Shown one piece after another: positions 1-64,000 of a DNA stretch of 64,000 nt. Every line of letters begins with the position of its first letter. The first letter of the stretch is position 1. Origin of the DNA: Pseudomonas mosselii. GTDB lineage: Bacteria; Pseudomonadota; Gammaproteobacteria; Pseudomonadales; Pseudomonadaceae. Location of the stretch: the NCBI RefSeq assembly GCF_019823065.1, contig NZ_CP081966.1, forward strand, positions 3,193,501 through 3,257,500, in the 5' to 3' direction. The position numbers and the translations under genes were made by a program. The notes below the pieces were generated by a model. That model was not told where the DNA came from. It saw only the letters and a program-made list of their open reading frames with translations, and ran no database searches.

Positions 1-235
1 GAAACTCCCACTTCACGCCCGGGAAATTGACATTGCCGCTGGCATCCTGGATGGGGGTGTTGTCGAGGTAGATGTCGCGATCAGTCGGGTTGCCGTCGAA
101 CTCCCCCTCTCCCACGGCCAACAGGATCTTGGCGATGTTCGTCGAGCGAAGGCTGTCGGGGGCCTCGTAGGGCGCCTTGGGCTTCTTCTCGCCGCCCTTG
201 GCGCCGGTGACGGCAGGTTGAAGTGCTGCGCCCAT
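1..235 (-). CDS. J: Tail tip / host specificity protein J, N-terminal fragment
   Basis: Only the first 78 codons are in the window. The visible protein starts MGAALQPAVTGAKGG and continues with a lambda gpJ-like N-terminus (SLRSTNIAKILLAVGEGEF, then DRDIYLDNTPIQDASG). In lambda, gpJ forms the central tail tip and contacts the host receptor. A GGAGG ribosome site lies just upstream of the ATG at 235. It is the last visible gene of the tail operon after I. The receptor-binding C-terminus is missing because the window ends, so host range cannot be judged. Confidence 0.85.
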   Translation of the reverse strand, partial: MGAALQPAVTGAKGGEKKPKAPYEAPDSLRSTNIAKILLAVGEGEFDGNPTDRDIYLDNTPIQDASGNVNFPGVKWEF

Positions 236-252
236 GCTTTCCTCCGGGCAAG

Positions 253-272
253 AAAAAACCGCCCGTAGGCGG
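253..272 (-). terminator. Intrinsic terminator between I and J
   Basis: On the minus strand CCGCC and GGCGG arms enclose a CGTA-type loop and are followed by six T. It sits downstream of gene I and immediately upstream of the J ribosome binding site, so late transcription must read through it to express J fully. Confidence 0.6.
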
Positions 273-291
273 CCTGGTGACAGTTCAGTTG

Positions 292-912
292 CTACGCCTT
301 GTCTTCGGCGTAGATTGATGCGGAGATGATCGCCCCGCCCCACCGGCGCTCGCCGATGCAGATCGGTACCGGATTACCGCTGGCGGTGGTGTTGTTCGCG
401 CTGCCGAAGGCGTAGGAAGGTCGATTCTCCGGCGCGGCACTGGTGGACAACCCCTTTGGCTGCGGACTGAGCATCTGGATGACGCCGCCGAGCGCCAGAG
501 AGACGCCAACCGCACCAGTTATACCCCAGGCACCGCCAGCACCAATGGCGCCGAGTCCGGCCGGCGCGAAGATGGCCACCGCGGCGATCAGCGCGATACC
601 GACCACCGTTTGCAGCAGGCCGCCCCGCTTGCTCCCGCCGATCACCGGCACCAGGCGCAATTCACGGACGCCGCCACGGTCAAATTCTTCAGGCCCTACG
701 TTCTGCCGGTTTCGGAAAACCGCGAAACGCAGACCCATGCCATCCAGGCGCCGGATCTCATCCTCAAACCCGTCCAAGGTGGCATTCAAGGCTTTGAACA
801 CCTCCCAGGTGTCGCCACTATCGAGTTGCCGCCGGTGCGTGCGGCCGAATTTCTGGGCCAGCGAGCCGGACAGCTTGATGGTCGTCATTGGCTTGTAGGC
901 GATTGCGCTCAT
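292..912 (-). CDS. I: Tail assembly protein I
   Basis: A 206-residue protein with the lambda gpI layout: an N-terminal ubiquitin-like region (MTTIKLSGSLAQKFGRTHR) and a long hydrophobic Ala/Gly-rich stretch around residues 95-145. gpI acts in tail-tip assembly and is not thought to be a stable part of the virion. ATG at 912 is preferred because AAGGAGG lies just upstream; longer versions of the frame have no conserved sequence. Its start overlaps the end of K by four bases, indicating translational coupling. Position between K and J agrees with the call. Confidence 0.85.
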   Translation of the reverse strand: MSAIAYKPMTTIKLSGSLAQKFGRTHRRQLDSGDTWEVFKALNATLDGFEDEIRRLDGMGLRFAVFRNRQNVGPEEFDRGGVRELRLVPVIGGSKRGGLLQTVVGIALIAAVAIFAPAGLGAIGAGGAWGITGAVGVSLALGGVIQMLSPQPKGLSTSAAPENRPSYAFGSANNTTASGNPVPICIGERRWGGAIISASIYAEDKA

Positions 913-1664
913 CGGGCCTCCTTGTGACGCAGGATCAGGCGGGCCCGGTCGTGCCAGGGGCCACCGTAGATGATGACCTCGGACGGCCTGCCGTACAGGT
1001 GGTGCAGCAGGAACGGACCGGGGCCGTACAGATCGGCTTGCTCGCCGGGCAGCTTGGGATCGCCGCCGAGGTAGATGCCAGCATGGTTCGGGTGCACCGT
1101 CCGCCCCACGGCCATGACGATCATATCGCCGCGCTCGGGCCGGTCGACCTGGTAGAACCCGGCGGCCTCGTATGCCTGTTCGTACAGGCTCGGGCCGGCG
1201 GCCTGCTCCCACCACCCGTCCTCCCGGGTGTAGGCCGGGAAGTCCAGGTCCCACTCCCGCTTGTACCAGTCGGCGCAAACCTGCCAGCAGTCCCAGGCGC
1301 CGTGCACGAAGGGCCGGCCCAGCAGCGGCGTTTCGCCGGTTGGCGTTATCGTCCGCAGGTCTCCCTCCGGCCACGAGAGTATGTGCCATGGCAGTCCCGT
1401 GGCCTCGCACATTGCCAGGTCGCGCGGCGAAGGCCTGCTGGTGGCGTCAGGGTGCGAGTGCACGATGCCGATTACCTGGCTCTGTTCTTCCGCCTCGGCA
1501 TACTGCTCCGGCGCGATGCGGAACTCCTCGGTCGGCTCGGTGGCCACGTTGGCGCAGGGGAAGTACACCTGCTTGCGGCCCACGGCCAGGATCAGCCCGC
1601 AGCACTCGCGCGGGTACTCAGCCGCGGCGTGCCTCTGCACGGCAGCGAGGATGTGTTTCAGCAT
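909..1664 (-). CDS. K: Tail assembly protein K (JAB/MPN peptidase + NlpC/P60)
   Basis: A 251-residue two-domain protein. The N-terminal JAB/MPN domain has the metal-site pattern HSHPDATSRPSPRD, about residues 70-85, preceded by YPRECCGL. The C-terminal half looks NlpC/P60-like, with Cys in AWDCWQVCADW and His in HPNHAGIYLGG. In lambda, K joins L and I in building the tail tip; the peptidoglycan-hydrolase-like fold may help DNA entry, but that role is inferred. The ATG at 1664 has AGGAG upstream; the open frame extends further but without recognisable protein. Confidence 0.9.
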   Translation of the reverse strand: MLKHILAAVQRHAAAEYPRECCGLILAVGRKQVYFPCANVATEPTEEFRIAPEQYAEAEEQSQVIGIVHSHPDATSRPSPRDLAMCEATGLPWHILSWPEGDLRTITPTGETPLLGRPFVHGAWDCWQVCADWYKREWDLDFPAYTREDGWWEQAAGPSLYEQAYEAAGFYQVDRPERGDMIVMAVGRTVHPNHAGIYLGGDPKLPGEQADLYGPGPFLLHHLYGRPSEVIIYGGPWHDRARLILRHKEAR

Positions 1665-1666
1665 GA

Positions 1667-2416
1667 TCAGCTCCTGGCGATCAGGGAGACGGCCGGGAAG
1701 CCGCCAAACGGCAGCTGGTTGCCCTGGCCGAAGCGCGCGACACAGCCGGTGTCCAGGCAGCCGTTGCATTGGTCCTCGACCGGGTCGTCTGTGGGGTTCC
1801 CGTCGAAGTCGAAGTACGGCCCGGTGTAGCCGCAGTTCGGCCCGCGGTATCCGTTGGTCATGGACCAGTGGCAGAGCTGGGTCATCTGCCGGCCGATGCT
1901 TTCGCCGCCGACGTCGCCCGGACTGGCCAGCTCCCACGAAACCGTGGTGCCGTTCTCCGAAACCTTCTGGTCGATGTACCAAACCTCGGTGCTCTCCTGG
2001 GTAGGGTCCGCCTCCGGGTTGCCGGCAGGGAAGTTCGCCGGATCCAAGTAGCGCTTCAGCGTCTGCCGGATGGTCAGCTTGAACTCGAGCAGGTTGTCGA
2101 AGGCCAAGCACAGAGCGGTGATCCTACCGTTGACGTTACCGACCGAGATCGTCGGACGCACCGCGGTACCGTCCGAGTTCGCCTCGATGCCCTCGATCTG
2201 CATCGGCCAGGCGTCGTACTCGTTGCCCTGCCACCAGATCGACTTGGCCGGCAGCTGATCGGCATCCGCGCCGGCCGCTGCCAGCTCTGCGGGCGAGTGT
2301 GGGATCGCGTGCCCATGGAAGCGCAGGATGTCGGCGCCCCAGTCCGAGCCGTCGAGCTCGAACAGCAGCACCTCGCTGCCAGGTTGAAGCAGCTGGATGT
2401 CTTTGATCAGTGACAT
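1667..2416 (-). CDS. L: Minor tail protein L
   Basis: A 249-residue protein that aligns by eye with lambda gpL (MSLIKDIQLLQPGSEVLLF at the start). The C-terminal third carries cysteines in LCHW, PNCGY, CNGC and DTGC; lambda gpL binds an iron-sulfur cluster with C-terminal cysteines, so these are the likely ligands. It lies two bases upstream of K and ten bases after M, as in the lambda tail-tip operon M-L-K-I-J. Confidence 0.9.
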   Translation of the reverse strand: MSLIKDIQLLQPGSEVLLFELDGSDWGADILRFHGHAIPHSPAELAAAGADADQLPAKSIWWQGNEYDAWPMQIEGIEANSDGTAVRPTISVGNVNGRITALCLAFDNLLEFKLTIRQTLKRYLDPANFPAGNPEADPTQESTEVWYIDQKVSENGTTVSWELASPGDVGGESIGRQMTQLCHWSMTNGYRGPNCGYTGPYFDFDGNPTDDPVEDQCNGCLDTGCVARFGQGNQLPFGGFPAVSLIARS

Positions 2417-2425
2417 GGTGATTCC

Positions 2426-2764
2426 TTACGGGTGGAAGGCCCGCTGGAAGGTGGCGGTGACCTTGAATTGCTCACCGCCCATGGGGGTCGGTTTGGGGTC
2501 AACGCAGGTGAACAGGCCCAGCTCGCCAAGCGGAGTGCTCCAGAGGAAGGCTTTCGCGCCGGCGTGCCGGTCGAAAAAGTCCATGACCTCCTTCACCCGG
2601 GCCTTCCTGCCGGTGATGGTCACCGGGTAGCTGTCTTCCTTGTTGTTCGGGCCGTCGCCAACGACCTGTCGGTATCCACCGCCGAAGCGAGACTCACGCA
2701 CCCTGTACTGGATATCGGGGGTCTCGCCTCGCTCGGTGGGCCAACTAAAGGTTTCGATTGCCAT
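2426..2764 (-). CDS. M: Minor tail protein M
   Basis: A 112-residue tail-tip protein resembling lambda gpM: MAIETFSWPTERGETPDIQ, then RFGGGYRQVVGDGPNN. It is made between the tape measure and L. Two ATG codons are adjacent (2767 and 2764). The second is chosen because it is five bases after GGGAGG, whereas the first is only two bases away. Either choice overlaps the tape-measure stop, so the two genes are translationally coupled. Confidence 0.85.
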   Translation of the reverse strand: MAIETFSWPTERGETPDIQYRVRESRFGGGYRQVVGDGPNNKEDSYPVTITGRKARVKEVMDFFDRHAGAKAFLWSTPLGELGLFTCVDPKPTPMGGEQFKVTATFQRAFHP

Positions 2765-5700
2765 CATCGCCTCCCTTGAATGGCTCGCCACGTTGCGCCG
2801 CCACTTGGACTCAACGTCTTGCGTTCGTTTGCCGCAATCTCGGCGCGGATCAGTTCGAGGAATTGCGGCGCCAGCCGCTGTCCCATCGCCGTGTCAGCGG
2901 ACACATCACCGCCACCTTCCCGATTGATATTGATGGTGACCTCCATCTTCTGCTCCGCTCCAGCGCTGGACGCACCAGTCGCACCGCCCAGGGCACGCAC
3001 CCCAAGGTTTCCATCCGGAGCCCGGGTCAGCGGCATGATTGCCTCCGGGCCGGCCTCACCGAACACGCCCGCCCCCTTCGCGAAGGCGAAGAATTGGGGG
3101 GTGCTGTGCACCTGGTTGCTGAAGTGCGAGAGGCTCGGCGAGTCGTACACGCCGCCCTTGGCGTTTGGCACAAATGATCCCTCGCTGAACCCCGTCATGG
3201 TCCCCTCGCCGACCGCCGAAGCCCCGCCGCCAAAGAACCCACCGATGGCCGACCCAAACAGGCTGCCGGCAATGCCGGTGATCGCCTGCCTGGTCGCAAT
3301 CCTGGCCATGTCTGCCAGCACCGACTTGGCGAAGTCGGAGAACGACAGCTTGCCGGTAATGGCGAAGTTCGCCACAGCGTCCTCCATGTTGGAGAAAGCG
3401 TTGCTGAACAGGGTACGGGTTTGGCCGGCGACGTCCCGGGCCTGCTCCAAGTAGCTACTGAATGCAGACGATGCCCCGTTGCGCCAATCGCCCTGGGCTG
3501 CCGTCATGGCGTCGTAGTTGGCGATGGTGGTTTCCTGCAGGTCCCGCTCGGTCTTGTTCAGTGCCGCCAGCTTCTGGTTGTACTCGTCGAGGCTCATGCC
3601 GCGGGAGCCATCGCCGTACTGATTGGCCAGATCCAGCCGCTGCTGATTCATCCGGTCGGTGATGCCGTTCTGCTGGTCCTGCAAGGCGCGCTGGCGATCG
3701 CCAAGGCCTAGACCATCTGCAGCTCGCTGCCCCTGAAGTCTCAGGGTCTTGACCTGCTGATCAAGGGCATCAGTGTAGGTCTGCACCGCCCTCGCCTGCT
3801 TGGCCGGGCGGCCCTGCTCATTGGTGGCGAGCACGGCCAACTCCGAGTCAGCATCCTTCTGCGCCTTGACCATTGCGGCCCGCGCGTCGGCGATCTTCTG
3901 GTCAAGCTGAATGCGTTGCTGTGCGCTGGTGCTGCTCCGACCTTTGGCGTCTTCCAGGGCCTTGATTTCGGCCTCGTAGGCGTTGGTGACCTCAGCCTTC
4001 TGCTGCTCGATGATCGCGGCGCGCTGAGAGGCGTACGACTCCTGGGAGATGATCCCGGCCTTCTGCGCCGCATCCAGCTCCTTCTGGTGATTCTTGTACT
4101 CAGCCAGGATGGCGCTCAGCGCGTTTTTCTGGTCGTTGAAGCCGGAGAGGTCTACCGATGTGGTGCGCCCGGCAGGATCCTTGAACTGCCTGGCAATGTT
4201 CGCTTCCGTCCTTGCGATCCGGTCCGGTGCGAGCCTTTCATCGTCAGGATGTTTTTTGCGGATGTCGTCGAGTTCTTTCCTGTACTCCTTGAGGGCATCG
4301 GCACGCTTCTCAGCGTTAGTTCTGGAGGACTTCTCCCGAGCATCGACCTTGTCCATGGCAAGTGTTGCCGCCCTCTGTTGCCTGGCGTCCAGCTCCCGGG
4401 CCTTCGCAATCGCATCCAGGGTGTCCCGCTGCTGAATCAGCCCTTTCAGCTCGAGGCTGGCGTTAGTGAGTTTCGTCTGGGCATCGGTGTCGTCAGCGTC
4501 AGCATTCACAGCGCTCTGCGCCGCAGCGACCTGGTGCTGCATGTCGACGATCCGACTCGCGATGTCCTGATCCCGGCCAACATCCCTGAGCGCGTCGACA
4601 GTTGCGGCGACCTCGCCTTTAAGCGACTTCCACCCGCGCTCCCACAGAGACAGGCTCTCTGTGACCTCTTTGCTGCGGTTCTTGATGGTGTCGATGTAGG
4701 TGTCGGTTAACAGCTTGGCTGCCCCGATGGTGTCGCCTTGCTCCTTCAATACCAAGATCTGCGAGTAGGTTGTAGCGGTCAGGAAGTTGTACTGCTCGTT
4801 GAGGTCCTTCGCGGCCGCCACCGGATCTTTGCCGATCTTCACGAATTCAGCGACGGTCTCCTCCACAGCCCGGCCAGTTGCCGAACGCCACTCGAGAGCA
4901 GCCTCTGTGATCCCGACGAAACTCTCGGAAGCGACTTTTCCGCTGTCCGCCAGCTTGGTGAGTACTTCGGACGCAGCGCCGGTGGTGCCGACAGTCGCCG
5001 CAACCTCGCGCGCCATACCGGAAAGACGGTCGGAGGTTGTGCCAGCGGCGTTCCCGGTCGTGATCAGCGCTTTCTGGAACCTGACAGCCTCCTCGCTTCC
5101 CGAGTAATAAGCGTATCCCAGTACGCCCGTCGCTGCTGCTGCCACTGTGAACGGGTTCACCAAGCCCAAGATGTAGCCACCCAGCGCCTGAGCCGCTGGC
5201 CCGATACCGCCGAACATGTCCTTGAGCTGACCGCCCTGTTGCAGCAGCACCTGTAGCGGGGCCTGGCCACCCTGCAGGGACACCACGATATCGGTGAACT
5301 GAGCTGGCACGCCGCGCAACGCATTGGCCGTAGCCTTGGCTGTCATCCCTGTCTTGCTCAGCGCCGTATCGGCGCCGCCCAGGGCTGTGCGCGCCTGGTC
5401 GATCTTCATCTGGTACTCGCCGAAGGTCTCTGCATCGAGCGCACCACTGGCGCGGAAGCTCCTCAACTTCTGTTCCATCTGGTCCAGCCGGCCCATAGCA
5501 GCCACGGCCGGGTCGATCTTGCCGAGCAGCTCTTCGAGCGCCTGGCCTTCTTCCCGATGGGCGCCAGCGGCCTTCTTCGCCGCCTCCGCCTGGCGCTCTT
5601 CCGTGGCGATGAGGGCCTGAGCTCGGCTATTGATGGACGCCTGACGGCTGGCACTGTCCGACAGCACAGCATTCGCCTTGGCAGTGACCTCGGCGCTCTG

Positions 5701-6183
5701 CTCGGTCGCCCGGTTCAGCGACTGGACGTACTGGCTGGCCTCCAGTGAGGCCTTGGCCACGGCCAGAATCCTGGCCTGCTGCTCGTCGGCAGATTCGGCG
5801 GCGCGCCGTCCAGCCTGGGCGCCAGCGTCCGTGGCGCTCGTGAGTGCCTCCTGCACCTTGCCCGCCTGCGCGGCTTCAGTCCGAAAAGCCCCCATGTTCG
5901 CCGCGGCGCTGCTGAACGCCGTAGATGCGCTGGTGACAGCACGTCCCACGGTGGCCATCTGCTGCGCCAACTCGGTCTGCTTGGCATTGAGAGCTTGCAG
6001 CTCCTGAACGATCTGCCGGGTGTCACCTTGCAAATTGCCCAGCGCTGCCTCCCAGGCGCGCCCAGTTCGTCCAGCCGACTCCTCGCTGCGCTTGCCGGCG
6101 TCCGTTAGCTGATCAAGGTTGTCTTTCGCCTCAACCGCATCGCCGGAGTCGATCTGTAGGCCAAGGGAGGCGATGGTAGTCAT
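2764..6183 (-). CDS. H: Tail length tape measure protein H
   Basis: A 1139-residue protein, the largest of the late operon. The N-terminal part has long helical/coiled stretches (residues 1-270). A lambda-type tape-measure core follows (AQFTDIVVSLQGGQAPLQVL; LQQGGQLKDMFGGIGPAAQ), with a hydrophobic segment near 330-355. Another long coiled region and a Gly-rich C-terminus (ITGIAGSLFGSAIGGFFGGG) come next. Length sets the tail length. The start codon at 6183 has GGAG upstream, directly after an intrinsic terminator. It follows a moron island rather than directly following G/T as in lambda. Confidence 0.95.
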   Translation of the reverse strand: MTTIASLGLQIDSGDAVEAKDNLDQLTDAGKRSEESAGRTGRAWEAALGNLQGDTRQIVQELQALNAKQTELAQQMATVGRAVTSASTAFSSAAANMGAFRTEAAQAGKVQEALTSATDAGAQAGRRAAESADEQQARILAVAKASLEASQYVQSLNRATEQSAEVTAKANAVLSDSASRQASINSRAQALIATEERQAEAAKKAAGAHREEGQALEELLGKIDPAVAAMGRLDQMEQKLRSFRASGALDAETFGEYQMKIDQARTALGGADTALSKTGMTAKATANALRGVPAQFTDIVVSLQGGQAPLQVLLQQGGQLKDMFGGIGPAAQALGGYILGLVNPFTVAAAATGVLGYAYYSGSEEAVRFQKALITTGNAAGTTSDRLSGMAREVAATVGTTGAASEVLTKLADSGKVASESFVGITEAALEWRSATGRAVEETVAEFVKIGKDPVAAAKDLNEQYNFLTATTYSQILVLKEQGDTIGAAKLLTDTYIDTIKNRSKEVTESLSLWERGWKSLKGEVAATVDALRDVGRDQDIASRIVDMQHQVAAAQSAVNADADDTDAQTKLTNASLELKGLIQQRDTLDAIAKARELDARQQRAATLAMDKVDAREKSSRTNAEKRADALKEYRKELDDIRKKHPDDERLAPDRIARTEANIARQFKDPAGRTTSVDLSGFNDQKNALSAILAEYKNHQKELDAAQKAGIISQESYASQRAAIIEQQKAEVTNAYEAEIKALEDAKGRSSTSAQQRIQLDQKIADARAAMVKAQKDADSELAVLATNEQGRPAKQARAVQTYTDALDQQVKTLRLQGQRAADGLGLGDRQRALQDQQNGITDRMNQQRLDLANQYGDGSRGMSLDEYNQKLAALNKTERDLQETTIANYDAMTAAQGDWRNGASSAFSSYLEQARDVAGQTRTLFSNAFSNMEDAVANFAITGKLSFSDFAKSVLADMARIATRQAITGIAGSLFGSAIGGFFGGGASAVGEGTMTGFSEGSFVPNAKGGVYDSPSLSHFSNQVHSTPQFFAFAKGAGVFGEAGPEAIMPLTRAPDGNLGVRALGGATGASSAGAEQKMEVTININREGGGDVSADTAMGQRLAPQFLELIRAEIAANERKTLSPSGGATWRAIQGRR

Positions 6184-6200
6184 GATTTTCTCCAGGCAAC

Positions 6201-6222
6201 AAAAAACCGCCAGAAGGCGGTT
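6201..6222 (-). terminator. Intrinsic terminator upstream of tape measure gene
   Basis: ACCGCC and GGCGGT arms around a four-base loop, followed by six T on the minus strand. It ends transcription of the superinfection-immunity gene and lies about 20 bases before the tape-measure ATG, so the main late transcript has to pass it. Confidence 0.65.
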
Positions 6223-6244
6223 TAATTATTCATGCTGCGCTCTG

Positions 6245-6679
6245 CTACCCCGTCTGGAGGTCGCTGCCGCAGTGCTTGCATTTGATGGCAACGGCCAGGA
6301 TTTCTTCGCCGCAGAGCGGGCAATCTTTTTTTGGTTTCGTCCCGCTCAAGCTCTCTGAAGCCGTTACAGATTCTGACCGAGGAAAACCTGAAGCTTCAGC
6401 ACATTCCAAAGGAGTGGGCCTCTTGAACGCCCATACCAGAGCAGCTACCCAGCCGAGCAAGCTCCATCCCAAAAAGAAATTTAGTGCAGCGATAGCTGGC
6501 AGATTTTTGCTTTTGCGCAGCCAGGCCTCGATCGTCGGAAGCATATAAAAAGCGGGTATGAACACTGCTCCACTGAACGCCACTAGAGTACCAAAAGCAT
6601 TTAATCCTCCACGCTCCGCTCCCATTGCGTAGCTATAGAAGGCTAGAAAGCCCAGAACGAGTAGTCGGACGACAAACAT
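6245..6679 (-). CDS. Superinfection immunity membrane protein with zinc ribbon
   Basis: A 144-residue protein. Three hydrophobic segments lie at about 3-20, 27-48 and 62-85; the third has the superinfection-immunity family signature LNFFLGWSLLGWVAALVWAF, the family of T4 Imm. The C-terminus carries a CPLCGEE / CKHCGSDL zinc ribbon. Family members block DNA injection by related phages at the inner membrane. The gene sits inside the tail operon with its own downstream terminator (6201-6222) and an AAGGGG site before ATG 6679, the layout of a moron expressed from the lysogen. The function is inferred from family resemblance. Confidence 0.75.
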   Translation of the reverse strand: MFVVRLLVLGFLAFYSYAMGAERGGLNAFGTLVAFSGAVFIPAFYMLPTIEAWLRKSKNLPAIAALNFFLGWSLLGWVAALVWAFKRPTPLECAEASGFPRSESVTASESLSGTKPKKDCPLCGEEILAVAIKCKHCGSDLQTG

Positions 6680-6985
6680 TCGAACCCCTTATTCGCTGAC
6701 CATGGCCTATCCATGGCTAATGACAGGATGCTATCACCATCCGCATGGCCTAGGGCAAGCCAGCGCCAAAACCCCGCATGGGCGGGGTTCGGCTTTGATC
6801 TAATGCTTATCGCGTCAAGCCGCGCGCAACGACCTCTGGCATGGTCGGATGGGATTCCTGGACTTAAGCCCAAGCCCGGCCAAGCGCCGGGCTTTTCGTT
6901 CCTGTCCGCCGACAAGCGCCACCCTCTCCACCTCCCAGTTGGTCTACCCTTACCCTCCCCAACCACTCACATGAAGGGTGCGAAG
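6680..6985. other. Intergenic region with two hairpins
   Basis: No convincing gene. It should hold the promoter of the leftward immunity gene (not resolved). It also has a GC hairpin near 6768-6790 (ACCCCGC / GCGGGGT type) and a clear plus-strand terminator at 6873-6897. The end nearest 6985 carries the ribosome binding site of the next plus-strand gene. Confidence 0.5.
6873..6897 (+). terminator. Intrinsic terminator (plus strand)
   Basis: Eight-base arms AGCCCGGC and GCCGGGCT separated by five bases and followed by TTTT. It is upstream of the small plus-strand gene at 6986 and may insulate it. Confidence 0.5.
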
Positions 6986-7180
6986 ATGCCCGACGATGAG
7001 AAGCGGAGATTTGCCGAGGCGCTGGAGCACTGGGCGGAAGCTGTGGATGCGATCCGCGCCCGGGATCGGGCCGAGGCCATAGCCCAGGTCGAAGAACTAC
7101 GGAGCATGCACCTGATGCGGGCTTTTCACACCAGCGCGCTATGGGAGCACTATGCATGGAAGCGCCGGGACCAGGGGTGA
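6986..7180 (+). CDS. Small phage protein, function unknown
   Basis: A 64-residue, charged, helical protein (MPDDEKRRFAEALEHWAEA, C-terminus WEHYAWKRRDQG) on the strand opposite to the late operon. ATG 6986 is chosen because the AAGGG upstream is well spaced. A start 15 bases earlier is possible. No domain recognised. As a lone reverse-oriented gene inside the tail region it is probably a moron expressed independently of the late promoter. Confidence 0.55.
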   Translation: MPDDEKRRFAEALEHWAEAVDAIRARDRAEAIAQVEELRSMHLMRAFHTSALWEHYAWKRRDQG

Positions 7181-7190
7181 GCCCAAATGC

Positions 7191-7213
7191 AAAAACCCAG
7201 CGCGACGGCTGGG
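7191..7213 (-). terminator. Intrinsic terminator after DUF4236 gene
   Basis: CCCAGC and GCTGGG arms, then five T on the minus strand, nine bases past the stop of the gene at 7222. It can also end the converging plus-strand gene less efficiently. Confidence 0.6.
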
Positions 7214-7221
7214 CTATACAG

Positions 7222-7503
7222 TCAGCTGAAAATCCACCAGAGGACTCCTGCGATAATCAGCCAGGTCACGACATGCGCCCACATTGGCGTCGGCGCAGCC
7301 TGGACGGCGCCTTTCTTGCCAGAGCTGTAGAGCTTGGACGCCGATAATCCCGAGCCAGGAATTCCGGCAGTCACCCGCGTGCCGCGCTTGCTGAGATTGG
7401 CGGTTAGACCCTTGCCACCAACCGAAGTACTGAAACCGCTCTTGCTAAGGTTGATACGCACGCCTGGCGCGACCTTGAAGCTTTTCCGGAACCGCAACGC
7501 CAT
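7222..7503 (-). CDS. DUF4236-family small membrane protein
   Basis: A 93-residue protein. The N-terminal 50 residues match the DUF4236 pattern (MALRFRKSFKVAPGVRINLS, SGFSTSVGGKGLTANLSKRG, GTRVTAGIPGSGLS). A C-terminal membrane helix follows (VVTWLIIAGVLWWIF). ATG 7503 has AAGGAG at proper spacing; upstream in-frame sequence is not conserved-looking. It has its own terminator and lies in the island between chaperone and tape measure, again moron-like. The function of the family is not known. Confidence 0.7.
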   Translation of the reverse strand: MALRFRKSFKVAPGVRINLSKSGFSTSVGGKGLTANLSKRGTRVTAGIPGSGLSASKLYSSGKKGAVQAAPTPMWAHVVTWLIIAGVLWWIFS

Positions 7504-7703
7504 GACTCGACTCCTTGAGGAAGGCAATGAGCCATCATCCCCGAAAGCTGCGGGAACCGCCACCCTGTCCACCCATCCACCCTGGACGGAAAGCCAGTAC
7601 GTGGCCATGGCCGGGGCGTAGTAGCGTTGTGCGTCCCAACGAACCGCCCCGGTCCGTTGCCGGAAAGCCCATGGACTGGGGCACGACGACCTAGGAGGTT
7701 ACT

Positions 7704-7967
7704 ATGCGTGATGATGGCAAGCTTGATCCACTTGAAGGCCTGAGTTCGCCTTTTGCACTTGGCACCCTTTCCGCGCTCTTGGCCCTGACACGGGTCGTAC
7801 AGATCCTAGCCGGCAAGGACAACGCCCTGATCGATAAGGCGATGGAGGCTGTGAAAGCACCCGACAACTTCACAGACCCTCAAACGAAGCGTGTTTTCGA
7901 AGGACCAGCCCAGCAAGTTGCTGCTATTGCCAAGGAGACTAGAGAGGCGATGAAGCAACGGTCTTGA
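7704..7967 (+). CDS. Small phage protein, function unknown
   Basis: An 87-residue protein beginning MRDDGKLDPLEGLSSPFALG with a weakly hydrophobic helix (LGTLSALLALTRVVQILAG). The C-terminus has an amphipathic tail. GGAGG stands eight bases before the ATG, the best ribosome site of the island. It is divergent from the DUF4236 gene (200-base intergenic spacer with a GCCGGGGC / GCCCCGG hairpin). Its last 29 bases overlap the end of a small converging gene. No homology recognised. Confidence 0.6.
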   Translation: MRDDGKLDPLEGLSSPFALGTLSALLALTRVVQILAGKDNALIDKAMEAVKAPDNFTDPQTKRVFEGPAQQVAAIAKETREAMKQRS

Positions 7968-8064
7968 CGATATTGCTTATCATCGCCTCATGTGCATCAA
8001 TCTGGCGCGCAACCTTTTTCTCTCTTTTCTCTTTGCGCGCCGGCTTACGTCGTTTTCTTTGCAT
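7939..8064 (-). CDS. 41-residue very basic protein
   Basis: A short frame starting MQRKRRKPARKEKREKKVAR and ending IVKTVASSPL. It has an excellent ribosome site, GGAGAGGG, a few bases before the ATG. It lies 37 bases after the stop of the GT fusion, in the late direction. Nearly half of the first 20 residues are Lys/Arg, suggesting nucleic-acid binding or a disordered tail. The 3' end overlaps the plus-strand gene ending at 7967. The strong ribosome site is the main support; no family is known to me. Confidence 0.5.
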   Translation of the reverse strand: MQRKRRKPARKEKREKKVARQIDAHEAMISNIVKTVASSPL

Positions 8065-8101
8065 ATCCCTCTCCTGCGGCCTGGCCGCGTCAGTCGTTGC
8101 C

Positions 8102-8799
8102 CTACTCCGACGCTTCAGCCATCACGGCCAGAGCTTCGTGCTCCATGATGCGGAGATCGGGGAAAATTTCGGTGAGTTCTCGGCGCTTGATTCCGAGCAT
8201 CGACGCGACCGAGGGAATGGCTGTGTAGTCCAGACCCGAAGGTCCGCCCTGCCCCAAGCGCCACTGCGTGCCCAATGCCTCGAATACTCGGATGGCCTGC
8301 CAAGCGTCTGGCCAAACCTCCACCTCTTCCTCGAGGAGGTCCGCCAGGGTCAGGCCAATGGCCGCCAGCTGCTCTGCGGACGGGCCGCGCTCATACAGCG
8401 CCCGAGCCGCCGCCCTCAGTTTCCCAAGCGGGCCGGGTTGTAGGCCGCCTGGTAGGCATCGGTCACCGCCTTCGGCGCGCCGGTGCAGGTGCGCACGAGT
8501 TCGACGATTGCCTCCTGGCTGAACTCGTCCTCCAGATCCCAGCCGGTGATGATCTCGCCCAGCTGCTCGGCCTGCAGGGTGATTTCACCAGCGGTGACTT
8601 CCTCCCAGCTCGCACCATCCTTCTGGGCCTTTTCTGCCCAGGTGTCGCGCGCTTTGTTCCAGCGGTCGAACATGCCGGCCAGTGTCACCCGGTCCATGTA
8701 CCGGAACTGGAACTCAACCGGCACCGGCTCGCCGCCGATGCGCGGAACATGCACAACCGCGGTGAACGTCGGGTTCTGGGCAATCTTGATCTTCGCCAT
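8102..8799 (-). CDS. GT: Tail assembly chaperone GT (frameshift fusion product)
   Basis: The G reading frame is open to TGA at 8416-8418. A GGGAAAC heptamer immediately before that stop is in the right phase for a -1 slip (G GGA AAC read as GGG AAA C). In the -1 frame translation continues LRAAARALYERGPSAEQ and then a DUF1799-like T domain (VASMLGIKRRELTEIFPDLR) to a stop at 8102. The fusion is about 232 residues. In lambda, G and GT in a fixed ratio coat and fold the tape measure before tail-tube polymerisation. The T part has no good start of its own, only a GTG without ribosome site. Confidence 0.85.
8416..8799 (-). CDS. G: Tail assembly chaperone G
   Basis: The unshifted product, 127 residues, starts MAKIKIAQNPTFTAVVHVP and ends QAAYNPARLGN. 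It has a conserved small beta-rich N-terminal half and an acidic helical C-terminus. AAGGA lies upstream of ATG 8799. It is located between the major tail protein and the tape measure as in lambda, apart from the inserted island. It binds tape measure protein during tail assembly and is absent from the finished virion. Confidence 0.85.
   Translation of the reverse strand: MAKIKIAQNPTFTAVVHVPRIGGEPVPVEFQFRYMDRVTLAGMFDRWNKARDTWAEKAQKDGASWEEVTAGEITLQAEQLGEIITGWDLEDEFSQEAIVELVRTCTGAPKAVTDAYQAAYNPARLGN
8419..8425 (-). other. Programmed -1 frameshift slippery heptamer
   Basis: GGGAAAC on the minus strand, in the X XXY YYZ phase, with the zero-frame TGA directly after it. This is the standard arrangement for G/GT expression in long-tailed phages (lambda uses GGGAAAG). 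Confidence 0.9.
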
Positions 8800-8808
8800 G
8801 ACGGATCC

Positions 8809-9462
8809 TTAAGCGCTGTAGCGGGTCGGTCGGCCAGACAGGCCTACCGAGATGGTTCGGGTCATCAGCTGGTTCCGCTCCATGGTCGGCGTGCTGGTGA
8901 TACTGACGTAGCCAGGCATCAGGATCTGACCGCCGCCGGGCAACTTCAGGCGGATCACCGTCAGCTCCTTGGAATCGTCGTAGCCCTCCACGACCGGCAC
9001 GTACAGCGCGGTCGGCTGGTCCTCGACCGTCACCGACACGCTGATCGGGTTGCGGTTGGTTGGGAACTGCAGATCGTCGTCGTTCTCGAGGTAGCCGACA
9101 GTGAGGAACTGCTGCTCGCCGCCGGAGACGGTGAAGCCGGTCACCTTCGAGATCTGCGTCCAGCCCGAGACAGGGACAACCGAGCCAACGCCGGCGCCGG
9201 CGGTGTACCGGTCGGTGTTGGTGGTGTCCAGACCAGCCAGAGAGAATGCGTCGGTAGTGACGTTGGCTGCCTTGGCTGTGCGGTCGTTGATGAGGGCCCA
9301 GCCGGAGCTGATCAGCAGAATGTCGTCGGCATCGATGCTGTGGCCTACCGCGCTCGCCACTGGCGGCTTGGCATTGGTCAGGGCAGTGAAAGGCACAGCG
9401 GTGCCCAGGGTGCTGGCAATCTCCAGCACAGAACCGTTCGGCAGCGGGATGCGTGCGGCCAT
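8809..9462 (-). CDS. Major tail tube protein (V-like)
   Basis: A 217-residue protein, MAARIPLPNGSVLEIASTLG at the start, beta-rich throughout, with a C-terminal Ig-like-sized segment. Gene order (connector, tail terminator, this gene, chaperone G/GT, tape measure) marks it as the tail tube subunit. It would polymerise as hexameric rings around the tape measure. Resemblance to lambda V is by position and size more than by motif. Confidence 0.8.
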   Translation of the reverse strand: MAARIPLPNGSVLEIASTLGTAVPFTALTNAKPPVASAVGHSIDADDILLISSGWALINDRTAKAANVTTDAFSLAGLDTTNTDRYTAGAGVGSVVPVSGWTQISKVTGFTVSGGEQQFLTVGYLENDDDLQFPTNRNPISVSVTVEDQPTALYVPVVEGYDDSKELTVIRLKLPGGGQILMPGYVSITSTPTMERNQLMTRTISVGLSGRPTRYSA

Positions 9463-9498
9463 GTGTGTTTCCTCTTGGTAGCCCGCCGGGCGGCGGTG

Positions 9499-9927
9499 TT
9501 ATGCCCCAGCGGGCGGTTGGTCCGCGATGCCGCGGTAGGTGAAGCTGGCCGGGACTGTGTAAGTCGACGGCTCGGGGATGGTGGGGCCCTGCTCTACCGG
9601 CGCGACGACCAGGCCTTCGAAGCCGTTGCGGCTCAGCTCGCTGTCGACACGGAAGACACTACTGAGCTCGTCAATTACGGCCTCGGCAGTCGCCAGCGCC
9701 TGTCCGGCCGGAGAAACGATGCTGACCTGGTAAACGCCTGTGTATTCGTATGCCTCACCGTTCAGATAGCGACAGGTGGTGCTGGCCGGGAGCAGAAAGG
9801 CGCGCAGGAAGGTTTCGTCGGGGTCTGGCTCGAAAGCCTGCTCGAAGTTCGCGACCCGGATCGGGCGCGCCGCGGCCCAAGTCATCAGCTTGATCTCGAT
9901 GGCCTGTCGTGCTCTTGCGTGGCTCAT
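9499..9927 (-). CDS. Tail terminator protein (U-like)
   Basis: A 142-residue protein. The pattern MSHARARQAIEIKLMTWAA, then ATTCRYLNGEAYEYTGVYQV and late VPASFTYRG fits DUF4128/tail terminator proteins, which cap the tube at its final length and join it to the head. It overlaps the preceding gene by four bases and precedes the tail tube gene, the expected order. Confidence 0.75.
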   Translation of the reverse strand: MSHARARQAIEIKLMTWAAARPIRVANFEQAFEPDPDETFLRAFLLPASTTCRYLNGEAYEYTGVYQVSIVSPAGQALATAEAVIDELSSVFRVDSELSRNGFEGLVVAPVEQGPTIPEPSTYTVPASFTYRGIADQPPAGA

Positions 9928-10595
9928 GCTCGGTGGGTCCTGATGGCTTCTTCAACGATGCGCTGGAAGTCGGCAACAGTGACTCGCACCATACCGCTAG
10001 GCGCCTGTGAGCTGTGGCCGTACTCCAGAGGAATGGCATACGGCAGGTTGTTGACGATGTAGGCGACCTCGCCGGCGGAAAGATCACCTGCAGCCACGAG
10101 AAGCCTGTCCAGCCTCTCGCCGGCGCTCTCGATGTCCTCGATCTCGCCTGCGGCTGGAGCGCCGGTGGTAAGCTGCCAGTTACTGCGGAAGCGGCCGCCC
10201 ACGTAGCCCTGGCCAGCCCTCCGAACGCCGAGCCCGAAGTTCTCACGCTGCTCGCGCTTGGTCAGCGGCTTGCGCAGTCGCAGGCCGCCTTTCAGGTTGC
10301 CGCTTTTGGTGTAGTTGGCCTGGTCGGCAGTGATGCCGACATTGATGGCCGCTGCCTTGGCGTTGTAAGCCGCGATCTGCTCAGCCGCGCTGCCCTGGGC
10401 CTCAACGTTCACCTTCCAGAGATCCGGGTTGCCGACCGGCGACATGGTCACCAGTCTCCGGCCGACCATGATCACGACCTCACGGAAGGTTAGGTCCATC
10501 GCCTCCTTGGCGGCCTCTGCGAACTGCTCCAGCTGCGCGGCAAAGCTGCCGTCCAGGCCGCCGTAGCGGCTGGTCATGTGTGAGCCGCGGGCCAT
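9924..10595 (-). CDS. Tail completion / neck protein (gpZ or HK97 gp10-like)
   Basis: A 223-residue protein. It has the central pattern MVGRRLVTMSPVGNPDLWKV and FRSNWQLTTGAP, with a late YIVNNLPYAIPLEYGHSSQA. These are typical of HK97 gp10/lambda Z-type proteins, where the repeated RSNW and YA..LEYG elements are conserved. It acts at the head-tail joint. The stop overlaps the next gene by four bases. Confidence 0.8.
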   Translation of the reverse strand: MARGSHMTSRYGGLDGSFAAQLEQFAEAAKEAMDLTFREVVIMVGRRLVTMSPVGNPDLWKVNVEAQGSAAEQIAAYNAKAAAINVGITADQANYTKSGNLKGGLRLRKPLTKREQRENFGLGVRRAGQGYVGGRFRSNWQLTTGAPAAGEIEDIESAGERLDRLLVAAGDLSAGEVAYIVNNLPYAIPLEYGHSSQAPSGMVRVTVADFQRIVEEAIRTHRA

Positions 10596-10597
10596 GT

Positions 10598-10984
10598 TTA
10601 CTTCCTCAACTGGATGGTCCAGGTGACCTTGGCCGCGTCTTGCCCTACGTCCATGACTCGATAGCCGCTGATGCGGTCACCGATGGCGGGGATGGCAGGG
10701 ACTTCCGTGACCGCGTCGCCATCCTTCACGAACAGCTCGTTCTGCAGCGCCTTGAGGCGTAGGTCTGACGCCAGGATGCGCGTACCGTCGATCTCCCGGA
10801 CCTTGTACTGGCCGAAGACACCGCGACCGGCGTAGTGCAGCGTTGTCGCCGGCGTACTGCCGCCCTTCTCAGGGTCGTAGGTGCCAGGCACAGTCCGGCT
10901 GCCATCGACCGCCGCCACTGCGTCGGCTAGGTCCGTATCGAAGGCCTGGGCCAGCTCGGCCTGTAACTCGCGTCGAAGCCCCAT
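10598..10984 (-). CDS. Probable head-tail joining protein
   Basis: A 128-residue protein (MGLRRELQAELAQAFDTDLA, later RISGYRVMDVGQDAAKVTWT). Its size and position between the connector-like gene and gp10-like gene fit a lambda FII-type head completion protein. Sequence alone does not prove this. ATG 10984 follows GGGGGTG; the frame is open further upstream but without a ribosome site. Confidence 0.6.
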   Translation of the reverse strand: MGLRRELQAELAQAFDTDLADAVAAVDGSRTVPGTYDPEKGGSTPATTLHYAGRGVFGQYKVREIDGTRILASDLRLKALQNELFVKDGDAVTEVPAIPAIGDRISGYRVMDVGQDAAKVTWTIQLRK

Positions 10985-10985
10985 G

Positions 10986-11354
10986 TCACCCCCTGACGAT
11001 CTTGATCTGGCCGGTGCCCAGATACCGCGCCAGCAGGGCCAAGGCGAAGGACTCACCCGCGCTTATGACCTTGGACGTTGCCGAGTAGGTCTTGCTGCTC
11101 GACACACCGTCAGCATCCACGGATTTGCTCAGCACACCGGTTTCCTTCGCCTGGTACAGGTTGCCTGCCGCCGCCTCCACAGCCACTTCCGCGCCCGCCT
11201 GCACGACATCGGCGGGAACCGTGTCGAACTCGGGCAGGCCCTGGTTGGTGAGCCAGGTGTTGGCCATCAGCACCGCCCGGGCCTTCTGGTCGTCGGGCGC
11301 CCAGGTCGGCCCAAGCAGGGCGTCTACCTGCTCGACGGTGATGTAGATGGTCAT
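10986..11354 (-). CDS. Head-tail connector-like protein (DnaT-like annotation family)
   Basis: A 122-residue protein, MTIYITVEQVDALLGPTWAP, followed by ARAVLMANTWLTNQGLPEF. Relatives are often annotated as DnaT-like DNA-binding proteins. The mostly helical make-up and the place directly after capsid genes fit better with a gp6-type head-tail adaptor. It overlaps the upstream gene by one base. Confidence 0.6.
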   Translation of the reverse strand: MTIYITVEQVDALLGPTWAPDDQKARAVLMANTWLTNQGLPEFDTVPADVVQAGAEVAVEAAAGNLYQAKETGVLSKSVDADGVSSSKTYSATSKVISAGESFALALLARYLGTGQIKIVRG

Positions 11355-11650
11355 TACGCGGCCTCGTCCAGCAGCTTCTTGAGGTCTTCCAGGCTGGCGT
11401 CAGGGCTGAATTGCACGCCCTTTTCGTTCAGGGCGGCCTGCAGCTTTGCCTTCAGCTCGGCTTCTTCGGCAGCCTTCTTGTCGGCAGCGGACTTGCCAGT
11501 CTTCGAGCCTTTGGCCTCCTTCAGCGGCTCCGGGTGCTCGTAGTCATCGGGCGCGAAACGGGCATCGATGATCTTGTACCCCTTCTGCCGCAGCTCGGCT
11601 TTACGCTCAGGGCTGACCGGGTGCTTCTCGTAAATAACTTTCTCGCTCAT
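11354..11650 (-). CDS. Small head-region protein with HeH/LEM-like C-terminus
   Basis: A 98-residue protein. The N-terminus is YEKHPVSPERKAELRQKGYK; the middle is Lys/Ala/Glu-rich and probably disordered; the C-terminus is a small helix-extended-helix motif (VQFSPDASLEDLKKLLDEA). The location after the major capsid gene is where lambda has FI, a packaging helper, but no direct homology is seen. Confidence 0.6.
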   Translation of the reverse strand: MSEKVIYEKHPVSPERKAELRQKGYKIIDARFAPDDYEHPEPLKEAKGSKTGKSAADKKAAEEAELKAKLQAALNEKGVQFSPDASLEDLKKLLDEAA

Positions 11651-11692
11651 GGCGATCTCCTGGGGAAGGCGCCCCGGAGGGCGCTGTACCGG

Positions 11693-12661
11693 TTACTTGG
11701 TGGCGTCACCGATGGTCAGCACGCCGGCCGAGGCCTTGATGCTGTTCGCCACCAGGTCCCAGTTGGTGCCGGTGGACAGCTCGGCGTTGGTCGGCGACTT
11801 GCCGCCGTTGGCGGTGTCCCAGGTGTAGCCCTTGAGGCCCAGGCCGAAGGCGTAGTCGGCCTGCATGGTCGTCTCGATACGCTCCTTGCCGTTGGAGGTC
11901 TCGATGTTGGTGATCAGGTCGGAGCCATCCATCACCACCGCGGCGCCGTCGGCCAGGCTGAGCACCTTCTGCTTGTTCGGGGTGCCGGCCTCGTACAGCG
12001 CAGGGGCGTCGGTGATGATCACGGCTTTGCCGAGGATGTCGACCACCTGCACGCCGGAGAACTGGAACAGACGCTCGGCGTTGGCGAGGTTCTGGCCGAC
12101 CAGCTTGTGGTACATGGCACCGGTCATGACCTGGGCCACCAGGCGCTGGGAAGCGTCACCGAACAGCGCGTGGGCGTTGTTGATCGCGACGTAGGTCACG
12201 CCAGCAGTCGCCGAAACGTCGTTGGTGGCGCTCGGTTGGTTGCCGATGGCGCCGGCCAGGGCCGAGATGGCGGTGTTCAGCTGATCCGCCATGATGGCTT
12301 CGGACAGGTTGCGGCTGATGACTTCCAGCGCTTCTTCCGGGTTCTTCTGGATCCAGGAGAGCTGGGAAGGCTCCCACAGGATCGGGCCGAAGCCGCCGGC
12401 GATCTTCACCGAGTCGTACTGCTTCTGGGCCAGCGGGGTGGACGCCTGGGCGCCGTTGGCAGCGTAGCGGTCGACGCGACGCTGGGCGCCGTGCAGTCCG
12501 GCCCAGAACGATTCCTGCAGGAAGTCGCCGTCGATGCCCTGGGTGGTCAGGCGGATGGCACCGGCCGAGGATGCGTTGAACTTCTCGACATCCTGAGCCA
12601 GGGTCTCGATGGTGGTGCGCTTGAGGTATTCGTTGAATACCTTCATGTTCGAAAGGGCCAT
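11693..12661 (-). CDS. Major capsid protein
   Basis: A 322-residue protein. It begins MALSNMKVFNEYLKRTTIET and contains YDSVKIAGGFGPILWEPSQL and a late NGKERIETTMQADYAFGLG. The size, its position after the scaffold gene and its high-quality codon usage fit the capsid subunit. This family is the phage coat protein type found with DUF4055 portal and DUF2280 terminase. It would form the icosahedral head. Confidence 0.85.
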   Translation of the reverse strand: MALSNMKVFNEYLKRTTIETLAQDVEKFNASSAGAIRLTTQGIDGDFLQESFWAGLHGAQRRVDRYAANGAQASTPLAQKQYDSVKIAGGFGPILWEPSQLSWIQKNPEEALEVISRNLSEAIMADQLNTAISALAGAIGNQPSATNDVSATAGVTYVAINNAHALFGDASQRLVAQVMTGAMYHKLVGQNLANAERLFQFSGVQVVDILGKAVIITDAPALYEAGTPNKQKVLSLADGAAVVMDGSDLITNIETSNGKERIETTMQADYAFGLGLKGYTWDTANGGKSPTNAELSTGTNWDLVANSIKASAGVLTIGDATK

Positions 12662-12670
12662 TGGGCCTCC

Positions 12671-13417
12671 TTATTCGCTTGCGGTCAGGCCCTTGATGGC
12701 CTCAAGACGTTCAGCCTTGGTGCCACCGAAGTTGCCCTTCGTGGTTTTGTGCTGGCCACCGCCGTTCGGCGCGCCGCCGCCATTGGCGCCGGAGCTCTTC
12801 AGGATGTGGTCGCGATGGGGGTACTGCGAGACGAGGGTTTCGAGCGCTTCGTTGAAGTCGGCCAGTTCGCCCGGGCGAGCGCGGCTGAAGATCTTCTGGC
12901 CCTGGGCGTCGTACGCGACGACCTTGCCTTCCTCGATCTTGAAGTTGCTGCCGAAGGCGGCCTGGACCATGTCAGCGGGAACAGCCATCTTCTCGGCGAT
13001 GAACTGGGAGCGCGCGAAGCTGCCGCCGATCTTCTCGGCATACAGCTGCTGCTCGAAGGTCTGCGCCTTGCCGTTGGCTTCATCCAGCTGGGTTTGGAAG
13101 GCCTTGCTGATTTCGCCCTTCACCTTCTCGATCTCGCCGGCATCCACCAGCTTCTTGGCGTCGAGGTTGGCGACGATCTCCAGGGCTTTCTTGGCGGCCG
13201 CAGCATCTTCGATGCCTTCGAACGCCTTCGCAGTTTTTTCGAAGCTGTCCGCGCGTTCACGGTGCGACTTCGCCTCGGCATTCAGCCGGGTGATGGTGTT
13301 GCGAGTGCCGACCGCATCGAAGGCGACGTCCTTGCCGTCGTCATCGGTGTAGACGGGCTTACCATCTTCGATAACTGCGTACTGCTTGCCATCCACTTCA
13401 ACAGTCTTGAGTTTCAT
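12671..13417 (-). CDS. Capsid scaffolding-like protein
   Basis: A 248-residue protein, MKLKTVEVDGKQYAVIEDGK at the start. A long charged coiled coil follows (about 45-130), then a Gly/Asn-rich segment (SSGANGGGAPNGGG) and a short conserved end, AERLEAIKGLTASE. This composition and the position immediately before the capsid gene suggest a scaffold. A 16-base-upstream ATG (MAQRDE) is possible; ATG 13417 is preferred for its AGAGAG site. Confidence 0.7.
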   Translation of the reverse strand: MKLKTVEVDGKQYAVIEDGKPVYTDDDGKDVAFDAVGTRNTITRLNAEAKSHRERADSFEKTAKAFEGIEDAAAAKKALEIVANLDAKKLVDAGEIEKVKGEISKAFQTQLDEANGKAQTFEQQLYAEKIGGSFARSQFIAEKMAVPADMVQAAFGSNFKIEEGKVVAYDAQGQKIFSRARPGELADFNEALETLVSQYPHRDHILKSSGANGGGAPNGGGQHKTTKGNFGGTKAERLEAIKGLTASE

Positions 13418-13495
13418 TTCGTCTCTCTGGGCCATCCGGCCTGTTGGTGAGCCATCCGGCCCCAGGTCGCCCCGTCCATCCGAACCGCAGGCATG

Positions 13496-13522
13496 AAAAA
13501 GCCCCGCACTGGGCGAGGCTTT
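13496..13522 (-). terminator. Intrinsic terminator upstream of scaffold gene
   Basis: Minus-strand arms GCCTCGCCC / GGGCGGGGC type with a short loop, followed by five T. It lies between the head morphogenesis gene and the scaffold gene. Confidence 0.5.
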
Positions 13523-13529
13523 ACAATTG

Positions 13530-13566
13530 CGCGCCACGAAATGGCGCTTTGGTGTTTTGTGGCGCG
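13530..13566 (+). repeat. 37-bp inverted repeat, copy 1 of 4
   Basis: Left arm CGCGCCACGAAA, 13-base spacer, right arm TTTTGTGGCGCG. One position is a G-T pair. It sits three bases beyond the stop of the head morphogenesis gene, in noncoding DNA. Confidence 0.85.
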
Positions 13567-13568
13567 GG

Positions 13569-14645
13569 CTACAACAGCCGATCCCGCAGCTCATCGAGCG
13601 TCAGGAACTTGCCCTTGTCGTTGTAGAAGTCCTGCAGCTTCAGCTTGTCCTGGCGCAGCAGCTTCCCCCGCTCCGGGCCGAGGATTTCGTCCTGGCGGGC
13701 GGCAGGCTGGCGTGCAAGCCATTGAGCGTACGTGGTCTGCTGCGGCACCTGCCCGTCCATGCTTGCCCGGGTCGCGGCGTCGCTGATCCCCAGCGCTAGG
13801 GCGCTTTTGAGGATCGGCAGTTTGGTCGAGCGGCAGCAGAAGTGGATTCGGCCAGGGCCGGCGAGCCACGGCACCTTGTGCCCGATGGGTCGGTACGTGC
13901 CCAGCGTGTACGGCAGGCGGTCACGGATTCTGCAGGTCGTCGATGTCCGGTTATCCAGCGTGCTCAGCCACTCAACATGGCTGATGATGTCGCTGTTGGC
14001 CTCGAATGCCTTGTCGCTGGCCGTCTCTGCTGTGCTGGACACTGCCGACCGGACAACCGCCTCCACCTCCCGGCGAGACTTCTGCAGGATGCCATCAGCG
14101 TACTTCTCCGCCTTGGTACCCATGATCTGCCTGACGATCTCCGGCGTCGTGCGTCCTTCAAGCACGCCAGACCGCACGGCATCGCGGATTGACGCAGCAC
14201 GTTCAGCCTCAATGCCGGCCATCCACTCGCTGAGCAGCCGCCCCTGGAAGGGCCTTGCCAGCGCAATGGCGCGTACCTGACTGAACTGTGCCACGGCAAC
14301 CGGGAATCGCGCCTGCACAAGCTCAGGAACAGCCGCTGTAAGCGCAGTGGCCTGAAAGGCAATCTCGTAACTGGCCACGCCGTCGATGACGCCTGTGAGC
14401 GCCTGCTGAAGGCTAAAGAACGTCGATTGATTGATCCGCAGCACGGGCGCCAGAGCGGCATCGATCGCTGCAACGGACGCGCCGGCATCCAGGCTGTCGA
14501 TGGCAGCAATGAGCGCTGCCCGCAGCTCAGGGTCAGAACTGTTCAGGATCCTGATGATCGCCACGACCTGGCTGTTGCTCAGCCTGGAGAGATCAACTTC
14601 ATGGCCGATCAGCTCGTCCAGCAGCTTCTCGTTGGCGGTCTTCAT
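13569..14645 (-). CDS. Phage head morphogenesis (Mu F / SPP1 gp7-like) protein
   Basis: A 358-residue minor head protein. The C-terminal domain has the MuF pattern LSTLDNRTSTTCRIRDRLPY followed by WLAGPGRIHFCCRST. The N-terminal two thirds are helical. Such proteins bind the portal and are packaged with DNA in small numbers. The ATG at 14645 overlaps the portal stop (TGATG); a GTG three bases upstream is also possible. The gene stands between portal and scaffold as in related phages. Confidence 0.9.
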   Translation of the reverse strand: MKTANEKLLDELIGHEVDLSRLSNSQVVAIIRILNSSDPELRAALIAAIDSLDAGASVAAIDAALAPVLRINQSTFFSLQQALTGVIDGVASYEIAFQATALTAAVPELVQARFPVAVAQFSQVRAIALARPFQGRLLSEWMAGIEAERAASIRDAVRSGVLEGRTTPEIVRQIMGTKAEKYADGILQKSRREVEAVVRSAVSSTAETASDKAFEANSDIISHVEWLSTLDNRTSTTCRIRDRLPYTLGTYRPIGHKVPWLAGPGRIHFCCRSTKLPILKSALALGISDAATRASMDGQVPQQTTYAQWLARQPAARQDEILGPERGKLLRQDKLKLQDFYNDKGKFLTLDELRDRLL

Positions 14646-16051
14646 CACAGCGTACCGAGAGCCGGGCCCTGGGCCTCAATCTTCGCCAGCTCCTCTTCCC
14701 ATTCGTATTCGTCACTGATCACACCGCGCCGCTGCATCTCGGCGAACAGCGTCTCCTTGCTGATCATCCCGGCATTGGCCATGGAAACCAGCGTCGGCAG
14801 CGACACCTCAGGCATGTAGTCGACATCGAAGTTGCCACGCATCTCAACCGTACCGCCCTCGCCCAGGCTTCGATAATCGGCCATGAACTGAAGCAGCTGC
14901 GCCAGGCAGTCGGCGAAGTGGTGCGCCATACGTGCCAGCGGGGACAGTTCCTGCGCCGCCTCCTCCTCCGCCTGGGTGGCGGTCTTGGTTGCCGTTTTGT
15001 CTGGCGTCAGAAGCTTGGCCCCGGCCATGCGCATCTCGTTGATCAGGTCCTGCAGCGCGGTGCGACCAGCATCGACGGCCTGGCCGGTGTGCTCGACGTA
15101 TTTGAGGTCACCGTCCTTCGGCAGATCGGTAAGCTGGCCTGTGCCAACCTTGAACTCTGGCGGGATCACTTTCCCCTGGTTGTCGTACTGGGCCTGGATG
15201 CCGATGCGCACCAGGATCGGCACGCGGATGACGTGGAGGATGTTGTCCTGGTCGCTCTGGCTCTGCCAGTGCTTCACGTTCAGGTGTGCCAGCTCGATCA
15301 GCGGCGGCTTGGCAGTCATGAAGCCGGTACGGCCGGTGTAGAAGGTTACCCAAGGGATAGCGGTCAGGCTGTTGGTGCCCTCATCGTACTGCTCCCAGGT
15401 ACCTCCAGCTGTGGCCTGCTTGCCCCGTACGGCCTTGGCCGACCTGCGATAGGTTCGCCATGATCCAGGTTCGAGCACGCGAATCTGCTCGACGCATTTC
15501 GCGCCGAACTCGCCATCTTCCTCCTCGACCACCTCGATGTAGCGGACCATAGTCAGCACGCCGCCCTTGGAGCGCCAGCCCAGTACCTGCTCAGGCCTCA
15601 CCATCACCACATAGGGGCGCACGCCAGCGGCCTGCTCGTCTGCCTGGGTCTTCAGCTCACCCGCTGGCGGGTGATCGACGAAGGCATGGCACAGGCCATG
15701 GCTCAACCCCTCGGTGAAGAACCCGACCGACCAGGAGTTGAGGTCATTGCCGGCGTGGTCGATGTCCTTGGTCATCTCGACAATGGCCTCTGGCACATCG
15801 TCACCCACCTGCAGCGGCTCGGCGAACACGCGGGAGGTCATGTTGCCCACGGTCTCGGAGTACGCCGGCAGCAGGGTCGAGAGGCGCAGGCGCTCTTTGT
15901 AGGCCTCGTCGTCTTCGGCTGGGTACTGCGGCAGCAGGACCTTCCCCGCCGCCCGCATCGCCATGGTTCCGCCCATGAGTGGCGAGATCACGGCCCAGTA
16001 GGCGCGCATCGCGTCGACAGCGGGCAGCGTGATGCTCGGGTTATCGCTCAT
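14645..16051 (-). CDS. Portal protein (DUF4055)
   Basis: A 468-residue protein with the DUF4055 pattern: AVISPLMGGTMAMRAAGKVL and LPQYPAEDDEAYKERL near the N-terminus, and later ALQDLINEMRMAGAKLL. It forms the ring at the vertex through which DNA enters. It lies between large terminase and MuF protein. The GTG at 16057 overlaps the terminase stop and ATG 16051 follows six bases later; ATG is used because a weak GAGA site fits it. Confidence 0.9.
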   Translation of the reverse strand: MSDNPSITLPAVDAMRAYWAVISPLMGGTMAMRAAGKVLLPQYPAEDDEAYKERLRLSTLLPAYSETVGNMTSRVFAEPLQVGDDVPEAIVEMTKDIDHAGNDLNSWSVGFFTEGLSHGLCHAFVDHPPAGELKTQADEQAAGVRPYVVMVRPEQVLGWRSKGGVLTMVRYIEVVEEEDGEFGAKCVEQIRVLEPGSWRTYRRSAKAVRGKQATAGGTWEQYDEGTNSLTAIPWVTFYTGRTGFMTAKPPLIELAHLNVKHWQSQSDQDNILHVIRVPILVRIGIQAQYDNQGKVIPPEFKVGTGQLTDLPKDGDLKYVEHTGQAVDAGRTALQDLINEMRMAGAKLLTPDKTATKTATQAEEEAAQELSPLARMAHHFADCLAQLLQFMADYRSLGEGGTVEMRGNFDVDYMPEVSLPTLVSMANAGMISKETLFAEMQRRGVISDEYEWEEELAKIEAQGPALGTL

Positions 16052-16053
16052 GG

Positions 16054-17352
16054 TCACATTCTCAGGGATTGGGTCGTGAAGACCGGTCGTTCAATTGGGT
16101 AGTCGTGGTGGATGAAGTAGCCACCCGCGTCGTTCGCATGGTCCACGCCAGATTTCTTGTCTGGCTCACCGTTGGCAGCCCATACCTGCTGCTCCAGGCC
16201 GTCCGCATAGGTCGGGCAGCGCAGCGGGTTGATCAGGTAACGCCGCTCGCCATTCGCGTTGCAAAACATCGCGTTCATGGCGTTGATGCGGTCCTTCACC
16301 GGAGGGTTGGCGTCTGGGGCGATAACGCTGAACCCGGCCTGGCGCAGGATGGCGATGTCCGTCTCGCTGGCGTTCACCGACTTGCGGGAGCCGCCCGAGG
16401 CGTCGGGGTAGATCCGGATCTCGCAGGTCTTCTCGTAGTCCCTGCCGTTGTGCCGCCAGTAGCGCTCCTTGATGCGCCGGATCATGTCCGGGGTATCGAA
16501 GCCGTCGATCAGCTCATCCACGGCCCTGGGCTTTCCGTCAGGCCTTTTGACATGGACGATCGCCGCCATCTTGCCGACGTTGAAGTCCATGCCGATGAAT
16601 AGGGGCTCTCCAGGCTCTACGGTGTCGAAGCAGGAATTCAGCTTCCGGTCGTAGGCATGGTAGATCGACCCGGAGTTCAGGTTGACGAACTGGCCGTTTA
16701 GGTAGGCCAGGATCAGCTGGGCTGGATACGACTCCATCAGCGACGGGATGTAGTCGGGCGGCAGGTTCAGCTCGTTGTCGAACGTGCTGGCCTGCACCAG
16801 GCCGTACATGCCCTGCATCGCTGGCTTCTCGCGCAGCTGCTTCACGAACTGCTGGTAGACGAACTTGAACCCCTCGGGGGTCGTGGTCACGTCTACGCCG
16901 TTCTTCAGTCCGGGCACGTTGTAACGCATCCGGGCAATAATCTTGCGCCAGGCGTGCTCAGCCTTCAGCGCGGGCAAAACGTCGAGTTCATCGACCAGGG
17001 CGTGCCCGATCTTGAAACCCACGATGGTCTGTGGCTTCTCCATCGAGCGGCAGATGGTCGTGCTGCGGTACTGACCGCCGCTGTAGAACTCGACCTCCTT
17101 GTCGCTCTCCTTCGTCTTGACCTTTAGGCCCCAGTCGAAGGCGACCTCCTCGATGGTCGGGAAGAAGATGTCGCGGATCTGCGGGTAGGTCGGTGCGAAG
17201 TAGCCGGAGTTGATCCTTGGCCATTCCCATACATGCTTACAGATGCCTGCGCATCCCACCCAGGTCTTGCCAGAGCCGAACCCTGCCACGAAGCCGCGGA
17301 ACTTGTGCTCCATCTGGAGGAAGCGCGCCTGCGGGACGTTAAGCGTCGGCAT
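16054..17352 (-). CDS. Terminase large subunit
   Basis: A 432-residue packaging ATPase/nuclease. Walker A GFGSGKT is near residue 26 and Walker B IGHALVDELD near 115-124. The RNase H-like nuclease acidic residues appear in FIGMDFNVGK, IYPDASGG and DHANDAGGYF. It powers DNA translocation and cuts concatemers. AGGAAG precedes ATG 17352, which lies inside the end of the small-subunit gene (14-base overlap). Confidence 0.95.
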   Translation of the reverse strand: MPTLNVPQARFLQMEHKFRGFVAGFGSGKTWVGCAGICKHVWEWPRINSGYFAPTYPQIRDIFFPTIEEVAFDWGLKVKTKESDKEVEFYSGGQYRSTTICRSMEKPQTIVGFKIGHALVDELDVLPALKAEHAWRKIIARMRYNVPGLKNGVDVTTTPEGFKFVYQQFVKQLREKPAMQGMYGLVQASTFDNELNLPPDYIPSLMESYPAQLILAYLNGQFVNLNSGSIYHAYDRKLNSCFDTVEPGEPLFIGMDFNVGKMAAIVHVKRPDGKPRAVDELIDGFDTPDMIRRIKERYWRHNGRDYEKTCEIRIYPDASGGSRKSVNASETDIAILRQAGFSVIAPDANPPVKDRINAMNAMFCNANGERRYLINPLRCPTYADGLEQQVWAANGEPDKKSGVDHANDAGGYFIHHDYPIERPVFTTQSLRM

Positions 17353-17800
17353 CTGGCTTCCTCGCGTTCACTACCTCGACCCGGATGCTGGTCGGCACCT
17401 GGTTGTCCTGCGGTACGTCTGTCTTGGTCTGCCGATTCACGTAGACATCGCCGACCTCTTTGGCCGCCTGCTCCAGCAACTGGGCAGTCAAGGCCATGTT
17501 CTTCATCGACTCGGCTTTCTCGGCCATCCTGCCCAGCGCGCGGAGGCGAAAGGCACGGTTGGCGATGGGTATCTCTGCTGTCTCCTCACGGAAACGCTTG
17601 CGGGTGTCTTCAAACATGATTACCCAACGCTTGGCCAAGCCCTTGCTACAGGCCTTGGTTGGGTCGTGACTTTCCACCTGCTGGCGGGTCACCACCTGGC
17701 CGAATTCACTCTTGACGGCCTCCACTACCTGGGTTGGTGTGTCGAAGCACGCAAGGGCCTGAACGATGAAGCCCTTCACCTCATTTGTCAGGGCTGCCAT
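17339..17800 (-). CDS. Terminase small subunit (DUF2280)
   Basis: A 153-residue protein with the DUF2280 pattern MAALTNEVKGFIVQALACFD, then VKSEFGQVVTRQQVESHDPT. An N-terminal helix-turn-helix would recognise the packaging site and a helical core would oligomerise. It is directly upstream of and overlapping the large subunit. The ribosome site is poor. Confidence 0.85.
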   Translation of the reverse strand: MAALTNEVKGFIVQALACFDTPTQVVEAVKSEFGQVVTRQQVESHDPTKACSKGLAKRWVIMFEDTRKRFREETAEIPIANRAFRLRALGRMAEKAESMKNMALTAQLLEQAAKEVGDVYVNRQTKTDVPQDNQVPTSIRVEVVNARKPDADA

Positions 17801-17831
17801 ATGGTGTCATCCGTCTAGGGCCTGTCTGGAA

Positions 17832-18440
17832 TCAGGCCGACCTCAGTAGACAGGTTCCGCAGGCCCTCGAAATGTTGATCTTGGCCACCTCAGGCGGCCG
17901 GCTTGCAGCGTCTATCAGCTGCTGTACGTCGTGGCTTGCACCGTAGCGCCTCACCACTCCGACGAACTCTTCGACGTCATGGCCACGCATCTCGAGCTTG
18001 GGCATGCCGTCATCGCCGAACGCTGGGGAGCCGTACTTATCGAGCTTGTGCCCGATGTGATACAGCTCGTGTTCGACCAGCGAGCAGAACTCGGCCTCGC
18101 TGCACTGGGCGCAGTAGTCACCCGCCAGCGTGATGAGGAACTCAGGCTCCCCTCCAAACCAAGCGCGCATCTGCTGCTCCTGGCGAGCCTTCTGCCATCC
18201 CCCGGCACGGATCATCAGTTGCTCGGCCTGGCCAAGAACGCTGCGACCCTTCTTGCTGAACGAGGAGGAAGCCCAAAGCACGCCGATGTTGGCGTCGATG
18301 AGGTGAGCATGCTCTTCGTTGTGGATGCTGCCAGTAGCGGAGAGGATCTCCGCCTGTATCCACTCCCACACTTCTGGAGCCGGCGCGAGGATCAGGAATG
18401 GCGATTCAAGCAGCTCAGCCGGCGGCATCGGTCTGCTCAT
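17832..18440 (-). CDS. Putative phage metallopeptidase
   Basis: A 202-residue protein with a zinc-peptidase motif HELYHIGHKLDKYG (HExxH type) at about residues 126-139 and an acidic stretch VEEFVGVVRRYG further on. This matches the putative phage metallopeptidase family; its substrate is unknown. GGGAG stands before ATG 18440. It is placed between the membrane/lysis block and terminase. It is not an obvious endolysin. Confidence 0.7.
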   Translation of the reverse strand: MSRPMPPAELLESPFLILAPAPEVWEWIQAEILSATGSIHNEEHAHLIDANIGVLWASSSFSKKGRSVLGQAEQLMIRAGGWQKARQEQQMRAWFGGEPEFLITLAGDYCAQCSEAEFCSLVEHELYHIGHKLDKYGSPAFGDDGMPKLEMRGHDVEEFVGVVRRYGASHDVQQLIDAASRPPEVAKINISRACGTCLLRSA

Positions 18441-18449
18441 GCTCACTCC

Positions 18450-18486
18450 CGCGCCACGAAAAGGCGCACCTCTGTTTTGTGGCGCG
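18450..18486 (+). repeat. 37-bp inverted repeat, copy 2 of 4
   Basis: The same arms as copy 1, CGCGCCACGAAA and TTTTGTGGCGCG, with an unrelated 13-base spacer. It fills the gap between the stop of the holin-like gene (18488) and the ribosome site of the metallopeptidase gene. Confidence 0.85.
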
Positions 18487-18487
18487 C

Positions 18488-18790
18488 TTACCGCCGCCGC
18501 GACTGATCGAACAACCTGGCCACGTTGCCCTTCGAGCGCAGCGCCAGGATGAACAGGATCCCGAAGATCAGCGTGCTGGGCACGGATGTGACCGGCCACT
18601 GCCCATACAGCAGGATCGCGCCGATGATGCTCAGCCACTCCTGGCCAAACAGGGAGGCCAGGCAGAAGGCGCACAGGCTGGGCAAGAACTTGTAGCTCGA
18701 GCCGCCCCGCCGGTACATGAACGCGATGACGAAGCAGATCCCGCCGCAGAACCCGGCATGAGCCAGGGTGATGGTTTGGTCTAGGGTCAT
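18488..18790 (-). CDS. Holin-like membrane protein
   Basis: A 100-residue protein with three hydrophobic segments (about 8-26, 33-60, 65-85) and a basic tail (SKGNVARLFDQSRRR). That is the form of a class I holin. It overlaps the upstream membrane protein gene by four bases. Holins perforate the inner membrane at lysis. No lysozyme or Rz gene follows directly, which is unusual. Confidence 0.6.
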   Translation of the reverse strand: MTLDQTITLAHAGFCGGICFVIAFMYRRGGSSYKFLPSLCAFCLASLFGQEWLSIIGAILLYGQWPVTSVPSTLIFGILFILALRSKGNVARLFDQSRRR

Positions 18791-19176
18791 TGGCCCCCTC
18801 GCTTGGGGAACAGGCTGCCAATCGCTGCTGGCAGCTCGGTTACCCACTTCGGCAGTTTGCCGGTGTTGAACGACTCCAGAACGCTGATACTCACCAGGAC
18901 CGTCACGAGGCCGCAGCCGAATGCCGCGATACCGCTGGTCTTCGTCCAGGCCTGGGCCAGGATCTCGGCAGAGCCGTAGTACCCGCCGATCCAGCCGACC
19001 AGGAGGTAACCCAGGCGCTGCCATAGGGTCAAGTCCTTGGCCCAGAGGACAAAGAGCAGCGAGCTCCCGAAGGCGCAGACAACGGCATTCAGGTCAATCG
19101 TTGGCAGGCAGCTGGCAAGGGCGATACCTCCAGCCCCTACAACCGCACAAGCTGCTGGGGTAGCGGCATCGGCCAT
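18787..19176 (-). CDS. Second holin-like membrane protein
   Basis: A 129-residue protein with several hydrophobic helices (VVGAGGIALASCLPT, LWQRLGYLLVGWIGGYYG, FGCGLVTVLVSISVL) and a C-terminal soluble tail ending PKRGGQ. AAGGGA stands six bases before ATG 19176, so this is preferred over a TTG six bases upstream. Together with the next gene it may form a holin/antiholin pair; the assignment is by topology and place. Confidence 0.55.
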   Translation of the reverse strand: MADAATPAACAVVGAGGIALASCLPTIDLNAVVCAFGSSLLFVLWAKDLTLWQRLGYLLVGWIGGYYGSAEILAQAWTKTSGIAAFGCGLVTVLVSISVLESFNTGKLPKWVTELPAAIGSLFPKRGGQ

Positions 19177-19186
19177 GTTCAATCCC

Positions 19187-19450
19187 TTAGTGTTTGTAGC
19201 GGAATGGCGCCGGGCCGCGGATGTCGAGGCCGGTGGCGAGTACCCATAGCGCGAAAAGGAGGATGCCAGCGCTCAGTGCGGCAGCCAGGAATGTAGCCCG
19301 GCGCTCTTGGGCCGAACCGTCGGGCCTTTTGAGGCCCTGAATGATGAAGACGCAGCCAAGGAAGACATTGGCGCTGATGTCGCGGTGTAGGGCGTAGCTG
19401 GCCAGGGCCATGGCGAATGCCAGGAGGCTCCATGCGGTTGATGGCTTCAT
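19187..19450 (-). CDS. Small membrane protein, lysis region
   Basis: An 87-residue protein with two clear membrane helices (TAWSLLAFAMALASYAL; ATFLAAALSAGILLFALWVL) and a weaker middle one. It starts at ATG 19450 after TAGGAAAG, directly behind an intrinsic terminator. It is the first gene of the block that also encodes the two holin-like proteins. No specific family recognised. Confidence 0.55.
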   Translation of the reverse strand: MKPSTAWSLLAFAMALASYALHRDISANVFLGCVFIIQGLKRPDGSAQERRATFLAAALSAGILLFALWVLATGLDIRGPAPFRYKH

Positions 19451-19469
19451 GCGCTTTCCTACGGGCAAC

Positions 19470-19497
19470 AAAAAGCCCGACACGATGGCCGGGCTTT
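19470..19497 (-). terminator. Intrinsic terminator ahead of lysis/late block
   Basis: AGCCCG and CGGGCT arms and a T run on the minus strand, upstream of the small membrane gene and downstream of the candidate antiterminator. In lambda the tR' terminator between Q and S plays exactly this part. Confidence 0.65.
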
Positions 19498-19565
19498 GTG
19501 CGTCAATCCTCAACACGCGCAGGAATGACAGGATTAGCAAATAATGTTGCATCGTTGCACGGGTG

Positions 19566-20255
19566 TCAAGCGGCATCTGCCATCAAAATGCCTTCGTCCT
19601 CCAGAATCTTGCCAGCGGCTACCAGAGCCTCGGCCACCATCTCATCCAGCACGCTCTCGATAGCCTTCTTCCAACGCCAGTACGTGGTCCGATTCAGGCC
19701 CTGTCCGTCCCAGGTGTTGATGTCGTAGAACTCGGCCGGCAGCACGATCATGTCGGTGGAGCGCTTCACGTACTGCTCGCGGCGTGCCCGGTCTTCACCA
19801 TCCGCCACCGACTCGCCGGCCAGTTGCTTCCGCACGGCATCGGTAAGTGCATCAAAGTCAGCGCGATCACGGGCAGATCTGCTTGCCACCTCTCGGCCCG
19901 ACTGCGCCTGCACGCCCTTCACCGGCGGAATGGCCCAGGCCGTTACCGCCTTGTACCGAAACAGGTTCGGCGCCTGGGTAGCGATCAGCGGCACCAGCTT
20001 TCCGATAGCCTCCACCTTCTTGGCTTTGTGGGTCGAGAACCTGGCCGTCAGTGCGTTCCAGTGCCGAGGAATCAGCTTGCTGTGCAGGCGGGCGTGCACC
20101 CAGCAGTCCACGAGCATTGCCGCATCCTTGCCGGTGATCTCCCCCTTCAGCTTCGAGGCCTGGACCTTCGGCTCAAAGTCGCCACCACCTACACCGCTCA
20201 TGGTATCCGCCGCCAGGGCGCGAACCACTGCTGCCAAAACGCTTTGGTATTTCAT
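19566..20255 (-). CDS. Candidate late antiterminator (Q-position protein)
   Basis: A 229-residue protein at the place where lambdoid phages carry Q: after NinG, before a terminator and the lysis genes. The C-terminal end LNRTTYWRWKKAIESVLDEM looks like a recognition-helix region of Q-type proteins. The first half (MKYQSVLAAVVRALAADTMS) resembles phage proteins of unknown function. GAAGGAG precedes ATG 20255. The role is inferred from gene order plus this weak motif; no clear family match. Confidence 0.5.
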   Translation of the reverse strand: MKYQSVLAAVVRALAADTMSGVGGGDFEPKVQASKLKGEITGKDAAMLVDCWVHARLHSKLIPRHWNALTARFSTHKAKKVEAIGKLVPLIATQAPNLFRYKAVTAWAIPPVKGVQAQSGREVASRSARDRADFDALTDAVRKQLAGESVADGEDRARREQYVKRSTDMIVLPAEFYDINTWDGQGLNRTTYWRWKKAIESVLDEMVAEALVAAGKILEDEGILMADAA

Positions 20256-20374
20256 TGGCCGTTCTCCTTCTTCCGGCGGTTCGCGATGAGCTGGCCGCGC
20301 GTGACGCACCAGGTGGAGCTGATGAACATGGCCAGCAGGAGCAGGCCGACGATTTGTTCGATGGTCCAGGTCAT
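20252..20374 (-). CDS. 40-residue single-pass membrane protein
   Basis: A short frame, MTWTIEQIVGLLLLAMFISS, then a basic tail RRKKENGQ. Its ATG overlaps the NinG stop (ATGA) and its stop overlaps the ATG of the next gene in the same way. Perfect coupling on both sides supports translation. One membrane helix spans about residues 8-25. Function unknown. Confidence 0.6.
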   Translation of the reverse strand: MTWTIEQIVGLLLLAMFISSTWCVTRGQLIANRRKKENGQ

Positions 20375-20973
20375 GCTGCTGCCCTCTTGAGGTCACGGAG
20401 TTTCTGGCGGTACAGGGCCTTGATGGCCTGCAGGTCTTCGATGGCCAGGCGCTGGGGCTTATGAGGCCCTTCGAGCCAGTCGACTCGGTCGGCGCCGATG
20501 CGCTTCACCAACCGGATGCGGTACTCGACCGCGTTACCCGACAGGTTCCGGTTGCACTTCACGCACTGGCGGTGGACGTTGAGCGGCTCGAAGCGCAGCT
20601 CCGGGCAGGCGCCCACGGACCGGTAATGGCCGGCGTCCCAGCGGCTGCCGGTGATGAGGTTGTGGTCGCTTGGCAGCGAATCGCAGCTGATGCACGGCAG
20701 CCCGGCGTCGCGCTCACGGATGTAGGCGTTGAACACCTTCTGCGCTTCGGCTAGATGCTCGCGCCGATCTTTCAGCTTCTCCCGGCGCTCCTTGAGGTCT
20801 TCCCGGGCCTGCCGGGTGATGGCCTTGGCCGCGATCTTCTGCAGCTTGGGATCCTTGGCCATGGCCTTGGCGCAGGCGATGCTGCATACCTTCTGCGTGG
20901 TCATGGTCGGTTTGAAGTGCTTGCCGCAGCCTGGCGCCTTGCACTTCTTCGGCTTCACTTCTGCTGTGCGCAT
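20371..20973 (-). CDS. ninG: NinG recombination protein
   Basis: A 200-residue protein with the NinG pattern: two zinc-type pairs, KCKAPGCGKHF and VCSIACAKAMA. A charged coiled region follows, then CISCDSLPSDHNLITGSRWD, AGHYRSVGACPELRFEPLNV and HRQCVKCNRNLSGN. In lambda, NinG (Rap) is a branched-DNA endonuclease that works in recombination. The gene lies between ninB and the late regulator as in the lambda nin region. Confidence 0.9.
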   Translation of the reverse strand: MRTAEVKPKKCKAPGCGKHFKPTMTTQKVCSIACAKAMAKDPKLQKIAAKAITRQAREDLKERREKLKDRREHLAEAQKVFNAYIRERDAGLPCISCDSLPSDHNLITGSRWDAGHYRSVGACPELRFEPLNVHRQCVKCNRNLSGNAVEYRIRLVKRIGADRVDWLEGPHKPQRLAIEDLQAIKALYRQKLRDLKRAAA

Positions 20974-21305
20974 GGCTTGTCCTCCGTGGCGGGAAACACC
21001 GTCCAGTTGCCGATCCCTCTCCAGGCGCCAGCCCCACCCATGCAGGAGGTGGTGTTGCGCGGAGCACCGAGCTCGGTGATGAAGAATTCAAACCAGACCT
21101 GCGGGGCATACACCCACGCCGGAAGTCGGCGGGCGCGGAAGCCATGGGCCCGACCGCATGCCCAGCAGAACCGAGTGAACGACGTGGCCGCAGCGCAGGC
21201 ATACAGAACCCGCCCGAGTACTCGACCACCCTTGAGCGCGAGCCATACGTTGAACAACAGGCCGCCCCCCATAAGCCAGAGCGCATAGAGATCAAGCGTG
21301 CTCAT
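20955..21305 (-). CDS. Hypothetical nin-region protein
   Basis: A 116-residue protein. A hydrophobic N-terminus (MSTLDLYALWLMGGGLLFNV) is followed by a Cys/Arg-rich middle (RFCWACGRAHGFRARRLP) and TVFPATEDKP at the end. ATG 21305 overlaps the NinB-like stop, and its 3' end runs 19 bases into ninG. Coupling supports the gene; no family recognised. Confidence 0.55.
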   Translation of the reverse strand: MSTLDLYALWLMGGGLLFNVWLALKGGRVLGRVLYACAAATSFTRFCWACGRAHGFRARRLPAWVYAPQVWFEFFITELGAPRNTTSCMGGAGAWRGIGNWTVFPATEDKPCAQQK

Positions 21306-21772
21306 GCCGCTTCCTCGCTCAGCAGATCACTGAAAACCACGCCCTTGGCCGAGAAGTCCGCCACCACCCGTTCGGTGTAGGCGATGCCTTGGGCGCGATT
21401 GAATAGACTGGTCACCGGCATGCCGTCCGGCCCGAACAGCTTGCAGTCGCCCATCATGTCCAGCTTCTCCTCGTAGGACAGGTGACGCATGACCCGGTAC
21501 CAGGCCGCCTGAAAGTCCTGATCTTCGTTCAGCAGGATCTGCACGCCGTGGTGCAGCTTGCAGTACTTGCGGGCCTCGGATGCCTCGCCGATCTGGGTCA
21601 TCTCGGCAATGCGCTTATAGAGCGCGAACCACAGAGCGTTCTGGTCAAGGGTGCGGTCTTTGCCAGGTCGCAAGCTGACCACGACGAACTTCTTCTCGCG
21701 GAACATGCCAGTTAGCATGGTCACTGCCTCGGACAGCTTGGCTTGACTGTTGACGCTGATGCGCTCAGACAC
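21302..21772 (-). CDS. NinB-like recombination protein
   Basis: A 156-residue protein with the NinB hallmark GKDRTLDQNALWFALYKRIA and a C-terminal YTERVVADFSAKGVVFSDLL. NinB (Orf) binds single-stranded DNA and helps Red recombination. The GTG at 21772 follows GGAGGTGGCC and overlaps the previous gene by eight bases. Identity with lambda NinB is limited outside the LDQN element. Confidence 0.6.
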   Translation of the reverse strand: MSERISVNSQAKLSEAVTMLTGMFREKKFVVVSLRPGKDRTLDQNALWFALYKRIAEMTQIGEASEARKYCKLHHGVQILLNEDQDFQAAWYRVMRHLSYEEKLDMMGDCKLFGPDGMPVTSLFNRAQGIAYTERVVADFSAKGVVFSDLLSEEAA

Positions 21773-21986
21773 TGGCCACCTCCTGCAGCTGCTTCTCCGC
21801 GGCACGTACCCGGGCGGTCAACTGGCTGATCTCTTCCAGCAGGCCCAGCGCGACCTCCTCAACCGTCGTCTCGCCGAGGAACTCGTCCAAGGCGTCCGTG
21901 TGGCGCTCGAGGGCATCACTGCCGGCGCGCCAGGAGGCCACTACCGACCACAGCAGGGGCTGGAGCTTTTGCTTGTCGATGGTCAT
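21765..21986 (-). CDS. Small coiled-coil phage protein
   Basis: A 73-residue acidic helical protein (MTIDKQKLQPLLWSVVASWR; C-terminal coiled coil EISQLTARVRAAEKQLQEVA). ATG 21986 overlaps the end of the P-like gene (ATGA). Unknown role, perhaps a replication partner by position. Confidence 0.55.
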   Translation of the reverse strand: MTIDKQKLQPLLWSVVASWRAGSDALERHTDALDEFLGETTVEEVALGLLEEISQLTARVRAAEKQLQEVASV

Positions 21987-22744
21987 ACACCCTCCCCGGC
22001 CGGCTTCCCGGCGCGCTTGATGTTCAACTTGGCCAGCAGGCTGGCGCGGCACTGGGCGGCGCTGGTTGGGATCTGCTGGATCTCCAGCAGCCGTACCTGG
22101 CGCTGGGCGGCGTACTCGTCAGCGAGCTGGGCCAGGCCCTTCTGGCTGTCGTGGCCGATGCCGGTGGCGATGTCCCCCAGTGGCTCCCCGGCCACCAACA
22201 TGCGGATGGTGATGTCGTAGGCCCGGGCGAACACCTTCTCGGCCCGCTCCACCTCCATCGAAGCCAGGTTTTGCGCCTCGCACTGCAGGGCCGCGTGGCG
22301 CACCGCTGCATGCGTCCAAACACGTGACCCTGCCCTGCTGGGGTGGAAGTTCTCCAGCGCCTCTGCCAGGGCCCGCGCAAGCGGCGGAATGCCCATCTCT
22401 TCCGGCGTCGGCTGGCACAGCTTGATGAACTTGCCACTGCTCGGGGCGAAGTCAGTGCCCAGCACACGGCACTTCTGGATGCCGAAGCGGATCTGCTCGA
22501 GCGTGTTGATGCCAGCGGCGACGAAGGACTTGATCCAGCTGCGCTTGGCAGCCTTCAGGGCCTCGTCATCCGGCCAGGCCTGCTTCCACGCCGGGAAAAT
22601 GGCCTGCAGCTCCTTGAACAGGGCGTTGACCACTTCGGTGGTGCCCGGGTCGAGCTGCTTGGCCGGGGCCTGGACCTCGGCCGGCAGGTTGCGGGCCGTG
22701 GCCATGATCTGCGTCACGCTGCGCAGTTTCGGTTGTGCGCTCAT
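21983..22744 (-). CDS. P: Replication protein P (helicase loader)
   Basis: A 253-residue protein fitting lambda P-type loaders: VVNALFKELQAIFPAWKQAW in the N-terminal third, then WIKSFVAAGINTLEQIRFGI and a FAPSSGKFIKLCQP element. The family brings host DnaB to the phage origin. It overlaps gene O by four bases, the usual O-P order. Confidence 0.85.
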   Translation of the reverse strand: MSAQPKLRSVTQIMATARNLPAEVQAPAKQLDPGTTEVVNALFKELQAIFPAWKQAWPDDEALKAAKRSWIKSFVAAGINTLEQIRFGIQKCRVLGTDFAPSSGKFIKLCQPTPEEMGIPPLARALAEALENFHPSRAGSRVWTHAAVRHAALQCEAQNLASMEVERAEKVFARAYDITIRMLVAGEPLGDIATGIGHDSQKGLAQLADEYAAQRQVRLLEIQQIPTSAAQCRASLLAKLNIKRAGKPAGEGV

Positions 22745-23496
22745 AGGTCCCCCAGGTCATCAGCCCAGCTGGTGTCGTTGAAGTCGGGGCCGCTGGCCGG
22801 GCGGCGGGATGCGAACGGGGCGGCGCCTGCCGGCTGCGGCAGTTCGTCTTCCCAGCGCTTGCCGTTCAGCCAGGTTGATGCGTGTGGGATGAACTGGCCG
22901 CCGTCCTTGGTCCAGTCGGTCGAAACGGTCCAGGCAGCCAGGGAGGCGGCCATCAGGTCGAACAGGTCAGCGGTGACCTTGAGCTTCGCCCAGGCCTTCT
23001 TGGCGTCGGCCTTGCTCACCTTGCGCGGGTAGAGCTTCCAGAAGCGTTCGAAGTCGACCAACTCGCCTTCGCGAGAGTCAGTCCTTACTCCCTTCAGTTC
23101 TTGCTTACCTTCAATACTTACTAGTGTCGGATTTGCCGGATACGGCTGAGCCGGAAGCGGTTCAACCGTATACGGCAAAGCCGGAAGCGGTGTTTCCGAT
23201 ACGACGTAGTGGGTTTCGCCCAGCAAACCAGACTCACCACGGTCCTGACGGCGCTGGACGTAGCCGGCGGTGATCAGCTCTTGCAACAGGCCGTACACGC
23301 CGTCACGACCGGTCGGCTTAGAGGACTTGGCGGTCTCGTTGCGCAGGTGGGTGACGGATACGGCCCAGTGATCAGGCTTGCCGAGCAGGAAGACCAACAG
23401 GCCACGGGCAGCCCAGCTCAGGCGCCCGTCCTCGCTGATCGACTTGTTGAGCATATAGAAGTTGGCCTCGGGACGAGGCGCACGGATGATGCTCAT
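22741..23496 (-). CDS. O: Replication initiator O-like protein
   Basis: A 251-residue protein. The N-terminal winged-helix region (GRLSWAARGLLVFLLGKPDH, then GRDGVYGLLQELITAGYVQR) would bind the origin. The central linker has repeated PLPAxPY units produced by DNA repeats. The C-terminal half (DFERFWKLYPRKVSKADAKK; FIPHASTWLNGKRWEDEL) is the part common in phage O-like proteins that meets the loader. GAGGTG precedes ATG 23496, which overlaps the HNH gene stop. Confidence 0.85.
   Translation of the reverse strand: MSIIRAPRPEANFYMLNKSISEDGRLSWAARGLLVFLLGKPDHWAVSVTHLRNETAKSSKPTGRDGVYGLLQELITAGYVQRRQDRGESGLLGETHYVVSETPLPALPYTVEPLPAQPYPANPTLVSIEGKQELKGVRTDSREGELVDFERFWKLYPRKVSKADAKKAWAKLKVTADLFDLMAASLAAWTVSTDWTKDGGQFIPHASTWLNGKRWEDELPQPAGAAPFASRRPASGPDFNDTSWADDLGDL
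23140..23210 (-). other. Iteron-like repeat inside gene O (candidate origin)
   Basis: A 21-base unit of form ATACGGCNNAGCCGGAAGCGG occurs at 23140-23160 and 23170-23190, exactly 30 bases apart. A third, truncated ATACG start lies at 23199. In lambda the O-binding iterons also lie inside O. There are only two full copies, so this is a candidate. Confidence 0.5.
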
Positions 23497-23846
23497 GCCA
23501 TCACCTCGAAGTGGAATCTGTGCTCCTTGTCGAAGCCAAGCACCGGGAATGCACCGGCATCCTTCAGGTACATCAGCTGGGAATGGCCGAAAATCGCCAC
23601 GCCAGTGACTTTCTTGGCGGTGAGGTACATGCGGTAGTGCTCGAGCGTCTTCGTGCCCTTGGAAGCGTTGCATGAGTGACAGGACGGCATGAGGTTGCCG
23701 AGATCGTTCGAGCCTCCCAATGACTTAGGGAATACGTGGTCGATGTGGAAATCTTCTTCGCACAGGTTGTCGCCGCAGTAAGCGCAGTGCCCGTTGGTTT
23801 TGGCGTACACCTTGACGCGCTTGAATGGAGAGATGGATTTGCTCAT
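23493..23846 (-). CDS. HNH endonuclease
   Basis: A 117-residue protein with zinc pairs CAYCG and CHSCN framing HIDHVFPKSLGGSNDLGNLM, the HNH catalytic core (about residues 20-63). The C-terminal 50 residues (VTGVAIFGHSQLMYLKDAGA) are not part of the usual domain. It may be a homing-type or a functional phage nuclease. It lies upstream of O, overlapping it by four bases. Confidence 0.85.
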   Translation of the reverse strand: MSKSISPFKRVKVYAKTNGHCAYCGDNLCEEDFHIDHVFPKSLGGSNDLGNLMPSCHSCNASKGTKTLEHYRMYLTAKKVTGVAIFGHSQLMYLKDAGAFPVLGFDKEHRFHFEVMA

Positions 23847-24520
23847 TGGCCGCGCTCCTTGGCCATGAACTCGTCCACGACTGCATCCGCCATGCCGCTG
23901 AACAAAGGCATCTTCCCCTCATTCCAGATAGCCAGCGGCGACGTGGTGCCAATGGGGTTGCGAATGAAGCGGTACCGCTCGGCATCCTTGCGCAGCTCCT
24001 GCGCCAGGCCCTCAATAGCGCTGCCGTCGTCGTCAATGTCAGCGCCAAGGGCCTCGCCGATAGCGCCGATGTCACAGGCAGCGGCCAGCAGCATCCGCTT
24101 GTGCGACTCCAGGTCAGCACTGAGAGCGCTCTCGCGCGCTTGGGATTGCTCCAGCTTGTGGTTCAGAGCCCAGACCTCGCCCTGCATCTGGGTTTTCTCA
24201 GACAGCAACTGCTCAAGACGGGTGTGCGCCACCTGCAAGGCAGCAGACGATCGCCCGTCGCCATCGCAGGTAGTGCAGCCACCCAGCCGCTCGAACGACT
24301 CAGGGCCTTGATAGGAGACGTGGATCTCCTCGCCGTAACCATTGCAGGCTGGGCAGTAGTAGCCGAGCGCTGCCTTCGCGGCATCCCAGCCATTCCAGGC
24401 CGAGCCAACGTCAGGAATGGCATCCCAAACGATATGGCCAGCGTCGGATATGGCGTCATCCAACCACTTGTTGAAGTCGGGGTCTTGCCACTGCTGGCGA
24501 TCCTGCTCACGGCTTCTCAT
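23843..24520 (-). CDS. Phage protein with CxxC pairs and coiled coil
   Basis: A 225-residue protein. The N-terminal part has YYCPACNGYGEE and GCTTCDGDG, a DnaJ-like zinc element at about 54-90. A coiled coil (LQVAHTRLEQLLSEKTQMQG) follows. The C-terminal piece LAQELRKDAERYRFIRNP is a frequent tail of phage early proteins. Overlaps both neighbours by four bases. Role unknown. Confidence 0.65.
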   Translation of the reverse strand: MRSREQDRQQWQDPDFNKWLDDAISDAGHIVWDAIPDVGSAWNGWDAAKAALGYYCPACNGYGEEIHVSYQGPESFERLGGCTTCDGDGRSSAALQVAHTRLEQLLSEKTQMQGEVWALNHKLEQSQARESALSADLESHKRMLLAAACDIGAIGEALGADIDDDGSAIEGLAQELRKDAERYRFIRNPIGTTSPLAIWNEGKMPLFSGMADAVVDEFMAKERGQ

Positions 24521-25308
24521 GCTGCACCTCGCACTGCCTTGTCGTGGGTGTGCAGGCCGTCCCAGTTCTTCTTCATGGGCAGCTCGCCGGCCAGGTACAG
24601 CTCGTACAGGCGCACGGCGCCCTTGCGCAGGAGGATCGGTGTGTAGCTGATGAACGCCTCTTTCCCGTGCGGGGTGATCTCCTGCTGGTGTTCGGTCATG
24701 TACTTGTCGCGGGCGTAGGCGGCGACGCGGTAGCGGGTGCCCGACTTGCTCTCGTTGTAGAGCCAGTTGCGACCCTCAAGGAAGTGACCGACCTGCATCA
24801 CGTTGACCCCATTGAGGCCCTTGCAGAACTGGACGTGGCTCATGCCTTCCTTGAACAGGTTCTCCAGGTGGCCGATCTTCTTGGCCTGGGCCTCGACCTG
24901 GACAGTGAGCAGAACGCGGGCTTTCTCCGACTCCAAGGCCATCTGGAGGATTTCCAGCTTGCTGAGGTCGGCGGGAGCGGACGGGGCTGCTTTTGCTTCC
25001 AGCTCCTGCCAGCGGTCGATAACCCTGGCTCGGTGCTCGTCGCTGTAACCGGCCACCACCAGGTGGGTGTCGCGCTCAATCAGGTCGTAGACCTCGATCG
25101 GTCGACCGCCCGTGGCCTCGCGACGGCTTTTACGACTTGATCGCAAAAGGTTTTTTGAGAAAAGTCGTTCGATGGTGGCCACCACGTCGTTGTGGCGCGC
25201 CTCTACCAAGTCAGCGATTTCACGCGATGACATCGTGCGCGCCACGAAATCGTGGTTCGCGTTTTGTGGCGCGAGGGCCACGGTATTGATTTGGCTACCA
25301 AGGTGCAT
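24517..25308 (-). CDS. Rha/KilAC-type phage regulatory protein
   Basis: A 263-residue protein. The Rha domain at about 28-95 (TMSSREIADLVEARHNDVVA; GGRPIEVYDLIERDTHLVVA) is followed by a helical linker and a KilAC domain (VMQVGHFLEGRNWLYNESKS; YRVAAYARDKYMTEHQQEIT). Such proteins act as antirepressors or regulators early in infection. GAGG stands nine bases before ATG 25308. Copy 3 of the 37-bp inverted repeat is part of its coding sequence (about residues 12-24). Confidence 0.8.
   Translation of the reverse strand: MHLGSQINTVALAPQNANHDFVARTMSSREIADLVEARHNDVVATIERLFSKNLLRSSRKSRREATGGRPIEVYDLIERDTHLVVAGYSDEHRARVIDRWQELEAKAAPSAPADLSKLEILQMALESEKARVLLTVQVEAQAKKIGHLENLFKEGMSHVQFCKGLNGVNVMQVGHFLEGRNWLYNESKSGTRYRVAAYARDKYMTEHQQEITPHGKEAFISYTPILLRKGAVRLYELYLAGELPMKKNWDGLHTHDKAVRGAA
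25238..25273 (+). repeat. Inverted repeat, copy 3 of 4 (36 bp, inside Rha gene)
   Basis: Arms CGCGCCACGAAA and TTTTGTGGCGCG are identical to copies 1 and 2, but the spacer is 12 bases. It lies within the N-terminal coding part of the Rha/KilAC gene, encoding APQNANHDFVAR on the minus strand. Confidence 0.85.
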
Positions 25309-25348
25309 ATATGATTGCCTCGCACATGTGTTACGAATGCAGCACAAG

Positions 25349-25374
25349 AAACCGGGCGGCCACCCGGTTTTTTT
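25349..25374 (+). terminator. Hairpin with T run between small regulator and Rha gene
   Basis: ACCGGG and CCCGGT arms followed by seven T on the plus strand and, more weakly, TTTCTT on the minus strand. Read leftward it occupies the place of lambda tR1, between the first regulators and the replication genes. Confidence 0.5.
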
Positions 25375-25385
25375 GCGCCTGCGGT

Positions 25386-25592
25386 TTAGGTGTCACTTTT
25401 GAGGCCCTCTTTAGGGACTAATTGGTACACCTGCGCTTTGGGTCTTCCGAGCCGAGTCGGTCCCCCCATGGCCAGGAACTCGATCGCTACATCCTCAAGA
25501 ACCTGGTCAATGCTCTGCCCCTTGCTCAGGGCTAGAGCACTGATCCTTCTCTTCGCACCATCACTCAGGTGCTCGTAGTCAATTTCAGCCAC
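25386..25592 (-). CDS. Small phage regulator-like protein
   Basis: A 68-residue protein (ISALALSKGQSIDQVLEDVA central; PTRLGRPKAQVYQLVPKEG at the end). GTG 25592 stands right behind GGAGGTCAC, a very good site, so the GTG start is accepted. Size, charge and place after the cro-like gene suggest a small DNA-binding regulator; it does not resemble CII clearly. Confidence 0.6.
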   Translation of the reverse strand: MAEIDYEHLSDGAKRRISALALSKGQSIDQVLEDVAIEFLAMGGPTRLGRPKAQVYQLVPKEGLKSDT

Positions 25593-25610
25593 GTGACCTC
25601 CATAGGGCCT

Positions 25611-25811
25611 CTAGGCCGCGCTATGCTGCTTTTCTTCCTTGCTCAGCGCTTCGATGGCGCCGTTTTCCACGGCCCACTCGATCATTTCGTAGAGGTAGGT
25701 GGCGTGCTGCATTTCGGCCCGTTCCGCGGCTCGCGCCAGTAGACGGTCCAGGGTCTTGTTGAAACGAACCTTCCTTGGTGTATCCCGTTTGTGGGACTGA
25801 TCTGCGTACAT
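25611..25811 (-). CDS. Ribbon-helix-helix-like small protein
   Basis: A 66-residue protein, RDTPRKVRFNKTLDRLLARA then MQHATYLYEMIEWAVENGAI. The pattern of a short strand followed by two helices fits Arc/CopG-type regulators. It is second in the leftward early operon. Function inferred from fold only. Confidence 0.6.
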   Translation of the reverse strand: MYADQSHKRDTPRKVRFNKTLDRLLARAAERAEMQHATYLYEMIEWAVENGAIEALSKEEKQHSAA

Positions 25812-25825
25812 GCGGGTACTGCTCC

Positions 25826-26035
25826 TTATGCGGCTTCAGATGGGTAAAGATCTGGGCGAAGCTCGTGGCGCGAAACGCCAGTGGCTTTCTCGATAGGAAG
25901 CGCCTGGCGGGCCGGCACGCCTCTGGTTTTCCAATAGGAAACAGCCATCGGCGTAACGCCCAGCAGATCGGCAAGGGCCTTACCCGAGCCGGCGGCATGG
26001 ATTGCGCGTTCCAGAGGTGTGGGATTCATAAACAT
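25826..26035 (-). CDS. Cro-like repressor
   Basis: A 69-residue helix-turn-helix protein: MNPTPLERAIHAAGSGKALA, then DLLGVTPMAVSYWKTRGVPA, with YdaS/Cro-type spacing. It diverges from the cI-like gene over a 77-base operator region. ATG 26035 (MFMNP) and ATG 26029 are both possible; AAGGCGG is nearer to the first but better spaced for the second. Expected to turn off repressor synthesis during lytic growth. Confidence 0.75.
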   Translation of the reverse strand: MFMNPTPLERAIHAAGSGKALADLLGVTPMAVSYWKTRGVPARQALPIEKATGVSRHELRPDLYPSEAA

Positions 26036-26048
26036 TCCGCCTTGGGCG

Positions 26049-26114
26049 AATAAACACATCTCAACGATACGTTTATTTTATAAACATAGCAAGGCCGGTA
26101 AACTTGGTGTTTAT
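26049..26114. promoter_or_regulatory. O_R-like operator with divergent promoters
   Basis: Half-sites ATAAACA occur at 26050 and 26080 and inverted at 26108; GTTTAT-TTT-ATAAAC at 26071-26085 is a perfect palindrome. The leftward promoter is TTTACC (26097-26102) and TAAAAT (26075-26080), spacer 16. The rightward promoter may be TTTATA (26077-26082) and TAAACT (26099-26104). A 14-mer TTTATAAACATRGC recurs at the second operator. Confidence 0.6.
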
Positions 26115-26829
26115 GACTACTCAACATTCTGGTGACCGCCTACGTGCGCAGATGCAGCTGCAGCGCGTCTCTAACACCGAGCTGGCGGCACGTCTTGGCA
26201 CTAGGCTGCAGAACATCAACAACTGGTTCATCCGGGGTGTGCCGGCATCAAAAATGATGGCTGCCGCTCGATCCCTTGGGCTGCGCTATGAATGGCTTGA
26301 AACTGGAGAGGGCTCACCGAGGGAGCCTGACCAGAATGAACACCCTGACGCCGGGCATATGCGGCTGTGGGACGACGAAACCCCAATGGAAGATGATGAG
26401 GTGGCAGTGCCGTTCCTGCGCGAAGTTGAGCTGGCTGCTGGGTCTGGTCGGTTTGCGATCGAGGAAAGCGAGAAGGCCACGCTTCGATTCGGGAAGCGCA
26501 GCTTGCGCAACAACGGCGTTCAGTACGAGAACGCTCGATGTGTGACGGTGCGCGGCAACAGCATGATGCCGATCCTTCGTGACGGGGCTACGGTCGGGGT
26601 AAACACTGGCAGGACCTCGTTTGCCGACATCGTCGATGGTGACCTCTATGTCATCAATCACAACGGCCAGCTGCGTGTGAAGCAGCTGTATCGACTTCCC
26701 ACTGGTATCCGCCTGCGCAGCTTTAACCGGGACGAACACCCAGACGAGGATTACAGCTACCAGGACATGCAGGAGGAGAACATGGTTATCCTTGGGCATG
26801 TTTTCTGGTGGGGCATGTATGCCAGGTGA
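26113..26829 (+). CDS. CI-like repressor with S24 autoprotease domain
   Basis: A 238-residue protein. The N-terminal helix-turn-helix (VSNTELAARLGTRLQNINNW) covers about 10-55. The cleavage pair Ala109-Gly110 lies in LAAGSGRF. The S24 catalytic Ser150 is in VRGNSMMP and Lys190 in LRVKQLY. It should keep the lysogen silent and be cleaved in the SOS response. ATG 26113 lacks any ribosome site and falls within two bases of the predicted transcript start, so the mRNA is probably leaderless, as lambda cI is from P_RM. Confidence 0.9.
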   Translation: MTTQHSGDRLRAQMQLQRVSNTELAARLGTRLQNINNWFIRGVPASKMMAAARSLGLRYEWLETGEGSPREPDQNEHPDAGHMRLWDDETPMEDDEVAVPFLREVELAAGSGRFAIEESEKATLRFGKRSLRNNGVQYENARCVTVRGNSMMPILRDGATVGVNTGRTSFADIVDGDLYVINHNGQLRVKQLYRLPTGIRLRSFNRDEHPDEDYSYQDMQEENMVILGHVFWWGMYAR

Positions 26830-27091
26830 AGCCCCGCGGCGCGGCGCTCTGAACCGGATTTGCGGCTGGCTCTTTATTGCGGGCATTGCCATGCTTGCCT
26901 TGGAGGTTCTTGCCTACGTTCTGGGAGCCAGAACCTCTGGAGTAGTTTTCGCCTCAGGGATGGCGGTCGTGCTTGTGAGCGCCCTTATTGGCGCCGCTGT
27001 CGATCGTTGCAAGCCGAAAGCTGAAGACCTTGTGACAATCGCTGTAGGGGCCGGATTCTTCATCTGGCTTGCCTGGAAAGCTCTGAGTTAG
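26819..27091 (+). CDS. Small membrane protein downstream of repressor
   Basis: A 90-residue protein with three hydrophobic helices (RICGWLFIAGIAMLALEVLA; VVFASGMAVVLVSALIGAAV; VTIAVGAGFFIWLAWKAL). It overlaps the end of the repressor gene by 11 bases and is followed by a terminator, so it is co-expressed in the lysogen. The position equals that of lambda rex genes; a superinfection-exclusion role is possible but not shown. Confidence 0.65.
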   Translation: MPGEAPRRGALNRICGWLFIAGIAMLALEVLAYVLGARTSGVVFASGMAVVLVSALIGAAVDRCKPKAEDLVTIAVGAGFFIWLAWKALS

Positions 27092-27109
27092 ACAGCATGA
27101 GAAGCCAAT

Positions 27110-27134
27110 GGCCCGCCTAGTGCGGGCCTTTTTG
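27110..27134 (+). terminator. Terminator of the repressor operon
   Basis: GGCCCGC and GCGGGCC arms around five bases, followed by five T, 18 bases after the membrane protein stop. Confidence 0.75.
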
Positions 27135-27144
27135 TGCTCGCGAA

Positions 27145-27197
27145 ATAAACAAAAATAAACATTAGGTGTTGACGCGTTTATAAACATGGCGTTTACT
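27145..27197 (+). promoter_or_regulatory. P_L-like early promoter with operators
   Basis: TTGACG (27169-27174) and TTTACT (27192-27197) have a 17-base spacer. The operator GTTTATAAAC (27176-27185) lies between them, and ATAAACA half-sites are at 27145, 27155 and 27180. The sequence shares TTTATAAACATRGC with the cro/cI region. It should drive the whole rightward early operon under repressor control. Confidence 0.7.
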
Positions 27198-27553
27198 GTG
27201 CACATCGAGGCGCTACACAGTCCCTCGCCAGGCCCTCACAGGCCGCCGCTCTTTCACATCGATGGGAACCTCGCGGATCGATCCCGGCAACGGCACAGCG
27301 CGAGCAATAAATTCGATCCCCATGCCAGCTCTGGAACTGGCCAGCTCGAAATCAGGCGGAACGTCAGCGCGGCAGGAACACAGGCCGGGCCACGGAAAGC
27401 GGATGGAGGGTTGCGCTGCAAACGCTCCCTGCCGGGATGCCCTTAGAACGGGCGTCGGTGCCTGGCACAGCGCGAGTAGTGAGGAAACACCACGAGATTA
27501 ACTGAAGCACCTGGGCGACCGGGTGCTTTGGGAATCCACTGGAGGAAATGAAG
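27198..27553 (+). other. Long 5' leader of early operon, no gene
   Basis: About 350 bases with no convincing coding frame: the open stretch beginning at 27186 starts inside the promoter and has no ribosome site. It contains a boxA-like element, an AAGCACC / GGTGCTT hairpin at 27503-27530 and several GC stems. It is probably an antitermination leader. Confidence 0.5.
27247..27258 (+). promoter_or_regulatory. boxA-like antitermination site
   Basis: CGCTCTTTCACA, about 45 bases after the predicted start of the early transcript, matches rRNA/lambda boxA (CGCTCTTA or GCTCTTTAACA). A convincing boxB hairpin was not found, so the system may resemble rRNA antitermination or a phage-specific one. Confidence 0.45.
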
Positions 27554-27820
27554 ATGCGACCAGTTATGACCATGGCGGCAGTGCACGATGATCGTGGCCG
27601 CCGCACAGGGCTCGAAGACGCCACCGAAGGCAAGTTCCACGGCTGGGGCGTCGAGTACGAAGAGTTCGAGAACGGCCCAGGCAACTACAGCGTCGCCATC
27701 GTTGAGATGCCAGACGGCACGGTTCAGACGTTTATGCCGTGGGCGATCCGCTTCTTGGATGGCGAAGATGCCAAGCAGCAGGCGCTGAATGACTTCCTTG
27801 CCCGTCCAGCAATTGGTTGA
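27554..27820 (+). CDS. Small early phage protein
   Basis: An 88-residue protein (MRPVMTMAAVHDDRGRRTGL; FHGWGVEYEEFENGPGNYSV), rich in acidic residues and likely beta-structured. ATG 27554 is eight bases after GGAGG; the earlier ATG at 27548 is only two bases away and is less likely. First gene of the rightward operon. No family recognised. Confidence 0.6.
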   Translation: MRPVMTMAAVHDDRGRRTGLEDATEGKFHGWGVEYEEFENGPGNYSVAIVEMPDGTVQTFMPWAIRFLDGEDAKQQALNDFLARPAIG

Positions 27821-27869
27821 CTGATTCCCTGACAGCCGGAAAGACGGCCCGATGCCCTGCTCCCCATCG

Positions 27870-28140
27870 CAGGCTGCATTGGAGATTGATCGGAGCGTGC
27901 TCAAGCGAGCTGCAGCGCTAGGATCGCAAAGACCCGTGAACCTCCTGAGCCGGTATATGCGAGACGGCCAATACCAGAAACGCGGCGGGAACCAAGCAGG
28001 GGTAGCGCCCTGGTGTTCCGATCAATCTCCGATGCATCCCGCATCTCCTTCCCTTCACTTCGACCGCATTAGACAGGTGCCAGCGAGCTTCACGGCTCGG
28101 GTTTGGTCACCTGCGCTGGCATCTTCCTAATGCGGTCCAG
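27870..28140 (+). ncRNA. Candidate structured RNA / leader between early genes
   Basis: A perfect 14-bp inverted repeat (27881-27894 and 28017-28030, GGAGATTGATCGGA) encloses further stems, among them GGAAC/GTTCC with CAGGG/CCCTG inside. It is followed by a second nested hairpin: GACCGCATTAG (28062-28072) with CTAATGCGGTC (28127-28137), then after symmetrical five-base internal loops TGCCAGCG (28078-28085) with CGCTGGCA (28114-28121). The ribosome site of the next gene comes immediately after. A frame open at 27852-28130 has poor codon use and weak translation signals, so the region is better read as RNA. Confidence 0.5.
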
Positions 28141-28151
28141 AGGATCACGCC

Positions 28152-28391
28152 ATGTGCGATTGCAGACAGAAATTCGAGCAGGCAGCAGTTGAACGGTACC
28201 CGGAAATCATCGGCGCCAAGGCGACCTTGCAGGGTTACATGCTCATTCCTGCCGGCCGCCAGTACGCGGAATGCGAAATCGTTGGAACCCGCACCACCGC
28301 CAAAGGCAAGGAAGTGAAAGCAAAGGCAACTATCAACGTGCTTGGCAACTACTGCATGTTCTGTGGCGAGAAGCACCCGGAGGCGGCATGA
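28152..28391 (+). CDS. Small zinc-finger-like early protein
   Basis: A 79-residue protein with CDCRQ at the N-terminus and YCMFCGEKH near the C-terminus, a possible zinc site, and a beta-rich centre (YMLIPAGRQYAECEIVGTRT). GAGGATC precedes ATG 28152 and is adjacent to the strong hairpin at 28062-28137. Overlaps the next gene by four bases. Function unknown. Confidence 0.6.
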   Translation: MCDCRQKFEQAAVERYPEIIGAKATLQGYMLIPAGRQYAECEIVGTRTTAKGKEVKAKATINVLGNYCMFCGEKHPEAA

Positions 28392-28690
28392 GCAAAGACA
28401 CAGGCGGGCCGGCTTTCCCGGTGTCGTATGACCACCAAACATTCGAGCCGCGCCATTTTGATGAGGCCAAACGGCTGATGTCCGGCATGACCCTGCGCGA
28501 CTATTTCGCAGCTCACACCGCTGAAGTTTCCGATGAGATCGGCATCCAATATGCCGAGAAAATAGTCGGCCGCAAGATGCCGGATTTTGCTGCTATGCCT
28601 TTGGACAATGCAGCTTTCTGGGCGGAATACCGGGCCATCATGCGCTATATCGAGGCCGACGCCATGCTCGCCGCCCGGGTGAAGCCATGA
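28388..28690 (+). CDS. Early phage protein with DYFAA motif
   Basis: A 100-residue protein. GGPAFPVSYD at the start and GMTLRDYFAAHTAEV after it are a frequent phage pattern (GMTLRDYFAA) of unknown role. ATG 28388 overlaps the preceding stop, and its own stop overlaps the next ATG. Confidence 0.65.
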   Translation: MSKDTGGPAFPVSYDHQTFEPRHFDEAKRLMSGMTLRDYFAAHTAEVSDEIGIQYAEKIVGRKMPDFAAMPLDNAAFWAEYRAIMRYIEADAMLAARVKP

Positions 28691-28938
28691 GCGGAATGAG
28701 CATTTCCGGCCAGATCATGATTCAAGAACCTTCGAGCAGCGGGTTCTCGGCCAATGTCTACCCGACGCGCCTTGATGCGGCCATTCAGTTGCTGCGCGTG
28801 ATGATTCGCCGCGCCCCTGACGAGCAGCAGGCCATGGACCAAATCGAAAAGGCCGTAGCTGAGCTGATCAGCGAGGAGCGGCATGACTTGGACATGGATA
28901 TGGCAACCGAGCGCCGGCGCCGTGGAGAAGAGCCATGA
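28687..28938 (+). CDS. Small early phage protein
   Basis: An 83-residue protein: FSANVYPTRLDAAIQLLRVM, then a charged helical C-terminus (RHDLDMDMATERRRRGEEP). Coupled by ATGA on both sides. No family recognised. Confidence 0.55.
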   Translation: MSGMSISGQIMIQEPSSSGFSANVYPTRLDAAIQLLRVMIRRAPDEQQAMDQIEKAVAELISEERHDLDMDMATERRRRGEEP

Positions 28939-29186
28939 GCGGCTGGCAGGCGATCGACTCAGCGCCGCGTGACGGCACCGAGATCATCCTGCGCAAAGGG
29001 GATCGAGTCACTGCCGGCGCTTGGATTGAGTGGAGCAAGTCCGAAGCCTCATTCAACAGTCGCGGCGACTATCTCGGCCAAGACGAATACGACTCTGGCG
29101 CGCACTGGGCGTCTTGGGATGGCGGCTTCTGTGAAGACGACGAGCCAACCCACTGGCAGCCCCTCCCTTCCCCACCCACCGAGTAA
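28935..29186 (+). CDS. DUF551-like phage protein
   Basis: An 83-residue protein with the DUF551 frame: GWQAIDSAPRDGTEIILRKG at the N-terminus and THWQPLPSPP at the C-terminus. The family is common in phage early regions; its role is not known. ATG overlaps the preceding stop. Confidence 0.75.
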   Translation: MSGWQAIDSAPRDGTEIILRKGDRVTAGAWIEWSKSEASFNSRGDYLGQDEYDSGAHWASWDGGFCEDDEPTHWQPLPSPPTE

Positions 29187-29206
29187 CCAACCACCTGGAG
29201 GCGACC

Positions 29207-29464
29207 ATGCACCCCAGCATTCAAGCTCGTCGCGACATTCTTACCACTCTTCGCCTGCGCTCTGTGATTGCCACGGCGGAAATGTACAGCCTGATCGGCC
29301 TGGCAATGCCGGTGATCATGTTCCGCTTCCAGGTGAGGCCTGCGGGCCGTGACTTCTTCCATGTGGTGGATGCCCGTGACGGCAAAGTCCGTGGATTCCG
29401 CCGCAACCACAACGAGGCCTGCGCCCTAGCGCGCAGCCTGGAGATGGAGAAAAGCCATGACTGA
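29207..29464 (+). CDS. Small early phage protein
   Basis: An 85-residue protein starting MHPSIQARRDILTTLRLRSV with FRFQVRPAGRDFFHVVDARD in the middle. GGAGGCGACC stands before ATG 29207. The 3' end overlaps the next gene by eight bases. Function unknown. Confidence 0.55.
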   Translation: MHPSIQARRDILTTLRLRSVIATAEMYSLIGLAMPVIMFRFQVRPAGRDFFHVVDARDGKVRGFRRNHNEACALARSLEMEKSHD

Positions 29465-29903
29465 CTTCCTCGAAACTGTCGACGGATCCGACTGGCTCTA
29501 CGAATCGATCAACTCACTGATCTGTGGCGAGAACGTCACGGCGCCGCGCGCCCACGGCAAGGCTGTATCGCTGGTCACGCCGCAATCGCTGTACGAGGCC
29601 CTGGCCGAGCACCTAGGCGCGCAAGAACACATCGCTCCGCTACTGACCGACAACCGCGAGTACCCGATCGAGAAGATGATCTGCGAAATCATCGCCGATG
29701 GCCGCGGCGTACACCGAAAGGCATACGACCTGGCAGTCGAAGCTGTAGGTCAATCCAAGAATGGACGCCCAACCGCTCTTCACGATGTTGCAGAAGCGCT
29801 TATCCGGCCCTGGGCCCAAGAGTACGCAAGAGCTCGAGCCGAAGAGGTTGCAGCTGATCTTGCTGCCGAGCGCGCCGAACACTTCAAAGCTGACGCAGCA
29901 TGA
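29457..29903 (+). CDS. Early phage protein, function unknown
   Basis: A 148-residue protein, acidic N-terminus (MTDFLETVDGSDWLYESINS), middle NREYPIEKMICEIIADGRGV and a helical C-terminus (RARAEEVAADLAAERAEHFK). Its start lies within the end of the previous gene. No domain recognised. Confidence 0.55.
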   Translation: MTDFLETVDGSDWLYESINSLICGENVTAPRAHGKAVSLVTPQSLYEALAEHLGAQEHIAPLLTDNREYPIEKMICEIIADGRGVHRKAYDLAVEAVGQSKNGRPTALHDVAEALIRPWAQEYARARAEEVAADLAAERAEHFKADAA

Positions 29904-29989
29904 GCTACTGGCGCGGCTCCTTCTCCATGCTCTTCGCCTGCACCTTCTTCATGCTCGCCAGCGCACTGGCCGGCAGCATCACTTCCTGA
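29900..29989 (+). CDS. 29-residue membrane peptide
   Basis: MSYWRGSFSMLFACTFFMLA followed by a short SALAGSITS end. It is a single hydrophobic helix, translated from an ATG overlapping the stop of the upstream gene. Coupling and the membrane helix support it; the length leaves doubt. Confidence 0.4.
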   Translation: MSYWRGSFSMLFACTFFMLASALAGSITS

Positions 29990-30165
29990 ACAACGCACCC
30001 GAGCACGGCGGGCCCCTAGGGGATAACCGTACCCCTTCGGGAGCGTAAGCGGCGAGAGCGCGCAACCATCCACCGCAGCCAGGGCCTGGAGCGTAACTCC
30101 GTGCCTGGGTGACCTGGCATTTCCCTATCCCAACTGACGGCGCCGGCCTGGCGCGAGGTTTTCTA

Positions 30166-31290
30166 ATGTCCGCAGAACAGAAACTGATCAAGATCGAAGA
30201 GATCAGCGAAGCGAACGCCCCGGCCATCTACGTGGCCGGCGGCCTGCAGCAATTCATCGACCTGGTGAAGGGTGAGGTACTGGGCGAAGTGCCTGACCTG
30301 AAAACCCGCAAGGGGCGCGAGCGCATCGCCAGCCTTGCCGCCAAAGTCAGCAAGTCGAAGACCGCTGTAGAGAAGCCGGGCCGCGACTACCTGCGCCGGC
30401 TCAAGGAAATGCCGAAGGTCGTTGAGGCCGAGCTGCGCGAGTTCGTGACAAAAATGGACGCGCTACGGGACGAGACGCGCCGGCCACTCACCGAGTGGGA
30501 AGCCGCCGAGGATGCGCGCATCGATCGACACAATGACGCCATCAACCGCATGAAAGACCTGGCCACCGATCTGGGCGCGCTGGATGCAGAGCAGCTGCAA
30601 GGCCGCATCACCGAGCTCACCGCGTTCGTCCTGGGCGATGCCTGGGAGGAATTCGAAGCTGAGGCCGCCCGCGCCAAAGAAGCGTCGATGAATGCCTTGC
30701 AGGCTGCCCAGGCCGCCCGGCAGAAGTACGACGCCGAGCAGGTCGAGCTGGCCCGCCTGCGCCGCGAGGCAGAGGAGCGCGCCGAGCAAGACCGCATTCG
30801 GGCAGCACAGGAAGCCGCCGTCGAGCTGGAGCGCCAGCGAGTAGCCCAGGAGCAGCAGGCCGAACGTGACGCGGCCGCCCGCCGCGAGCAGGAGCTGATC
30901 GACCAGGCTGCAGCACAAGAGCGCGAAGCCGAGAACCAGCGCCTGCAGCTCAAGTTGCAGGCCGAGCAAGCGGAACGCGCCCGCGCTCAGGCCGAAGTCG
31001 ACCGCGTTGCCACCGAGCAGCGGATGGAGCAGGAGCGCCAAGACGCCGCACGCCGGCAAGAGGAGGCAGCCGAGCAGGCCCGCCAGGAAGAACGCCGCCG
31101 GGCAGATGCAGCTGCCGCCGAGATCGTGCGCCAGCAGGAAGCCCGCGAAGCCGACAAGGCACACCGCCGCAGCATCAACCGCGCCGCCCTGGACGCCTTC
31201 CTCGCCGGCGGCATGACCGAGGAATGCGCCAAGCAGGCAATCACCCTGATCGCCGAGCGCAAGATCCCAAGCATCACCATCCAGTACTGA
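30166..31290 (+). CDS. Long coiled-coil phage protein
   Basis: A 374-residue protein. The N-terminal 130 residues are globular (APAIYVAGGLQQFIDLVKGE; VEKPGRDYLRRLKEMPKVVE). Residues 160-330 are an almost continuous Glu/Gln/Ala/Arg coiled coil, and the end is a small conserved cap (AFLAGGMTEECAKQAITLIA). GAGG precedes ATG 30166. It stands directly upstream of the ERF recombinase and may be a recombination accessory factor; this is inferred from place. Confidence 0.65.
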   Translation: MSAEQKLIKIEEISEANAPAIYVAGGLQQFIDLVKGEVLGEVPDLKTRKGRERIASLAAKVSKSKTAVEKPGRDYLRRLKEMPKVVEAELREFVTKMDALRDETRRPLTEWEAAEDARIDRHNDAINRMKDLATDLGALDAEQLQGRITELTAFVLGDAWEEFEAEAARAKEASMNALQAAQAARQKYDAEQVELARLRREAEERAEQDRIRAAQEAAVELERQRVAQEQQAERDAAARREQELIDQAAAQEREAENQRLQLKLQAEQAERARAQAEVDRVATEQRMEQERQDAARRQEEAAEQARQEERRRADAAAAEIVRQQEAREADKAHRRSINRAALDAFLAGGMTEECAKQAITLIAERKIPSITIQY

Positions 31291-31297
31291 GGTCACC

Positions 31298-32074
31298 ATG
31301 AGCCAAGTAGCCAGGGTCGATACCCAATCCCAGTCGCCGGCCATCGCCGCCGAGTCGGTGACCATCCTGCAGATCATCCAGCAGGTGGCCATGTCCCCAA
31401 CCGCTGACATCGACAAGATGGAGCGCTTGATGGTGATGCACCAGAACATCCAGGCTCTGCAGGCCAAGCAGCAGTTCGACGAGGCGTTGGCCTCGATGCA
31501 GGAAGAGCTGCCCGTCATCGGCGAGCGCGGCGGAATCAAGGACAAGAACGGCCGCATCCAGAGCACCTACGCACTCTGGGAAGACATCAACGAGATGATC
31601 AAACCGGTTCTGGCCCGCCACGGCTTCGCCCTCTCCTTCCGCACGCCGCGCAATGAACGCGGCATCGAGGTTGAAGGCGTCCTGAGCCATCGTGCCGGGC
31701 ATCGCGAGACCACTTCTCTGCTCCTGCCGGCAGACACCAGCGGCAGCAAAAACGGCGTCCAGGCTGTGGCCTCGAGTGTGAGCTATGGCAAACGCTACAC
31801 CGCCGGCGCCCTGCTCAACTTCACCACCACTGGCGAGGATGACGACGGCAACGGCGCCGTAGTGACGCCGCGGGTCACCTCAGTGCAGGCCACCCAGTTG
31901 GCCATGCTGCTGGAGCGCTGCAGCGACAAGGCCAAAAAGGCATTCGCCAGCATCCACGGCACGCCGTCGGCGGTAGAGAAAGCCGCGTTCGACCAAGTGC
32001 TGGGCATGCTCAGCAAGTCCGTCAAGCAGCATGAATCGGCACCACGGGAGGCTCAAGATGCAGATCATCACTGA
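31298..32074 (+). CDS. erf: ERF-family single-strand annealing protein
   Basis: A 258-residue protein with the ERF core: FDEALASMQEELPVIGERGG, YALWEDINEMIKPVLARHGF, then GVQAVASSVSYGKRYTAGAL and FTTTGEDDDG. ERF proteins anneal complementary strands in phage recombination and genome circularisation. It is paired with an exonuclease gene that overlaps its 3' end by 17 bases. Confidence 0.9.
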   Translation: MSQVARVDTQSQSPAIAAESVTILQIIQQVAMSPTADIDKMERLMVMHQNIQALQAKQQFDEALASMQEELPVIGERGGIKDKNGRIQSTYALWEDINEMIKPVLARHGFALSFRTPRNERGIEVEGVLSHRAGHRETTSLLLPADTSGSKNGVQAVASSVSYGKRYTAGALLNFTTTGEDDDGNGAVVTPRVTSVQATQLAMLLERCSDKAKKAFASIHGTPSAVEKAAFDQVLGMLSKSVKQHESAPREAQDADHH

Positions 32075-32675
32075 CGTCGAACAGGGTACGCCGGAATGGC
32101 TCGCCCTTCGCCTGGGGATCATCACCTGCTCCGAATTGGACTGCCTGCTGGTCGCCGGCAAGGGTGAAGCGGGCTTCGGAGTGGCCGCATTCACCTACAT
32201 GGACCAGCTGATCGGCGAGCGGATCACCGAAGAGGCCGCCGAGATTCCATTCAAGACCGTGGCTACGATTCGCGGCCACGAACTGGAGGGCGTCGCCCGA
32301 GGCCTGTACGAGGACCGCGAAAGCATCAAAACCCGATCGGTCGGCATCATCCTCAACCACGGCATCGGCTACTCCCCTGACGCGCTGGTAGGCGAGCAGG
32401 GGCTTACCGAAATCAAGACCAAGCTCCCCAAGTTCCAGGTCAGCGTCATCCTGAACGGTGAAGTGCCCAAGGAGCACGTCGCTCAGTGCCAGGGCGGCCT
32501 GTGGGTATCCGAGCGCGAGTGGCTGGACTTCATCAGCTACTGGCCCGGCATGCCCCTCTTCGTCAAGCGCGTGTACCGCGACGAAGTAATGATCCGCAAA
32601 CTCACCGAACGGGTGAAAACATTCTACGAAATCCTCGACGAGCGCATGAACAAGGTGCTCGGCGCGGCCGCATAA
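32058..32675 (+). CDS. YqaJ/lambda-exonuclease family nuclease
   Basis: A 205-residue protein. QGTPEWLALRLGIITCSEL is the family N-terminal motif; GIGYSPDALVGEQGLTEIKT holds the D-(x)n-E-x-K catalytic residues, and HVAQCQGGLWVSEREWLDFI follows. It digests 5' ends to supply substrate for ERF. GGGAGG stands before ATG 32058. ERF-YqaJ-SSB form a complete recombination cassette. Confidence 0.9.
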   Translation: MQIITDVEQGTPEWLALRLGIITCSELDCLLVAGKGEAGFGVAAFTYMDQLIGERITEEAAEIPFKTVATIRGHELEGVARGLYEDRESIKTRSVGIILNHGIGYSPDALVGEQGLTEIKTKLPKFQVSVILNGEVPKEHVAQCQGGLWVSEREWLDFISYWPGMPLFVKRVYRDEVMIRKLTERVKTFYEILDERMNKVLGAAA

Positions 32676-32689
32676 TCCAAGGAATCACG

Positions 32690-33178
32690 ATGCCTACTCT
32701 TACCGATATCGGCCGTATTGGCCGCGACGCTGAACTGCGCTACACCCCAAACGGCGATCCCGTCTGCAACTTGGCTATCGCATGCGATTACGGCCGAAAA
32801 GGGCAGGACGGCAAGCGACCTACCCAGTGGGTGGATGCCACGCTGTGGGGCAAGCAGGCCGAATCCATGGCCCAGTACCTGGTCAAAGGTCAGCAGGTGC
32901 ATTTCACCATCGATGACGCGCATGTTGAGGTTTTCACCAAGTCTGACCAGACACAGGGCGTGAAGCTCACCGGCCGGGTGATCATCATCAAGTTCGCCGG
33001 CAGCCCGCCGCAGCAATCGCAGAGCGGCCAGCAGGCCCAGCAGCCGCGCCAGCAACAGCGCGCTCAGCAGCGCCCGCCCGCCCAGCATCAGAACCAACAG
33101 GGCAGCAACGGCCCGGACTACGAAAGCTTCGACGACGACATCCCATTCGCCCCGCTCCCCCATCTCGCAGGTACGTAG
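32690..33178 (+). CDS. ssb: Single-stranded DNA-binding protein
   Basis: A 162-residue SSB. The OB fold is at about 1-105 (GRIGRDAELRYTPNGDPVCN; ATLWGKQAESMAQYLVKGQQ). A Gln/Pro-rich linker and an acidic FDDDIPFAPL follow; the tip is followed by eight extra residues (PHLAGT end), unlike the strict host SSB end. AAGGAAT precedes ATG 32690. Confidence 0.9.
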   Translation: MPTLTDIGRIGRDAELRYTPNGDPVCNLAIACDYGRKGQDGKRPTQWVDATLWGKQAESMAQYLVKGQQVHFTIDDAHVEVFTKSDQTQGVKLTGRVIIIKFAGSPPQQSQSGQQAQQPRQQQRAQQRPPAQHQNQQGSNGPDYESFDDDIPFAPLPHLAGT

Positions 33179-33180
33179 CC

Positions 33181-33381
33181 ATGTTCCCGCGCAAACCCAA
33201 GCAGATACACCCGCTGCCCTACTCCCAGGGCCGTACCGCCCGGGCCGCCAATCGATGCCGCCTGGCCCAGCCCTACCCCGAAATGACGATCGACAGCGCC
33301 TGGCGGCTTGCCGGCTGGCATGACTGCGATATGGAGCAATCCGATGAACCGAAAAATCCTGCGCTCGCTGCAGCTGCATAG
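33181..33381 (+). CDS. RMF/CrpP-like small protein
   Basis: A 66-residue basic protein with the pattern YSQGRTARAANRCRLAQPYP followed by SAWRLAGWHD. This matches the ribosome modulation factor family (G..AR..G....CPY......W..GW), which includes mobile-element CrpP proteins. RMF dimerises ribosomes in stationary phase; for phage or plasmid relatives the role is disputed. It starts three bases after the ssb stop. The call rests on motif spacing only. Confidence 0.6.
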   Translation: MFPRKPKQIHPLPYSQGRTARAANRCRLAQPYPEMTIDSAWRLAGWHDCDMEQSDEPKNPALAAAA

Positions 33382-33529
33382 GCGCCGCGATCAGTTCAAC
33401 TTGCCGCCCAGCGGATTGAAGGAGGTGCTGCATGGCGATGACCCAGCAGCAGCGCGACGAGAAGCGCCGCGCCAAGGCCGAGCGCCTGCAGGAAGAAGAC
33501 CTGCGCTTGAAGGTTCGACCAGGGACTAA
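33343..33529 (+). CDS. Possible small overlapping gene
   Basis: A 61-residue basic frame (MNRKILRSLQLHRRRDQFNL, then PPSGLKEVLHG). A GGAG site is seven bases upstream of the ATG. It overlaps the RMF-like gene by 39 bases and the following gene by about 98 bases in another frame, where its sequence becomes low-complexity, so only the first half looks protein-like. Uncertain. Confidence 0.3.
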
Positions 33530-33944
33530 ACAGGCCCTGCTGGAACTGATGGAGTGGGCCGGGATAGAGGAACAGGGCGAGGCGATGACGCTGATGATTC
33601 ATCACATCGAAGCGCTCGGGCATCACGCATTGTTCAGAATCGCGCGCCACGAAATCGAAGGTAACCGATCCGTGGCGCGTACTGAGCCGCTGCGGCTATC
33701 AGCCAGGAAGCGAACAGGACAGCACCTGCGAGCGATATGCGGCTGGGCTGACGCTACCTACAGCCAGATGATCGAGGCGCTGATTCACGGCATCCGCGCA
33801 CTAGGCAGGCTGCACGCGGCGAAGTTTCTCACCCCGCCGCGTCACAAGATCAGCATCTCACCGCGCCTGGCCCTGGCTTTCGACCGGAAGAGCATGCTGA
33901 TGATTCAGCAGGATCCGGGGGATGAAGTCATCGCCCCGGCCTGA
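33432..33944 (+). CDS. Tandem ribbon-helix-helix-like protein
   Basis: A 170-residue protein made of two similar halves. The first is LRLKVRPGTKQALLELMEWA .. MTLMIHHIEALG .. ARHEIEGNRSVAR; the second is LRLSARKRTGQHLRAICGWA .. MIEALIHGIRALG .. PRHKISISPRLAL. Each resembles a small phage DNA-binding unit. GGAGG precedes ATG 33432. Copy 4 of the 37-bp inverted repeat encodes the end of the first half. The duplication suggests an internal dimer. Confidence 0.6.
   Translation: MAMTQQQRDEKRRAKAERLQEEDLRLKVRPGTKQALLELMEWAGIEEQGEAMTLMIHHIEALGHHALFRIARHEIEGNRSVARTEPLRLSARKRTGQHLRAICGWADATYSQMIEALIHGIRALGRLHAAKFLTPPRHKISISPRLALAFDRKSMLMIQQDPGDEVIAPA
33644..33680 (+). repeat. 37-bp inverted repeat, copy 4 of 4 (inside coding sequence)
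   Basis: Left arm CGCGCCACGAAA is identical to the others; the right arm ATCCGTGGCGCG keeps the outer nine bases as a perfect complement. The spacer is 13 bases. It lies between the two repeated domains of the surrounding gene. Confidence 0.75.
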
Positions 33945-33960
33945 TGTGACGCGCCTCAGA

Positions 33961-34149
33961 TTACTGTTGAGCAGCCAGCTTCTCAGCTTCACTGACTGCC
34001 GATTCCAGGCTATGCAGCCAGGTGGGGTCCGACCTCGGACCAACTACGCTGTAGCTCTCCACTTTAGTTTGATTGTTCATGTACGTTGTGACCATTTCAT
34101 ACACCTTGTAGTCGCCGACTGTGTGAACAACATTTCCACGACGTTTCAT
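33961..34149 (-). CDS. Small phage protein, reverse orientation
   Basis: A 62-residue protein, MKRRGNVVHTVGDYKVYEMV, with a short helical end (ESAVSEAEKLAAQQ). GGAGG stands seven bases before ATG 34149. It is one of three small genes reading against the early operon. Function unknown. Confidence 0.6.
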   Translation of the reverse strand: MKRRGNVVHTVGDYKVYEMVTTYMNNQTKVESYSVVGPRSDPTWLHSLESAVSEAEKLAAQQ

Positions 34150-34236
34150 GTAGACCTCCGGATCCGGCCCCGTGCCGGTACTTCTTCATATCCCGGAAAG
34201 CGTGTCACTTAAAAGTCTTTTTAGGCTGATCGCCCT

Positions 34237-34258
34237 CCGGCGCTGCCCGCCAGCGCCT
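34237..34258. repeat. 22-bp palindromic direct repeat, left copy
   Basis: CCGGCGCTGCCCGCCAGCGC followed by CT. Identical to 34514-34535; the two flank the small membrane gene at 34258-34461. GGCGCTG and CAGCGCC can pair as a hairpin. Confidence 0.8.
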
Positions 34259-34461
34259 CAACGCTTCTCGTGAAGCTCCGGCGGCCAAGCGCTGATAAAC
34301 CAGAACAGCCCTAGTCCACCGATGTTGGCCCAGCTCCAGTGAATAGTCGGGTTGATGATCAGCCCGATAGCCCAGATTGCAACCATCGCACCGCCAACCC
34401 AGCGCCTGCGCTTCGGTATGAACCACTCCTTCAAAGCTGCACGACTTTCCCGCAACCCCAT
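34258..34461 (-). CDS. Small two-helix membrane protein
   Basis: A 67-residue protein: a basic N-terminus (MGLRESRAALKEWFIPKRRR), two membrane helices (VGGAMVAIWAIGLIINP; ANIGGLGLFWFISAW) and a short tail PPELHEKR. AAGGAGA precedes ATG 34461. It lies between two identical 22-bp repeats and reads against the surrounding operon, so it is probably an inserted moron. Confidence 0.65.
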   Translation of the reverse strand: MGLRESRAALKEWFIPKRRRWVGGAMVAIWAIGLIINPTIHWSWANIGGLGLFWFISAWPPELHEKR

Positions 34462-34513
34462 TACCACTCTCCTTGTTTGGTAAGCGGCGAAGCATACCAG
34501 CAAGAATAACTGC

Positions 34514-34535
34514 CCGGCGCTGCCCGCCAGCGCCT
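34514..34535. repeat. 22-bp palindromic direct repeat, right copy
   Basis: Identical to 34237-34258 over 22 bases. It lies between the start of the small membrane gene and the next rightward gene. Confidence 0.8.
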
Positions 34536-34576
34536 TCCCCTAATCAACGATAACGCCGACCCGGCGAGGATCGACC

Positions 34577-34822
34577 ATGAACATCTATCGCCACACATTC
34601 ACCGCGGCCTGCCCAAGCGACGCCGAGGTGATCGTCTACAGCCTGGAAATCCGTAGCCTGGCGATGATCCGTGTCGAGCACATCAAAACCGCCACCGCAC
34701 TGATCAAGCAGGGCTGGCACGAACAGATCGCCGATCAGCTGGCAGAGCGATTCGGCGGTGACCAGGTGATCAAGGCCGTGCACCAAGGCGTCGAGATCGA
34801 AACGGTGAGGTTGAGCGGATGA
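34577..34822 (+). CDS. Small early phage protein
   Basis: An 81-residue protein (MNIYRHTFTAACPSDAEVIV; LIKQGWHEQIADQLAERFGG). GAGGATCGACC precedes the ATG. Its stop overlaps the start of the DpdA-like gene, so the two are co-translated. No family recognised. Confidence 0.6.
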   Translation: MNIYRHTFTAACPSDAEVIVYSLEIRSLAMIRVEHIKTATALIKQGWHEQIADQLAERFGGDQVIKAVHQGVEIETVRLSG

Positions 34823-35544
34823 TCCATTACCACGGCACGCCGATAGGCGGCACGCGGCAGGATGCAGCAAGGCTGCTGGCAGGCAGGCACGCATTGGTGC
34901 CGTTCCCGCGCCAGGATGACATGGGCATCGTCGCCGAGGTCTGCCAGTCCTTCGTCTTCGACAACGGCGCGTTCACGGCCTGGAAGAAAGGCGGCCGTGT
35001 CGATGTCGATGGGTACACCCGATGGGTGGATGACTGGTGCCGGCACCCAGGCTTCGACTGGGCGCTCATCCCTGACGTGATCGACGGCGACGAAGATGCC
35101 AATGATCGTTTGCTCGAGCAATGGCCCAGCCACCTGCCAGGCGTGCCGGTCTGGCACATGCATGAGTCGATCGAGCGGCTGCAGCGTCTAGCACAAGCCT
35201 GGCGAACCGTTGCCCTCGGCAGTTCCGGGCAATGGCGATCACCCGGCACCGCAGCCTGGTGGAAACGCATGGGCGCCGCGATGGATGCCATCTGCGACGA
35301 CCAGGGCCGCCCCCAATGCCGACTGCACGGCCTGCGGATGCTTGACCCAGCGATCTTCCAGAGCCTACCCCTGGCATCAGCCGACAGCACCAACGCTGCG
35401 GTCAACGGCGGAAGCATCAGCCGGTTCGGCATGTACACCCCGCCATCGGCAGGCCAGCGCGCCAGCGTGATTGCCGACCGAATCGAGGCACATACCAGTT
35501 CCCCGATCTGGGCTCGGGAGAAACAAGTGGAAATGGCGCTCTAG
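34819..35544 (+). CDS. DpdA/TGT-like TIM-barrel phage protein
   Basis: A 241-residue protein common in Pseudomonas phages. Successive beta-strand-end motifs resemble the tRNA-guanine transglycosylase/DpdA barrel: FVFDNGAFTAW, WALIPDVIDGDEDAND, VPVWHMHESIERLQ, VALGSSGQW, LHGLRMLDP and SADSTNAAVN. DpdA relatives exchange guanine in DNA for a 7-deazaguanine. No deazaguanine synthesis gene is in the window, so it would depend on host preQ0 or have another role. The assignment is from motif order and needs a structure comparison. Confidence 0.5.
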   Translation: MIHYHGTPIGGTRQDAARLLAGRHALVPFPRQDDMGIVAEVCQSFVFDNGAFTAWKKGGRVDVDGYTRWVDDWCRHPGFDWALIPDVIDGDEDANDRLLEQWPSHLPGVPVWHMHESIERLQRLAQAWRTVALGSSGQWRSPGTAAWWKRMGAAMDAICDDQGRPQCRLHGLRMLDPAIFQSLPLASADSTNAAVNGGSISRFGMYTPPSAGQRASVIADRIEAHTSSPIWAREKQVEMAL

Positions 35545-35732
35545 GGCAGGATTGCATCCCTATCAAGGATTCGCCAAGTGCGCCCAGTGCGACCTTCATC
35601 CTCAACAAGTAAAACCTTCTCGCCGACCTCATCCTGCTCTATCGCGATGACAAAGCCTACCCGTCGCGCAGCATCGGTATGGTCGGTAACAGGGTCGCCG
35701 ACTTCAAAGATGAACTGTCCGTCGATGATCAT
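35541..35732 (-). CDS. Small phage protein, reverse orientation
   Basis: A 63-residue acidic beta-rich protein (MIIDGQFIFEVGDPVTDHTD; VLLVEDEGRTGRTWRILDRD), with an SH3-like pattern. AAGGAG stands before ATG 35732. Its end overlaps the DpdA-like gene by four bases tail to tail. Function unknown. Confidence 0.6.
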   Translation of the reverse strand: MIIDGQFIFEVGDPVTDHTDAARRVGFVIAIEQDEVGEKVLLVEDEGRTGRTWRILDRDAILP

Positions 35733-35808
35733 TGCTCACTCCTTTGCGTGAATTGGATGACATCAATACCCCAACCAATGCCAAAGCGCTATCCGGCGAG
35801 GTATCCCC

Positions 35809-36081
35809 ATGCCCACAGAAAAACCGTTCGTGTTCACCAAGACCTTCGACCAAGAGGGCACATTCCAAGCGCTGTACGCCGCGCAAAACTGGCTCCGGGA
35901 AAATGGTTACAGCTACGGCTCGACCTGCCGAGACGAGCCAATCGGCGTGATGAAGGGTGAATGGGGTATCGCCAAGTGGCGGAACCTCAGCCGCCAGGAT
36001 GTCGCCGGCCTGGATGGCGTACTGCTTGGTTCGCCTCGTAATGGCCCCATGGAGCTGAAGCTGAAGGAGATCCCAGCGTGA
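35809..36081 (+). CDS. Small early phage protein
   Basis: A 90-residue protein: FDQEGTFQALYAAQNWLREN, then GSTCRDEPIGVMKGEWGIAK. GCGAGGT lies before the ATG. Overlaps the Lar-like gene by four bases. Similar proteins are widespread in phage early regions without a known role. Confidence 0.6.
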   Translation: MPTEKPFVFTKTFDQEGTFQALYAAQNWLRENGYSYGSTCRDEPIGVMKGEWGIAKWRNLSRQDVAGLDGVLLGSPRNGPMELKLKEIPA

Positions 36082-36995
36082 ACAGTGTTCCCATGCCCAC
36101 AGAAAACCGATCCAGCAACACAGAGATGGTCAGCGAACTGCTGCCCTGCCCCTTCTGCGGTCAGCAGGACTTCCTCATCGAGCGCCTAGACAGCGATGCT
36201 TCAGTGGTGATCTGTCAGGGCCTGACCGGGCCGCATGAGGCCTGTCTGGCCCGTGGCCCGGTGGGCGTGGAGCAGGATGAAGGTGAGGAGCAGCCAGGCC
36301 GCGACAAGGCGGTCGAGCTGTGGAATGCGAGAGCCGAGCAGCACCAAGGCGAGCCGGTGGGCTATCAGCAACGCACAATGACCGACAGACCAGGTTCACA
36401 ATGGACACCGTGGCGCGAATGTTGCGACGCCACGCGAGCCAGGTACTCGCAGGAGGTTGGACAGTTCAACCAGCACGGGATCATGCGCGAGATCCGACCT
36501 GTGTTCGCCAGCGCTGCCGATCCTGGCGAGCTTGAGCGGCTGCGCGCTGAGCTCGGGGAAGTAAAAGGCGAGTACGACCGATCTGCCAACAAGGTGGCTG
36601 CCCTGCGCGCCCAGCTGGCCGAGGCACACGGGCTGCTGCGTGACCTTGGCGTTGAGCCGGACGACGTGAGCGATATGTACTCTGGCGTTGCAAAAGATGC
36701 TGAACGTTACCGCCTTTTGCGTGAGCGCATGCACGTTGACGACTTTCCGCCGCCACATCCTGACTGGTCTATTCCTTCCGAGATCGAAAGCAAGCGCATT
36801 GATGAGCTCTGCGACACCGCCCTATCCGCCAGCGCAGAGCCTAGCGCGCCGGTTGAGCGCGATGACTTCTGGTCGTGGCTTGATTCCGCTTATCGAGACG
36901 GCAGCGAAGGTGAAGCGCCCAAGTTCACGAAATACAACATGGAGGTTGCTTACCGTGCCGGGCAAGCCCGCGCCGCCCTGGAGCGCAAGCCATGA
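36078..36995 (+). CDS. Lar-like zinc protein with coiled coil
   Basis: A 305-residue mosaic. Residues 18-85 have the Lar (restriction alleviation) form: ELLPCPFCGQQDFLIERLD, a second C/H cluster, and KAVELWNARAEQ. A coiled coil follows (LERLRAELGEVKGEYDRSAN; VAALRAQLAEAHGLLRDLG), then the AERYRLLRERMHVDDFP module frequent in phage early proteins. The C-terminus resembles FWSWLDSAYRDG. Lar protects phage DNA from type I restriction; whether this long form does is unknown. Confidence 0.6.
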   Translation: MNSVPMPTENRSSNTEMVSELLPCPFCGQQDFLIERLDSDASVVICQGLTGPHEACLARGPVGVEQDEGEEQPGRDKAVELWNARAEQHQGEPVGYQQRTMTDRPGSQWTPWRECCDATRARYSQEVGQFNQHGIMREIRPVFASAADPGELERLRAELGEVKGEYDRSANKVAALRAQLAEAHGLLRDLGVEPDDVSDMYSGVAKDAERYRLLRERMHVDDFPPPHPDWSIPSEIESKRIDELCDTALSASAEPSAPVERDDFWSWLDSAYRDGSEGEAPKFTKYNMEVAYRAGQARAALERKP

Positions 36996-37144
36996 ACTGG
37001 GAGCAGTGGTGGGCCGAACTGGTGGCTTTGGCCGCAAAGCAAGGCCACACGCCCGGCATGCCAGAGCTCTGGAAGGAATACAACTGGGCGCGTGGACAGA
37101 CCCCGCAAGAAGCCTACCAGGCTGAATACTCTCTCGATTTCTAA
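36992..37144 (+). CDS. 50-residue Trp-rich protein
   Basis: MNWEQWWAELVALAAKQGHT, later WKEYNWARGQTPQEAYQAEY. ATG overlaps the preceding stop in ATGA form. Five Trp in 50 residues and a helical pattern make it protein-like. No family known. Confidence 0.55.
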   Translation: MNWEQWWAELVALAAKQGHTPGMPELWKEYNWARGQTPQEAYQAEYSLDF

Positions 37145-37193
37145 CCCCTCTCCCCTCTATTCACTGCCGCGATATGGCGGCCAAGGAATCGTC

Positions 37194-37520
37194 ATGCCTG
37201 AAGAAATCAAGCTGATCCAGCGGGCGCCTGTCGTGCGCGACGAAAACGGGATGTTCCAGCATCCGGACCTTCCCGACTTCGACGAGGGTGATGGCGACAA
37301 GTGCAAGGCCTGGATTGCCGAGCAGGGCCTGCAGGTTTGCATGGTCAGCCTGGAATACGCCGATGAGGCGATTGCCAACCGCTACTTCGAAAGCCATGAC
37401 CCAGATTGCAGCTATTGGGAGCCGGAACGGCTTACCGGCGACGACTGGTTCTGCCTGGCCATCCACGACACCGACGACGGCCCGGTGTGCTGGTGGGCTC
37501 GCCGCGAGGCGAAGCCATGA
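37194..37520 (+). CDS. Early phage protein, function unknown
   Basis: A 108-residue acidic protein (MPEEIKLIQRAPVVRDENGM; GDDWFCLAIHDTDDGPVCWW). CAAGGAATC is at proper distance from ATG 37194. The stop overlaps the next start. Possibly a small binding domain; no family recognised. Confidence 0.6.
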   Translation: MPEEIKLIQRAPVVRDENGMFQHPDLPDFDEGDGDKCKAWIAEQGLQVCMVSLEYADEAIANRYFESHDPDCSYWEPERLTGDDWFCLAIHDTDDGPVCWWARREAKP

Positions 37521-37726
37521 AGCGCCATCTGGTCGTCATGGGCGCCATCGTCGGCGCCTTCACCTTGGTGCAGGTCTTCTGCGTGGGTATGTTCGTCGGT
37601 CGGGAGACCAAGGTCTGCCAGGTCCAGGCCGGCAACGAGCGCCAGTTCTCACCGCACGAAACCCAACCCGAACCTACACCTGCTGCCGCGCCGGCGGCCT
37701 GGAATGATGAGAGGTATCAGCTGTGA
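37517..37726 (+). CDS. Small membrane-anchored protein
   Basis: A 69-residue protein. The N-terminal helix LVVMGAIVGAFTLVQVFCVG could be a membrane anchor or signal; the rest is polar with a Pro-rich end. Coupled by ATGA to the gene before. Function unknown. Confidence 0.55.
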   Translation: MKRHLVVMGAIVGAFTLVQVFCVGMFVGRETKVCQVQAGNERQFSPHETQPEPTPAAAPAAWNDERYQL

Positions 37727-38211
37727 TGGAAGCCAATAAGATGCGCCAGCACCTGCTGGTCGAAGAAGGCGAACTGCTCGACCTGGCGAGTAGTGCATGC
37801 CAGGAAGCGCTGGCATTCGGCGTAAACGAACATGCATTTGAGCGCCTGGCCAGGGCCGTGGAGTACAGGTGCCAGGACAGCACAACCGTTGCTGGGCTTG
37901 CTGTCTTGGCTGAGCGCAAACGTCAGGTCGAAGCGGAGGGCTGGACGGCGGAGCATGACGACCAGTGTGGCAGCCTTGAACTGGTCAAAGCCTCCGCCTG
38001 CTACGCGCTCGCGCCCCCATGGCTGGATATCTGGGACGAAGAAAAGCAGGCCATGAAAAAGTGGCAGCCAACTTGCCCGCCAGCCTGGCCGTGGGCGCTC
38101 AGCTGGTGGAAACCTCGCGGCCGACGCGAAAACCTGGTTCGAGCTGGGGCGCTCATACTCGCTGAAATCGAGCGCATCGACCGCGCAATGGCCCAGCAGG
38201 TGGCGCCATGA
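37726..38211 (+). CDS. Early phage protein with WPW..WWKP motif
   Basis: A 161-residue protein carrying LAERKRQVEAEGWTAEHDDQ and PPAWPWALSWWKPRGRRENL, then AGALILAEIERIDRA. This arrangement recurs in many phage proteins of unknown function, close to one family of NTP-handling or host-takeover factors that has not been characterised. GTG 37723 and ATG 37726 are both possible. Confidence 0.65.
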   Translation: MEANKMRQHLLVEEGELLDLASSACQEALAFGVNEHAFERLARAVEYRCQDSTTVAGLAVLAERKRQVEAEGWTAEHDDQCGSLELVKASACYALAPPWLDIWDEEKQAMKKWQPTCPPAWPWALSWWKPRGRRENLVRAGALILAEIERIDRAMAQQVAP

Positions 38212-38501
38212 GCCAGTTCATCATTGCAGGGGCGGTTATCGTCGTCGTGTTTGTTGTCTTGATCGCCGTATCGGTGAAGGCGATGGACGATCTCAGTGAT
38301 GGCCGGTTCTTCGCCGCGTGGCCTGGTGCAGCGTTCTGCGCCTGGGTGACTGTCATCGCTTTCTTGCTCTACGCGGCCAAGGCAGAAAGCGACAAGGGCC
38401 CTTGCCTGCACTACGAGACGCAGATGCACTGGAATGCTGCCACGAAAACGATGATGCCTGCGCGTGTGTGCGTAGATCGCGGCGAATGGGTGGCGCCATG
38501 A
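38208..38501 (+). CDS. Small membrane protein
   Basis: A 97-residue protein with two membrane helices (FIIAGAVIVVVFVVLIAVSV; AFCAWVTVIAFLLYAAKA) and a C-terminal Cys-containing soluble end. Coupled at both sides by ATGA. Function unknown. Confidence 0.6.
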   Translation: MSQFIIAGAVIVVVFVVLIAVSVKAMDDLSDGRFFAAWPGAAFCAWVTVIAFLLYAAKAESDKGPCLHYETQMHWNAATKTMMPARVCVDRGEWVAP

Positions 38502-38881
38502 CCGACCTGATCGAAGTGAAGACGGCGGACCTGGCCGGCGAGGCGCTGGGGTGGGCCGTCGGGATTGCTGAAGGCCTGGACCTGATCCTGGTACCGCCGC
38601 AGTACGGCAATCCGTGGCGCGTTTTTATGCGCGTGACTGGCAAGGCATCAACTTGGCCTAAGCGATTCAATCCGTGGGAAGACTGGGCGCTGGGCGGGAA
38701 GCTGATCGAGAAGTACCGCGTCGGCTTCGGCCTCTACTCGGACTATTTCTTTGCCGTCACCGGCCTGGATGACCTGCCGGGCGATGCGGACGGCTCAACC
38801 CACTTGGTTGCCGCCTGCCGCGCCATAGCCGCCGCCAAGCTCGGCGATGCCGTCAACGTGCCAAAGGGGCTGATGCAATGA
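38498..38881 (+). CDS. NinX-like protein (DUF2591)
   Basis: A 127-residue protein fitting DUF2591: MTDLIEVKTADLAGEALGWA at the N-terminus, then DWALGGKLIEKYRVGFGL and AACRAIAAAKLGDAVNVP. NinX proteins occur in phage nin and early regions; the role is not defined. Its stop overlaps the micro-ORF that follows. Confidence 0.75.
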   Translation: MTDLIEVKTADLAGEALGWAVGIAEGLDLILVPPQYGNPWRVFMRVTGKASTWPKRFNPWEDWALGGKLIEKYRVGFGLYSDYFFAVTGLDDLPGDADGSTHLVAACRAIAAAKLGDAVNVPKGLMQ

Positions 38882-38928
38882 TCGCCCTCGCCTACATGGC
38901 CTACCTGATCTATCGGGGGCCGCGATGA
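38878..38928 (+). CDS. 16-residue micro-ORF
   Basis: MIALAYMAYLIYRGPR. It begins in an ATGA overlap with the NinX-like gene and ends in an ATGA overlap with the methyltransferase gene. It can either be translated or simply bridge coupling between the two larger genes. Confidence 0.4.
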   Translation: MIALAYMAYLIYRGPR

Positions 38929-39698
38929 ACGATGCCAGCCTTTACCGCGGCGACTGCCTGGAGGTCATGCAGTCGATCCCCGAAGCCAGCGTCGACCTGG
39001 TGTTGGCTGACCTGCCCTACGGCACCACCCAGTGCGCATGGGATGTGGTTATCCCCTTCGCCCCCCTGTGGGAGCAGTACTTGAGGATCGCCAAGCCCGA
39101 GGCGGCTATCGTGCTCTGCGCGGCGCAGCCTTTCACATCAATGCTGGTTGCCAGCAACCCGGAAATCTACAAGTACGAATGGATATGGGAGAAAGGCGCA
39201 GCGACCGGGTTCTTGAACGCGAAGAAGCAACCGCTACGCGCGCACGAAAGCGCCCAGGTCTTCTATCGGCGCCAGCCCGTATACAACCCGCAGATGACCA
39301 CCGGCCACGAGCGCAAGACATCTAAGCGCAAGTCGGTGGAGTCCGAGTGCTACGGCAAGGCCCTACAACTTACCGAGTACGACTCGACAGACCGATACCC
39401 GCGCTCGGTGCAGTTCTTCTCGAGCGACAAGCAGAAGGCCAACTTCCACCCGACTCAGAAGCCCGTAGCGTGGATGCAGTTCCTGATCACCACATACACT
39501 AACCCGGACCAGGTGGTGCTCGACAATACCATGGGCAGCGGTACCACCGGCGTCGCCTGCGTGCAACTGGGCCGGCGCTTCATCGGCATCGAACAGGACG
39601 AAGCGCACTTCGCCACCGCGCAACAGCGCATCGCTGAGGCCATCACCATTCGCGACACCCCGGAAGCGCAGATCGAGCTGTTCGAAGCGCGGGCCTAA
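38925..39698 (+). CDS. DNA methyltransferase (N6-Ade/N4-Cyt type)
   Basis: A 257-residue beta-class enzyme: the catalytic DLPYG (DPPY variant) is at about residues 29-33 and the AdoMet motif DNTMGSGTTGVAC near 199-211, with target-recognition sequence between. No cognate restriction enzyme is nearby, so it is an orphan enzyme that may protect phage DNA or alter gene control. It is the last large early gene before the excisionase. Confidence 0.9.
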   Translation: MNDASLYRGDCLEVMQSIPEASVDLVLADLPYGTTQCAWDVVIPFAPLWEQYLRIAKPEAAIVLCAAQPFTSMLVASNPEIYKYEWIWEKGAATGFLNAKKQPLRAHESAQVFYRRQPVYNPQMTTGHERKTSKRKSVESECYGKALQLTEYDSTDRYPRSVQFFSSDKQKANFHPTQKPVAWMQFLITTYTNPDQVVLDNTMGSGTTGVACVQLGRRFIGIEQDEAHFATAQQRIAEAITIRDTPEAQIELFEARA

Positions 39699-39753
39699 CC
39701 CCTCCCCAACTACTCAAGCCCGCCGACATGCGCGGGCATGGAGAGCTATTGCC

Positions 39754-40101
39754 ATGACGAAACACAAACACACGCCAGGCCCCTGGCACATTGAAGGGGT
39801 CGTCCAAAACACCGGATCAATATCGGTCTGCGCAGGCAGGATGGGTATTGCCGACGTCGTGAATGGCGTCAGCATTTTCCAGGCGCTCACCGGCGAAGAG
39901 CCCAGAACGCAGATGGCAAACGCCCAACTGATCGCTGCGGCGCCCCTGCTGCTGGACGATCTGATCGACGCCGCCGCCCAGCTGCGCAAGTACGAAGCCT
40001 TGCACCGCGCCAAGGGCACCGCTGACAACCTGGCCAAGGCCGAGGTCAACGCCGAACTGGCCTCGCGCTTCGAGCAGACCATCGCCGCGGCAACGGCCTG
40101 A
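39754..40101 (+). CDS. Phage protein with ANAQLIAAAP motif
   Basis: A 115-residue protein: KHTPGPWHIEG at the start and ANAQLIAAAPLLLDDLIDAA centrally, followed by a helical end. The TPGPW/ANA.LIAAAP frame is very frequent in phages, function unknown. A GCCCGC / GCGGGC hairpin (39718-39737) separates it from the methyltransferase gene. Confidence 0.7.
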   Translation: MTKHKHTPGPWHIEGVVQNTGSISVCAGRMGIADVVNGVSIFQALTGEEPRTQMANAQLIAAAPLLLDDLIDAAAQLRKYEALHRAKGTADNLAKAEVNAELASRFEQTIAAATA

Positions 40102-40138
40102 CCACCAACCTGCCGCCACCGGCGGCGTGGAGACAAAC

Positions 40139-40513
40139 ATGCATTCAAAAAGGAAGAAGCCAGGCGATGAACACGCCGGGCAGGAACAGGCCGTTGCCCA
40201 AGAAATGGACAAGGTGACGGAGGAAAGGATGGCCGAACTGCTGGGGATCACGCTGCGAGCGCTCCAGACCAGGCGCCAGCGGGGGAAAATCCCCGAAGGC
40301 GTCTGGAACAAGAACGGCCGCAACATCATGTACAGCAGATGGAGATATGAGGAATGGCTCGAAAGCCTGTGGGTCTGCCCCCTGGAATTGAAATCCGAGG
40401 AGACTCGCTCCGAATCCGTTTCACTTGGAACGGTGAGCGTCGCGGCGAAACCCTCACCCATCCCCCGACGGCGCAGGGCATCCGCGCTGCCAGCCGTGTA
40501 CGTGATCAAGTAG
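40139..40513 (+). CDS. Excisionase-like protein
   Basis: A 124-residue protein with a MerR/excisionase-like helix-turn-helix: VTEERMAELLGITLRALQTR, RQRGKIPEGVWNKNGRNIMY, then [17 protein letters not shown] precedes ATG 40139. It directs excision by bending DNA next to the integrase site. Its last 160 bases overlap the integrase start in a different frame. The overlapped C-terminal part ([20 protein letters not shown]) is basic and low in complexity. Confidence 0.7.
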   Translation: MHSKRKKPGDEHAGQEQAVAQEMDKVTEERMAELLGITLRALQTRRQRGKIPEGVWNKNGRNIMYSRWRYEEWLESLWVCPLELKSEETRSESVSLGTVSVAAKPSPIPRRRRASALPAVYVIK

Positions 40514-41568
40514 TCAACCTGATCCGCCACAACCTGCTGGATGAGGAGAAGTACGCAGAGATCTTCCCGGGCTCGGAGGTGGCCAAGCGCTCCGCCGAGA
40601 CCATACCGAGCCTGGGTGACTACTCGCAGATGTGGCTCAACAGCAGGCACATCGTGAAGGGAACTCGCGACAACTACGTCAGCACCTTGAATCTGTACTG
40701 GATGCCCTACCTGGGTCTACGCCGAATCGACATGATCACACCGACGATGCTGCGGGGAGTCATCTCGCAAATTCAGTGGACTTCGGCAGGCGTTAAGCGC
40801 AATGCGATCATCAAGCTGGCCAGCATTTTCAAGACAGCCGTGCTTGACGGCCTGATCACCAAGAACCCAACGGCCTCGCTCGACAAGCCAACGGCGGTGA
40901 AAAAGGTAGTTGATCCTTACACCCGCGCTGAAGCGGAGGCGATCATCGAGCATCTCTATGCTACGTGCCAGAAGTACGCGCAGATCTATGCCGCCTTCTT
41001 CGAGTTCAGCTTCTTCACCGGCGTGCGCCCTGGTGAGGCAATGGGTCTGCAATGGCAGGACATCAACATCGAGGAGCGCACAGCAACAATCCAGCGCATC
41101 ATCGTTGATCGCCAGCCTGCAGACAGGACGAAGACAAAATATCACCGGGTGGTGCTGCTGAATGACCGAGCGCTAAACGCCTTAAGACAAGCGCAGCGCC
41201 TGGCCGACTTGAGGCGGATGGCTTCAAAGTCGGCCTACCCTACAAGCCCATTTGTGTTCCAGCCGAGCAAAGGTGGGCTGTGGATCAACGAACCAAGTGT
41301 TACAATCCGCCACTTCAAATCAGCGCTCAAGGCGCTGGACATCCGTGAACGCCGGCAGTACGACACCCGCCACACCTACGCAACCATGTGCCTGATGGCT
41401 GGGATGAACCCCGCGTTCATCGCGAACCAGCTCGGCCATAGCGTCGAGATGTTGCTCTCTACCTACGCGAAATGGATCAGCTCCTCCTCGGACTGGAGGG
41501 AGCTGGAGAAGCTGCCGCCCCGAGTCGAATTGGCCCAAAATTGGCCCAAAACTGACGAGAGGGCCTAA
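40354..41568 (+). CDS. int: Tyrosine integrase
   Basis: A 404-residue site-specific recombinase. An arm-type N-terminal domain ([20 protein letters not shown]) is followed by a core-binding domain and the catalytic domain with Arg in [14 protein letters not shown], the DTRHTYATM box (His-x-x-Arg region), [11 protein letters not shown] with the nucleophile Tyr. It lies at the extreme right of the prophage, so attR should be just past its stop. Confidence 0.95.
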
Positions 41569-41600
41569 ATACACCTCTGGAACCCCCGCAGGACAAGCAC

Positions 41601-43187
<1,587 letters not shown>

Positions 43188-43209
43188 GCCAACGCTGAGT
43201 AACCTTCAT

Positions 43210-43253
43210 CGCGGGGCAAGTCGCGGCGGTACGCCGATGCGACTTGCCCCGCG
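43210..43253. repeat. Long inverted repeat between ybiT and MFS gene
   Basis: A 15-base arm CGCGGGGCAAGTCGC and its exact complement are separated by 14 bases. The GCGGGGCAAG core is typical of P. putida REP-type elements. It may act as a terminator of ybiT. Confidence 0.7.
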
Positions 43254-43340
43254 ACACGTTTAATTAGTTAGCCTGCTTTCTTTTCCGTCGCGCGGCAGCC
43301 ATGATGGGCACAGCCCCACCGCCCGCCCGCGAACGAGCCC

Positions 43341-44507
43341 ATGACCGCGCCACACGCCTCCAGCGTCACCCTGCAGATTCTCTCGATCGTCCTCTACACC
43401 TTCATCGCCTTCCTCTGCATCGGCCTGCCGATCGCGGTGCTGCCTGGCCATGTGCACGACCAGCTGGGCTTCGGCGCGGTGATCGCCGGCCTGACCATCG
43501 GCCTGCAGTACCTGGCCACCCTGCTCAGCCGGCCCTTCGCCGGGCGGGTGGCGGATACCCTTGGCGGCAAGCGCGCGATCCGCTACGGCCTGTACGGCAT
43601 CGCCGGCTGCGGTGTGCTGACCCTGCTGTCGGCCTGGGCCCTCGCCCTGCCCTGGCTGAGCCTGGCGCTGCTGTTGGGCGGCCGGCTGTTGCTGGGCATC
43701 GCCCAAGGGCTGATCGGCGTCGCGACGCTGAGCTGGGGCATCGGCCAGGTGGGAGCGGAACATACCGCGCGGGTCATCTCCTGGAACGGCATCGCCTCCT
43801 ATGGCGCCATCGCCATTGGCGCGCCCGCTGGCGTGCTACTGGTGGACGGCCTGAGCTTTGCCGTGCTCGGGCCTGCACTGCTGGGCCTGGCGCTGCTGGC
43901 CCTGCTGGTGCTGCGTACGCGGCCGGACGTGGTGGTGGTGCGCGGCGAACGGTTGCCGTTCTGGTCGGCGTTCGGCCGCGTGGCACCTTGTGGCGTGGGA
44001 TTGACCTTGGCGTCGATCGGTTATGGCACCCTGACCACCTTCGTCACCCTGTATTACCTCGAGCGCGGCTGGGTCGGCGCCGCCTGGTGCCTGAGCGCCT
44101 TCGGCCTGTGCTTCATCCTCTCGCGACTGCTGTTCGTCAATGCGGTCAACCGCTACGGCGGCTACAACGTGGCCATCGCCTGCATGGCCACCGAGGTGCT
44201 CGGGCTGAGCCTGCTGTGGCTGGCGCCGTCGCCGTTGTGGGCGATGGTTGGCGCCGGGCTGACCGGCTTCGGCTTGTCGTTGGTGTACCCGGCCCTGGGC
44301 GTCGAGGCGATCCGCCAGGTCCCCAGCAGCAGCCGTGGCGCCGGGCTGGGCGCCTACGCGGTGTTCTTCGACCTGGCGCTGGCCATCGCGGGCCCGGTGA
44401 TGGGCGCGGTGGCGGTGCACCTGGGGTACGCTTCGATCTTCTGCGTCGCCGCCCTGCTCGCCCTGTCAGGGGTGGGCCTGACCCTGTTGTTGGCCCGCCG
44501 CGGCTGA
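43341..44507 (+). CDS. MFS transporter (YhhS/YfcJ-like)
   Basis: A 388-residue protein with twelve hydrophobic helices. The MFS loop 2 motif is GRVADTLGGKRAIRYG and PALGVEAIRQVPSSSRGAGL lies in the second half. It resembles YhhS/YfcJ transporters of unclear substrate, with efflux most likely. Its last 42 bases overlap, tail to tail, the hydrolase gene. Confidence 0.85.
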   Translation: MTAPHASSVTLQILSIVLYTFIAFLCIGLPIAVLPGHVHDQLGFGAVIAGLTIGLQYLATLLSRPFAGRVADTLGGKRAIRYGLYGIAGCGVLTLLSAWALALPWLSLALLLGGRLLLGIAQGLIGVATLSWGIGQVGAEHTARVISWNGIASYGAIAIGAPAGVLLVDGLSFAVLGPALLGLALLALLVLRTRPDVVVVRGERLPFWSAFGRVAPCGVGLTLASIGYGTLTTFVTLYYLERGWVGAAWCLSAFGLCFILSRLLFVNAVNRYGGYNVAIACMATEVLGLSLLWLAPSPLWAMVGAGLTGFGLSLVYPALGVEAIRQVPSSSRGAGLGAYAVFFDLALAIAGPVMGAVAVHLGYASIFCVAALLALSGVGLTLLLARRG

Positions 44508-45515
44508 ACGCTCAGCGGGCTCCGGCGCGCCCAGAGCCTGGCTAAAGAAGGCGGTGGTCTCGCTGCGTAGCGAGCGGTGGATATGCTGACGGTCGACGCC
44601 CTCGGCGTCCTTGCACAGCACCGGCATGCGCTGATGCTGCTCATCGTCACAAGGGGCCATGAACACGAAGTGCCCGGCGCCGGCCAGCAGGCGGTAGTCG
44701 GGGGTGACCGGCAGCTTGCGCGCCAGGGCATCGGCATTGTGCTCCAACACCAGCAACTGGTCGTTGTCACCGCTGTAGATCAGCGCCGGCACCTGCACGC
44801 CGGCCAATGCGTGACGACCGAACATCAGGCTCAGCGGCGCCATCAGCATCACCGCGCCCACCCGGGGATCGGCGCGGGGCGCCAGCTCGCTGTGGTCGGC
44901 GATCAGCACGCCATGGGTCTTGCAGGCGTCGGTGTCGGTGGGGCGTTGCTCGCAATAGCGGCGCAGGCGTTCGAGGTCGGGCCGTGCGCCGGACAGGATC
45001 AGTGCGGTCTCGCCGCCGGCGGAATAGCCAATCACCCCGACCTTGCCGTCATTCAGATACGGCGCGAGCAGCCTGTCGTTGCGCGCCGCGGTGATCGCGG
45101 CGCTGATTTGCAGTGGCCGGCCATAGAGGTTGCTGAGGGTACCCAGGCGGCTATGGTCACGGTTGTTGTCCCCGGGGTGGACCACCGCCACCACCACGAA
45201 ACCCTGGCGAGCCAAGCCATTGGCCAGGTCATGCAAGGCCATCGGGCTGCCGGTGTTGCCGTGGGAGATCACCAGCAGCGGGAACTGGCCCATGGCCACC
45301 GGCGCCTCTTCGGCGACACGGGTCTGGTAGCCCTCGATGCGCACCGGGCGCGCTTCGCCGCTGGAAGGATAGAACACCAGCGCCTGCATGGGCCGGGCGT
45401 CCACCGGGTCAGTGAGCGTCAGGCGGTGCAACCCGGCCACCCACGGCGCCGCGTCGGCGCGCGCCAGCAGGCCGCCGAGCAGCAACAGCGCCATCAGCAT
45501 ACGGGTTCGTTTCAT
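44466..45515 (-). CDS. Secreted alpha/beta hydrolase (dienelactone-hydrolase-like)
   Basis: A 349-residue protein. A signal peptide covers residues 1-23 (MALLLLGGLLARADA). FPLLVISHGNTGSPMALHDL supplies the oxyanion region, VGVIGYSAGGETALIL the Ser nucleophile, and a late His is in GAGHFVFMAPC. It probably hydrolyses esters in the periplasm. GAGGAG stands about eleven bases before ATG 45515. The C-terminus (RSAAAGQQQGQAHP) is low-complexity and is produced by the overlap with the MFS gene. Confidence 0.8.
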   Translation of the reverse strand: MKRTRMLMALLLLGGLLARADAAPWVAGLHRLTLTDPVDARPMQALVFYPSSGEARPVRIEGYQTRVAEEAPVAMGQFPLLVISHGNTGSPMALHDLANGLARQGFVVVAVVHPGDNNRDHSRLGTLSNLYGRPLQISAAITAARNDRLLAPYLNDGKVGVIGYSAGGETALILSGARPDLERLRRYCEQRPTDTDACKTHGVLIADHSELAPRADPRVGAVMLMAPLSLMFGRHALAGVQVPALIYSGDNDQLLVLEHNADALARKLPVTPDYRLLAGAGHFVFMAPCDDEQHQRMPVLCKDAEGVDRQHIHRSLRSETTAFFSQALGAPEPAERSAAAGQQQGQAHP

Positions 45516-45663
45516 CGCAGGGCACTCCTCGTCGCAAGGCACTGCGCAGCACTCGGGAATGGATGCCAGCATAGAACCCGTCTCGCAGCCAGCACATGAA
45601 AACTGGATGAAAAAAGCCGACTGGCGCGCTGGGCGGCAGTCGGCTTTGGTCAAGCAGTCGCAA

Positions 45664-46275
45664 TCAGGCGGCGGCGAACAGCTCACCGGCAATATGCGCC
45701 TGGGCGGCGTCGATGGCCTTGGCACGGTGCTCCGGACCATATGCCAGGCCATGGGCGCGGACGATTTCCAGGTCGGTGATGCCGATGAAGCCGAGGAACA
45801 CCTTGAGGAAGTCCTCATGGCCGACACCGGTCGGCTGGCCCTGGTGCAGACCACCGGCGGTGGACACCAGGATCACCTTCTTGTCGCCGCACAGGCCTTC
45901 AGGGCCGGCCTCGGTGTAGCGGAAGGTCTTGCCGGCCACCGCCACGCGGTCGATCCATGCCTTGAGCTGGGTCGGCACGGTGAAGTTGTACATCGGCGCG
46001 CCGATCACAACGGCGTCGGCGGCGAGGAATTCTTCCAGGGTCTCGGCGCTCAGCTTGGCCTCGTGGGCCTGGGCGGCATCGCGCATCTCCTCCGGGGTGC
46101 CGGCGGCGACCAGGGTGGCGGCGGAGAAGTGGCTGATGGCATCGGCAGCCAAATCGCGGTAGACCACTTCGAGGCTCGGGTCGGCGGCTTTCCAGGCCTC
46201 GACCACTTCGCGGCTCAGCTGGCGGGAGGCGGAATTGTCGCCCAGGATGCTCGAATCGATATGCAACAGTTTCAT
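45664..46275 (-). CDS. azoR: FMN-dependent NADH azoreductase
   Basis: A 203-residue flavodoxin-like protein: [20 protein letters not shown] (FMN phosphate site), [19 protein letters not shown] and [11 protein letters not shown]. AzoR enzymes reduce quinones and azo compounds with NADH. AGGAG lies before ATG 46275. It is divergent from a LysR-type regulator that is likely to control it. Confidence 0.9.
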
Positions 46276-46376
46276 GGGACTCTCCTGTGAATGAAGACCG
46301 CGGCGGTGGGCGATCACGATGGGAGCAATCCTATCGGCACATCGAATAGCTGATAAGTCGGTAAAAACGCGTTAGT

Positions 46377-46396
46377 TTGTTCCACTGATGGAACAA
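46377..46396. promoter_or_regulatory. LysR-type operator between azoR and its regulator
   Basis: A perfect inverted repeat TTGTTCCA-CTGA-TGGAACAA lies 12 bases upstream of the LysR gene start. This location suits autoregulation together with activation of azoR. Confidence 0.5.
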
Positions 46397-46408
46397 TGAG
46401 ACTGTCAA

Positions 46409-47311
46409 ATGCAAGACCTCAACGACCTCTTCTACTTCGCCCGGGTGGTCGAAGCCGGTGGTTTCGCCGCCGCTGGGCGCCAGCTGGGCATCCCCAAGTC
46501 GCGCCTGTCGCGGCGCATCGCCGAGCTGGAGGAACGCCTGGGCACCCGCCTGCTGCAGCGCACCACCCGGCAGCTCAAGCTCACCGCCGTGGGCGAGCGC
46601 TACCTGAACCATTGCCAGGCCATGCTGCTGGAGGCGGAGATGGCCGACGAGGTAGTGGCCAGCATGTCCAGCGAGCCCCGGGGTCGCCTGCGGGTGTCCT
46701 GCCCGGTGGCCCTGGCCCACGCCTTCCTGCCGGATGTGATCAGTCGCTTTCTCACCCAATACCCCCAGGTGCAGCTCGACATGGTGCTGCTCAACCGCCG
46801 GGTCGACTTGATCTCCGAGGGCATCGACGTCGCCCTGCGGGTACGCGACCTGGGCGACGAGGACCCGGCGCTGGTCACCCGGCGCCTGCGCCAGGCGCAG
46901 ATGCAGCTGGTGGCCGCGCCGGGCTTCGCCGATCATATCCGCGAGCCCGCCGAGCTGGCGACCCTGCCGGTGCTCGGCGCGGCCGAAGCCGACCGCCTGG
47001 TGCACTTCCGTCTGCACGGGCCCCATGACCGTCAGGAGGAAGTCGCCCTGGAGCCGCGGCTGGCCATCGACGACTTTGTCGTGCGCAACGCCGCGGTACG
47101 TGCAGGGCTGGGCTTCACCGCCCTGCCGTCGATGTTCTGCGAGGAAGAACTGGCCCGTGGCGAACTGGTGCGCCTGCTGCCAGACTGGTCGCTGCCCGGC
47201 GGCTACCTGCAGGCGGTCTACCCGCACCGCCGGGGCCTGCTGCCAGCGGTACGCGCATGGATCGATCACCTGGCGGCTTCATTCGAAGCCTGTGGAGAGC
47301 GTTATGTCTGA
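46409..47311 (+). CDS. LysR-family transcriptional regulator
   Basis: A 300-residue protein. The helix-turn-helix (VVEAGGFAAAGRQLGIPKSR; LSRRIAELEERLGTRLLQRT) is at residues 10-55 and a substrate-binding domain begins near 90 (RLRVSCPVALAHAFLPDVIS). It probably senses quinone- or electrophile-type compounds, given its divergent partner azoR. The 3' end overlaps the next gene by eight bases. Confidence 0.9.
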   Translation: MQDLNDLFYFARVVEAGGFAAAGRQLGIPKSRLSRRIAELEERLGTRLLQRTTRQLKLTAVGERYLNHCQAMLLEAEMADEVVASMSSEPRGRLRVSCPVALAHAFLPDVISRFLTQYPQVQLDMVLLNRRVDLISEGIDVALRVRDLGDEDPALVTRRLRQAQMQLVAAPGFADHIREPAELATLPVLGAAEADRLVHFRLHGPHDRQEEVALEPRLAIDDFVVRNAAVRAGLGFTALPSMFCEEELARGELVRLLPDWSLPGGYLQAVYPHRRGLLPAVRAWIDHLAASFEACGERYV

Positions 47312-47675
47312 GAAAAGGCTGTCCGAGGAGCAGGTGGCGGCGCTGTGCCTGGCCCTGCCTGGGGCGCGGGAAGACTACAAATGGGGCGGCATCCGGGTGT
47401 TCTCGGTGGCCGGCAACAAGATGTTCGCCGTGCAGGACCTGGGCGGCGCCGGCTTGTCGTTCAAGGTGGCCGACGAGCTGTTCCTCGGCTACTGCGACCG
47501 CCCCGGCATTCGCCCGGCGCCTTACCTGGCGCGGGCGAAGTGGATCAGCATGTTGCCGCCCTACCCGATGGGCCGCGACGAGCTGAGCGACCTGCTTAAG
47601 CGGTCGCACCAACTGGTGGTGCAGCGCTTGCCCAAACGTCAGCAGGCGGGGTTGCTGCTTGGGTCTACAAGCTGA
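47304..47675 (+). CDS. MmcQ/YjbR family protein
   Basis: A 123-residue protein of the MmcQ/YjbR fold: ALCLALPGAREDYKWGG, VFSVAGNKMFAVQDL and APYLARAKWISMLPPYPMGR. The fold resembles cyclophilin-like DNA-binding proteins; the role is unknown. ATG 47304 lies inside the LysR gene end, hence co-translation. Confidence 0.85.
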   Translation: MSEKRLSEEQVAALCLALPGAREDYKWGGIRVFSVAGNKMFAVQDLGGAGLSFKVADELFLGYCDRPGIRPAPYLARAKWISMLPPYPMGRDELSDLLKRSHQLVVQRLPKRQQAGLLLGSTS

Positions 47676-47693
47676 GTGCGCATCGCAGCACCT

Positions 47694-48110
47694 TTATGCC
47701 TGAATGGGCGGCCCTTTGAGTTCGACGCGGTTGCCATCGGGGTCGTAACAGTACAGCGAGACACCCTCACCTTCAGCGCCGTAGCGTTTCTCTGCGGCCT
47801 CGACCCTTACCCCGGCCTCACGCAGCCGTGCGCTCAGCGACGGTTCGTCGAACGGCTCGATGCGCAGGCAGAAATGGTCGACATTGTGCCCGCTCGGGCC
47901 GGGCAGCGGGCCGCCCTGGCGCCCCAGCGGACCATCGACAGCCACCAGGTCGATCAGGCCGTCGCCGGCCCCCAGATGGATCATCCCCAGCGAATCCCTG
48001 CGTTTGCGCACCGGACAGCCAAGCAGTTCATGGTAGAAGGCCAGGCTGCGCTGCAGATCGCCGACGCGCAGGACCAGGTGGTCAATATGCAGGATGGTGA
48101 AAGCTGGCAT
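47694..48110 (-). CDS. VOC/glyoxalase family protein
   Basis: A 138-residue protein of two paired beta-alpha-beta-beta-beta modules. Metal ligands are expected at His in LHIDHLVLRV, His in GHNVDHFCLRI and Glu in DPDGNRVELKGPP. It may be a lactoylglutathione lyase-like or dioxygenase-like enzyme; substrate unknown. It converges on the gene at 47675 with a short gap. Confidence 0.85.
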   Translation of the reverse strand: MPAFTILHIDHLVLRVGDLQRSLAFYHELLGCPVRKRRDSLGMIHLGAGDGLIDLVAVDGPLGRQGGPLPGPSGHNVDHFCLRIEPFDEPSLSARLREAGVRVEAAEKRYGAEGEGVSLYCYDPDGNRVELKGPPIQA

Positions 48111-48332
48111 GGCAGTGCTCCACGTTCAGGCTTTGTCTAGACCATAGCAGCGTCCCCGCCGGCTGACCTTAGGCCGACGCCGTCAATGGCCGACGGTAGG
48201 TCCGCCGCAGGTGCTGTGGGCCAAACGGCTCCTGACATGTCAGCCATCGCCCTGGAAGCGGCTCAACTATGTACCGCCTCAAGCCCTTCCCACTGTCCTT
48301 GAATGGTCGCTCCCCCTTATTGGAATGCGACC

Positions 48333-51300
48333 ATGCACAGCCTCGATCCTCCCTACCACCAGCAACAGATCTTGCGCAGCCTGCCGGGCTGGACCAGGCA
48401 TCTGCATCCAACCCACACTCAAAGGCTGTTGCGTCGGGCACACCGGGAACACATCAAGCCGGACGGACAGTTCGCGGACTGGTTCGTCCAGGCCTCGCCG
48501 GTCCGCCAGGCAGAACTGCGCGAGGCCATCAAGCAGCGAACGACCAGTAGCAAGGCACTGGCCAAGGCCTTACAGGCTCTGCGGGGCATCACCGAGTTCT
48601 GCGAACCTTTGCTGAAGGCGCGACTGGGCGTGCAGGTCTCCCTTACACAAGCGCAGTTCAACCGTCAGCCATTTACGCAGGGCCAGATGGGTGGGTTTCC
48701 CGATCCGGACGCATCCCATGTCATGCCCCGCCCGGTGATCCTGACCGAGCAACCGACCGGCGCCGCCACGCTCACCAGCCTGCTGGAAGCCGCTCTGCAC
48801 AATTTCGAAGGCATGGCTGAGGTTGGCCCCTTCAGCACCTTGCAGCTCAGTGTCGAAGACACCACACCAATCCCTGGCTTGAGTACAAACGCTTTTGTCA
48901 GCCACTGCCGTGCACTCGACCTGGGCAAGCGCTATCAGCAGCACCTGCAAAGCCTCTATGGCGGCACGCGAAAGGCCGTGCTGCAACCGCTATGGAGCCA
49001 AGCGCGGCGCGATGAGCTTGCCGTGCAGGCGCTGATCGCCCATATGCGCAGACACCTGACGGATGAAGGCCTCCAGGCATTGCTCCAGCTCTGTACCACC
49101 GACCAAGCGCCAAGTTACGGGACGGCAACGGCCTCGGTGCTGACCTTGAGCATGCTGGGCACGCAATTGCACGACCTGTGGCTGTTGAAAGTAAACAGCC
49201 AGCCCGCCCCCGCCTGTATCGCCTACCTGCCCTTCGACGACGATCAACCTGTACAGGAGTTCATCAACCTGCTCGCCTTCGGCAGGTACCTACGGCGCCG
49301 GCTGCTGGAGCCCGGCTATCGCGAACGTTTTCTGGAACATGTCGCCCTGAAGGATCGCCCCGAGATGGCAAGAAAACTCAAGGCCAGGCTGTTCGAAGGC
49401 CCCCGGGCGCAGGTGATCCCCCTCGAGACGCCTTCCCCCGCGTTTGCCGAGACCGAACCTGGCACGCATCCCTGGCAAGGACAGGAAACGGCCAGCGAAG
49501 CAGATGAGCCACCAACACCGCGCCCCGTCCGCTTCCCGGTGCTGGCGATCCATGAAACCCCCATCGCCTTCCCGGTGTGGCCCAAGCTGTTCAACGACCA
49601 TGTACAACGCCTGCAGGACGACGCGCGCGGGGTGGCGGTACCGACGGCCGATGTCGACGCCAAGGCACGGCGTGAGCGCCTGATGCTGTGGGGCGAGCGC
49701 GGCTTCAACCTGCTGGGGGTGGCGGCCATGTTCGTCCCCGGCCTGGACGTCGCCATGCTGGCAGTGGGCGCAGGCCAGGTCATGAGCAGTATCTTCCACG
49801 GTTTCGAAGCCTGGTCCGAAGGTGACAACGCCCAGGCCGCAGGGCAGGTCGAGTCGCTGCTCATCAACCTCGGCAGCGTGATCGCCATCGCTGGCGTCGC
49901 CAAGCTGGCCAGGGCCAGCGGCTTTGTCGACGGGATGGAAAGCCTCTGGATCAATGGCGAGCAGCGACTGTGGCACCCGCAGTTGCAGCCCTACCGCAGC
50001 CCGGTCGAACTGCCGGCGGACCTGCAACCGGACAACCAAGGCATCCTGCAGTATGACAATCGGCATTTCATCGAACTGGACGATTCGCTCCACGAGGTGC
50101 GAAAGCACAGCGATGAAGACTGGCGCATTGTCCATCCGGAAGATCCACAGGCCTATCAGCCACGACTGCGTGGCAATGGCGAAGGGGCTTGGCGCTTGTC
50201 GCACGAGCGGCCGCAGGACTGGAGCCGGGTCAAGTTGATGCGCCGCCTCGGTCCGCTCTGCAAGGGCTTGAACGATGAAGAACTGCTGGCAGCACTCGAC
50301 AGCAGCGGCCTGGACCGTGGCGTGCTGGAGCAGGTCCACGCCGACGGCAGGCGCCCTCCGGCGCTGCTCGAGGACGCCCTGCGCCGGCTCAAGGCCGACA
50401 GCACCGCCGACGAGATCATCGCCAGAACCCGCCAGGGCCGCCCGTTGGCAGCCTACAAACAATTCGCCATCAGTGTGCTCGGCGAACTGCCCGGTTGGCC
50501 CGAGGATGTGGTGCTGGAGGTTTTCGAGGGGGTCGAGCCGATGGGCAGCGCCACCCGCTATGGGCGCGATCGGCTCGGTGACCAGGTAATCCAGTTGACC
50601 CGCAGCGACCTGGACAACGGCGACCTGGCCAGGATCGTCCTGGAAAACCTGGACGAAGAAACGGTAAACGCCCTGCTGCCCGAGGGTGCCTCAGCCGGGC
50701 AACGCCAACAGGCCTTGCAGACGCTGATGGCCGACCGGTTGAGCGCAAGTCGGTCGGCGCTGTTCGACAGCCTCTACAACGCTCATACCAGCGCAGCCAC
50801 GCCCACGATCTTGGCCATCGGTCGACAGTTTCCCGGCCTGCCCCGGCAGGCACTCGACGAACTGGCCAGCCAGGCCAGCAGCGCCGAACGCAACAGCCTG
50901 CTTGCAGGCCGGGTTCCCCTGCGTATTGCCGAGGAAGCACGGCTGCTGCAAGCCCGTGTGCGACTGGACCGGGCAATCCTGGGCCTGTACCGCAACAGCC
51001 TGGCCAACGCCGATAGCCAGCTGATCAGCGACAACCTGCTGGCCCGCTACCCACAAAGGTCCGCGCAACAGCGCTATCACGCGGCGCTTGCCGACCGTCC
51101 CGCAGCCGCCAGGCTGATCGGCCAGCAACCGGTGAGCCCCGGCTTTCGCTCGCCCCTGCGCCTGAGCGATGGCAGGTATGGCTACCCGCTGAGCCCAGGC
51201 GTATTCGCCTCCCGGGCCGAACGCGAGCTGCATGCCTTGTACCCCGGGCTCGGTGATCGCGAGGTCAGGCAATTGTTGGTTACCCTGCGCGTCAGGGGCA

Positions 51301-53360
51301 GCGCTACTGAACAGATTCAGGCATTGCGTGCTCAATTGGCAACACTGCGTGAACAGCTCGGCGCCTGGGCCAGCAAAGGCGCCGACGACTGGGGCGAAGA
51401 AGTCGGCGCCTACTTCACCAGGACCGCCGACCAACTGGTCCGGGCCTGGCAGCGCCTGGACGGCGAAGTACTCAGCCTGTCCAATATCACCCTCGATGCG
51501 TTGCCGCCGCTAGCGGCGCGTTTCGATCACATCGCCACGTTGACGCTGGAGAACCTCAACGTGATCGAAATGCCCGCCGACTTCCTGCAGGCCTTTGTGT
51601 CATTACGGCGAATCGATGTGCGCAGCAGCCCGCAGTTGAGCGCCGCTTCGGTCCTGCGGGCACTGCGCAATGCTCCGCAATTGCGTGAACTGCGTCTGAG
51701 CGGGGCACGCCTGGGGGAGCTGCCAGCTGTCGCCCACGAGGTATTGCCGACACTGGACAATCTGCGCAGCCTGGAACTGCCCCGCAACCGCCTCACCCTG
51801 ACCCTGCCGGACCTGCAGATGATTGCGGGCCTGCGCCTGGAGACCCTGGATCTGCGGGTCAACCGCATTGCGCTGGATGCGCAAATGGCGGGGGCCTTTG
51901 GCTCGATGCGTGCGTTGCGGCACTTGCACCTGAGCCTGAATCCGCTGGGCCTCGGCCCTGACGTGGGCAACCTGGAGAACCTGGCCACCCTGCGTCTGGA
52001 CAGCACCCAGTTGCAGCACTGGCCATCCGGGCTCGGCACCTTGATGCAGCGCACCCCATGCATGCTGCGCGAAGTGGACCTGAGCATGAATCGCATCACG
52101 CAGATTCCCGATTTCGACTCGCTGATCTACTCAGCCTATTCAGACGCACTGCTGGCCAGACGTCCTGGCTATCGCTGGCGCTTCAACTACAACCCGTTGG
52201 ATGAACGCACCCGCACAAGCCTGAGGGTCATCGGCGCCTCCGCCGAGGAAGAAACGATCGAGGCGCCTTTGCCTGCACCTGCGCAGCGAATCGACTGGCT
52301 GAGCGGTGCCAGCGAAGCCCGCCAAGCCACCTGGAACGCATTGTTTGACGAGGACCGCAACACCAGCTTGCGCGAGGTCATCGAACAGGTCGGCATGTCA
52401 GCCAGCGCGCTGCGTCAGCCCAGGGCCTTTGCCCGTCAGGTCTGGAGACTGCTTGATCGGGCTGCCGCCAGCACTCGCTTGCGCACCCGCCTTAACGAGG
52501 TGGCCAGCGAGTTCCCGGTGACCTGCGGCGATGCCGGTGCCGATGGTTTCGATACCTTGCAGGTCGAAGTAATGGCCTACGATGAGGCCGCAGAGATCAA
52601 GGCCGACTATGGAATCGCCGGTGACGAGGTTGCCACGCCACCACTGTTCCAGTTCTTTAGGCGCCTGTTCCGACGAGACCAGGTGAACGCCCTGGCCCAG
52701 GACCTGTTCAACGCCAGGCTTGCGCGACGCGATGCCCTACGTGCAATGGATGCCTGGCATGCCCAGCCATTGGACGAGCGCGGTGCCAGGCCCGCAGTAC
52801 CCGAGCTGCATCGCTTCGATACGCTGTCGGACGACGTGCTGCACAATGGCCTTGGCGAAGGCCTGGACCTGATCGAGATTCGCCTGGCCCTGCGCACTCG
52901 CCTGTCGAGGAGACTGGACTTCCCCGAGTTCCAACAGGACATGCTGTACCGGCAAACCGCCGAAATCTCGGCGCAGACCGAAGATGCGGTACGCAATGAG
53001 GTCGAGACACGGGACACTAGCGCCGACAGGCGTCGCCAGTGGATCTCTCGACACCCGACCTGGCGCCGCTTGCTGCACCGGGAATTCATTACTCGCTTCA
53101 ATGTGCTCAGGCGTCGCTGGGATGTCGGCATGGACTTCCTGGAGGGCAATGACCTGGACGGCACACTCGAACCCCCGGTGATCGAAGCGCTGACCCAGGC
53201 GCTGGGGCGCAGTCCCCTTGGCGAAGATGGCCAGCCCCTGCGCCAGCCCCTCACCAGTGAACAGTATGTCGCGGGCATGAACCGCATGGCCCTGGGCCTG
53301 GAAGCGGACGAAGACGCCCTCTACCTTGGCCTGACCGCACGCCGCGACCCCAACAACTGA
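48333..53360 (+). CDS. Giant LRR protein with NEL-type E3 ubiquitin ligase domain
   Basis: About 1675 residues. The first about 1000 residues are a DUF6543 (dermonecrotic-toxin-like) region with a hydrophobic patch, GVAAMFVPGLDVAMLAVGAG, near 470. Leucine-rich repeats follow at about 1070-1270 (LREVDLSMNRITQIPDFDSL). The C-terminus is a NEL domain with the catalytic Cys near 1398 in FPVTCGDAGADGF. NEL ligases of Shigella IpaH and Pseudomonas relatives attach ubiquitin to eukaryotic targets. An ATG at 48303 is in frame too; 48333 is preferred because GGAA precedes it. No secretion signal or chaperone gene is evident. Confidence 0.85.
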   Translation: MHSLDPPYHQQQILRSLPGWTRHLHPTHTQRLLRRAHREHIKPDGQFADWFVQASPVRQAELREAIKQRTTSSKALAKALQALRGITEFCEPLLKARLGVQVSLTQAQFNRQPFTQGQMGGFPDPDASHVMPRPVILTEQPTGAATLTSLLEAALHNFEGMAEVGPFSTLQLSVEDTTPIPGLSTNAFVSHCRALDLGKRYQQHLQSLYGGTRKAVLQPLWSQARRDELAVQALIAHMRRHLTDEGLQALLQLCTTDQAPSYGTATASVLTLSMLGTQLHDLWLLKVNSQPAPACIAYLPFDDDQPVQEFINLLAFGRYLRRRLLEPGYRERFLEHVALKDRPEMARKLKARLFEGPRAQVIPLETPSPAFAETEPGTHPWQGQETASEADEPPTPRPVRFPVLAIHETPIAFPVWPKLFNDHVQRLQDDARGVAVPTADVDAKARRERLMLWGERGFNLLGVAAMFVPGLDVAMLAVGAGQVMSSIFHGFEAWSEGDNAQAAGQVESLLINLGSVIAIAGVAKLARASGFVDGMESLWINGEQRLWHPQLQPYRSPVELPADLQPDNQGILQYDNRHFIELDDSLHEVRKHSDEDWRIVHPEDPQAYQPRLRGNGEGAWRLSHERPQDWSRVKLMRRLGPLCKGLNDEELLAALDSSGLDRGVLEQVHADGRRPPALLEDALRRLKADSTADEIIARTRQGRPLAAYKQFAISVLGELPGWPEDVVLEVFEGVEPMGSATRYGRDRLGDQVIQLTRSDLDNGDLARIVLENLDEETVNALLPEGASAGQRQQALQTLMADRLSASRSALFDSLYNAHTSAATPTILAIGRQFPGLPRQALDELASQASSAERNSLLAGRVPLRIAEEARLLQARVRLDRAILGLYRNSLANADSQLISDNLLARYPQRSAQQRYHAALADRPAAARLIGQQPVSPGFRSPLRLSDGRYGYPLSPGVFASRAERELHALYPGLGDREVRQLLVTLRVRGSATEQIQALRAQLATLREQLGAWASKGADDWGEEVGAYFTRTADQLVRAWQRLDGEVLSLSNITLDALPPLAARFDHIATLTLENLNVIEMPADFLQAFVSLRRIDVRSSPQLSAASVLRALRNAPQLRELRLSGARLGELPAVAHEVLPTLDNLRSLELPRNRLTLTLPDLQMIAGLRLETLDLRVNRIALDAQMAGAFGSMRALRHLHLSLNPLGLGPDVGNLENLATLRLDSTQLQHWPSGLGTLMQRTPCMLREVDLSMNRITQIPDFDSLIYSAYSDALLARRPGYRWRFNYNPLDERTRTSLRVIGASAEEETIEAPLPAPAQRIDWLSGASEARQATWNALFDEDRNTSLREVIEQVGMSASALRQPRAFARQVWRLLDRAAASTRLRTRLNEVASEFPVTCGDAGADGFDTLQVEVMAYDEAAEIKADYGIAGDEVATPPLFQFFRRLFRRDQVNALAQDLFNARLARRDALRAMDAWHAQPLDERGARPAVPELHRFDTLSDDVLHNGLGEGLDLIEIRLALRTRLSRRLDFPEFQQDMLYRQTAEISAQTEDAVRNEVETRDTSADRRRQWISRHPTWRRLLHREFITRFNVLRRRWDVGMDFLEGNDLDGTLEPPVIEALTQALGRSPLGEDGQPLRQPLTSEQYVAGMNRMALGLEADEDALYLGLTARRDPNN

Positions 53361-53362
53361 GC

Positions 53363-55867
53363 CTACTGGCCGCGCAGGTCTTCGAAGAAGACCTGCCGGC
53401 CGTGTACCTGGCTCGACGCGCGCGGCTGCCCGGCCACCTCGCCACTGGCCTTTTCCACATGCCAGTAGCAATGCCGGACTGCTCGCGTGACAGCCACATA
53501 GGCCAGTCTTTGCACCTCTTCCTTCTGCGCCGTGTCGAACGCCTGGGCATCACCCGGCTTACCCAGGCCGGCCAGACGGTAGACCTGGTTCTTGTAGGGC
53601 GAGCTGGTCAGGTACTGGCAATCGCCCAGCATGAACACCGTGTCAGCCTGCAGGCCCTTGGCACTGTGATAGGTCAGTTGGCGCAGGCGGCGCTGGCCGA
53701 TCGGCAAGCTAGAATCAACTTTAACAATCGATGATATATATTGCTCTATCAATAGTTTATCGCTGGATTTTCGAAACAGTATCATGACTGTTTCGCCACG
53801 TTGATAGTGCTCGATCACGGTCTCGGCCAGTGCCGCCTCGTCCCGGTCGAAGACCCTCACCGGTGCCAACGGCAATTCAGTCGCCAGCCCTGCGGCCTTG
53901 GCCTTCTTGCCAGTGATGGCCGGGGCGCCTTTGACCAGATGCTCGGCGGCATCGATGATGTGCTGCTGGCTGCGGTAGTTCTCCACCAGCATCACCCGCG
54001 TGTTGGCGGGTGACGGGAACGCCTTGGTGAACTCCATGAAGTACTTCGGCGAACTGCCGCGCCAGCCGTAGATCGACTGCCAGTCATCACCGACGCACAT
54101 CAGCGACGAATGCTGCGCCACCCGCCCGACATGCAGGGCCGGCCCACGGCGGCGGATCTCGGCCAGGCTCGCGCGCAGCCAGCTGACGATCTGCGGCGAG
54201 ACGTCCTGGAACTCGTCGATCATCAGGTGCGCCAGGGGGCGCAGCAACGGGTCGGGCAACAGCCCGAGGTTCTCCGGGTTGTTCTCGCCGAACAGGGCGA
54301 ACATGCGGTTGTAGGTCATCACCGGCGGTGACTGGGCCAGCAGGTGTGCCTCCAGCGCCTTCCAGTACAGGGCCAGGGCTTCGAAGAAGGTCGCGTCGGT
54401 GTCGCCGGACGGGAAGCTCATGGCCGCCACCGCCGCATTCACGTCCAGGCCTAGGTTCTCGATGAAACTGGCCGCAGTGACGAAGGCGTCGAGCAACGGC
54501 GCCGGGGCCAGCTCGCCCTTGACCTTGTACTCGAAGCCCGGCCCCGCCACGGCATCACCCGCCAGAGACGCCGCCAGCCGTTTTGCAGAAGAATAGTTAT
54601 CCAACCATATCAATGGCTTGTCGCAGAAGGCTTGAAACAGGGTTCGCTTGACCGCCCACTCCGCACGCACCGCCAGCTTGGCGCCCGGGCGTTGGTACTG
54701 GCCGCTCTCGGCCGGGTCGAAGCCCAACACCACCCAGGCATCCAGCCCTTCCAGGCGTCCGTGCACATGAAAGCGGCTACCACGGATCTGCACCGTGTCC
54801 CGGCAAGGTTCGATACCCTTGATAGGCCAGGCCCCGGCGGCAAACCACAGGTCCTCGATCACATCGCACAGTTCTTCGTCGCGCTGGGCCGCCAGCTGGG
54901 TCACCTGGGCGCGTTTCTGCACATCCGGGTGATCCGGATCCAGCGGCTTGAGCAGCAGGGCTTCCTGGCGCAGCGCGGCGATCAACTCGGCGAAACGCGG
55001 GCTCTGCCCCATCAGGTCGCGGTAACACAGGTTGAGCTGCTGGCGCTGGGCGTCGTTCAGGCGCAGGTCGAAAGGGTTGCTGTCGGCGTTGGCTTCGCCC
55101 CCGACAGGCATCTCGCTGCCCAGCGTCTCGAACGCCCGCACCTGGGCAAAGCCCGGCAGGCTGCGTACCAGCGGCAGGATGCGCGAGTGGAAGGTGCGCA
55201 CCAGCTCGCGCCCCTGGGCCGGCGACAGTTCGACCTGCCACTGGGCGAACACTTGCAGCAGGCGCTGGATGAAGTCCTTGCGCGACTCGCGGGTAAAGGT
55301 CACCACGGTGAGGGCATCAAGCTCGAAGCCCAGGTAATGGCGCAGCAACAGGATGCGCAGCACCAGCGAGGTCGACTTGCCCGCCCCGGCGCCGGCCACC
55401 ACACAGGTGGACGGGGTATCGCTGAAGATCAGCTTCCACTGCGCCGCGCTCGGTTGCGCCTCGGCCGGCAGGCGCTGGGCGACGTCGGCCTTGAAGCGCT
55501 TCTTCAGCTCGGCTGTCAGCGGCAGGCGCCAATCGTCGAACAGGTTGTCGTCCTGGCCCGGCACAGCGACATGCTCGGGGCGGGTATCGCGGATCACCAG
55601 GACTTGGCGCCCGGCCTCGTAGCCGTCCACCCGGCCCCGCTCGTAGCCTTCGCGCAGGCCATCGGCATGGCCGTTGCGCTGGCCCGTGGCGTGGCCCAGG
55701 AACCAGGAGTCACGGTGCTGCGCCTTCAGGCGCGACAGGCCGCGCCCCAACAGGCGGGCCGCCAGGCGGCGCAGCCACGGCAACTGGGCGGGCGGGGTCA
55801 GGTCGGCCGGGGCCTGGGGATGCTCGTGAGGCACGGTCACTCCATTGAGAATCAGAACAGCGGGCAT
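53363..55867 (-). CDS. UvrD/Rep-like superfamily 1 helicase
   Basis: An 834-residue protein. Motif I VVAGAGAGKST is at about 157-166, motif Ia VVTFTRESR, motif II LAHLMIDEFQDVSPQ, motif III VGDDWQSIYGWRG, and VAVTRAVRHCYW near the C-terminus. A helicase-IV type N-terminal extension contains GYERGRVDGYEAGRQ. It should unwind DNA in repair. GAGGTG lies five bases before ATG 55867. A patch of low GC occurs near 53705-53790. Confidence 0.9.
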   Translation of the reverse strand: MPAVLILNGVTVPHEHPQAPADLTPPAQLPWLRRLAARLLGRGLSRLKAQHRDSWFLGHATGQRNGHADGLREGYERGRVDGYEAGRQVLVIRDTRPEHVAVPGQDDNLFDDWRLPLTAELKKRFKADVAQRLPAEAQPSAAQWKLIFSDTPSTCVVAGAGAGKSTSLVLRILLLRHYLGFELDALTVVTFTRESRKDFIQRLLQVFAQWQVELSPAQGRELVRTFHSRILPLVRSLPGFAQVRAFETLGSEMPVGGEANADSNPFDLRLNDAQRQQLNLCYRDLMGQSPRFAELIAALRQEALLLKPLDPDHPDVQKRAQVTQLAAQRDEELCDVIEDLWFAAGAWPIKGIEPCRDTVQIRGSRFHVHGRLEGLDAWVVLGFDPAESGQYQRPGAKLAVRAEWAVKRTLFQAFCDKPLIWLDNYSSAKRLAASLAGDAVAGPGFEYKVKGELAPAPLLDAFVTAASFIENLGLDVNAAVAAMSFPSGDTDATFFEALALYWKALEAHLLAQSPPVMTYNRMFALFGENNPENLGLLPDPLLRPLAHLMIDEFQDVSPQIVSWLRASLAEIRRRGPALHVGRVAQHSSLMCVGDDWQSIYGWRGSSPKYFMEFTKAFPSPANTRVMLVENYRSQQHIIDAAEHLVKGAPAITGKKAKAAGLATELPLAPVRVFDRDEAALAETVIEHYQRGETVMILFRKSSDKLLIEQYISSIVKVDSSLPIGQRRLRQLTYHSAKGLQADTVFMLGDCQYLTSSPYKNQVYRLAGLGKPGDAQAFDTAQKEEVQRLAYVAVTRAVRHCYWHVEKASGEVAGQPRASSQVHGRQVFFEDLRGQ

Positions 55868-56054
55868 GTTCACCTCATCCGCAAGAAAGTGCCAGCGAAT
55901 GCTTGTGTATCAGTCAATTAGGCGATGAAGCGCATGTTGATTCGCATCCATTCGAATCGAATTAATAGATCATATAAAGCCGATATTTACGCTTTTTATC
56001 GATCTTTCAAAACCGCATCATGGCACCATTCCACCGAATCAGAGGAGCAATATC
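55868..56054. promoter_or_regulatory. Divergent intergenic region of helicase and pirin genes
   Basis: AT-richer than its surroundings. Contains the palindrome ATTCGAATCGAAT at 55950-55962 and a GAGGAG ribosome site before the pirin ATG. Presumably it holds the promoters of both genes; the precise boxes were not resolved. Confidence 0.4.
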
Positions 56055-56753
56055 ATGCTGCAACTGCGACCCTTCGAGAGCCTTGGCCACGCCAACCACG
56101 GCTGGCTGGACGCTCACCATCACTTCTCTTTCGCCGAGTACCATGACCCGGCACGTGTGCACTGGGGCAACCTGCGGGTCTGGAACGACGACCTGATCGC
56201 CGCCGGCGCAGGCTTCCCGCCCCATCCGCACCGTGACATGGAAATCATCACCTACGTCCGCGAAGGGGCTATCACCCACCAGGACAGCCTGGGCAACAAA
56301 GGCCGTACCGAGGCCGGGGACGTACAGGTGATGAGTGCCGGCAGCGGCATCGTCCACAGCGAATACAACCTGGAGAAGGTCGACACGCGGATCTTCCAGA
56401 TCTGGATCATTCCCGAGAAGGTCGGCGATGCGCCGTCCTGGGGCACCCGGCCGTTCCCCAAGGGTGAACGTGGCGAGGGCTTCGTGACCCTGGCCAGTGG
56501 CCGCGAGGGCGATGAGGACAGCCTGCGCATCCGCACCGACGCACGCCTGGTGGCTGCCACTCTGCGCGCCGGCGAAAGCGCCGAGTACCGCCTCGATGCT
56601 GGTCGACGCGGCTACCTGGTACCGGCGAAGGGGCTGATCGAGGTCAACGGGCTCCAGGCCAAGGCGCGCGACGGCGTCGCGATCGAGCAGGAGACGGTGC
56701 TGAAGGTGACGGCAGTGCAAGACAGCGAGATCGTGCTGGTCGATGTCGCCTGA
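56055..56753 (+). CDS. Pirin-family (YhhW-like) protein
   Basis: A 232-residue bicupin. The metal site is in GFPPHPHRDMEIITYVREG with a later His in SAGSGIVHSEYN, followed by the second cupin (AGESAEYRLDAGRRGYLVPA). Some members have quercetinase activity; others are redox sensors. GAGGAG precedes ATG 56055. Confidence 0.9.
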   Translation: MLQLRPFESLGHANHGWLDAHHHFSFAEYHDPARVHWGNLRVWNDDLIAAGAGFPPHPHRDMEIITYVREGAITHQDSLGNKGRTEAGDVQVMSAGSGIVHSEYNLEKVDTRIFQIWIIPEKVGDAPSWGTRPFPKGERGEGFVTLASGREGDEDSLRIRTDARLVAATLRAGESAEYRLDAGRRGYLVPAKGLIEVNGLQAKARDGVAIEQETVLKVTAVQDSEIVLVDVA

Positions 56754-56884
56754 CCCGCGCAGCCCTTGACCACGGCTTATCGTGAGTCAAGGGTCGCGAT
56801 ATTGCACTTTTTCGCCTTACTGCGCTCTATCCATGGCCAGGCTCCGCCGATCCCCGGCAGAACCGACGACTCCCACCGGTGCCG

Positions 56885-57619
56885 ATGGCCGTACGACAAC
56901 CCGCCGAGCTTCACCACCGCCTGCTGTTGGCCGCTGCCCTCGTGTGCCTGACAGCCTGCACCCAACAGCAGGGGCGCGACATGCTCACCCAGATCGGCAA
57001 CGGCAAGCCAGACGAGTTGTTCCAGACCAGTGTCGACCGCATGGCTACCCTGGCCATGCGCGACAACCTGCAAAGCTTGTACCTGCTGATGGACAAGCTG
57101 TACCTGCGCAACCCCAGCCAGTGGAGGCTGTCGGGCTACCTCGACGCCACCACGGCGGCGCGGCAGATTCGCATCGCCATCGAACAGCGCCAACCACTGC
57201 CGCAGTTGGGCGAGCGCCGCGACCTGGCAGCCTTGAGCTACGCCCTGAGCCCGGAGTTTCGCGGCGACCGGGTCGGCGCATTCATCTACGCCATCGGCAG
57301 CATGCTGGTCACCGCCCATGGCGGACGCACCGCGTTCTACATGACGGACACCCTGGACCCCTTGTTCATCAACAACGCTGCCCGCAACATCGAGAAAGCC
57401 ACCTGGATGCTGAGCCAACGCCAGGATGCCAATGGCGTGCTCCTGCTGTTTTCCAACGAAATTTCCGAACAGGGCAGCAACCTGAGCTTCGCAGTGGAGT
57501 TCGGCAAGGTCGTCGCGCGCCTGGACCTGGTGGCGCAGATGCTCGACGAACGCTACCGGCGAATCGGCCTGAACTATGCGCAGAGCCTGCTGCTGATGAA
57601 CTTCCTGCCAGTGCAGTGA
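56885..57619 (+). CDS. Lipoprotein, function unknown
   Basis: A 244-residue protein. The signal HRLLLAAALVCLTAC ends in a lipobox (LTAC), so the mature form is a lipid-anchored protein. The remainder is helical (SVDRMATLAMRDNLQSLYLL; GERRDLAALSYALSPEFRGD). GTG 56879 and ATG 56885 are both possible and neither has a strong ribosome site. No known domain. Confidence 0.7.
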   Translation: MAVRQPAELHHRLLLAAALVCLTACTQQQGRDMLTQIGNGKPDELFQTSVDRMATLAMRDNLQSLYLLMDKLYLRNPSQWRLSGYLDATTAARQIRIAIEQRQPLPQLGERRDLAALSYALSPEFRGDRVGAFIYAIGSMLVTAHGGRTAFYMTDTLDPLFINNAARNIEKATWMLSQRQDANGVLLLFSNEISEQGSNLSFAVEFGKVVARLDLVAQMLDERYRRIGLNYAQSLLLMNFLPVQ

Positions 57620-57701
57620 CGCGTGTCCGCTGATCGCACGCGCCAGCCCTGGAGCTGTGGTTGAGACAGGGATATCCGGATCGTGCAGTGCCTGTAGCGG
57701 C

Positions 57702-58721
57702 TCAGGAACTCTCCCTCACCATCAGCTCGAACCCCAGGTCCTGTTGCCCGGTGGCCACCCGCTTGCCATCGAGCAATGCCAGCAACGCCTGCGCCGCGCC
57801 GCGGCCGACCGCCGCGCGCGGGGTGCGGATCGAGGTCAGGCGCGGGACCATGTGCGCCGAGGCCGGCAGGTCGTTGAAGCCGACCATCGCCACTCGCCGC
57901 GGCACCTCGACGCCTTCGCGCAGCGCCTGCAGCACCGCGCCCTGAGCCAGGTCGTCGTTACAGAAGAAGATGCCATCGACATCCGGCGCCTTGGCCAGCA
58001 GGCGGCTGAACAGCGTGCCGCCCAGACCGATGGACGACGGCTGCGGATCGAGCATTTCCAGCTCGGGCGCCTGCAGACCGGCCTCGGCCAGGGCCTGGCG
58101 GAAGCCCTCGGCGCGTTGCATCACCCGCGGGTCGAGCTGCGCGGCGATGAAGCCCAGGCGCCGCCGACCGCGCTCGATCAGGTGGCGCGCCGCGGCGCGT
58201 CCTGCCTCGTGCTGGGAGAAGCCCACCGACAGGGCGTCGGCCTCGCCGCCCAGCTCCATCATATGTACGCACGGCACCCGACTGGCGGCGAGCATCTGCC
58301 GCGAAGCGTCGCTGCGCTCGAAGCCGGTGAGCAGCATGCCGCACGGCTGGTAGGCCAGGTAGTTGCGGATGAGGTTCTCTTCCTCGGCAATATCGTAGTG
58401 ATAGTTGCCGATCAGCACCTCCAGGCCACGGGGGCGCATCACCTCGTGGATGGCCTCAAGGGTGTCGATGAACAACTGGTTGGACAACGATGGGATCAAC
58501 ACCACCACCGACTGGCTGCGCGCCGAAGCCAGGGCGCGTGCCGCCGGGTTGGCGACATAGCCCAGGCTGGCCGCTGCGGCCATGACCTTCTGCACCAGCT
58601 CCGGCGCGACCGTGCTGACGCCGCGCAGCGCGCGGGAGGCGGTGATGGGAGAAACCCCGGAAAGCCTGGCGACTTCCGCCAGGGTGGGACGACCGGTAGT
58701 GCGCGAGCCAGTGCGGGACAT
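57702..58721 (-). CDS. gntR: LacI-family gluconate repressor
   Basis: A 339-residue regulator. The LacI helix-turn-helix is at 13-40 (TLAEVARLSGVSPITASRAL, then YVANPAARALASARSQSV) and a periplasmic-binding-like domain completes it. It stands divergent from gntK and gntT with matching operators in front of all three genes, hence it should repress them until gluconate or a derivative is bound. Confidence 0.9.
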   Translation of the reverse strand: MSRTGSRTTGRPTLAEVARLSGVSPITASRALRGVSTVAPELVQKVMAAAASLGYVANPAARALASARSQSVVVLIPSLSNQLFIDTLEAIHEVMRPRGLEVLIGNYHYDIAEEENLIRNYLAYQPCGMLLTGFERSDASRQMLAASRVPCVHMMELGGEADALSVGFSQHEAGRAAARHLIERGRRRLGFIAAQLDPRVMQRAEGFRQALAEAGLQAPELEMLDPQPSSIGLGGTLFSRLLAKAPDVDGIFFCNDDLAQGAVLQALREGVEVPRRVAMVGFNDLPASAHMVPRLTSIRTPRAAVGRGAAQALLALLDGKRVATGQQDLGFELMVRESS

Positions 58722-58767
58722 GAGTGTTGTAATTTTACCGCTTGCAGGAATGGGGAACGGTCACTAA

Positions 58768-58781
58768 GGTAGCGCTGTCTC
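58768..58781. promoter_or_regulatory. GntR operator 1
   Basis: GGTAGCGCTGTCTC, a variant of the AGACAGCGCTGTCT palindrome, about 50 bases upstream of gntR. It suggests autoregulation. Confidence 0.65.
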
Positions 58782-58894
58782 TGAATGCAGGCAATGCAAT
58801 CTTGGTAGCAGGCATGCGTTCAGCGTCCATACTGCCAAAGACAAGATCAATAACACCCGGGAGGGTGGCGCATGACGCTCGGTCCGTCCCGACC

Positions 58895-58910
58895 GAGACA
58901 GCGCTATCTC
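58895..58910. promoter_or_regulatory. GntR operator 2 (upstream of gntK)
   Basis: GAGACAGCGCTATCTC, a palindrome but for one pair, 18 bases upstream of the gntK start. Confidence 0.7.
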
Positions 58911-58928
58911 ACCCAGCAGGAGGTACAG

Positions 58929-59468
58929 ATGAACCCTTCCCTGTCCGCGATCGTGGTCATGGGCGTAGCCGGCTGTGGTAAAAGCAGCGTCGGCGCCGCC
59001 ATCGCCACCCGCAGCGGCGGCCGCCTGATCGAAGGCGATGCCTTCCACCCCGCCGCGAACATCGCCAAGATGAGTGCCGGCATTCCCCTGGACGACGACG
59101 ATCGCGCCGGCTGGCTGGTGCTTCTGGGCCAGGCGCTGCAAGACACCCTGGCCGCCGGCGAGCGCCCGATCCTGACCTGCTCGGCCCTCAAGCGCCGTTA
59201 CCGCGACACCCTGCGCCAGGCCGTGCCCGAGCTGTGCTTCGTGTTCCTCGAACTGACCCCGCAAGAAGCCGAGAAGCGCGTGCTGGCCCGCCCCGGCCAC
59301 TTCATGCCGGCCAGCCTGATCGACAGCCAGTTCGCCGCACTGGAGCCGCCGCACGCCGAACCCCTGACCCTGGCCCTGGATGCCACCCGCCCGCTGACCA
59401 CGCTGGCCGAGGACGTGCACCAATGGCTAAAGCCTTGCGGTGAGCAGGCGCTGGCGCGGACTGCCTGA
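58929..59468 (+). CDS. gntK: Gluconokinase
   Basis: A 179-residue P-loop kinase. Walker A MGVAGCGKSS is near residue 10-19, and the substrate site is EGDAFHPAANIAKM with GIPLDDDDR. It converts gluconate to 6-phosphogluconate. ATG 58929 follows GGAGG. An in-frame ATG at 58872 also has a good ribosome site (GGGAGGG) and would place operator 2 inside the coding region. The family length favours the shorter form. Confidence 0.9.
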   Translation: MNPSLSAIVVMGVAGCGKSSVGAAIATRSGGRLIEGDAFHPAANIAKMSAGIPLDDDDRAGWLVLLGQALQDTLAAGERPILTCSALKRRYRDTLRQAVPELCFVFLELTPQEAEKRVLARPGHFMPASLIDSQFAALEPPHAEPLTLALDATRPLTTLAEDVHQWLKPCGEQALARTA

Positions 59469-59493
59469 ACCGGCGGTTTTTCCGGCTCACCAA

Positions 59494-59507
59494 AGACAGC
59501 GCTGTCT
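59494..59507. promoter_or_regulatory. GntR operator 3 (upstream of gntT)
   Basis: AGACAGCGCTGTCT, a perfect 14-base palindrome, 75 bases before the gntT start. Confidence 0.75.
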
Positions 59508-59582
59508 CCCTGCTTCTCAAGACGCAATGACGCAAGACACGCGACACCAAAACAACAACGAAAAGACCGAGGTTCACGAACC

Positions 59583-60935
59583 ATGTTCGGACTGGCTACC
59601 GATACCTTCCTGTTGCTCGACGCACTGGTCACCATCGTCGGGCTCATCCTGCTGATCACCCATTTCAAAGTCCACCCCTTCGTCGCCCTCACCCTGGCCG
59701 CGGGCTTTCTCGGCCTGACCTCCGGCATGCCGGTGGCCAAGGTGATGAAGTCGTTCCAGGACGGCTTCGGCGGCGTGCTCGGCTTCGTCGGCATCGTCCT
59801 CGCGCTGGGTACCATGCTCGGCAAGCTGATGGCCGACTCTGGCGGCGCCGACCAGATCGCCCAGACGCTGATCCGCGCCTTCGGCAAGCAGAAGGTGCAC
59901 TGGGCGATGATGTTCGCCGCCTTCCTGGTGGGCATCCCGCTGTTCTTCGAGATTGGCTTCGTGCTGCTGATCCCGCTGGTGTTCATCGTCGCCCGCCGCT
60001 CCGGCGTGTCGCTGGTGAAGATCGGCATCCCGCTGCTGGCCGGCCTGTCAGTGGTGCACGGCCTGGTGCCGCCGCACCCGGGGCCACTGCTGGCGATCGG
60101 CATCTTCCACGCCGACATCGGCAAGACCATCTTCTACGGCCTGCTGGTGGCCCTGCCGACCGCAGTGATCGCAGGCCCGCTGTTCGGCAACTTCATCTCG
60201 CGCTATATCCCGGGCAACCCGTCCCAGGAGCTGATGGACCAGATCGCCCGCGACTCGAACCAGCAGAACCTGCCGAGCTTCAGCGTGACCCTGATCACCG
60301 TGCTGCTGCCGGTGGTGCTGATGCTGCTGAAAACCTTCGCCGACGTGGTACTGCCGGCCGAGCACATCGTGCGCCAGTGGATGGACCTGATCGGCCACCC
60401 GATCACCGCCCTTCTCGCCGCCCTGCTGCTGGCCTTCTACACCTTCGGTTCGGCCCGCGGCTTCAACCGCCAGCAGATCATGAAGATGCTCGACCAAAGC
60501 CTGGCGCCCACCGCCGCCATCGTGCTGATCGTCGGCGCCGGCGGCGGCTTCAAGCAGATGCTGGTGGACACCGGCGTCGGCAACGTGATCGGGCAGATGG
60601 CGGTGCAGGCCGAGATCTCGCCGATCCTGCTGGCCTGGCTGGTGGCGGCGGTGATCCGCATTGCCACCGGCTCCGCGACCGTGGCCACCATCACCGGCGC
60701 CGGCATCGTCGCCCCGGTGATCGACCTGGTGCCAGGGGTGAACCGTGAACTGCTGGTGCTGGCCACCGGCGCCGGTTCCTTGATCCTGTCCCACGTCAAC
60801 GACGCCGGGTTCTGGCTGGTCAAGCAGTACTTCAACATGACCGTGGCCGAGACCTTCAAGACCTGGAGCATGATGGAGACCATCCTTTCGGTGGTCGGCA
60901 TCATCTTCATCATGTTGCTGTCGATGGTAGTGTGA
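59583..60935 (+). CDS. gntT: Gluconate permease (GntP family)
   Basis: A 450-residue inner-membrane protein of about twelve helices. HGLVPPHPGPLLAIG and ATVATITGAGIVAP are the GntP signatures. It imports gluconate by proton symport. It follows gntK after a 114-base gap with its own operator, so it may have a second promoter. The start has a distant GAGG. Confidence 0.9.
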   Translation: MFGLATDTFLLLDALVTIVGLILLITHFKVHPFVALTLAAGFLGLTSGMPVAKVMKSFQDGFGGVLGFVGIVLALGTMLGKLMADSGGADQIAQTLIRAFGKQKVHWAMMFAAFLVGIPLFFEIGFVLLIPLVFIVARRSGVSLVKIGIPLLAGLSVVHGLVPPHPGPLLAIGIFHADIGKTIFYGLLVALPTAVIAGPLFGNFISRYIPGNPSQELMDQIARDSNQQNLPSFSVTLITVLLPVVLMLLKTFADVVLPAEHIVRQWMDLIGHPITALLAALLLAFYTFGSARGFNRQQIMKMLDQSLAPTAAIVLIVGAGGGFKQMLVDTGVGNVIGQMAVQAEISPILLAWLVAAVIRIATGSATVATITGAGIVAPVIDLVPGVNRELLVLATGAGSLILSHVNDAGFWLVKQYFNMTVAETFKTWSMMETILSVVGIIFIMLLSMVV

Positions 60936-60992
60936 CCGTTGGTCGCCGTCATGGCACCTTGCTGACGGGACACAGGCCCAAGTGAGACAGAG

Positions 60993-61017
60993 GCCCTGCG
61001 CAGGCAGGGCCGCTTTC
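60993..61017 (+). terminator. Probable terminator of gnt operon
   Basis: GGCCCTGC and GCAGGGCC arms with a four-base loop and a short T-rich tail, about 60 bases beyond gntT. Confidence 0.4.
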
Positions 61018-61040
61018 TCCGTCGCAAAGGAGCCTGCCCC

Positions 61041-61337
61041 ATGAAACACGCCTTCCTCCTCGCCGCCCTGCTCGCTTCGCCCCTGGCCTTGGCCGCCGGT
61101 ACCGGCGCCACCTACCCTGACGATCCGCACAATCCGGCGCCACAGCCGGGGGTCGACAGCACCCTCAACCCGATCGAGAAGCCCATGCCGCGGGACACCG
61201 ACCCCCGGATCAAGGGCAATGACCCGGAAAGTCCGCCAGCCGAGCAGAACGATGATCGTGATCTGCCGGGGATGGGTAGTAGTGGGTCGGAGGGGATGGG
61301 GCGTGACGGGGGAAGCTCAGGGAGCAGCAAGCCCTGA
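61041..61337 (+). CDS. Small secreted Pro/Gly/Asp-rich protein
   Basis: A 98-residue protein. The signal peptide MKHAFLLAALLASPLALAAG is followed by a low-complexity, Pro/Asp/Gly-rich chain (PDDPHNPAPQPGVDSTLNP) ending in Gly/Ser. It should be periplasmic and unfolded. Function unknown. Confidence 0.65.
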   Translation: MKHAFLLAALLASPLALAAGTGATYPDDPHNPAPQPGVDSTLNPIEKPMPRDTDPRIKGNDPESPPAEQNDDRDLPGMGSSGSEGMGRDGGSSGSSKP

Positions 61338-61422
61338 GTCCCTGCCACCTGACATTTTTACCAGTTGTACAGCACCCAGTGGCGCACCAGTATTACCAGG
61401 GAATACTGGTCGGGGGCGACAC

Positions 61423-62286
61423 ATGGACAAATCAAACCGGGGCCGTTCAGCAGCACCGGGAATACTGGCTGTCGACCGGCAGGCCACTGTATTGAGGAGA
61501 AGCCATGTATCACAGCCCTCCATATTCACCTATTGCCCTTACGGCTACCTGCCAGAACGTAACGACTCAACGTTGTTGAGGTTCAACGGACAGCCTCTGG
61601 AGCTACCCATCCCCCTCTACCTTCTGGGCAATGGCTATCGCGCCTTCAATAGCGTCTTGATGCGCTTCCACTCCGCCGATAGTAAAAGCCCGTTCGGTGA
61701 TGGAGGCATCAACGTCTATACCTACTGCGCGGGTGACCGGGTCAACAATACTGACCCATCCGGGCATATCTTGGAGAAAGTCCGTAATGCTATTACCGGA
61801 AGGGTCGAGTTCGAAGGGCCATACCAGGTGCTATACAAAGGCACTGACAAGATTGCGCCAACCGTGTTCCATAAAGAGGTACTACTTAGTGGGATGGCAG
61901 GTTTCGTTACACACTCCAAACTAGACCGCCCGCTATTATTAGATGAGTTCGGTAACTTAAACAATGCGAAATTAGTGGCGAAGGAGGAAATCGGTCCCAG
62001 ACTAAAGGGGTTGAAAGCCTACCGCAAAGACCCAAACAAGCCTTTCATGTTGCTCGGATGCTATGCAGGGACCGCCGCTGCGCAGATTGTTGCCAATACA
62101 TTGAATAGACCAGTTATTGCAGTCATGGGAAAGCTCAAAGCACCCAAGGCCCACCTAATCAATCAACCGTTAGAGAATGGTAAGCCCAGGCCTCTGCGTG
62201 AGTATGACCCTGAAATCGATGGCAAGCTGATAACAGCAGTGCTTCATACGTTTTATCCTATGGCTCAAGTCCGTAGCGCCTCATAG
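61423..62286 (+). CDS. Short RHS-core protein with possible cysteine-peptidase tip
   Basis: A 287-residue protein. Residues 30-115 form the terminal RHS core (YLLGNGYRAFNSVLMRFHSA, DRVNNTDPSGH). The rest is a variable tip of lower GC than its surroundings. It has GFVTHSKLDRPLLLDEFGN, followed by PFMLLGCYAGTAAAQIVANT and NRPVIAVMG: the His/Cys spacing seen in caspase-like (clan CD) effector domains. Repeat-rich RHS upstream parts are missing, so it may be an orphan tip. The frame is open further upstream; ATG 61423 follows GGGGG. No adjacent immunity gene was seen. Confidence 0.55.
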   Translation: MDKSNRGRSAAPGILAVDRQATVLRRSHVSQPSIFTYCPYGYLPERNDSTLLRFNGQPLELPIPLYLLGNGYRAFNSVLMRFHSADSKSPFGDGGINVYTYCAGDRVNNTDPSGHILEKVRNAITGRVEFEGPYQVLYKGTDKIAPTVFHKEVLLSGMAGFVTHSKLDRPLLLDEFGNLNNAKLVAKEEIGPRLKGLKAYRKDPNKPFMLLGCYAGTAAAQIVANTLNRPVIAVMGKLKAPKAHLINQPLENGKPRPLREYDPEIDGKLITAVLHTFYPMAQVRSAS

Positions 62287-62366
62287 GTACTGGGGCACCC
62301 CCACTTTCGTCTTTAACATCAGCCCTTTCAAGGTGTTGATAATTGACGTCCGACTTGGGCCTGCCG

Positions 62367-62386
62367 GGGCCGCTGTGCGGCCCTTT
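62367..62386 (+). terminator. Terminator after RHS gene
   Basis: GGGCCGC and GCGGCCC arms with a three-base loop, then TTTCGCGG, a form very frequent in P. putida-group genomes. Confidence 0.6.
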
Positions 62387-62426
62387 CGCGGCACAAGGCC
62401 GCCACACATCGATCGCGCTGGGCTGG

Positions 62427-63854
<1,428 letters not shown>

Positions 63855-64000
63855 GGTCCCCTCCCGCTGCAATTTTGAAAGTCAGGCTGACGCGGGTTCC
63901 TTCCTCTTCGCGGCTGGTCAGCTCGACCGCGCCGCCAAAGCGCTCCATGATCCGCTTGACCAGGGCCAGGCCGACACCCAGGCCGCCCTGCTTGGTGGTG

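Follow-up and report, generated by a model that had tools for sequence, protein, structure and literature searches.

A recurring palindrome at gene and domain borders of temperate Pseudomonas phages, a probable joint for module exchange

Background

What is a short palindrome doing when it recurs at four separate places of a single prophage, between late genes as well as inside reading frames, with conserved arms around changing spacers? This question is raised by a stretch of 64,000 nucleotides of the Pseudomonas mosselii chromosome (contig NZ_CP081966.1, positions 3,193,501 to 3,257,500; hereafter the window). A sequence-only reading had described the repeat as a binding site, an RNA hairpin or a small mobile element rather than a product of coding constraint.

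Results

The motif CGCGCCACGAAA-N12/13-TTTTGTGGCGCG is present four times in the prophage, in three cases exactly and in the fourth in diverged form. A pattern search of the window returned the three exact copies precisely where the sequence-only reading had placed them (13530-13566, 18450-18486 and 25238-25273), while the fourth, given there as 33644-33680, is present but lies one base to the left, at 33643-33679, and its right arm reads ATCCGTGGCGCG, so that it differs at two arm positions; despite both changes the hairpin fold is retained. The spaced arm pattern was absent from 100 shuffles of the window. When 24 arm positions were scored, with R/Y at one position per arm, the four places showed 0, 0, 0 and 2 mismatches and the next matches in the window had 7, and in 40 resampled windows matches with 7 mismatches averaged 2.5 per window, those with 6 averaged 0.2, and no closer match occurred. 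Two further claims held in part. The common orientation of all copies applies to the plus-strand letters only: copy 4 belongs to a gene on the plus strand, whereas the genes that contain or adjoin copies 1-3 are on the minus strand, and when read along the transcript copy 4 therefore points the opposite way. Likewise, the repeat is confined to the prophage within the window but not within the chromosome, where a further exact copy at C1:3684811 sits in another Rha-type antirepressor gene; the whole genome holds five copies with exact outer octamers.

Copy 1 (13530..13566, minus strand, 37 bp; sense form CGCGCCACAAAA-CACCAAAGCGCCA-TTTCGTGGCGCG) starts 2 nt past the stop codon of a head morphogenesis gene (phrog_241; 13569..14645, minus), and is followed by a terminator-like stem, recognised by eye, and by a scaffold-like gene (phrog_784, similar to the head scaffolding phrog_206; 12671..13435, minus). 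Copy 2 (18450..18486, minus, 37 bp) starts 1 nt past the stop of a holin gene (phrog_217; 18488..18790, minus), with GGAG and the start region of a phrog_513 gene of 198 aa, labelled transposase (17832..18428, minus), directly after it. The counterpart of the latter in phage YMC11/02/R656 precedes a DUF2280 gene and a terminase large-subunit gene; a naming of the phrog_513 gene as TerS was rejected as wrong by PHROG and the R656 annotation. A second sequence upstream of this gene was also dropped as a candidate multi-copy border element, being found at most once per record and in 13 of 41 records. Copy 3 (25238..25273, minus, 36 bp) lies in frame in an antirepressor gene (PF09669, Rha; 24517..25308, minus) at the boundary between leader and Rha domain, the order being about 11 leader codons, the element, and the Rha domain from residue 26. 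Copy 4 (plus, 37 bp) covers about residues 71-83 of a 170-aa phrog_5439 gene (33432..33944, plus), two stretches of which match.

When 84,980 species genomes were scanned, 67 stretches emerged; 64 of them are in Pseudomonas, and each of these 64 is 36 or 37 bp long. The element is restricted to Pseudomonas and its phages. Among 244 genomes of the order, AT-rich 36/37-bp copies occurred only in the two genomes of this same genus that gave matches. Furthermore, 38 of 50 related phage records, picked by their phrog_513 gene and searched with the outer 8-mers only, hold 1-5 copies. One condition under which the sequence-only reading would have given up its proposal, a pattern no commoner in related phages than GC content predicts, thus came out against refutation. 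Identical arms in coding and non-coding places, the length of 36 or 37 bp and the occurrence in many Pseudomonas phages all argue for a real element, as had been proposed, and against coding constraint.

The places recur from phage to phage: within an early phrog_5439 gene, at the start of the antirepressor, and at the ends of the lysis genes and of the head-morphogenesis gene. Gene calls for this placement, and for the break test below, came from a simple, purpose-written codon-score script. Most copies lie at borders, either just past a stop codon (0-3 nt), which in several cases ends a holin gene, or between head-morphogenesis and scaffold genes; in antirepressors the element is read in frame, joining a short leader to Rha, Bro-N or KilA-N domains, and one class of copies is internal to a phrog_5439 gene. 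Among the 37-bp entries, 72 of 150 have a sense stop codon at most 5 nt upstream, and in the 50 distinct ones among these it is 0-3 nt away; the coding copies are not so placed.

The element consists of two GC-rich octamers, CGCGCCAC and GTGGCGCG, 20-21 bp apart, whose inner sides are flanked by AT-rich sequence. Its length is nearly invariant: 379 of 382 copies, distinct by their flanks, measure 36 or 37 bp although 30-44 were permitted, most loci having been fetched with patterns that allowed spacers of 6-30 or 8-20. Inner positions 2-4 are nearly always A or T, in loci mostly fetched by arm patterns. Arm frequencies in the main-family, flank-cluster and length sets likewise derive for the most part from loci that exact arm patterns had retrieved, a bias from which the flank-chosen border loci, the 50 records picked by phrog_513 and the break-test set are free. 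In the last of these, whose copies were located by the outer octamers alone and include 3 doubtful relaxed matches among 91 sites, the half-sites were 73 AA, 7 TT, 6 mixed and 5 other. The spacers differ, as had been noted, but are not free, since positions 8-12 lean to GCGCC (sense strand, 50 distinct intergenic copies).

The arms change in pairs. In the antirepressor copy, pair 5 is C-G in 39 cases and A-T in 7, pairs 11 and 12 are A-T in 28 and T-A in 17 with one unpaired, and inner pairs are formed at a frequency of 0.80 against 0.49 (sd 0.05) after shuffling. This set consists of the 80 best among 300 relatives. Since the element itself codes for PQNANHDF, one of the six peptides used in the search, the set's 80/80 is not an unbiased figure for the main family. 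Between families, too, both arms change jointly; of 298 genomes, 14 have family 1, 30 have family 2 and none has both, which carries no weight since only 1.4 would be expected to share them.

Such covariation could reflect a hairpin in the mRNA that acts on processing, stability or translation of the adjoining genes, as would the position just behind stop codons and ahead of ribosome-binding sites, and in each of the four copies both strands give a more stable fold than the mean of their shuffles (z -1.8 to -5.7). However, in copies 1-3 the mRNA strand, which has an A-C mismatch, folds less stably than the opposite one (-14.1, -18.8 and -16.2 versus -23.4, -21.1 and -24.3 kcal/mol), mixed-arm copies exist whose inner arms are unable to pair, and a hairpin does not require a loop of exactly 12 or 13 nt. 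An Rfam search gave no match at the element places up to E = 1, its only sub-threshold match lying elsewhere. We consider an RNA function improbable.

The sequence-only reading overlooked that swapped modules often meet at the element. Across 63 intergenic copies, 11 upstream protein families are linked with 15 downstream families in 27 combinations that form a single connected network; as read from these sequences, unrelated gene or domain neighbours are combined across the element in many ways. In 824 of 987 comparisons between phages (83.5%) homology is interrupted at the element, against 6227 of 10624 (58.6%) at all control gene junctions and 1174 of 2882 (40.7%) at those 0.6-1.5 kb away. 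Farther control junctions break more often (0.639 at 1.5-3 kb and 0.675 beyond 3 kb), and borders therefore vary much by place. The test was positive in 34 of 40 records, the 40 fetched stretches having been picked after their copies were known, with a permutation p of 0.0005, the floor of the test. By these alignments, homology switches at the element more often than at nearby gene junctions, and the same short sequence stands at joints whose flanking modules differ, the phrog_5439 copy excepted.

The partner phage also carries the element at its own switch point in 148 of 372 left-only, 163 of 367 right-only and 35 of 85 both-apart broken comparisons, compared with 29 of 2853, 38 of 3218 and 0 of 156 in controls; in part this is expected if the element is linked to one flank. 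A crossover point within the spacer, suggested by a smaller earlier set, was abandoned after the larger linkage test, in which the spacer is tied equally to left and right flanks (p 0.57), giving no sign of polarity. Genes of the same borders that lack the element directly upstream had varied upstream sequences too.

A tiny palindromic or MITE-like mobile element that inserts into phages and is tolerated at gene ends and linkers would also account for one sequence appearing in so many unrelated settings, some of them in frame within genes. Such an element should leave precise empty and filled alleles, but no clean pair was found among the fetched loci: 1425 of 1440 flank comparisons, between loci fetched because they carry the element, show it, and the remaining 15 show a copy with one changed outer base. 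Moreover, flank-chosen loci without it have a different upstream sequence, and the 1-5 copies per record lie at recurring places. This option of the sequence-only reading is thus unsupported by the comparison of alleles, and we regard it as very improbable.

The phrog_5439 copy stands apart. In one locus (L008) the element lies at codon 74 of a phrog_5439 gene and the family match continues across it, and 22 of 23 members of that right-flank cluster have one common left flank; as far as seen, this copy is not at a switching border. Its position away from any visible border would suit a regulatory DNA site, comparable to dispersed operators, stoperators or centromere sites, at which a dimeric phage or host protein contacts both octamers and controls transcription or DNA organisation at points across the genome, switching being a side effect of the repeated sequence. 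The fixed 36/37-bp geometry with half-sites mostly of one type, the A/T preference at the inner positions and the several copies per phage are consistent with this. On the other hand, numerous copies are inside reading frames or follow a stop codon by 0-3 nt, and no candidate protein emerged: the prophage has no match to ParB_N, none of the genome's three PF02195 matches falling in the window, and none to serine recombinases of the resolvase type. We consider a purely regulatory site possible, if rather doubtful.

Discussion

Comparison of the sequences leads us to favour, with a probability of roughly 0.56, the view that temperate Pseudomonas phages use a palindromic module-boundary element as a joint at which modules are exchanged. 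Unrelated neighbours are swapped across it, which gives it the look of a connector built in for the mixing of phage parts. As phages share a short common sequence at equivalent borders, homologous recombination between them may take place there, and lysis, head or DNA-binding modules could be exchanged with reading frames unbroken. The agents would probably be an Erf-like annealing protein (31298-32074, plus) and an exonuclease (32058-32675, plus), which with SSB (32690-33178, plus) form a recombination gene group at 31298..33178, and NinG (20371-20973, minus) and NinB/Orf (21302-21772, minus) might serve as helpers.

A plain homology linker needs neither fixed length nor covarying arms, and a second function must therefore be assumed, though none was found in this analysis. 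Because of these two features we infer that the element is recognised and kept intact by a dimeric DNA-binding factor or, less probably, by an RNA partner. It is conceivable, but in our judgement unlikely, that this extends to a dedicated exchange site, a common palindromic joint at lysis, head and antirepressor borders recognised by a specific trans-acting protein, through which phages trade parts. Were this true, any two such phages could swap parts, even DNA-binding domains in frame, and the element would be the phage counterpart of the integron cassette system.

A single defined sequence of 37 bp stands at several borders across a large group of phages, and the boundary hypothesis becomes testable by its deletion. 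On the favoured reading the element would also explain at the DNA level how Rha, Bro-N and KilA-N domains are mixed in antirepressors, and it points to a putative site-recognising factor.

Searches of open-access literature gave no paper whose title or abstract describes this sequence, and known systems resemble it in part. REP/REPIN sequences of Pseudomonas occur in many copies per chromosome, outside genes; this identity was rejected on the five copies in the genome and the two of four window copies inside genes. Rickettsia palindromic elements are palindromic repeats that also lie in frame within protein genes, but the present element is much shorter, phage-borne and mostly at gene or domain borders, with no clean insertion alleles found. 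The phage-plasmid N15 has dispersed centromere sites, several inverted repeats being spread over its genome as they are here, whereas this prophage lacks a ParB_N match and has a phage integrase. In integron gene cassettes the attC site, with the core motif RYYYAAC / GTTRRRY, resembles a hairpin and comes immediately after the stop codon of a gene that can be exchanged; our element is likewise hairpin-like, and 72 of its 150 entries of 37 bp follow a stop closely while its coding copies do not, but it measures 36/37 bp and its main-family arms, judged by eye, are without that core. Finally, boundary (linker) sequences of phage modules have been proposed (Susskind and Botstein 1978; Clark et al. 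2001, as cited in PMC3029335). As portrayed there, they too are short and conserved, stand where exchanged modules meet and are proposed to act by homologous recombination; unlike in that description, one and the same palindrome recurs here at several borders per genome and across many phages, with a fixed length, covarying arms and use within reading frames.

Results

The inverted repeat that the sequence-only reading had reported four times is present in the window, where three copies are exact (13530-13566, 18450-18486 and 25238-25273) and the fourth, at 33643-33679, is diverged. It exceeds chance, with no shuffled window containing the spaced pattern, and in a mismatch-tolerant search of the window a gap between two and seven mismatches separates the copies from background. 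Its restriction to the prophage holds within the window but not beyond it, as the P. mosselii chromosome (C1) carries one further exact copy at C1:3684811-3684846 (locus L004), lying behind a leader in another Rha-type antirepressor gene that is probably part of a second prophage. In the three exact window copies, which represent the main family, one position, which reads A-C in the sense strand and G-T in its complement, is unpaired; the spacer contains a sense-strand GCGCC or CCACGA able to pair with the right arm.

The element is real, fixed in its geometry and, within the collections searched, confined to Pseudomonas. The exact family-1 form (the main arm form) occurred in 14 of 298 Pseudomonas genomes and the family-2 form, CGCGCCACGTTT-N-AAACGTGGCGCG, in 30 of 298, while scans of viral contigs returned at least 120 stretches for each. 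Published phages carrying a copy include YMC11/02/R656 and Medea1, in whose annotations no feature lies beneath it. Among 84,980 species genomes, 64 of 67 stretches belonged to Pseudomonas, 47 measuring 37 bp and 17 measuring 36 bp; the other three, of 33, 35 and 42 bp, look like chance. When 244 genomes from the whole order were scanned, 20 matched the outer octamers and 17 the reversed control pattern; 18 of the 20 lay outside the genus and are read as chance because their lengths were scattered or their inner sequence GC-rich. Of 382 copies with distinct flanks, 379 had a total length of 36 or 37 bp (30-44 permitted), antirepressor copies being 36 bp and in frame, and family-1 intergenic copies mostly 37 bp.

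In sets not chosen by the arms, the element (at most two mismatches) was present in the 130 nt preceding the phrog_513 gene at 10 loci out of the best 80 among 147 relatives; of the remainder, one gave a seven-mismatch match and 69 scored 9 or more, and some loci lacking it in these 130 nt carry a copy further upstream. Exact outer octamers were found in 38 of 50 phrog_513 records, picked mainly by length, in one to five copies, all of 36/37 bp among the matches listed. All 80 antirepressor loci, the best 80 among 300 relatives retrieved with six search peptides of which the element itself encodes one, had a 36-mer that kept 12 or more of the 14 conserved outer positions; 46 of these 36-mers were distinct.

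A sense stop codon lay at most 5 nt upstream in 72 of 150 entries (37 bp, full flanks), and the 50 distinct copies among these 72 started 0, 1, 2 or 3 nt after it in 6, 10, 33 and 1 cases, respectively. Other settings occur too, in some of which neighbouring genes run on the opposite strand or a close stop codon is absent. Representative upstream genes include those for holins of three families (phrog_217, 2508, 126) and one weakly Rz-like gene; those downstream include phrog_513, an HslV-family peptidase and a portal gene, among others. The head copy has a head-morphogenesis gene on one side and a scaffold-like gene on the other, and the early copy lies within a phrog_5439 gene, in the window and in locus L008 alike. 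The window's phrog_5439 protein (33432-33944) matches its family over two stretches, as though a shorter relative had been duplicated in tandem, and the element lies close to where the first stretch ends.

Judged from sequence comparison, the element sits at switching borders in three of its four classes. The flanks of 215 copies grouped into 66 clusters on the left and 77 on the right, combined in 110 ways, and 21 of the right and 18 of the left clusters had at least two partners on the opposite side; at the protein level, 63 copies joined 11 upstream to 15 downstream families in 27 combinations forming a single network. Rha, Bro-N and KilA-N domains were each found behind leader and element. 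Among the eight such fusions that were scanned, one lacked any Pfam match, and in another the Rha match fell short of the curated cut-off. No hairpin was found in the genes of the Rha-type proteins of phages F10 and vB_Pae_U2, whose short start differs. No switching was seen in the phrog_5439 class, where one left flank was common to 22 of 23 copies of its right-flank cluster.

Across 41 stretches, all with at least one copy by relaxed octamers and most selected because the element was present, homology was broken across the element in 824 of 987 comparisons (36 bp, 159/211; 37 bp, 665/776), compared with 6227 of 10624 at other junctions between same-strand genes (per-site test, p 0.0001; within-record permutation, p 0.0005). 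Among controls, the broken share rose with distance from the element, from 40.7% at 0.6-1.5 kb to 63.9% at 1.5-3 kb and 67.5% at more than 3 kb. Both flanks were present yet apart in 85 of 987 comparisons at elements versus 156 of 10624 at controls.

A second conserved upstream sequence, about CCAATACCGGCAACNNGCCAYNATTTCAAG, occurs at most once per record in 13 of 41 records (L544, L552-L555, L560, L568, L575 and L578-L582) and precedes more than one kind of gene, that of phrog_513 included. Elsewhere in the prophage, genes at 34819-35544 and 38925-39698 match phrog_887 (queuine tRNA-ribosyltransferase) and a DNA methyltransferase family, perhaps serving DNA or RNA modification, and the replication region holds a small HNH/endonuclease VII-like gene (23493-23846).

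Discussion

Does the element act as DNA or as an RNA hairpin? Antirepressor copies show paired arm changes, giving GTTT/AAAC and CGCGACAC/GTGTCGCG families besides the main one, but this does not discriminate, since it would be expected of a dimeric protein site as much as of a hairpin. In copies 1-3 the mRNA strand folds less stably than the opposite strand, and this, together with the mixed-arm copies found in the break-test set, favours DNA. We propose that the element would be recognised by some putative factor and that modules would be exchanged by the phage's own recombination genes (Erf, exonuclease, SSB, NinB, NinG). A spacer polarity test was null, and crossovers may fall in either arm or outside both.

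The idea of boundary sequences at module joints is old. According to one account, they are not identifiable at most borders (PMC3029335). No paper describing the element's sequence was found among open-access titles and abstracts.
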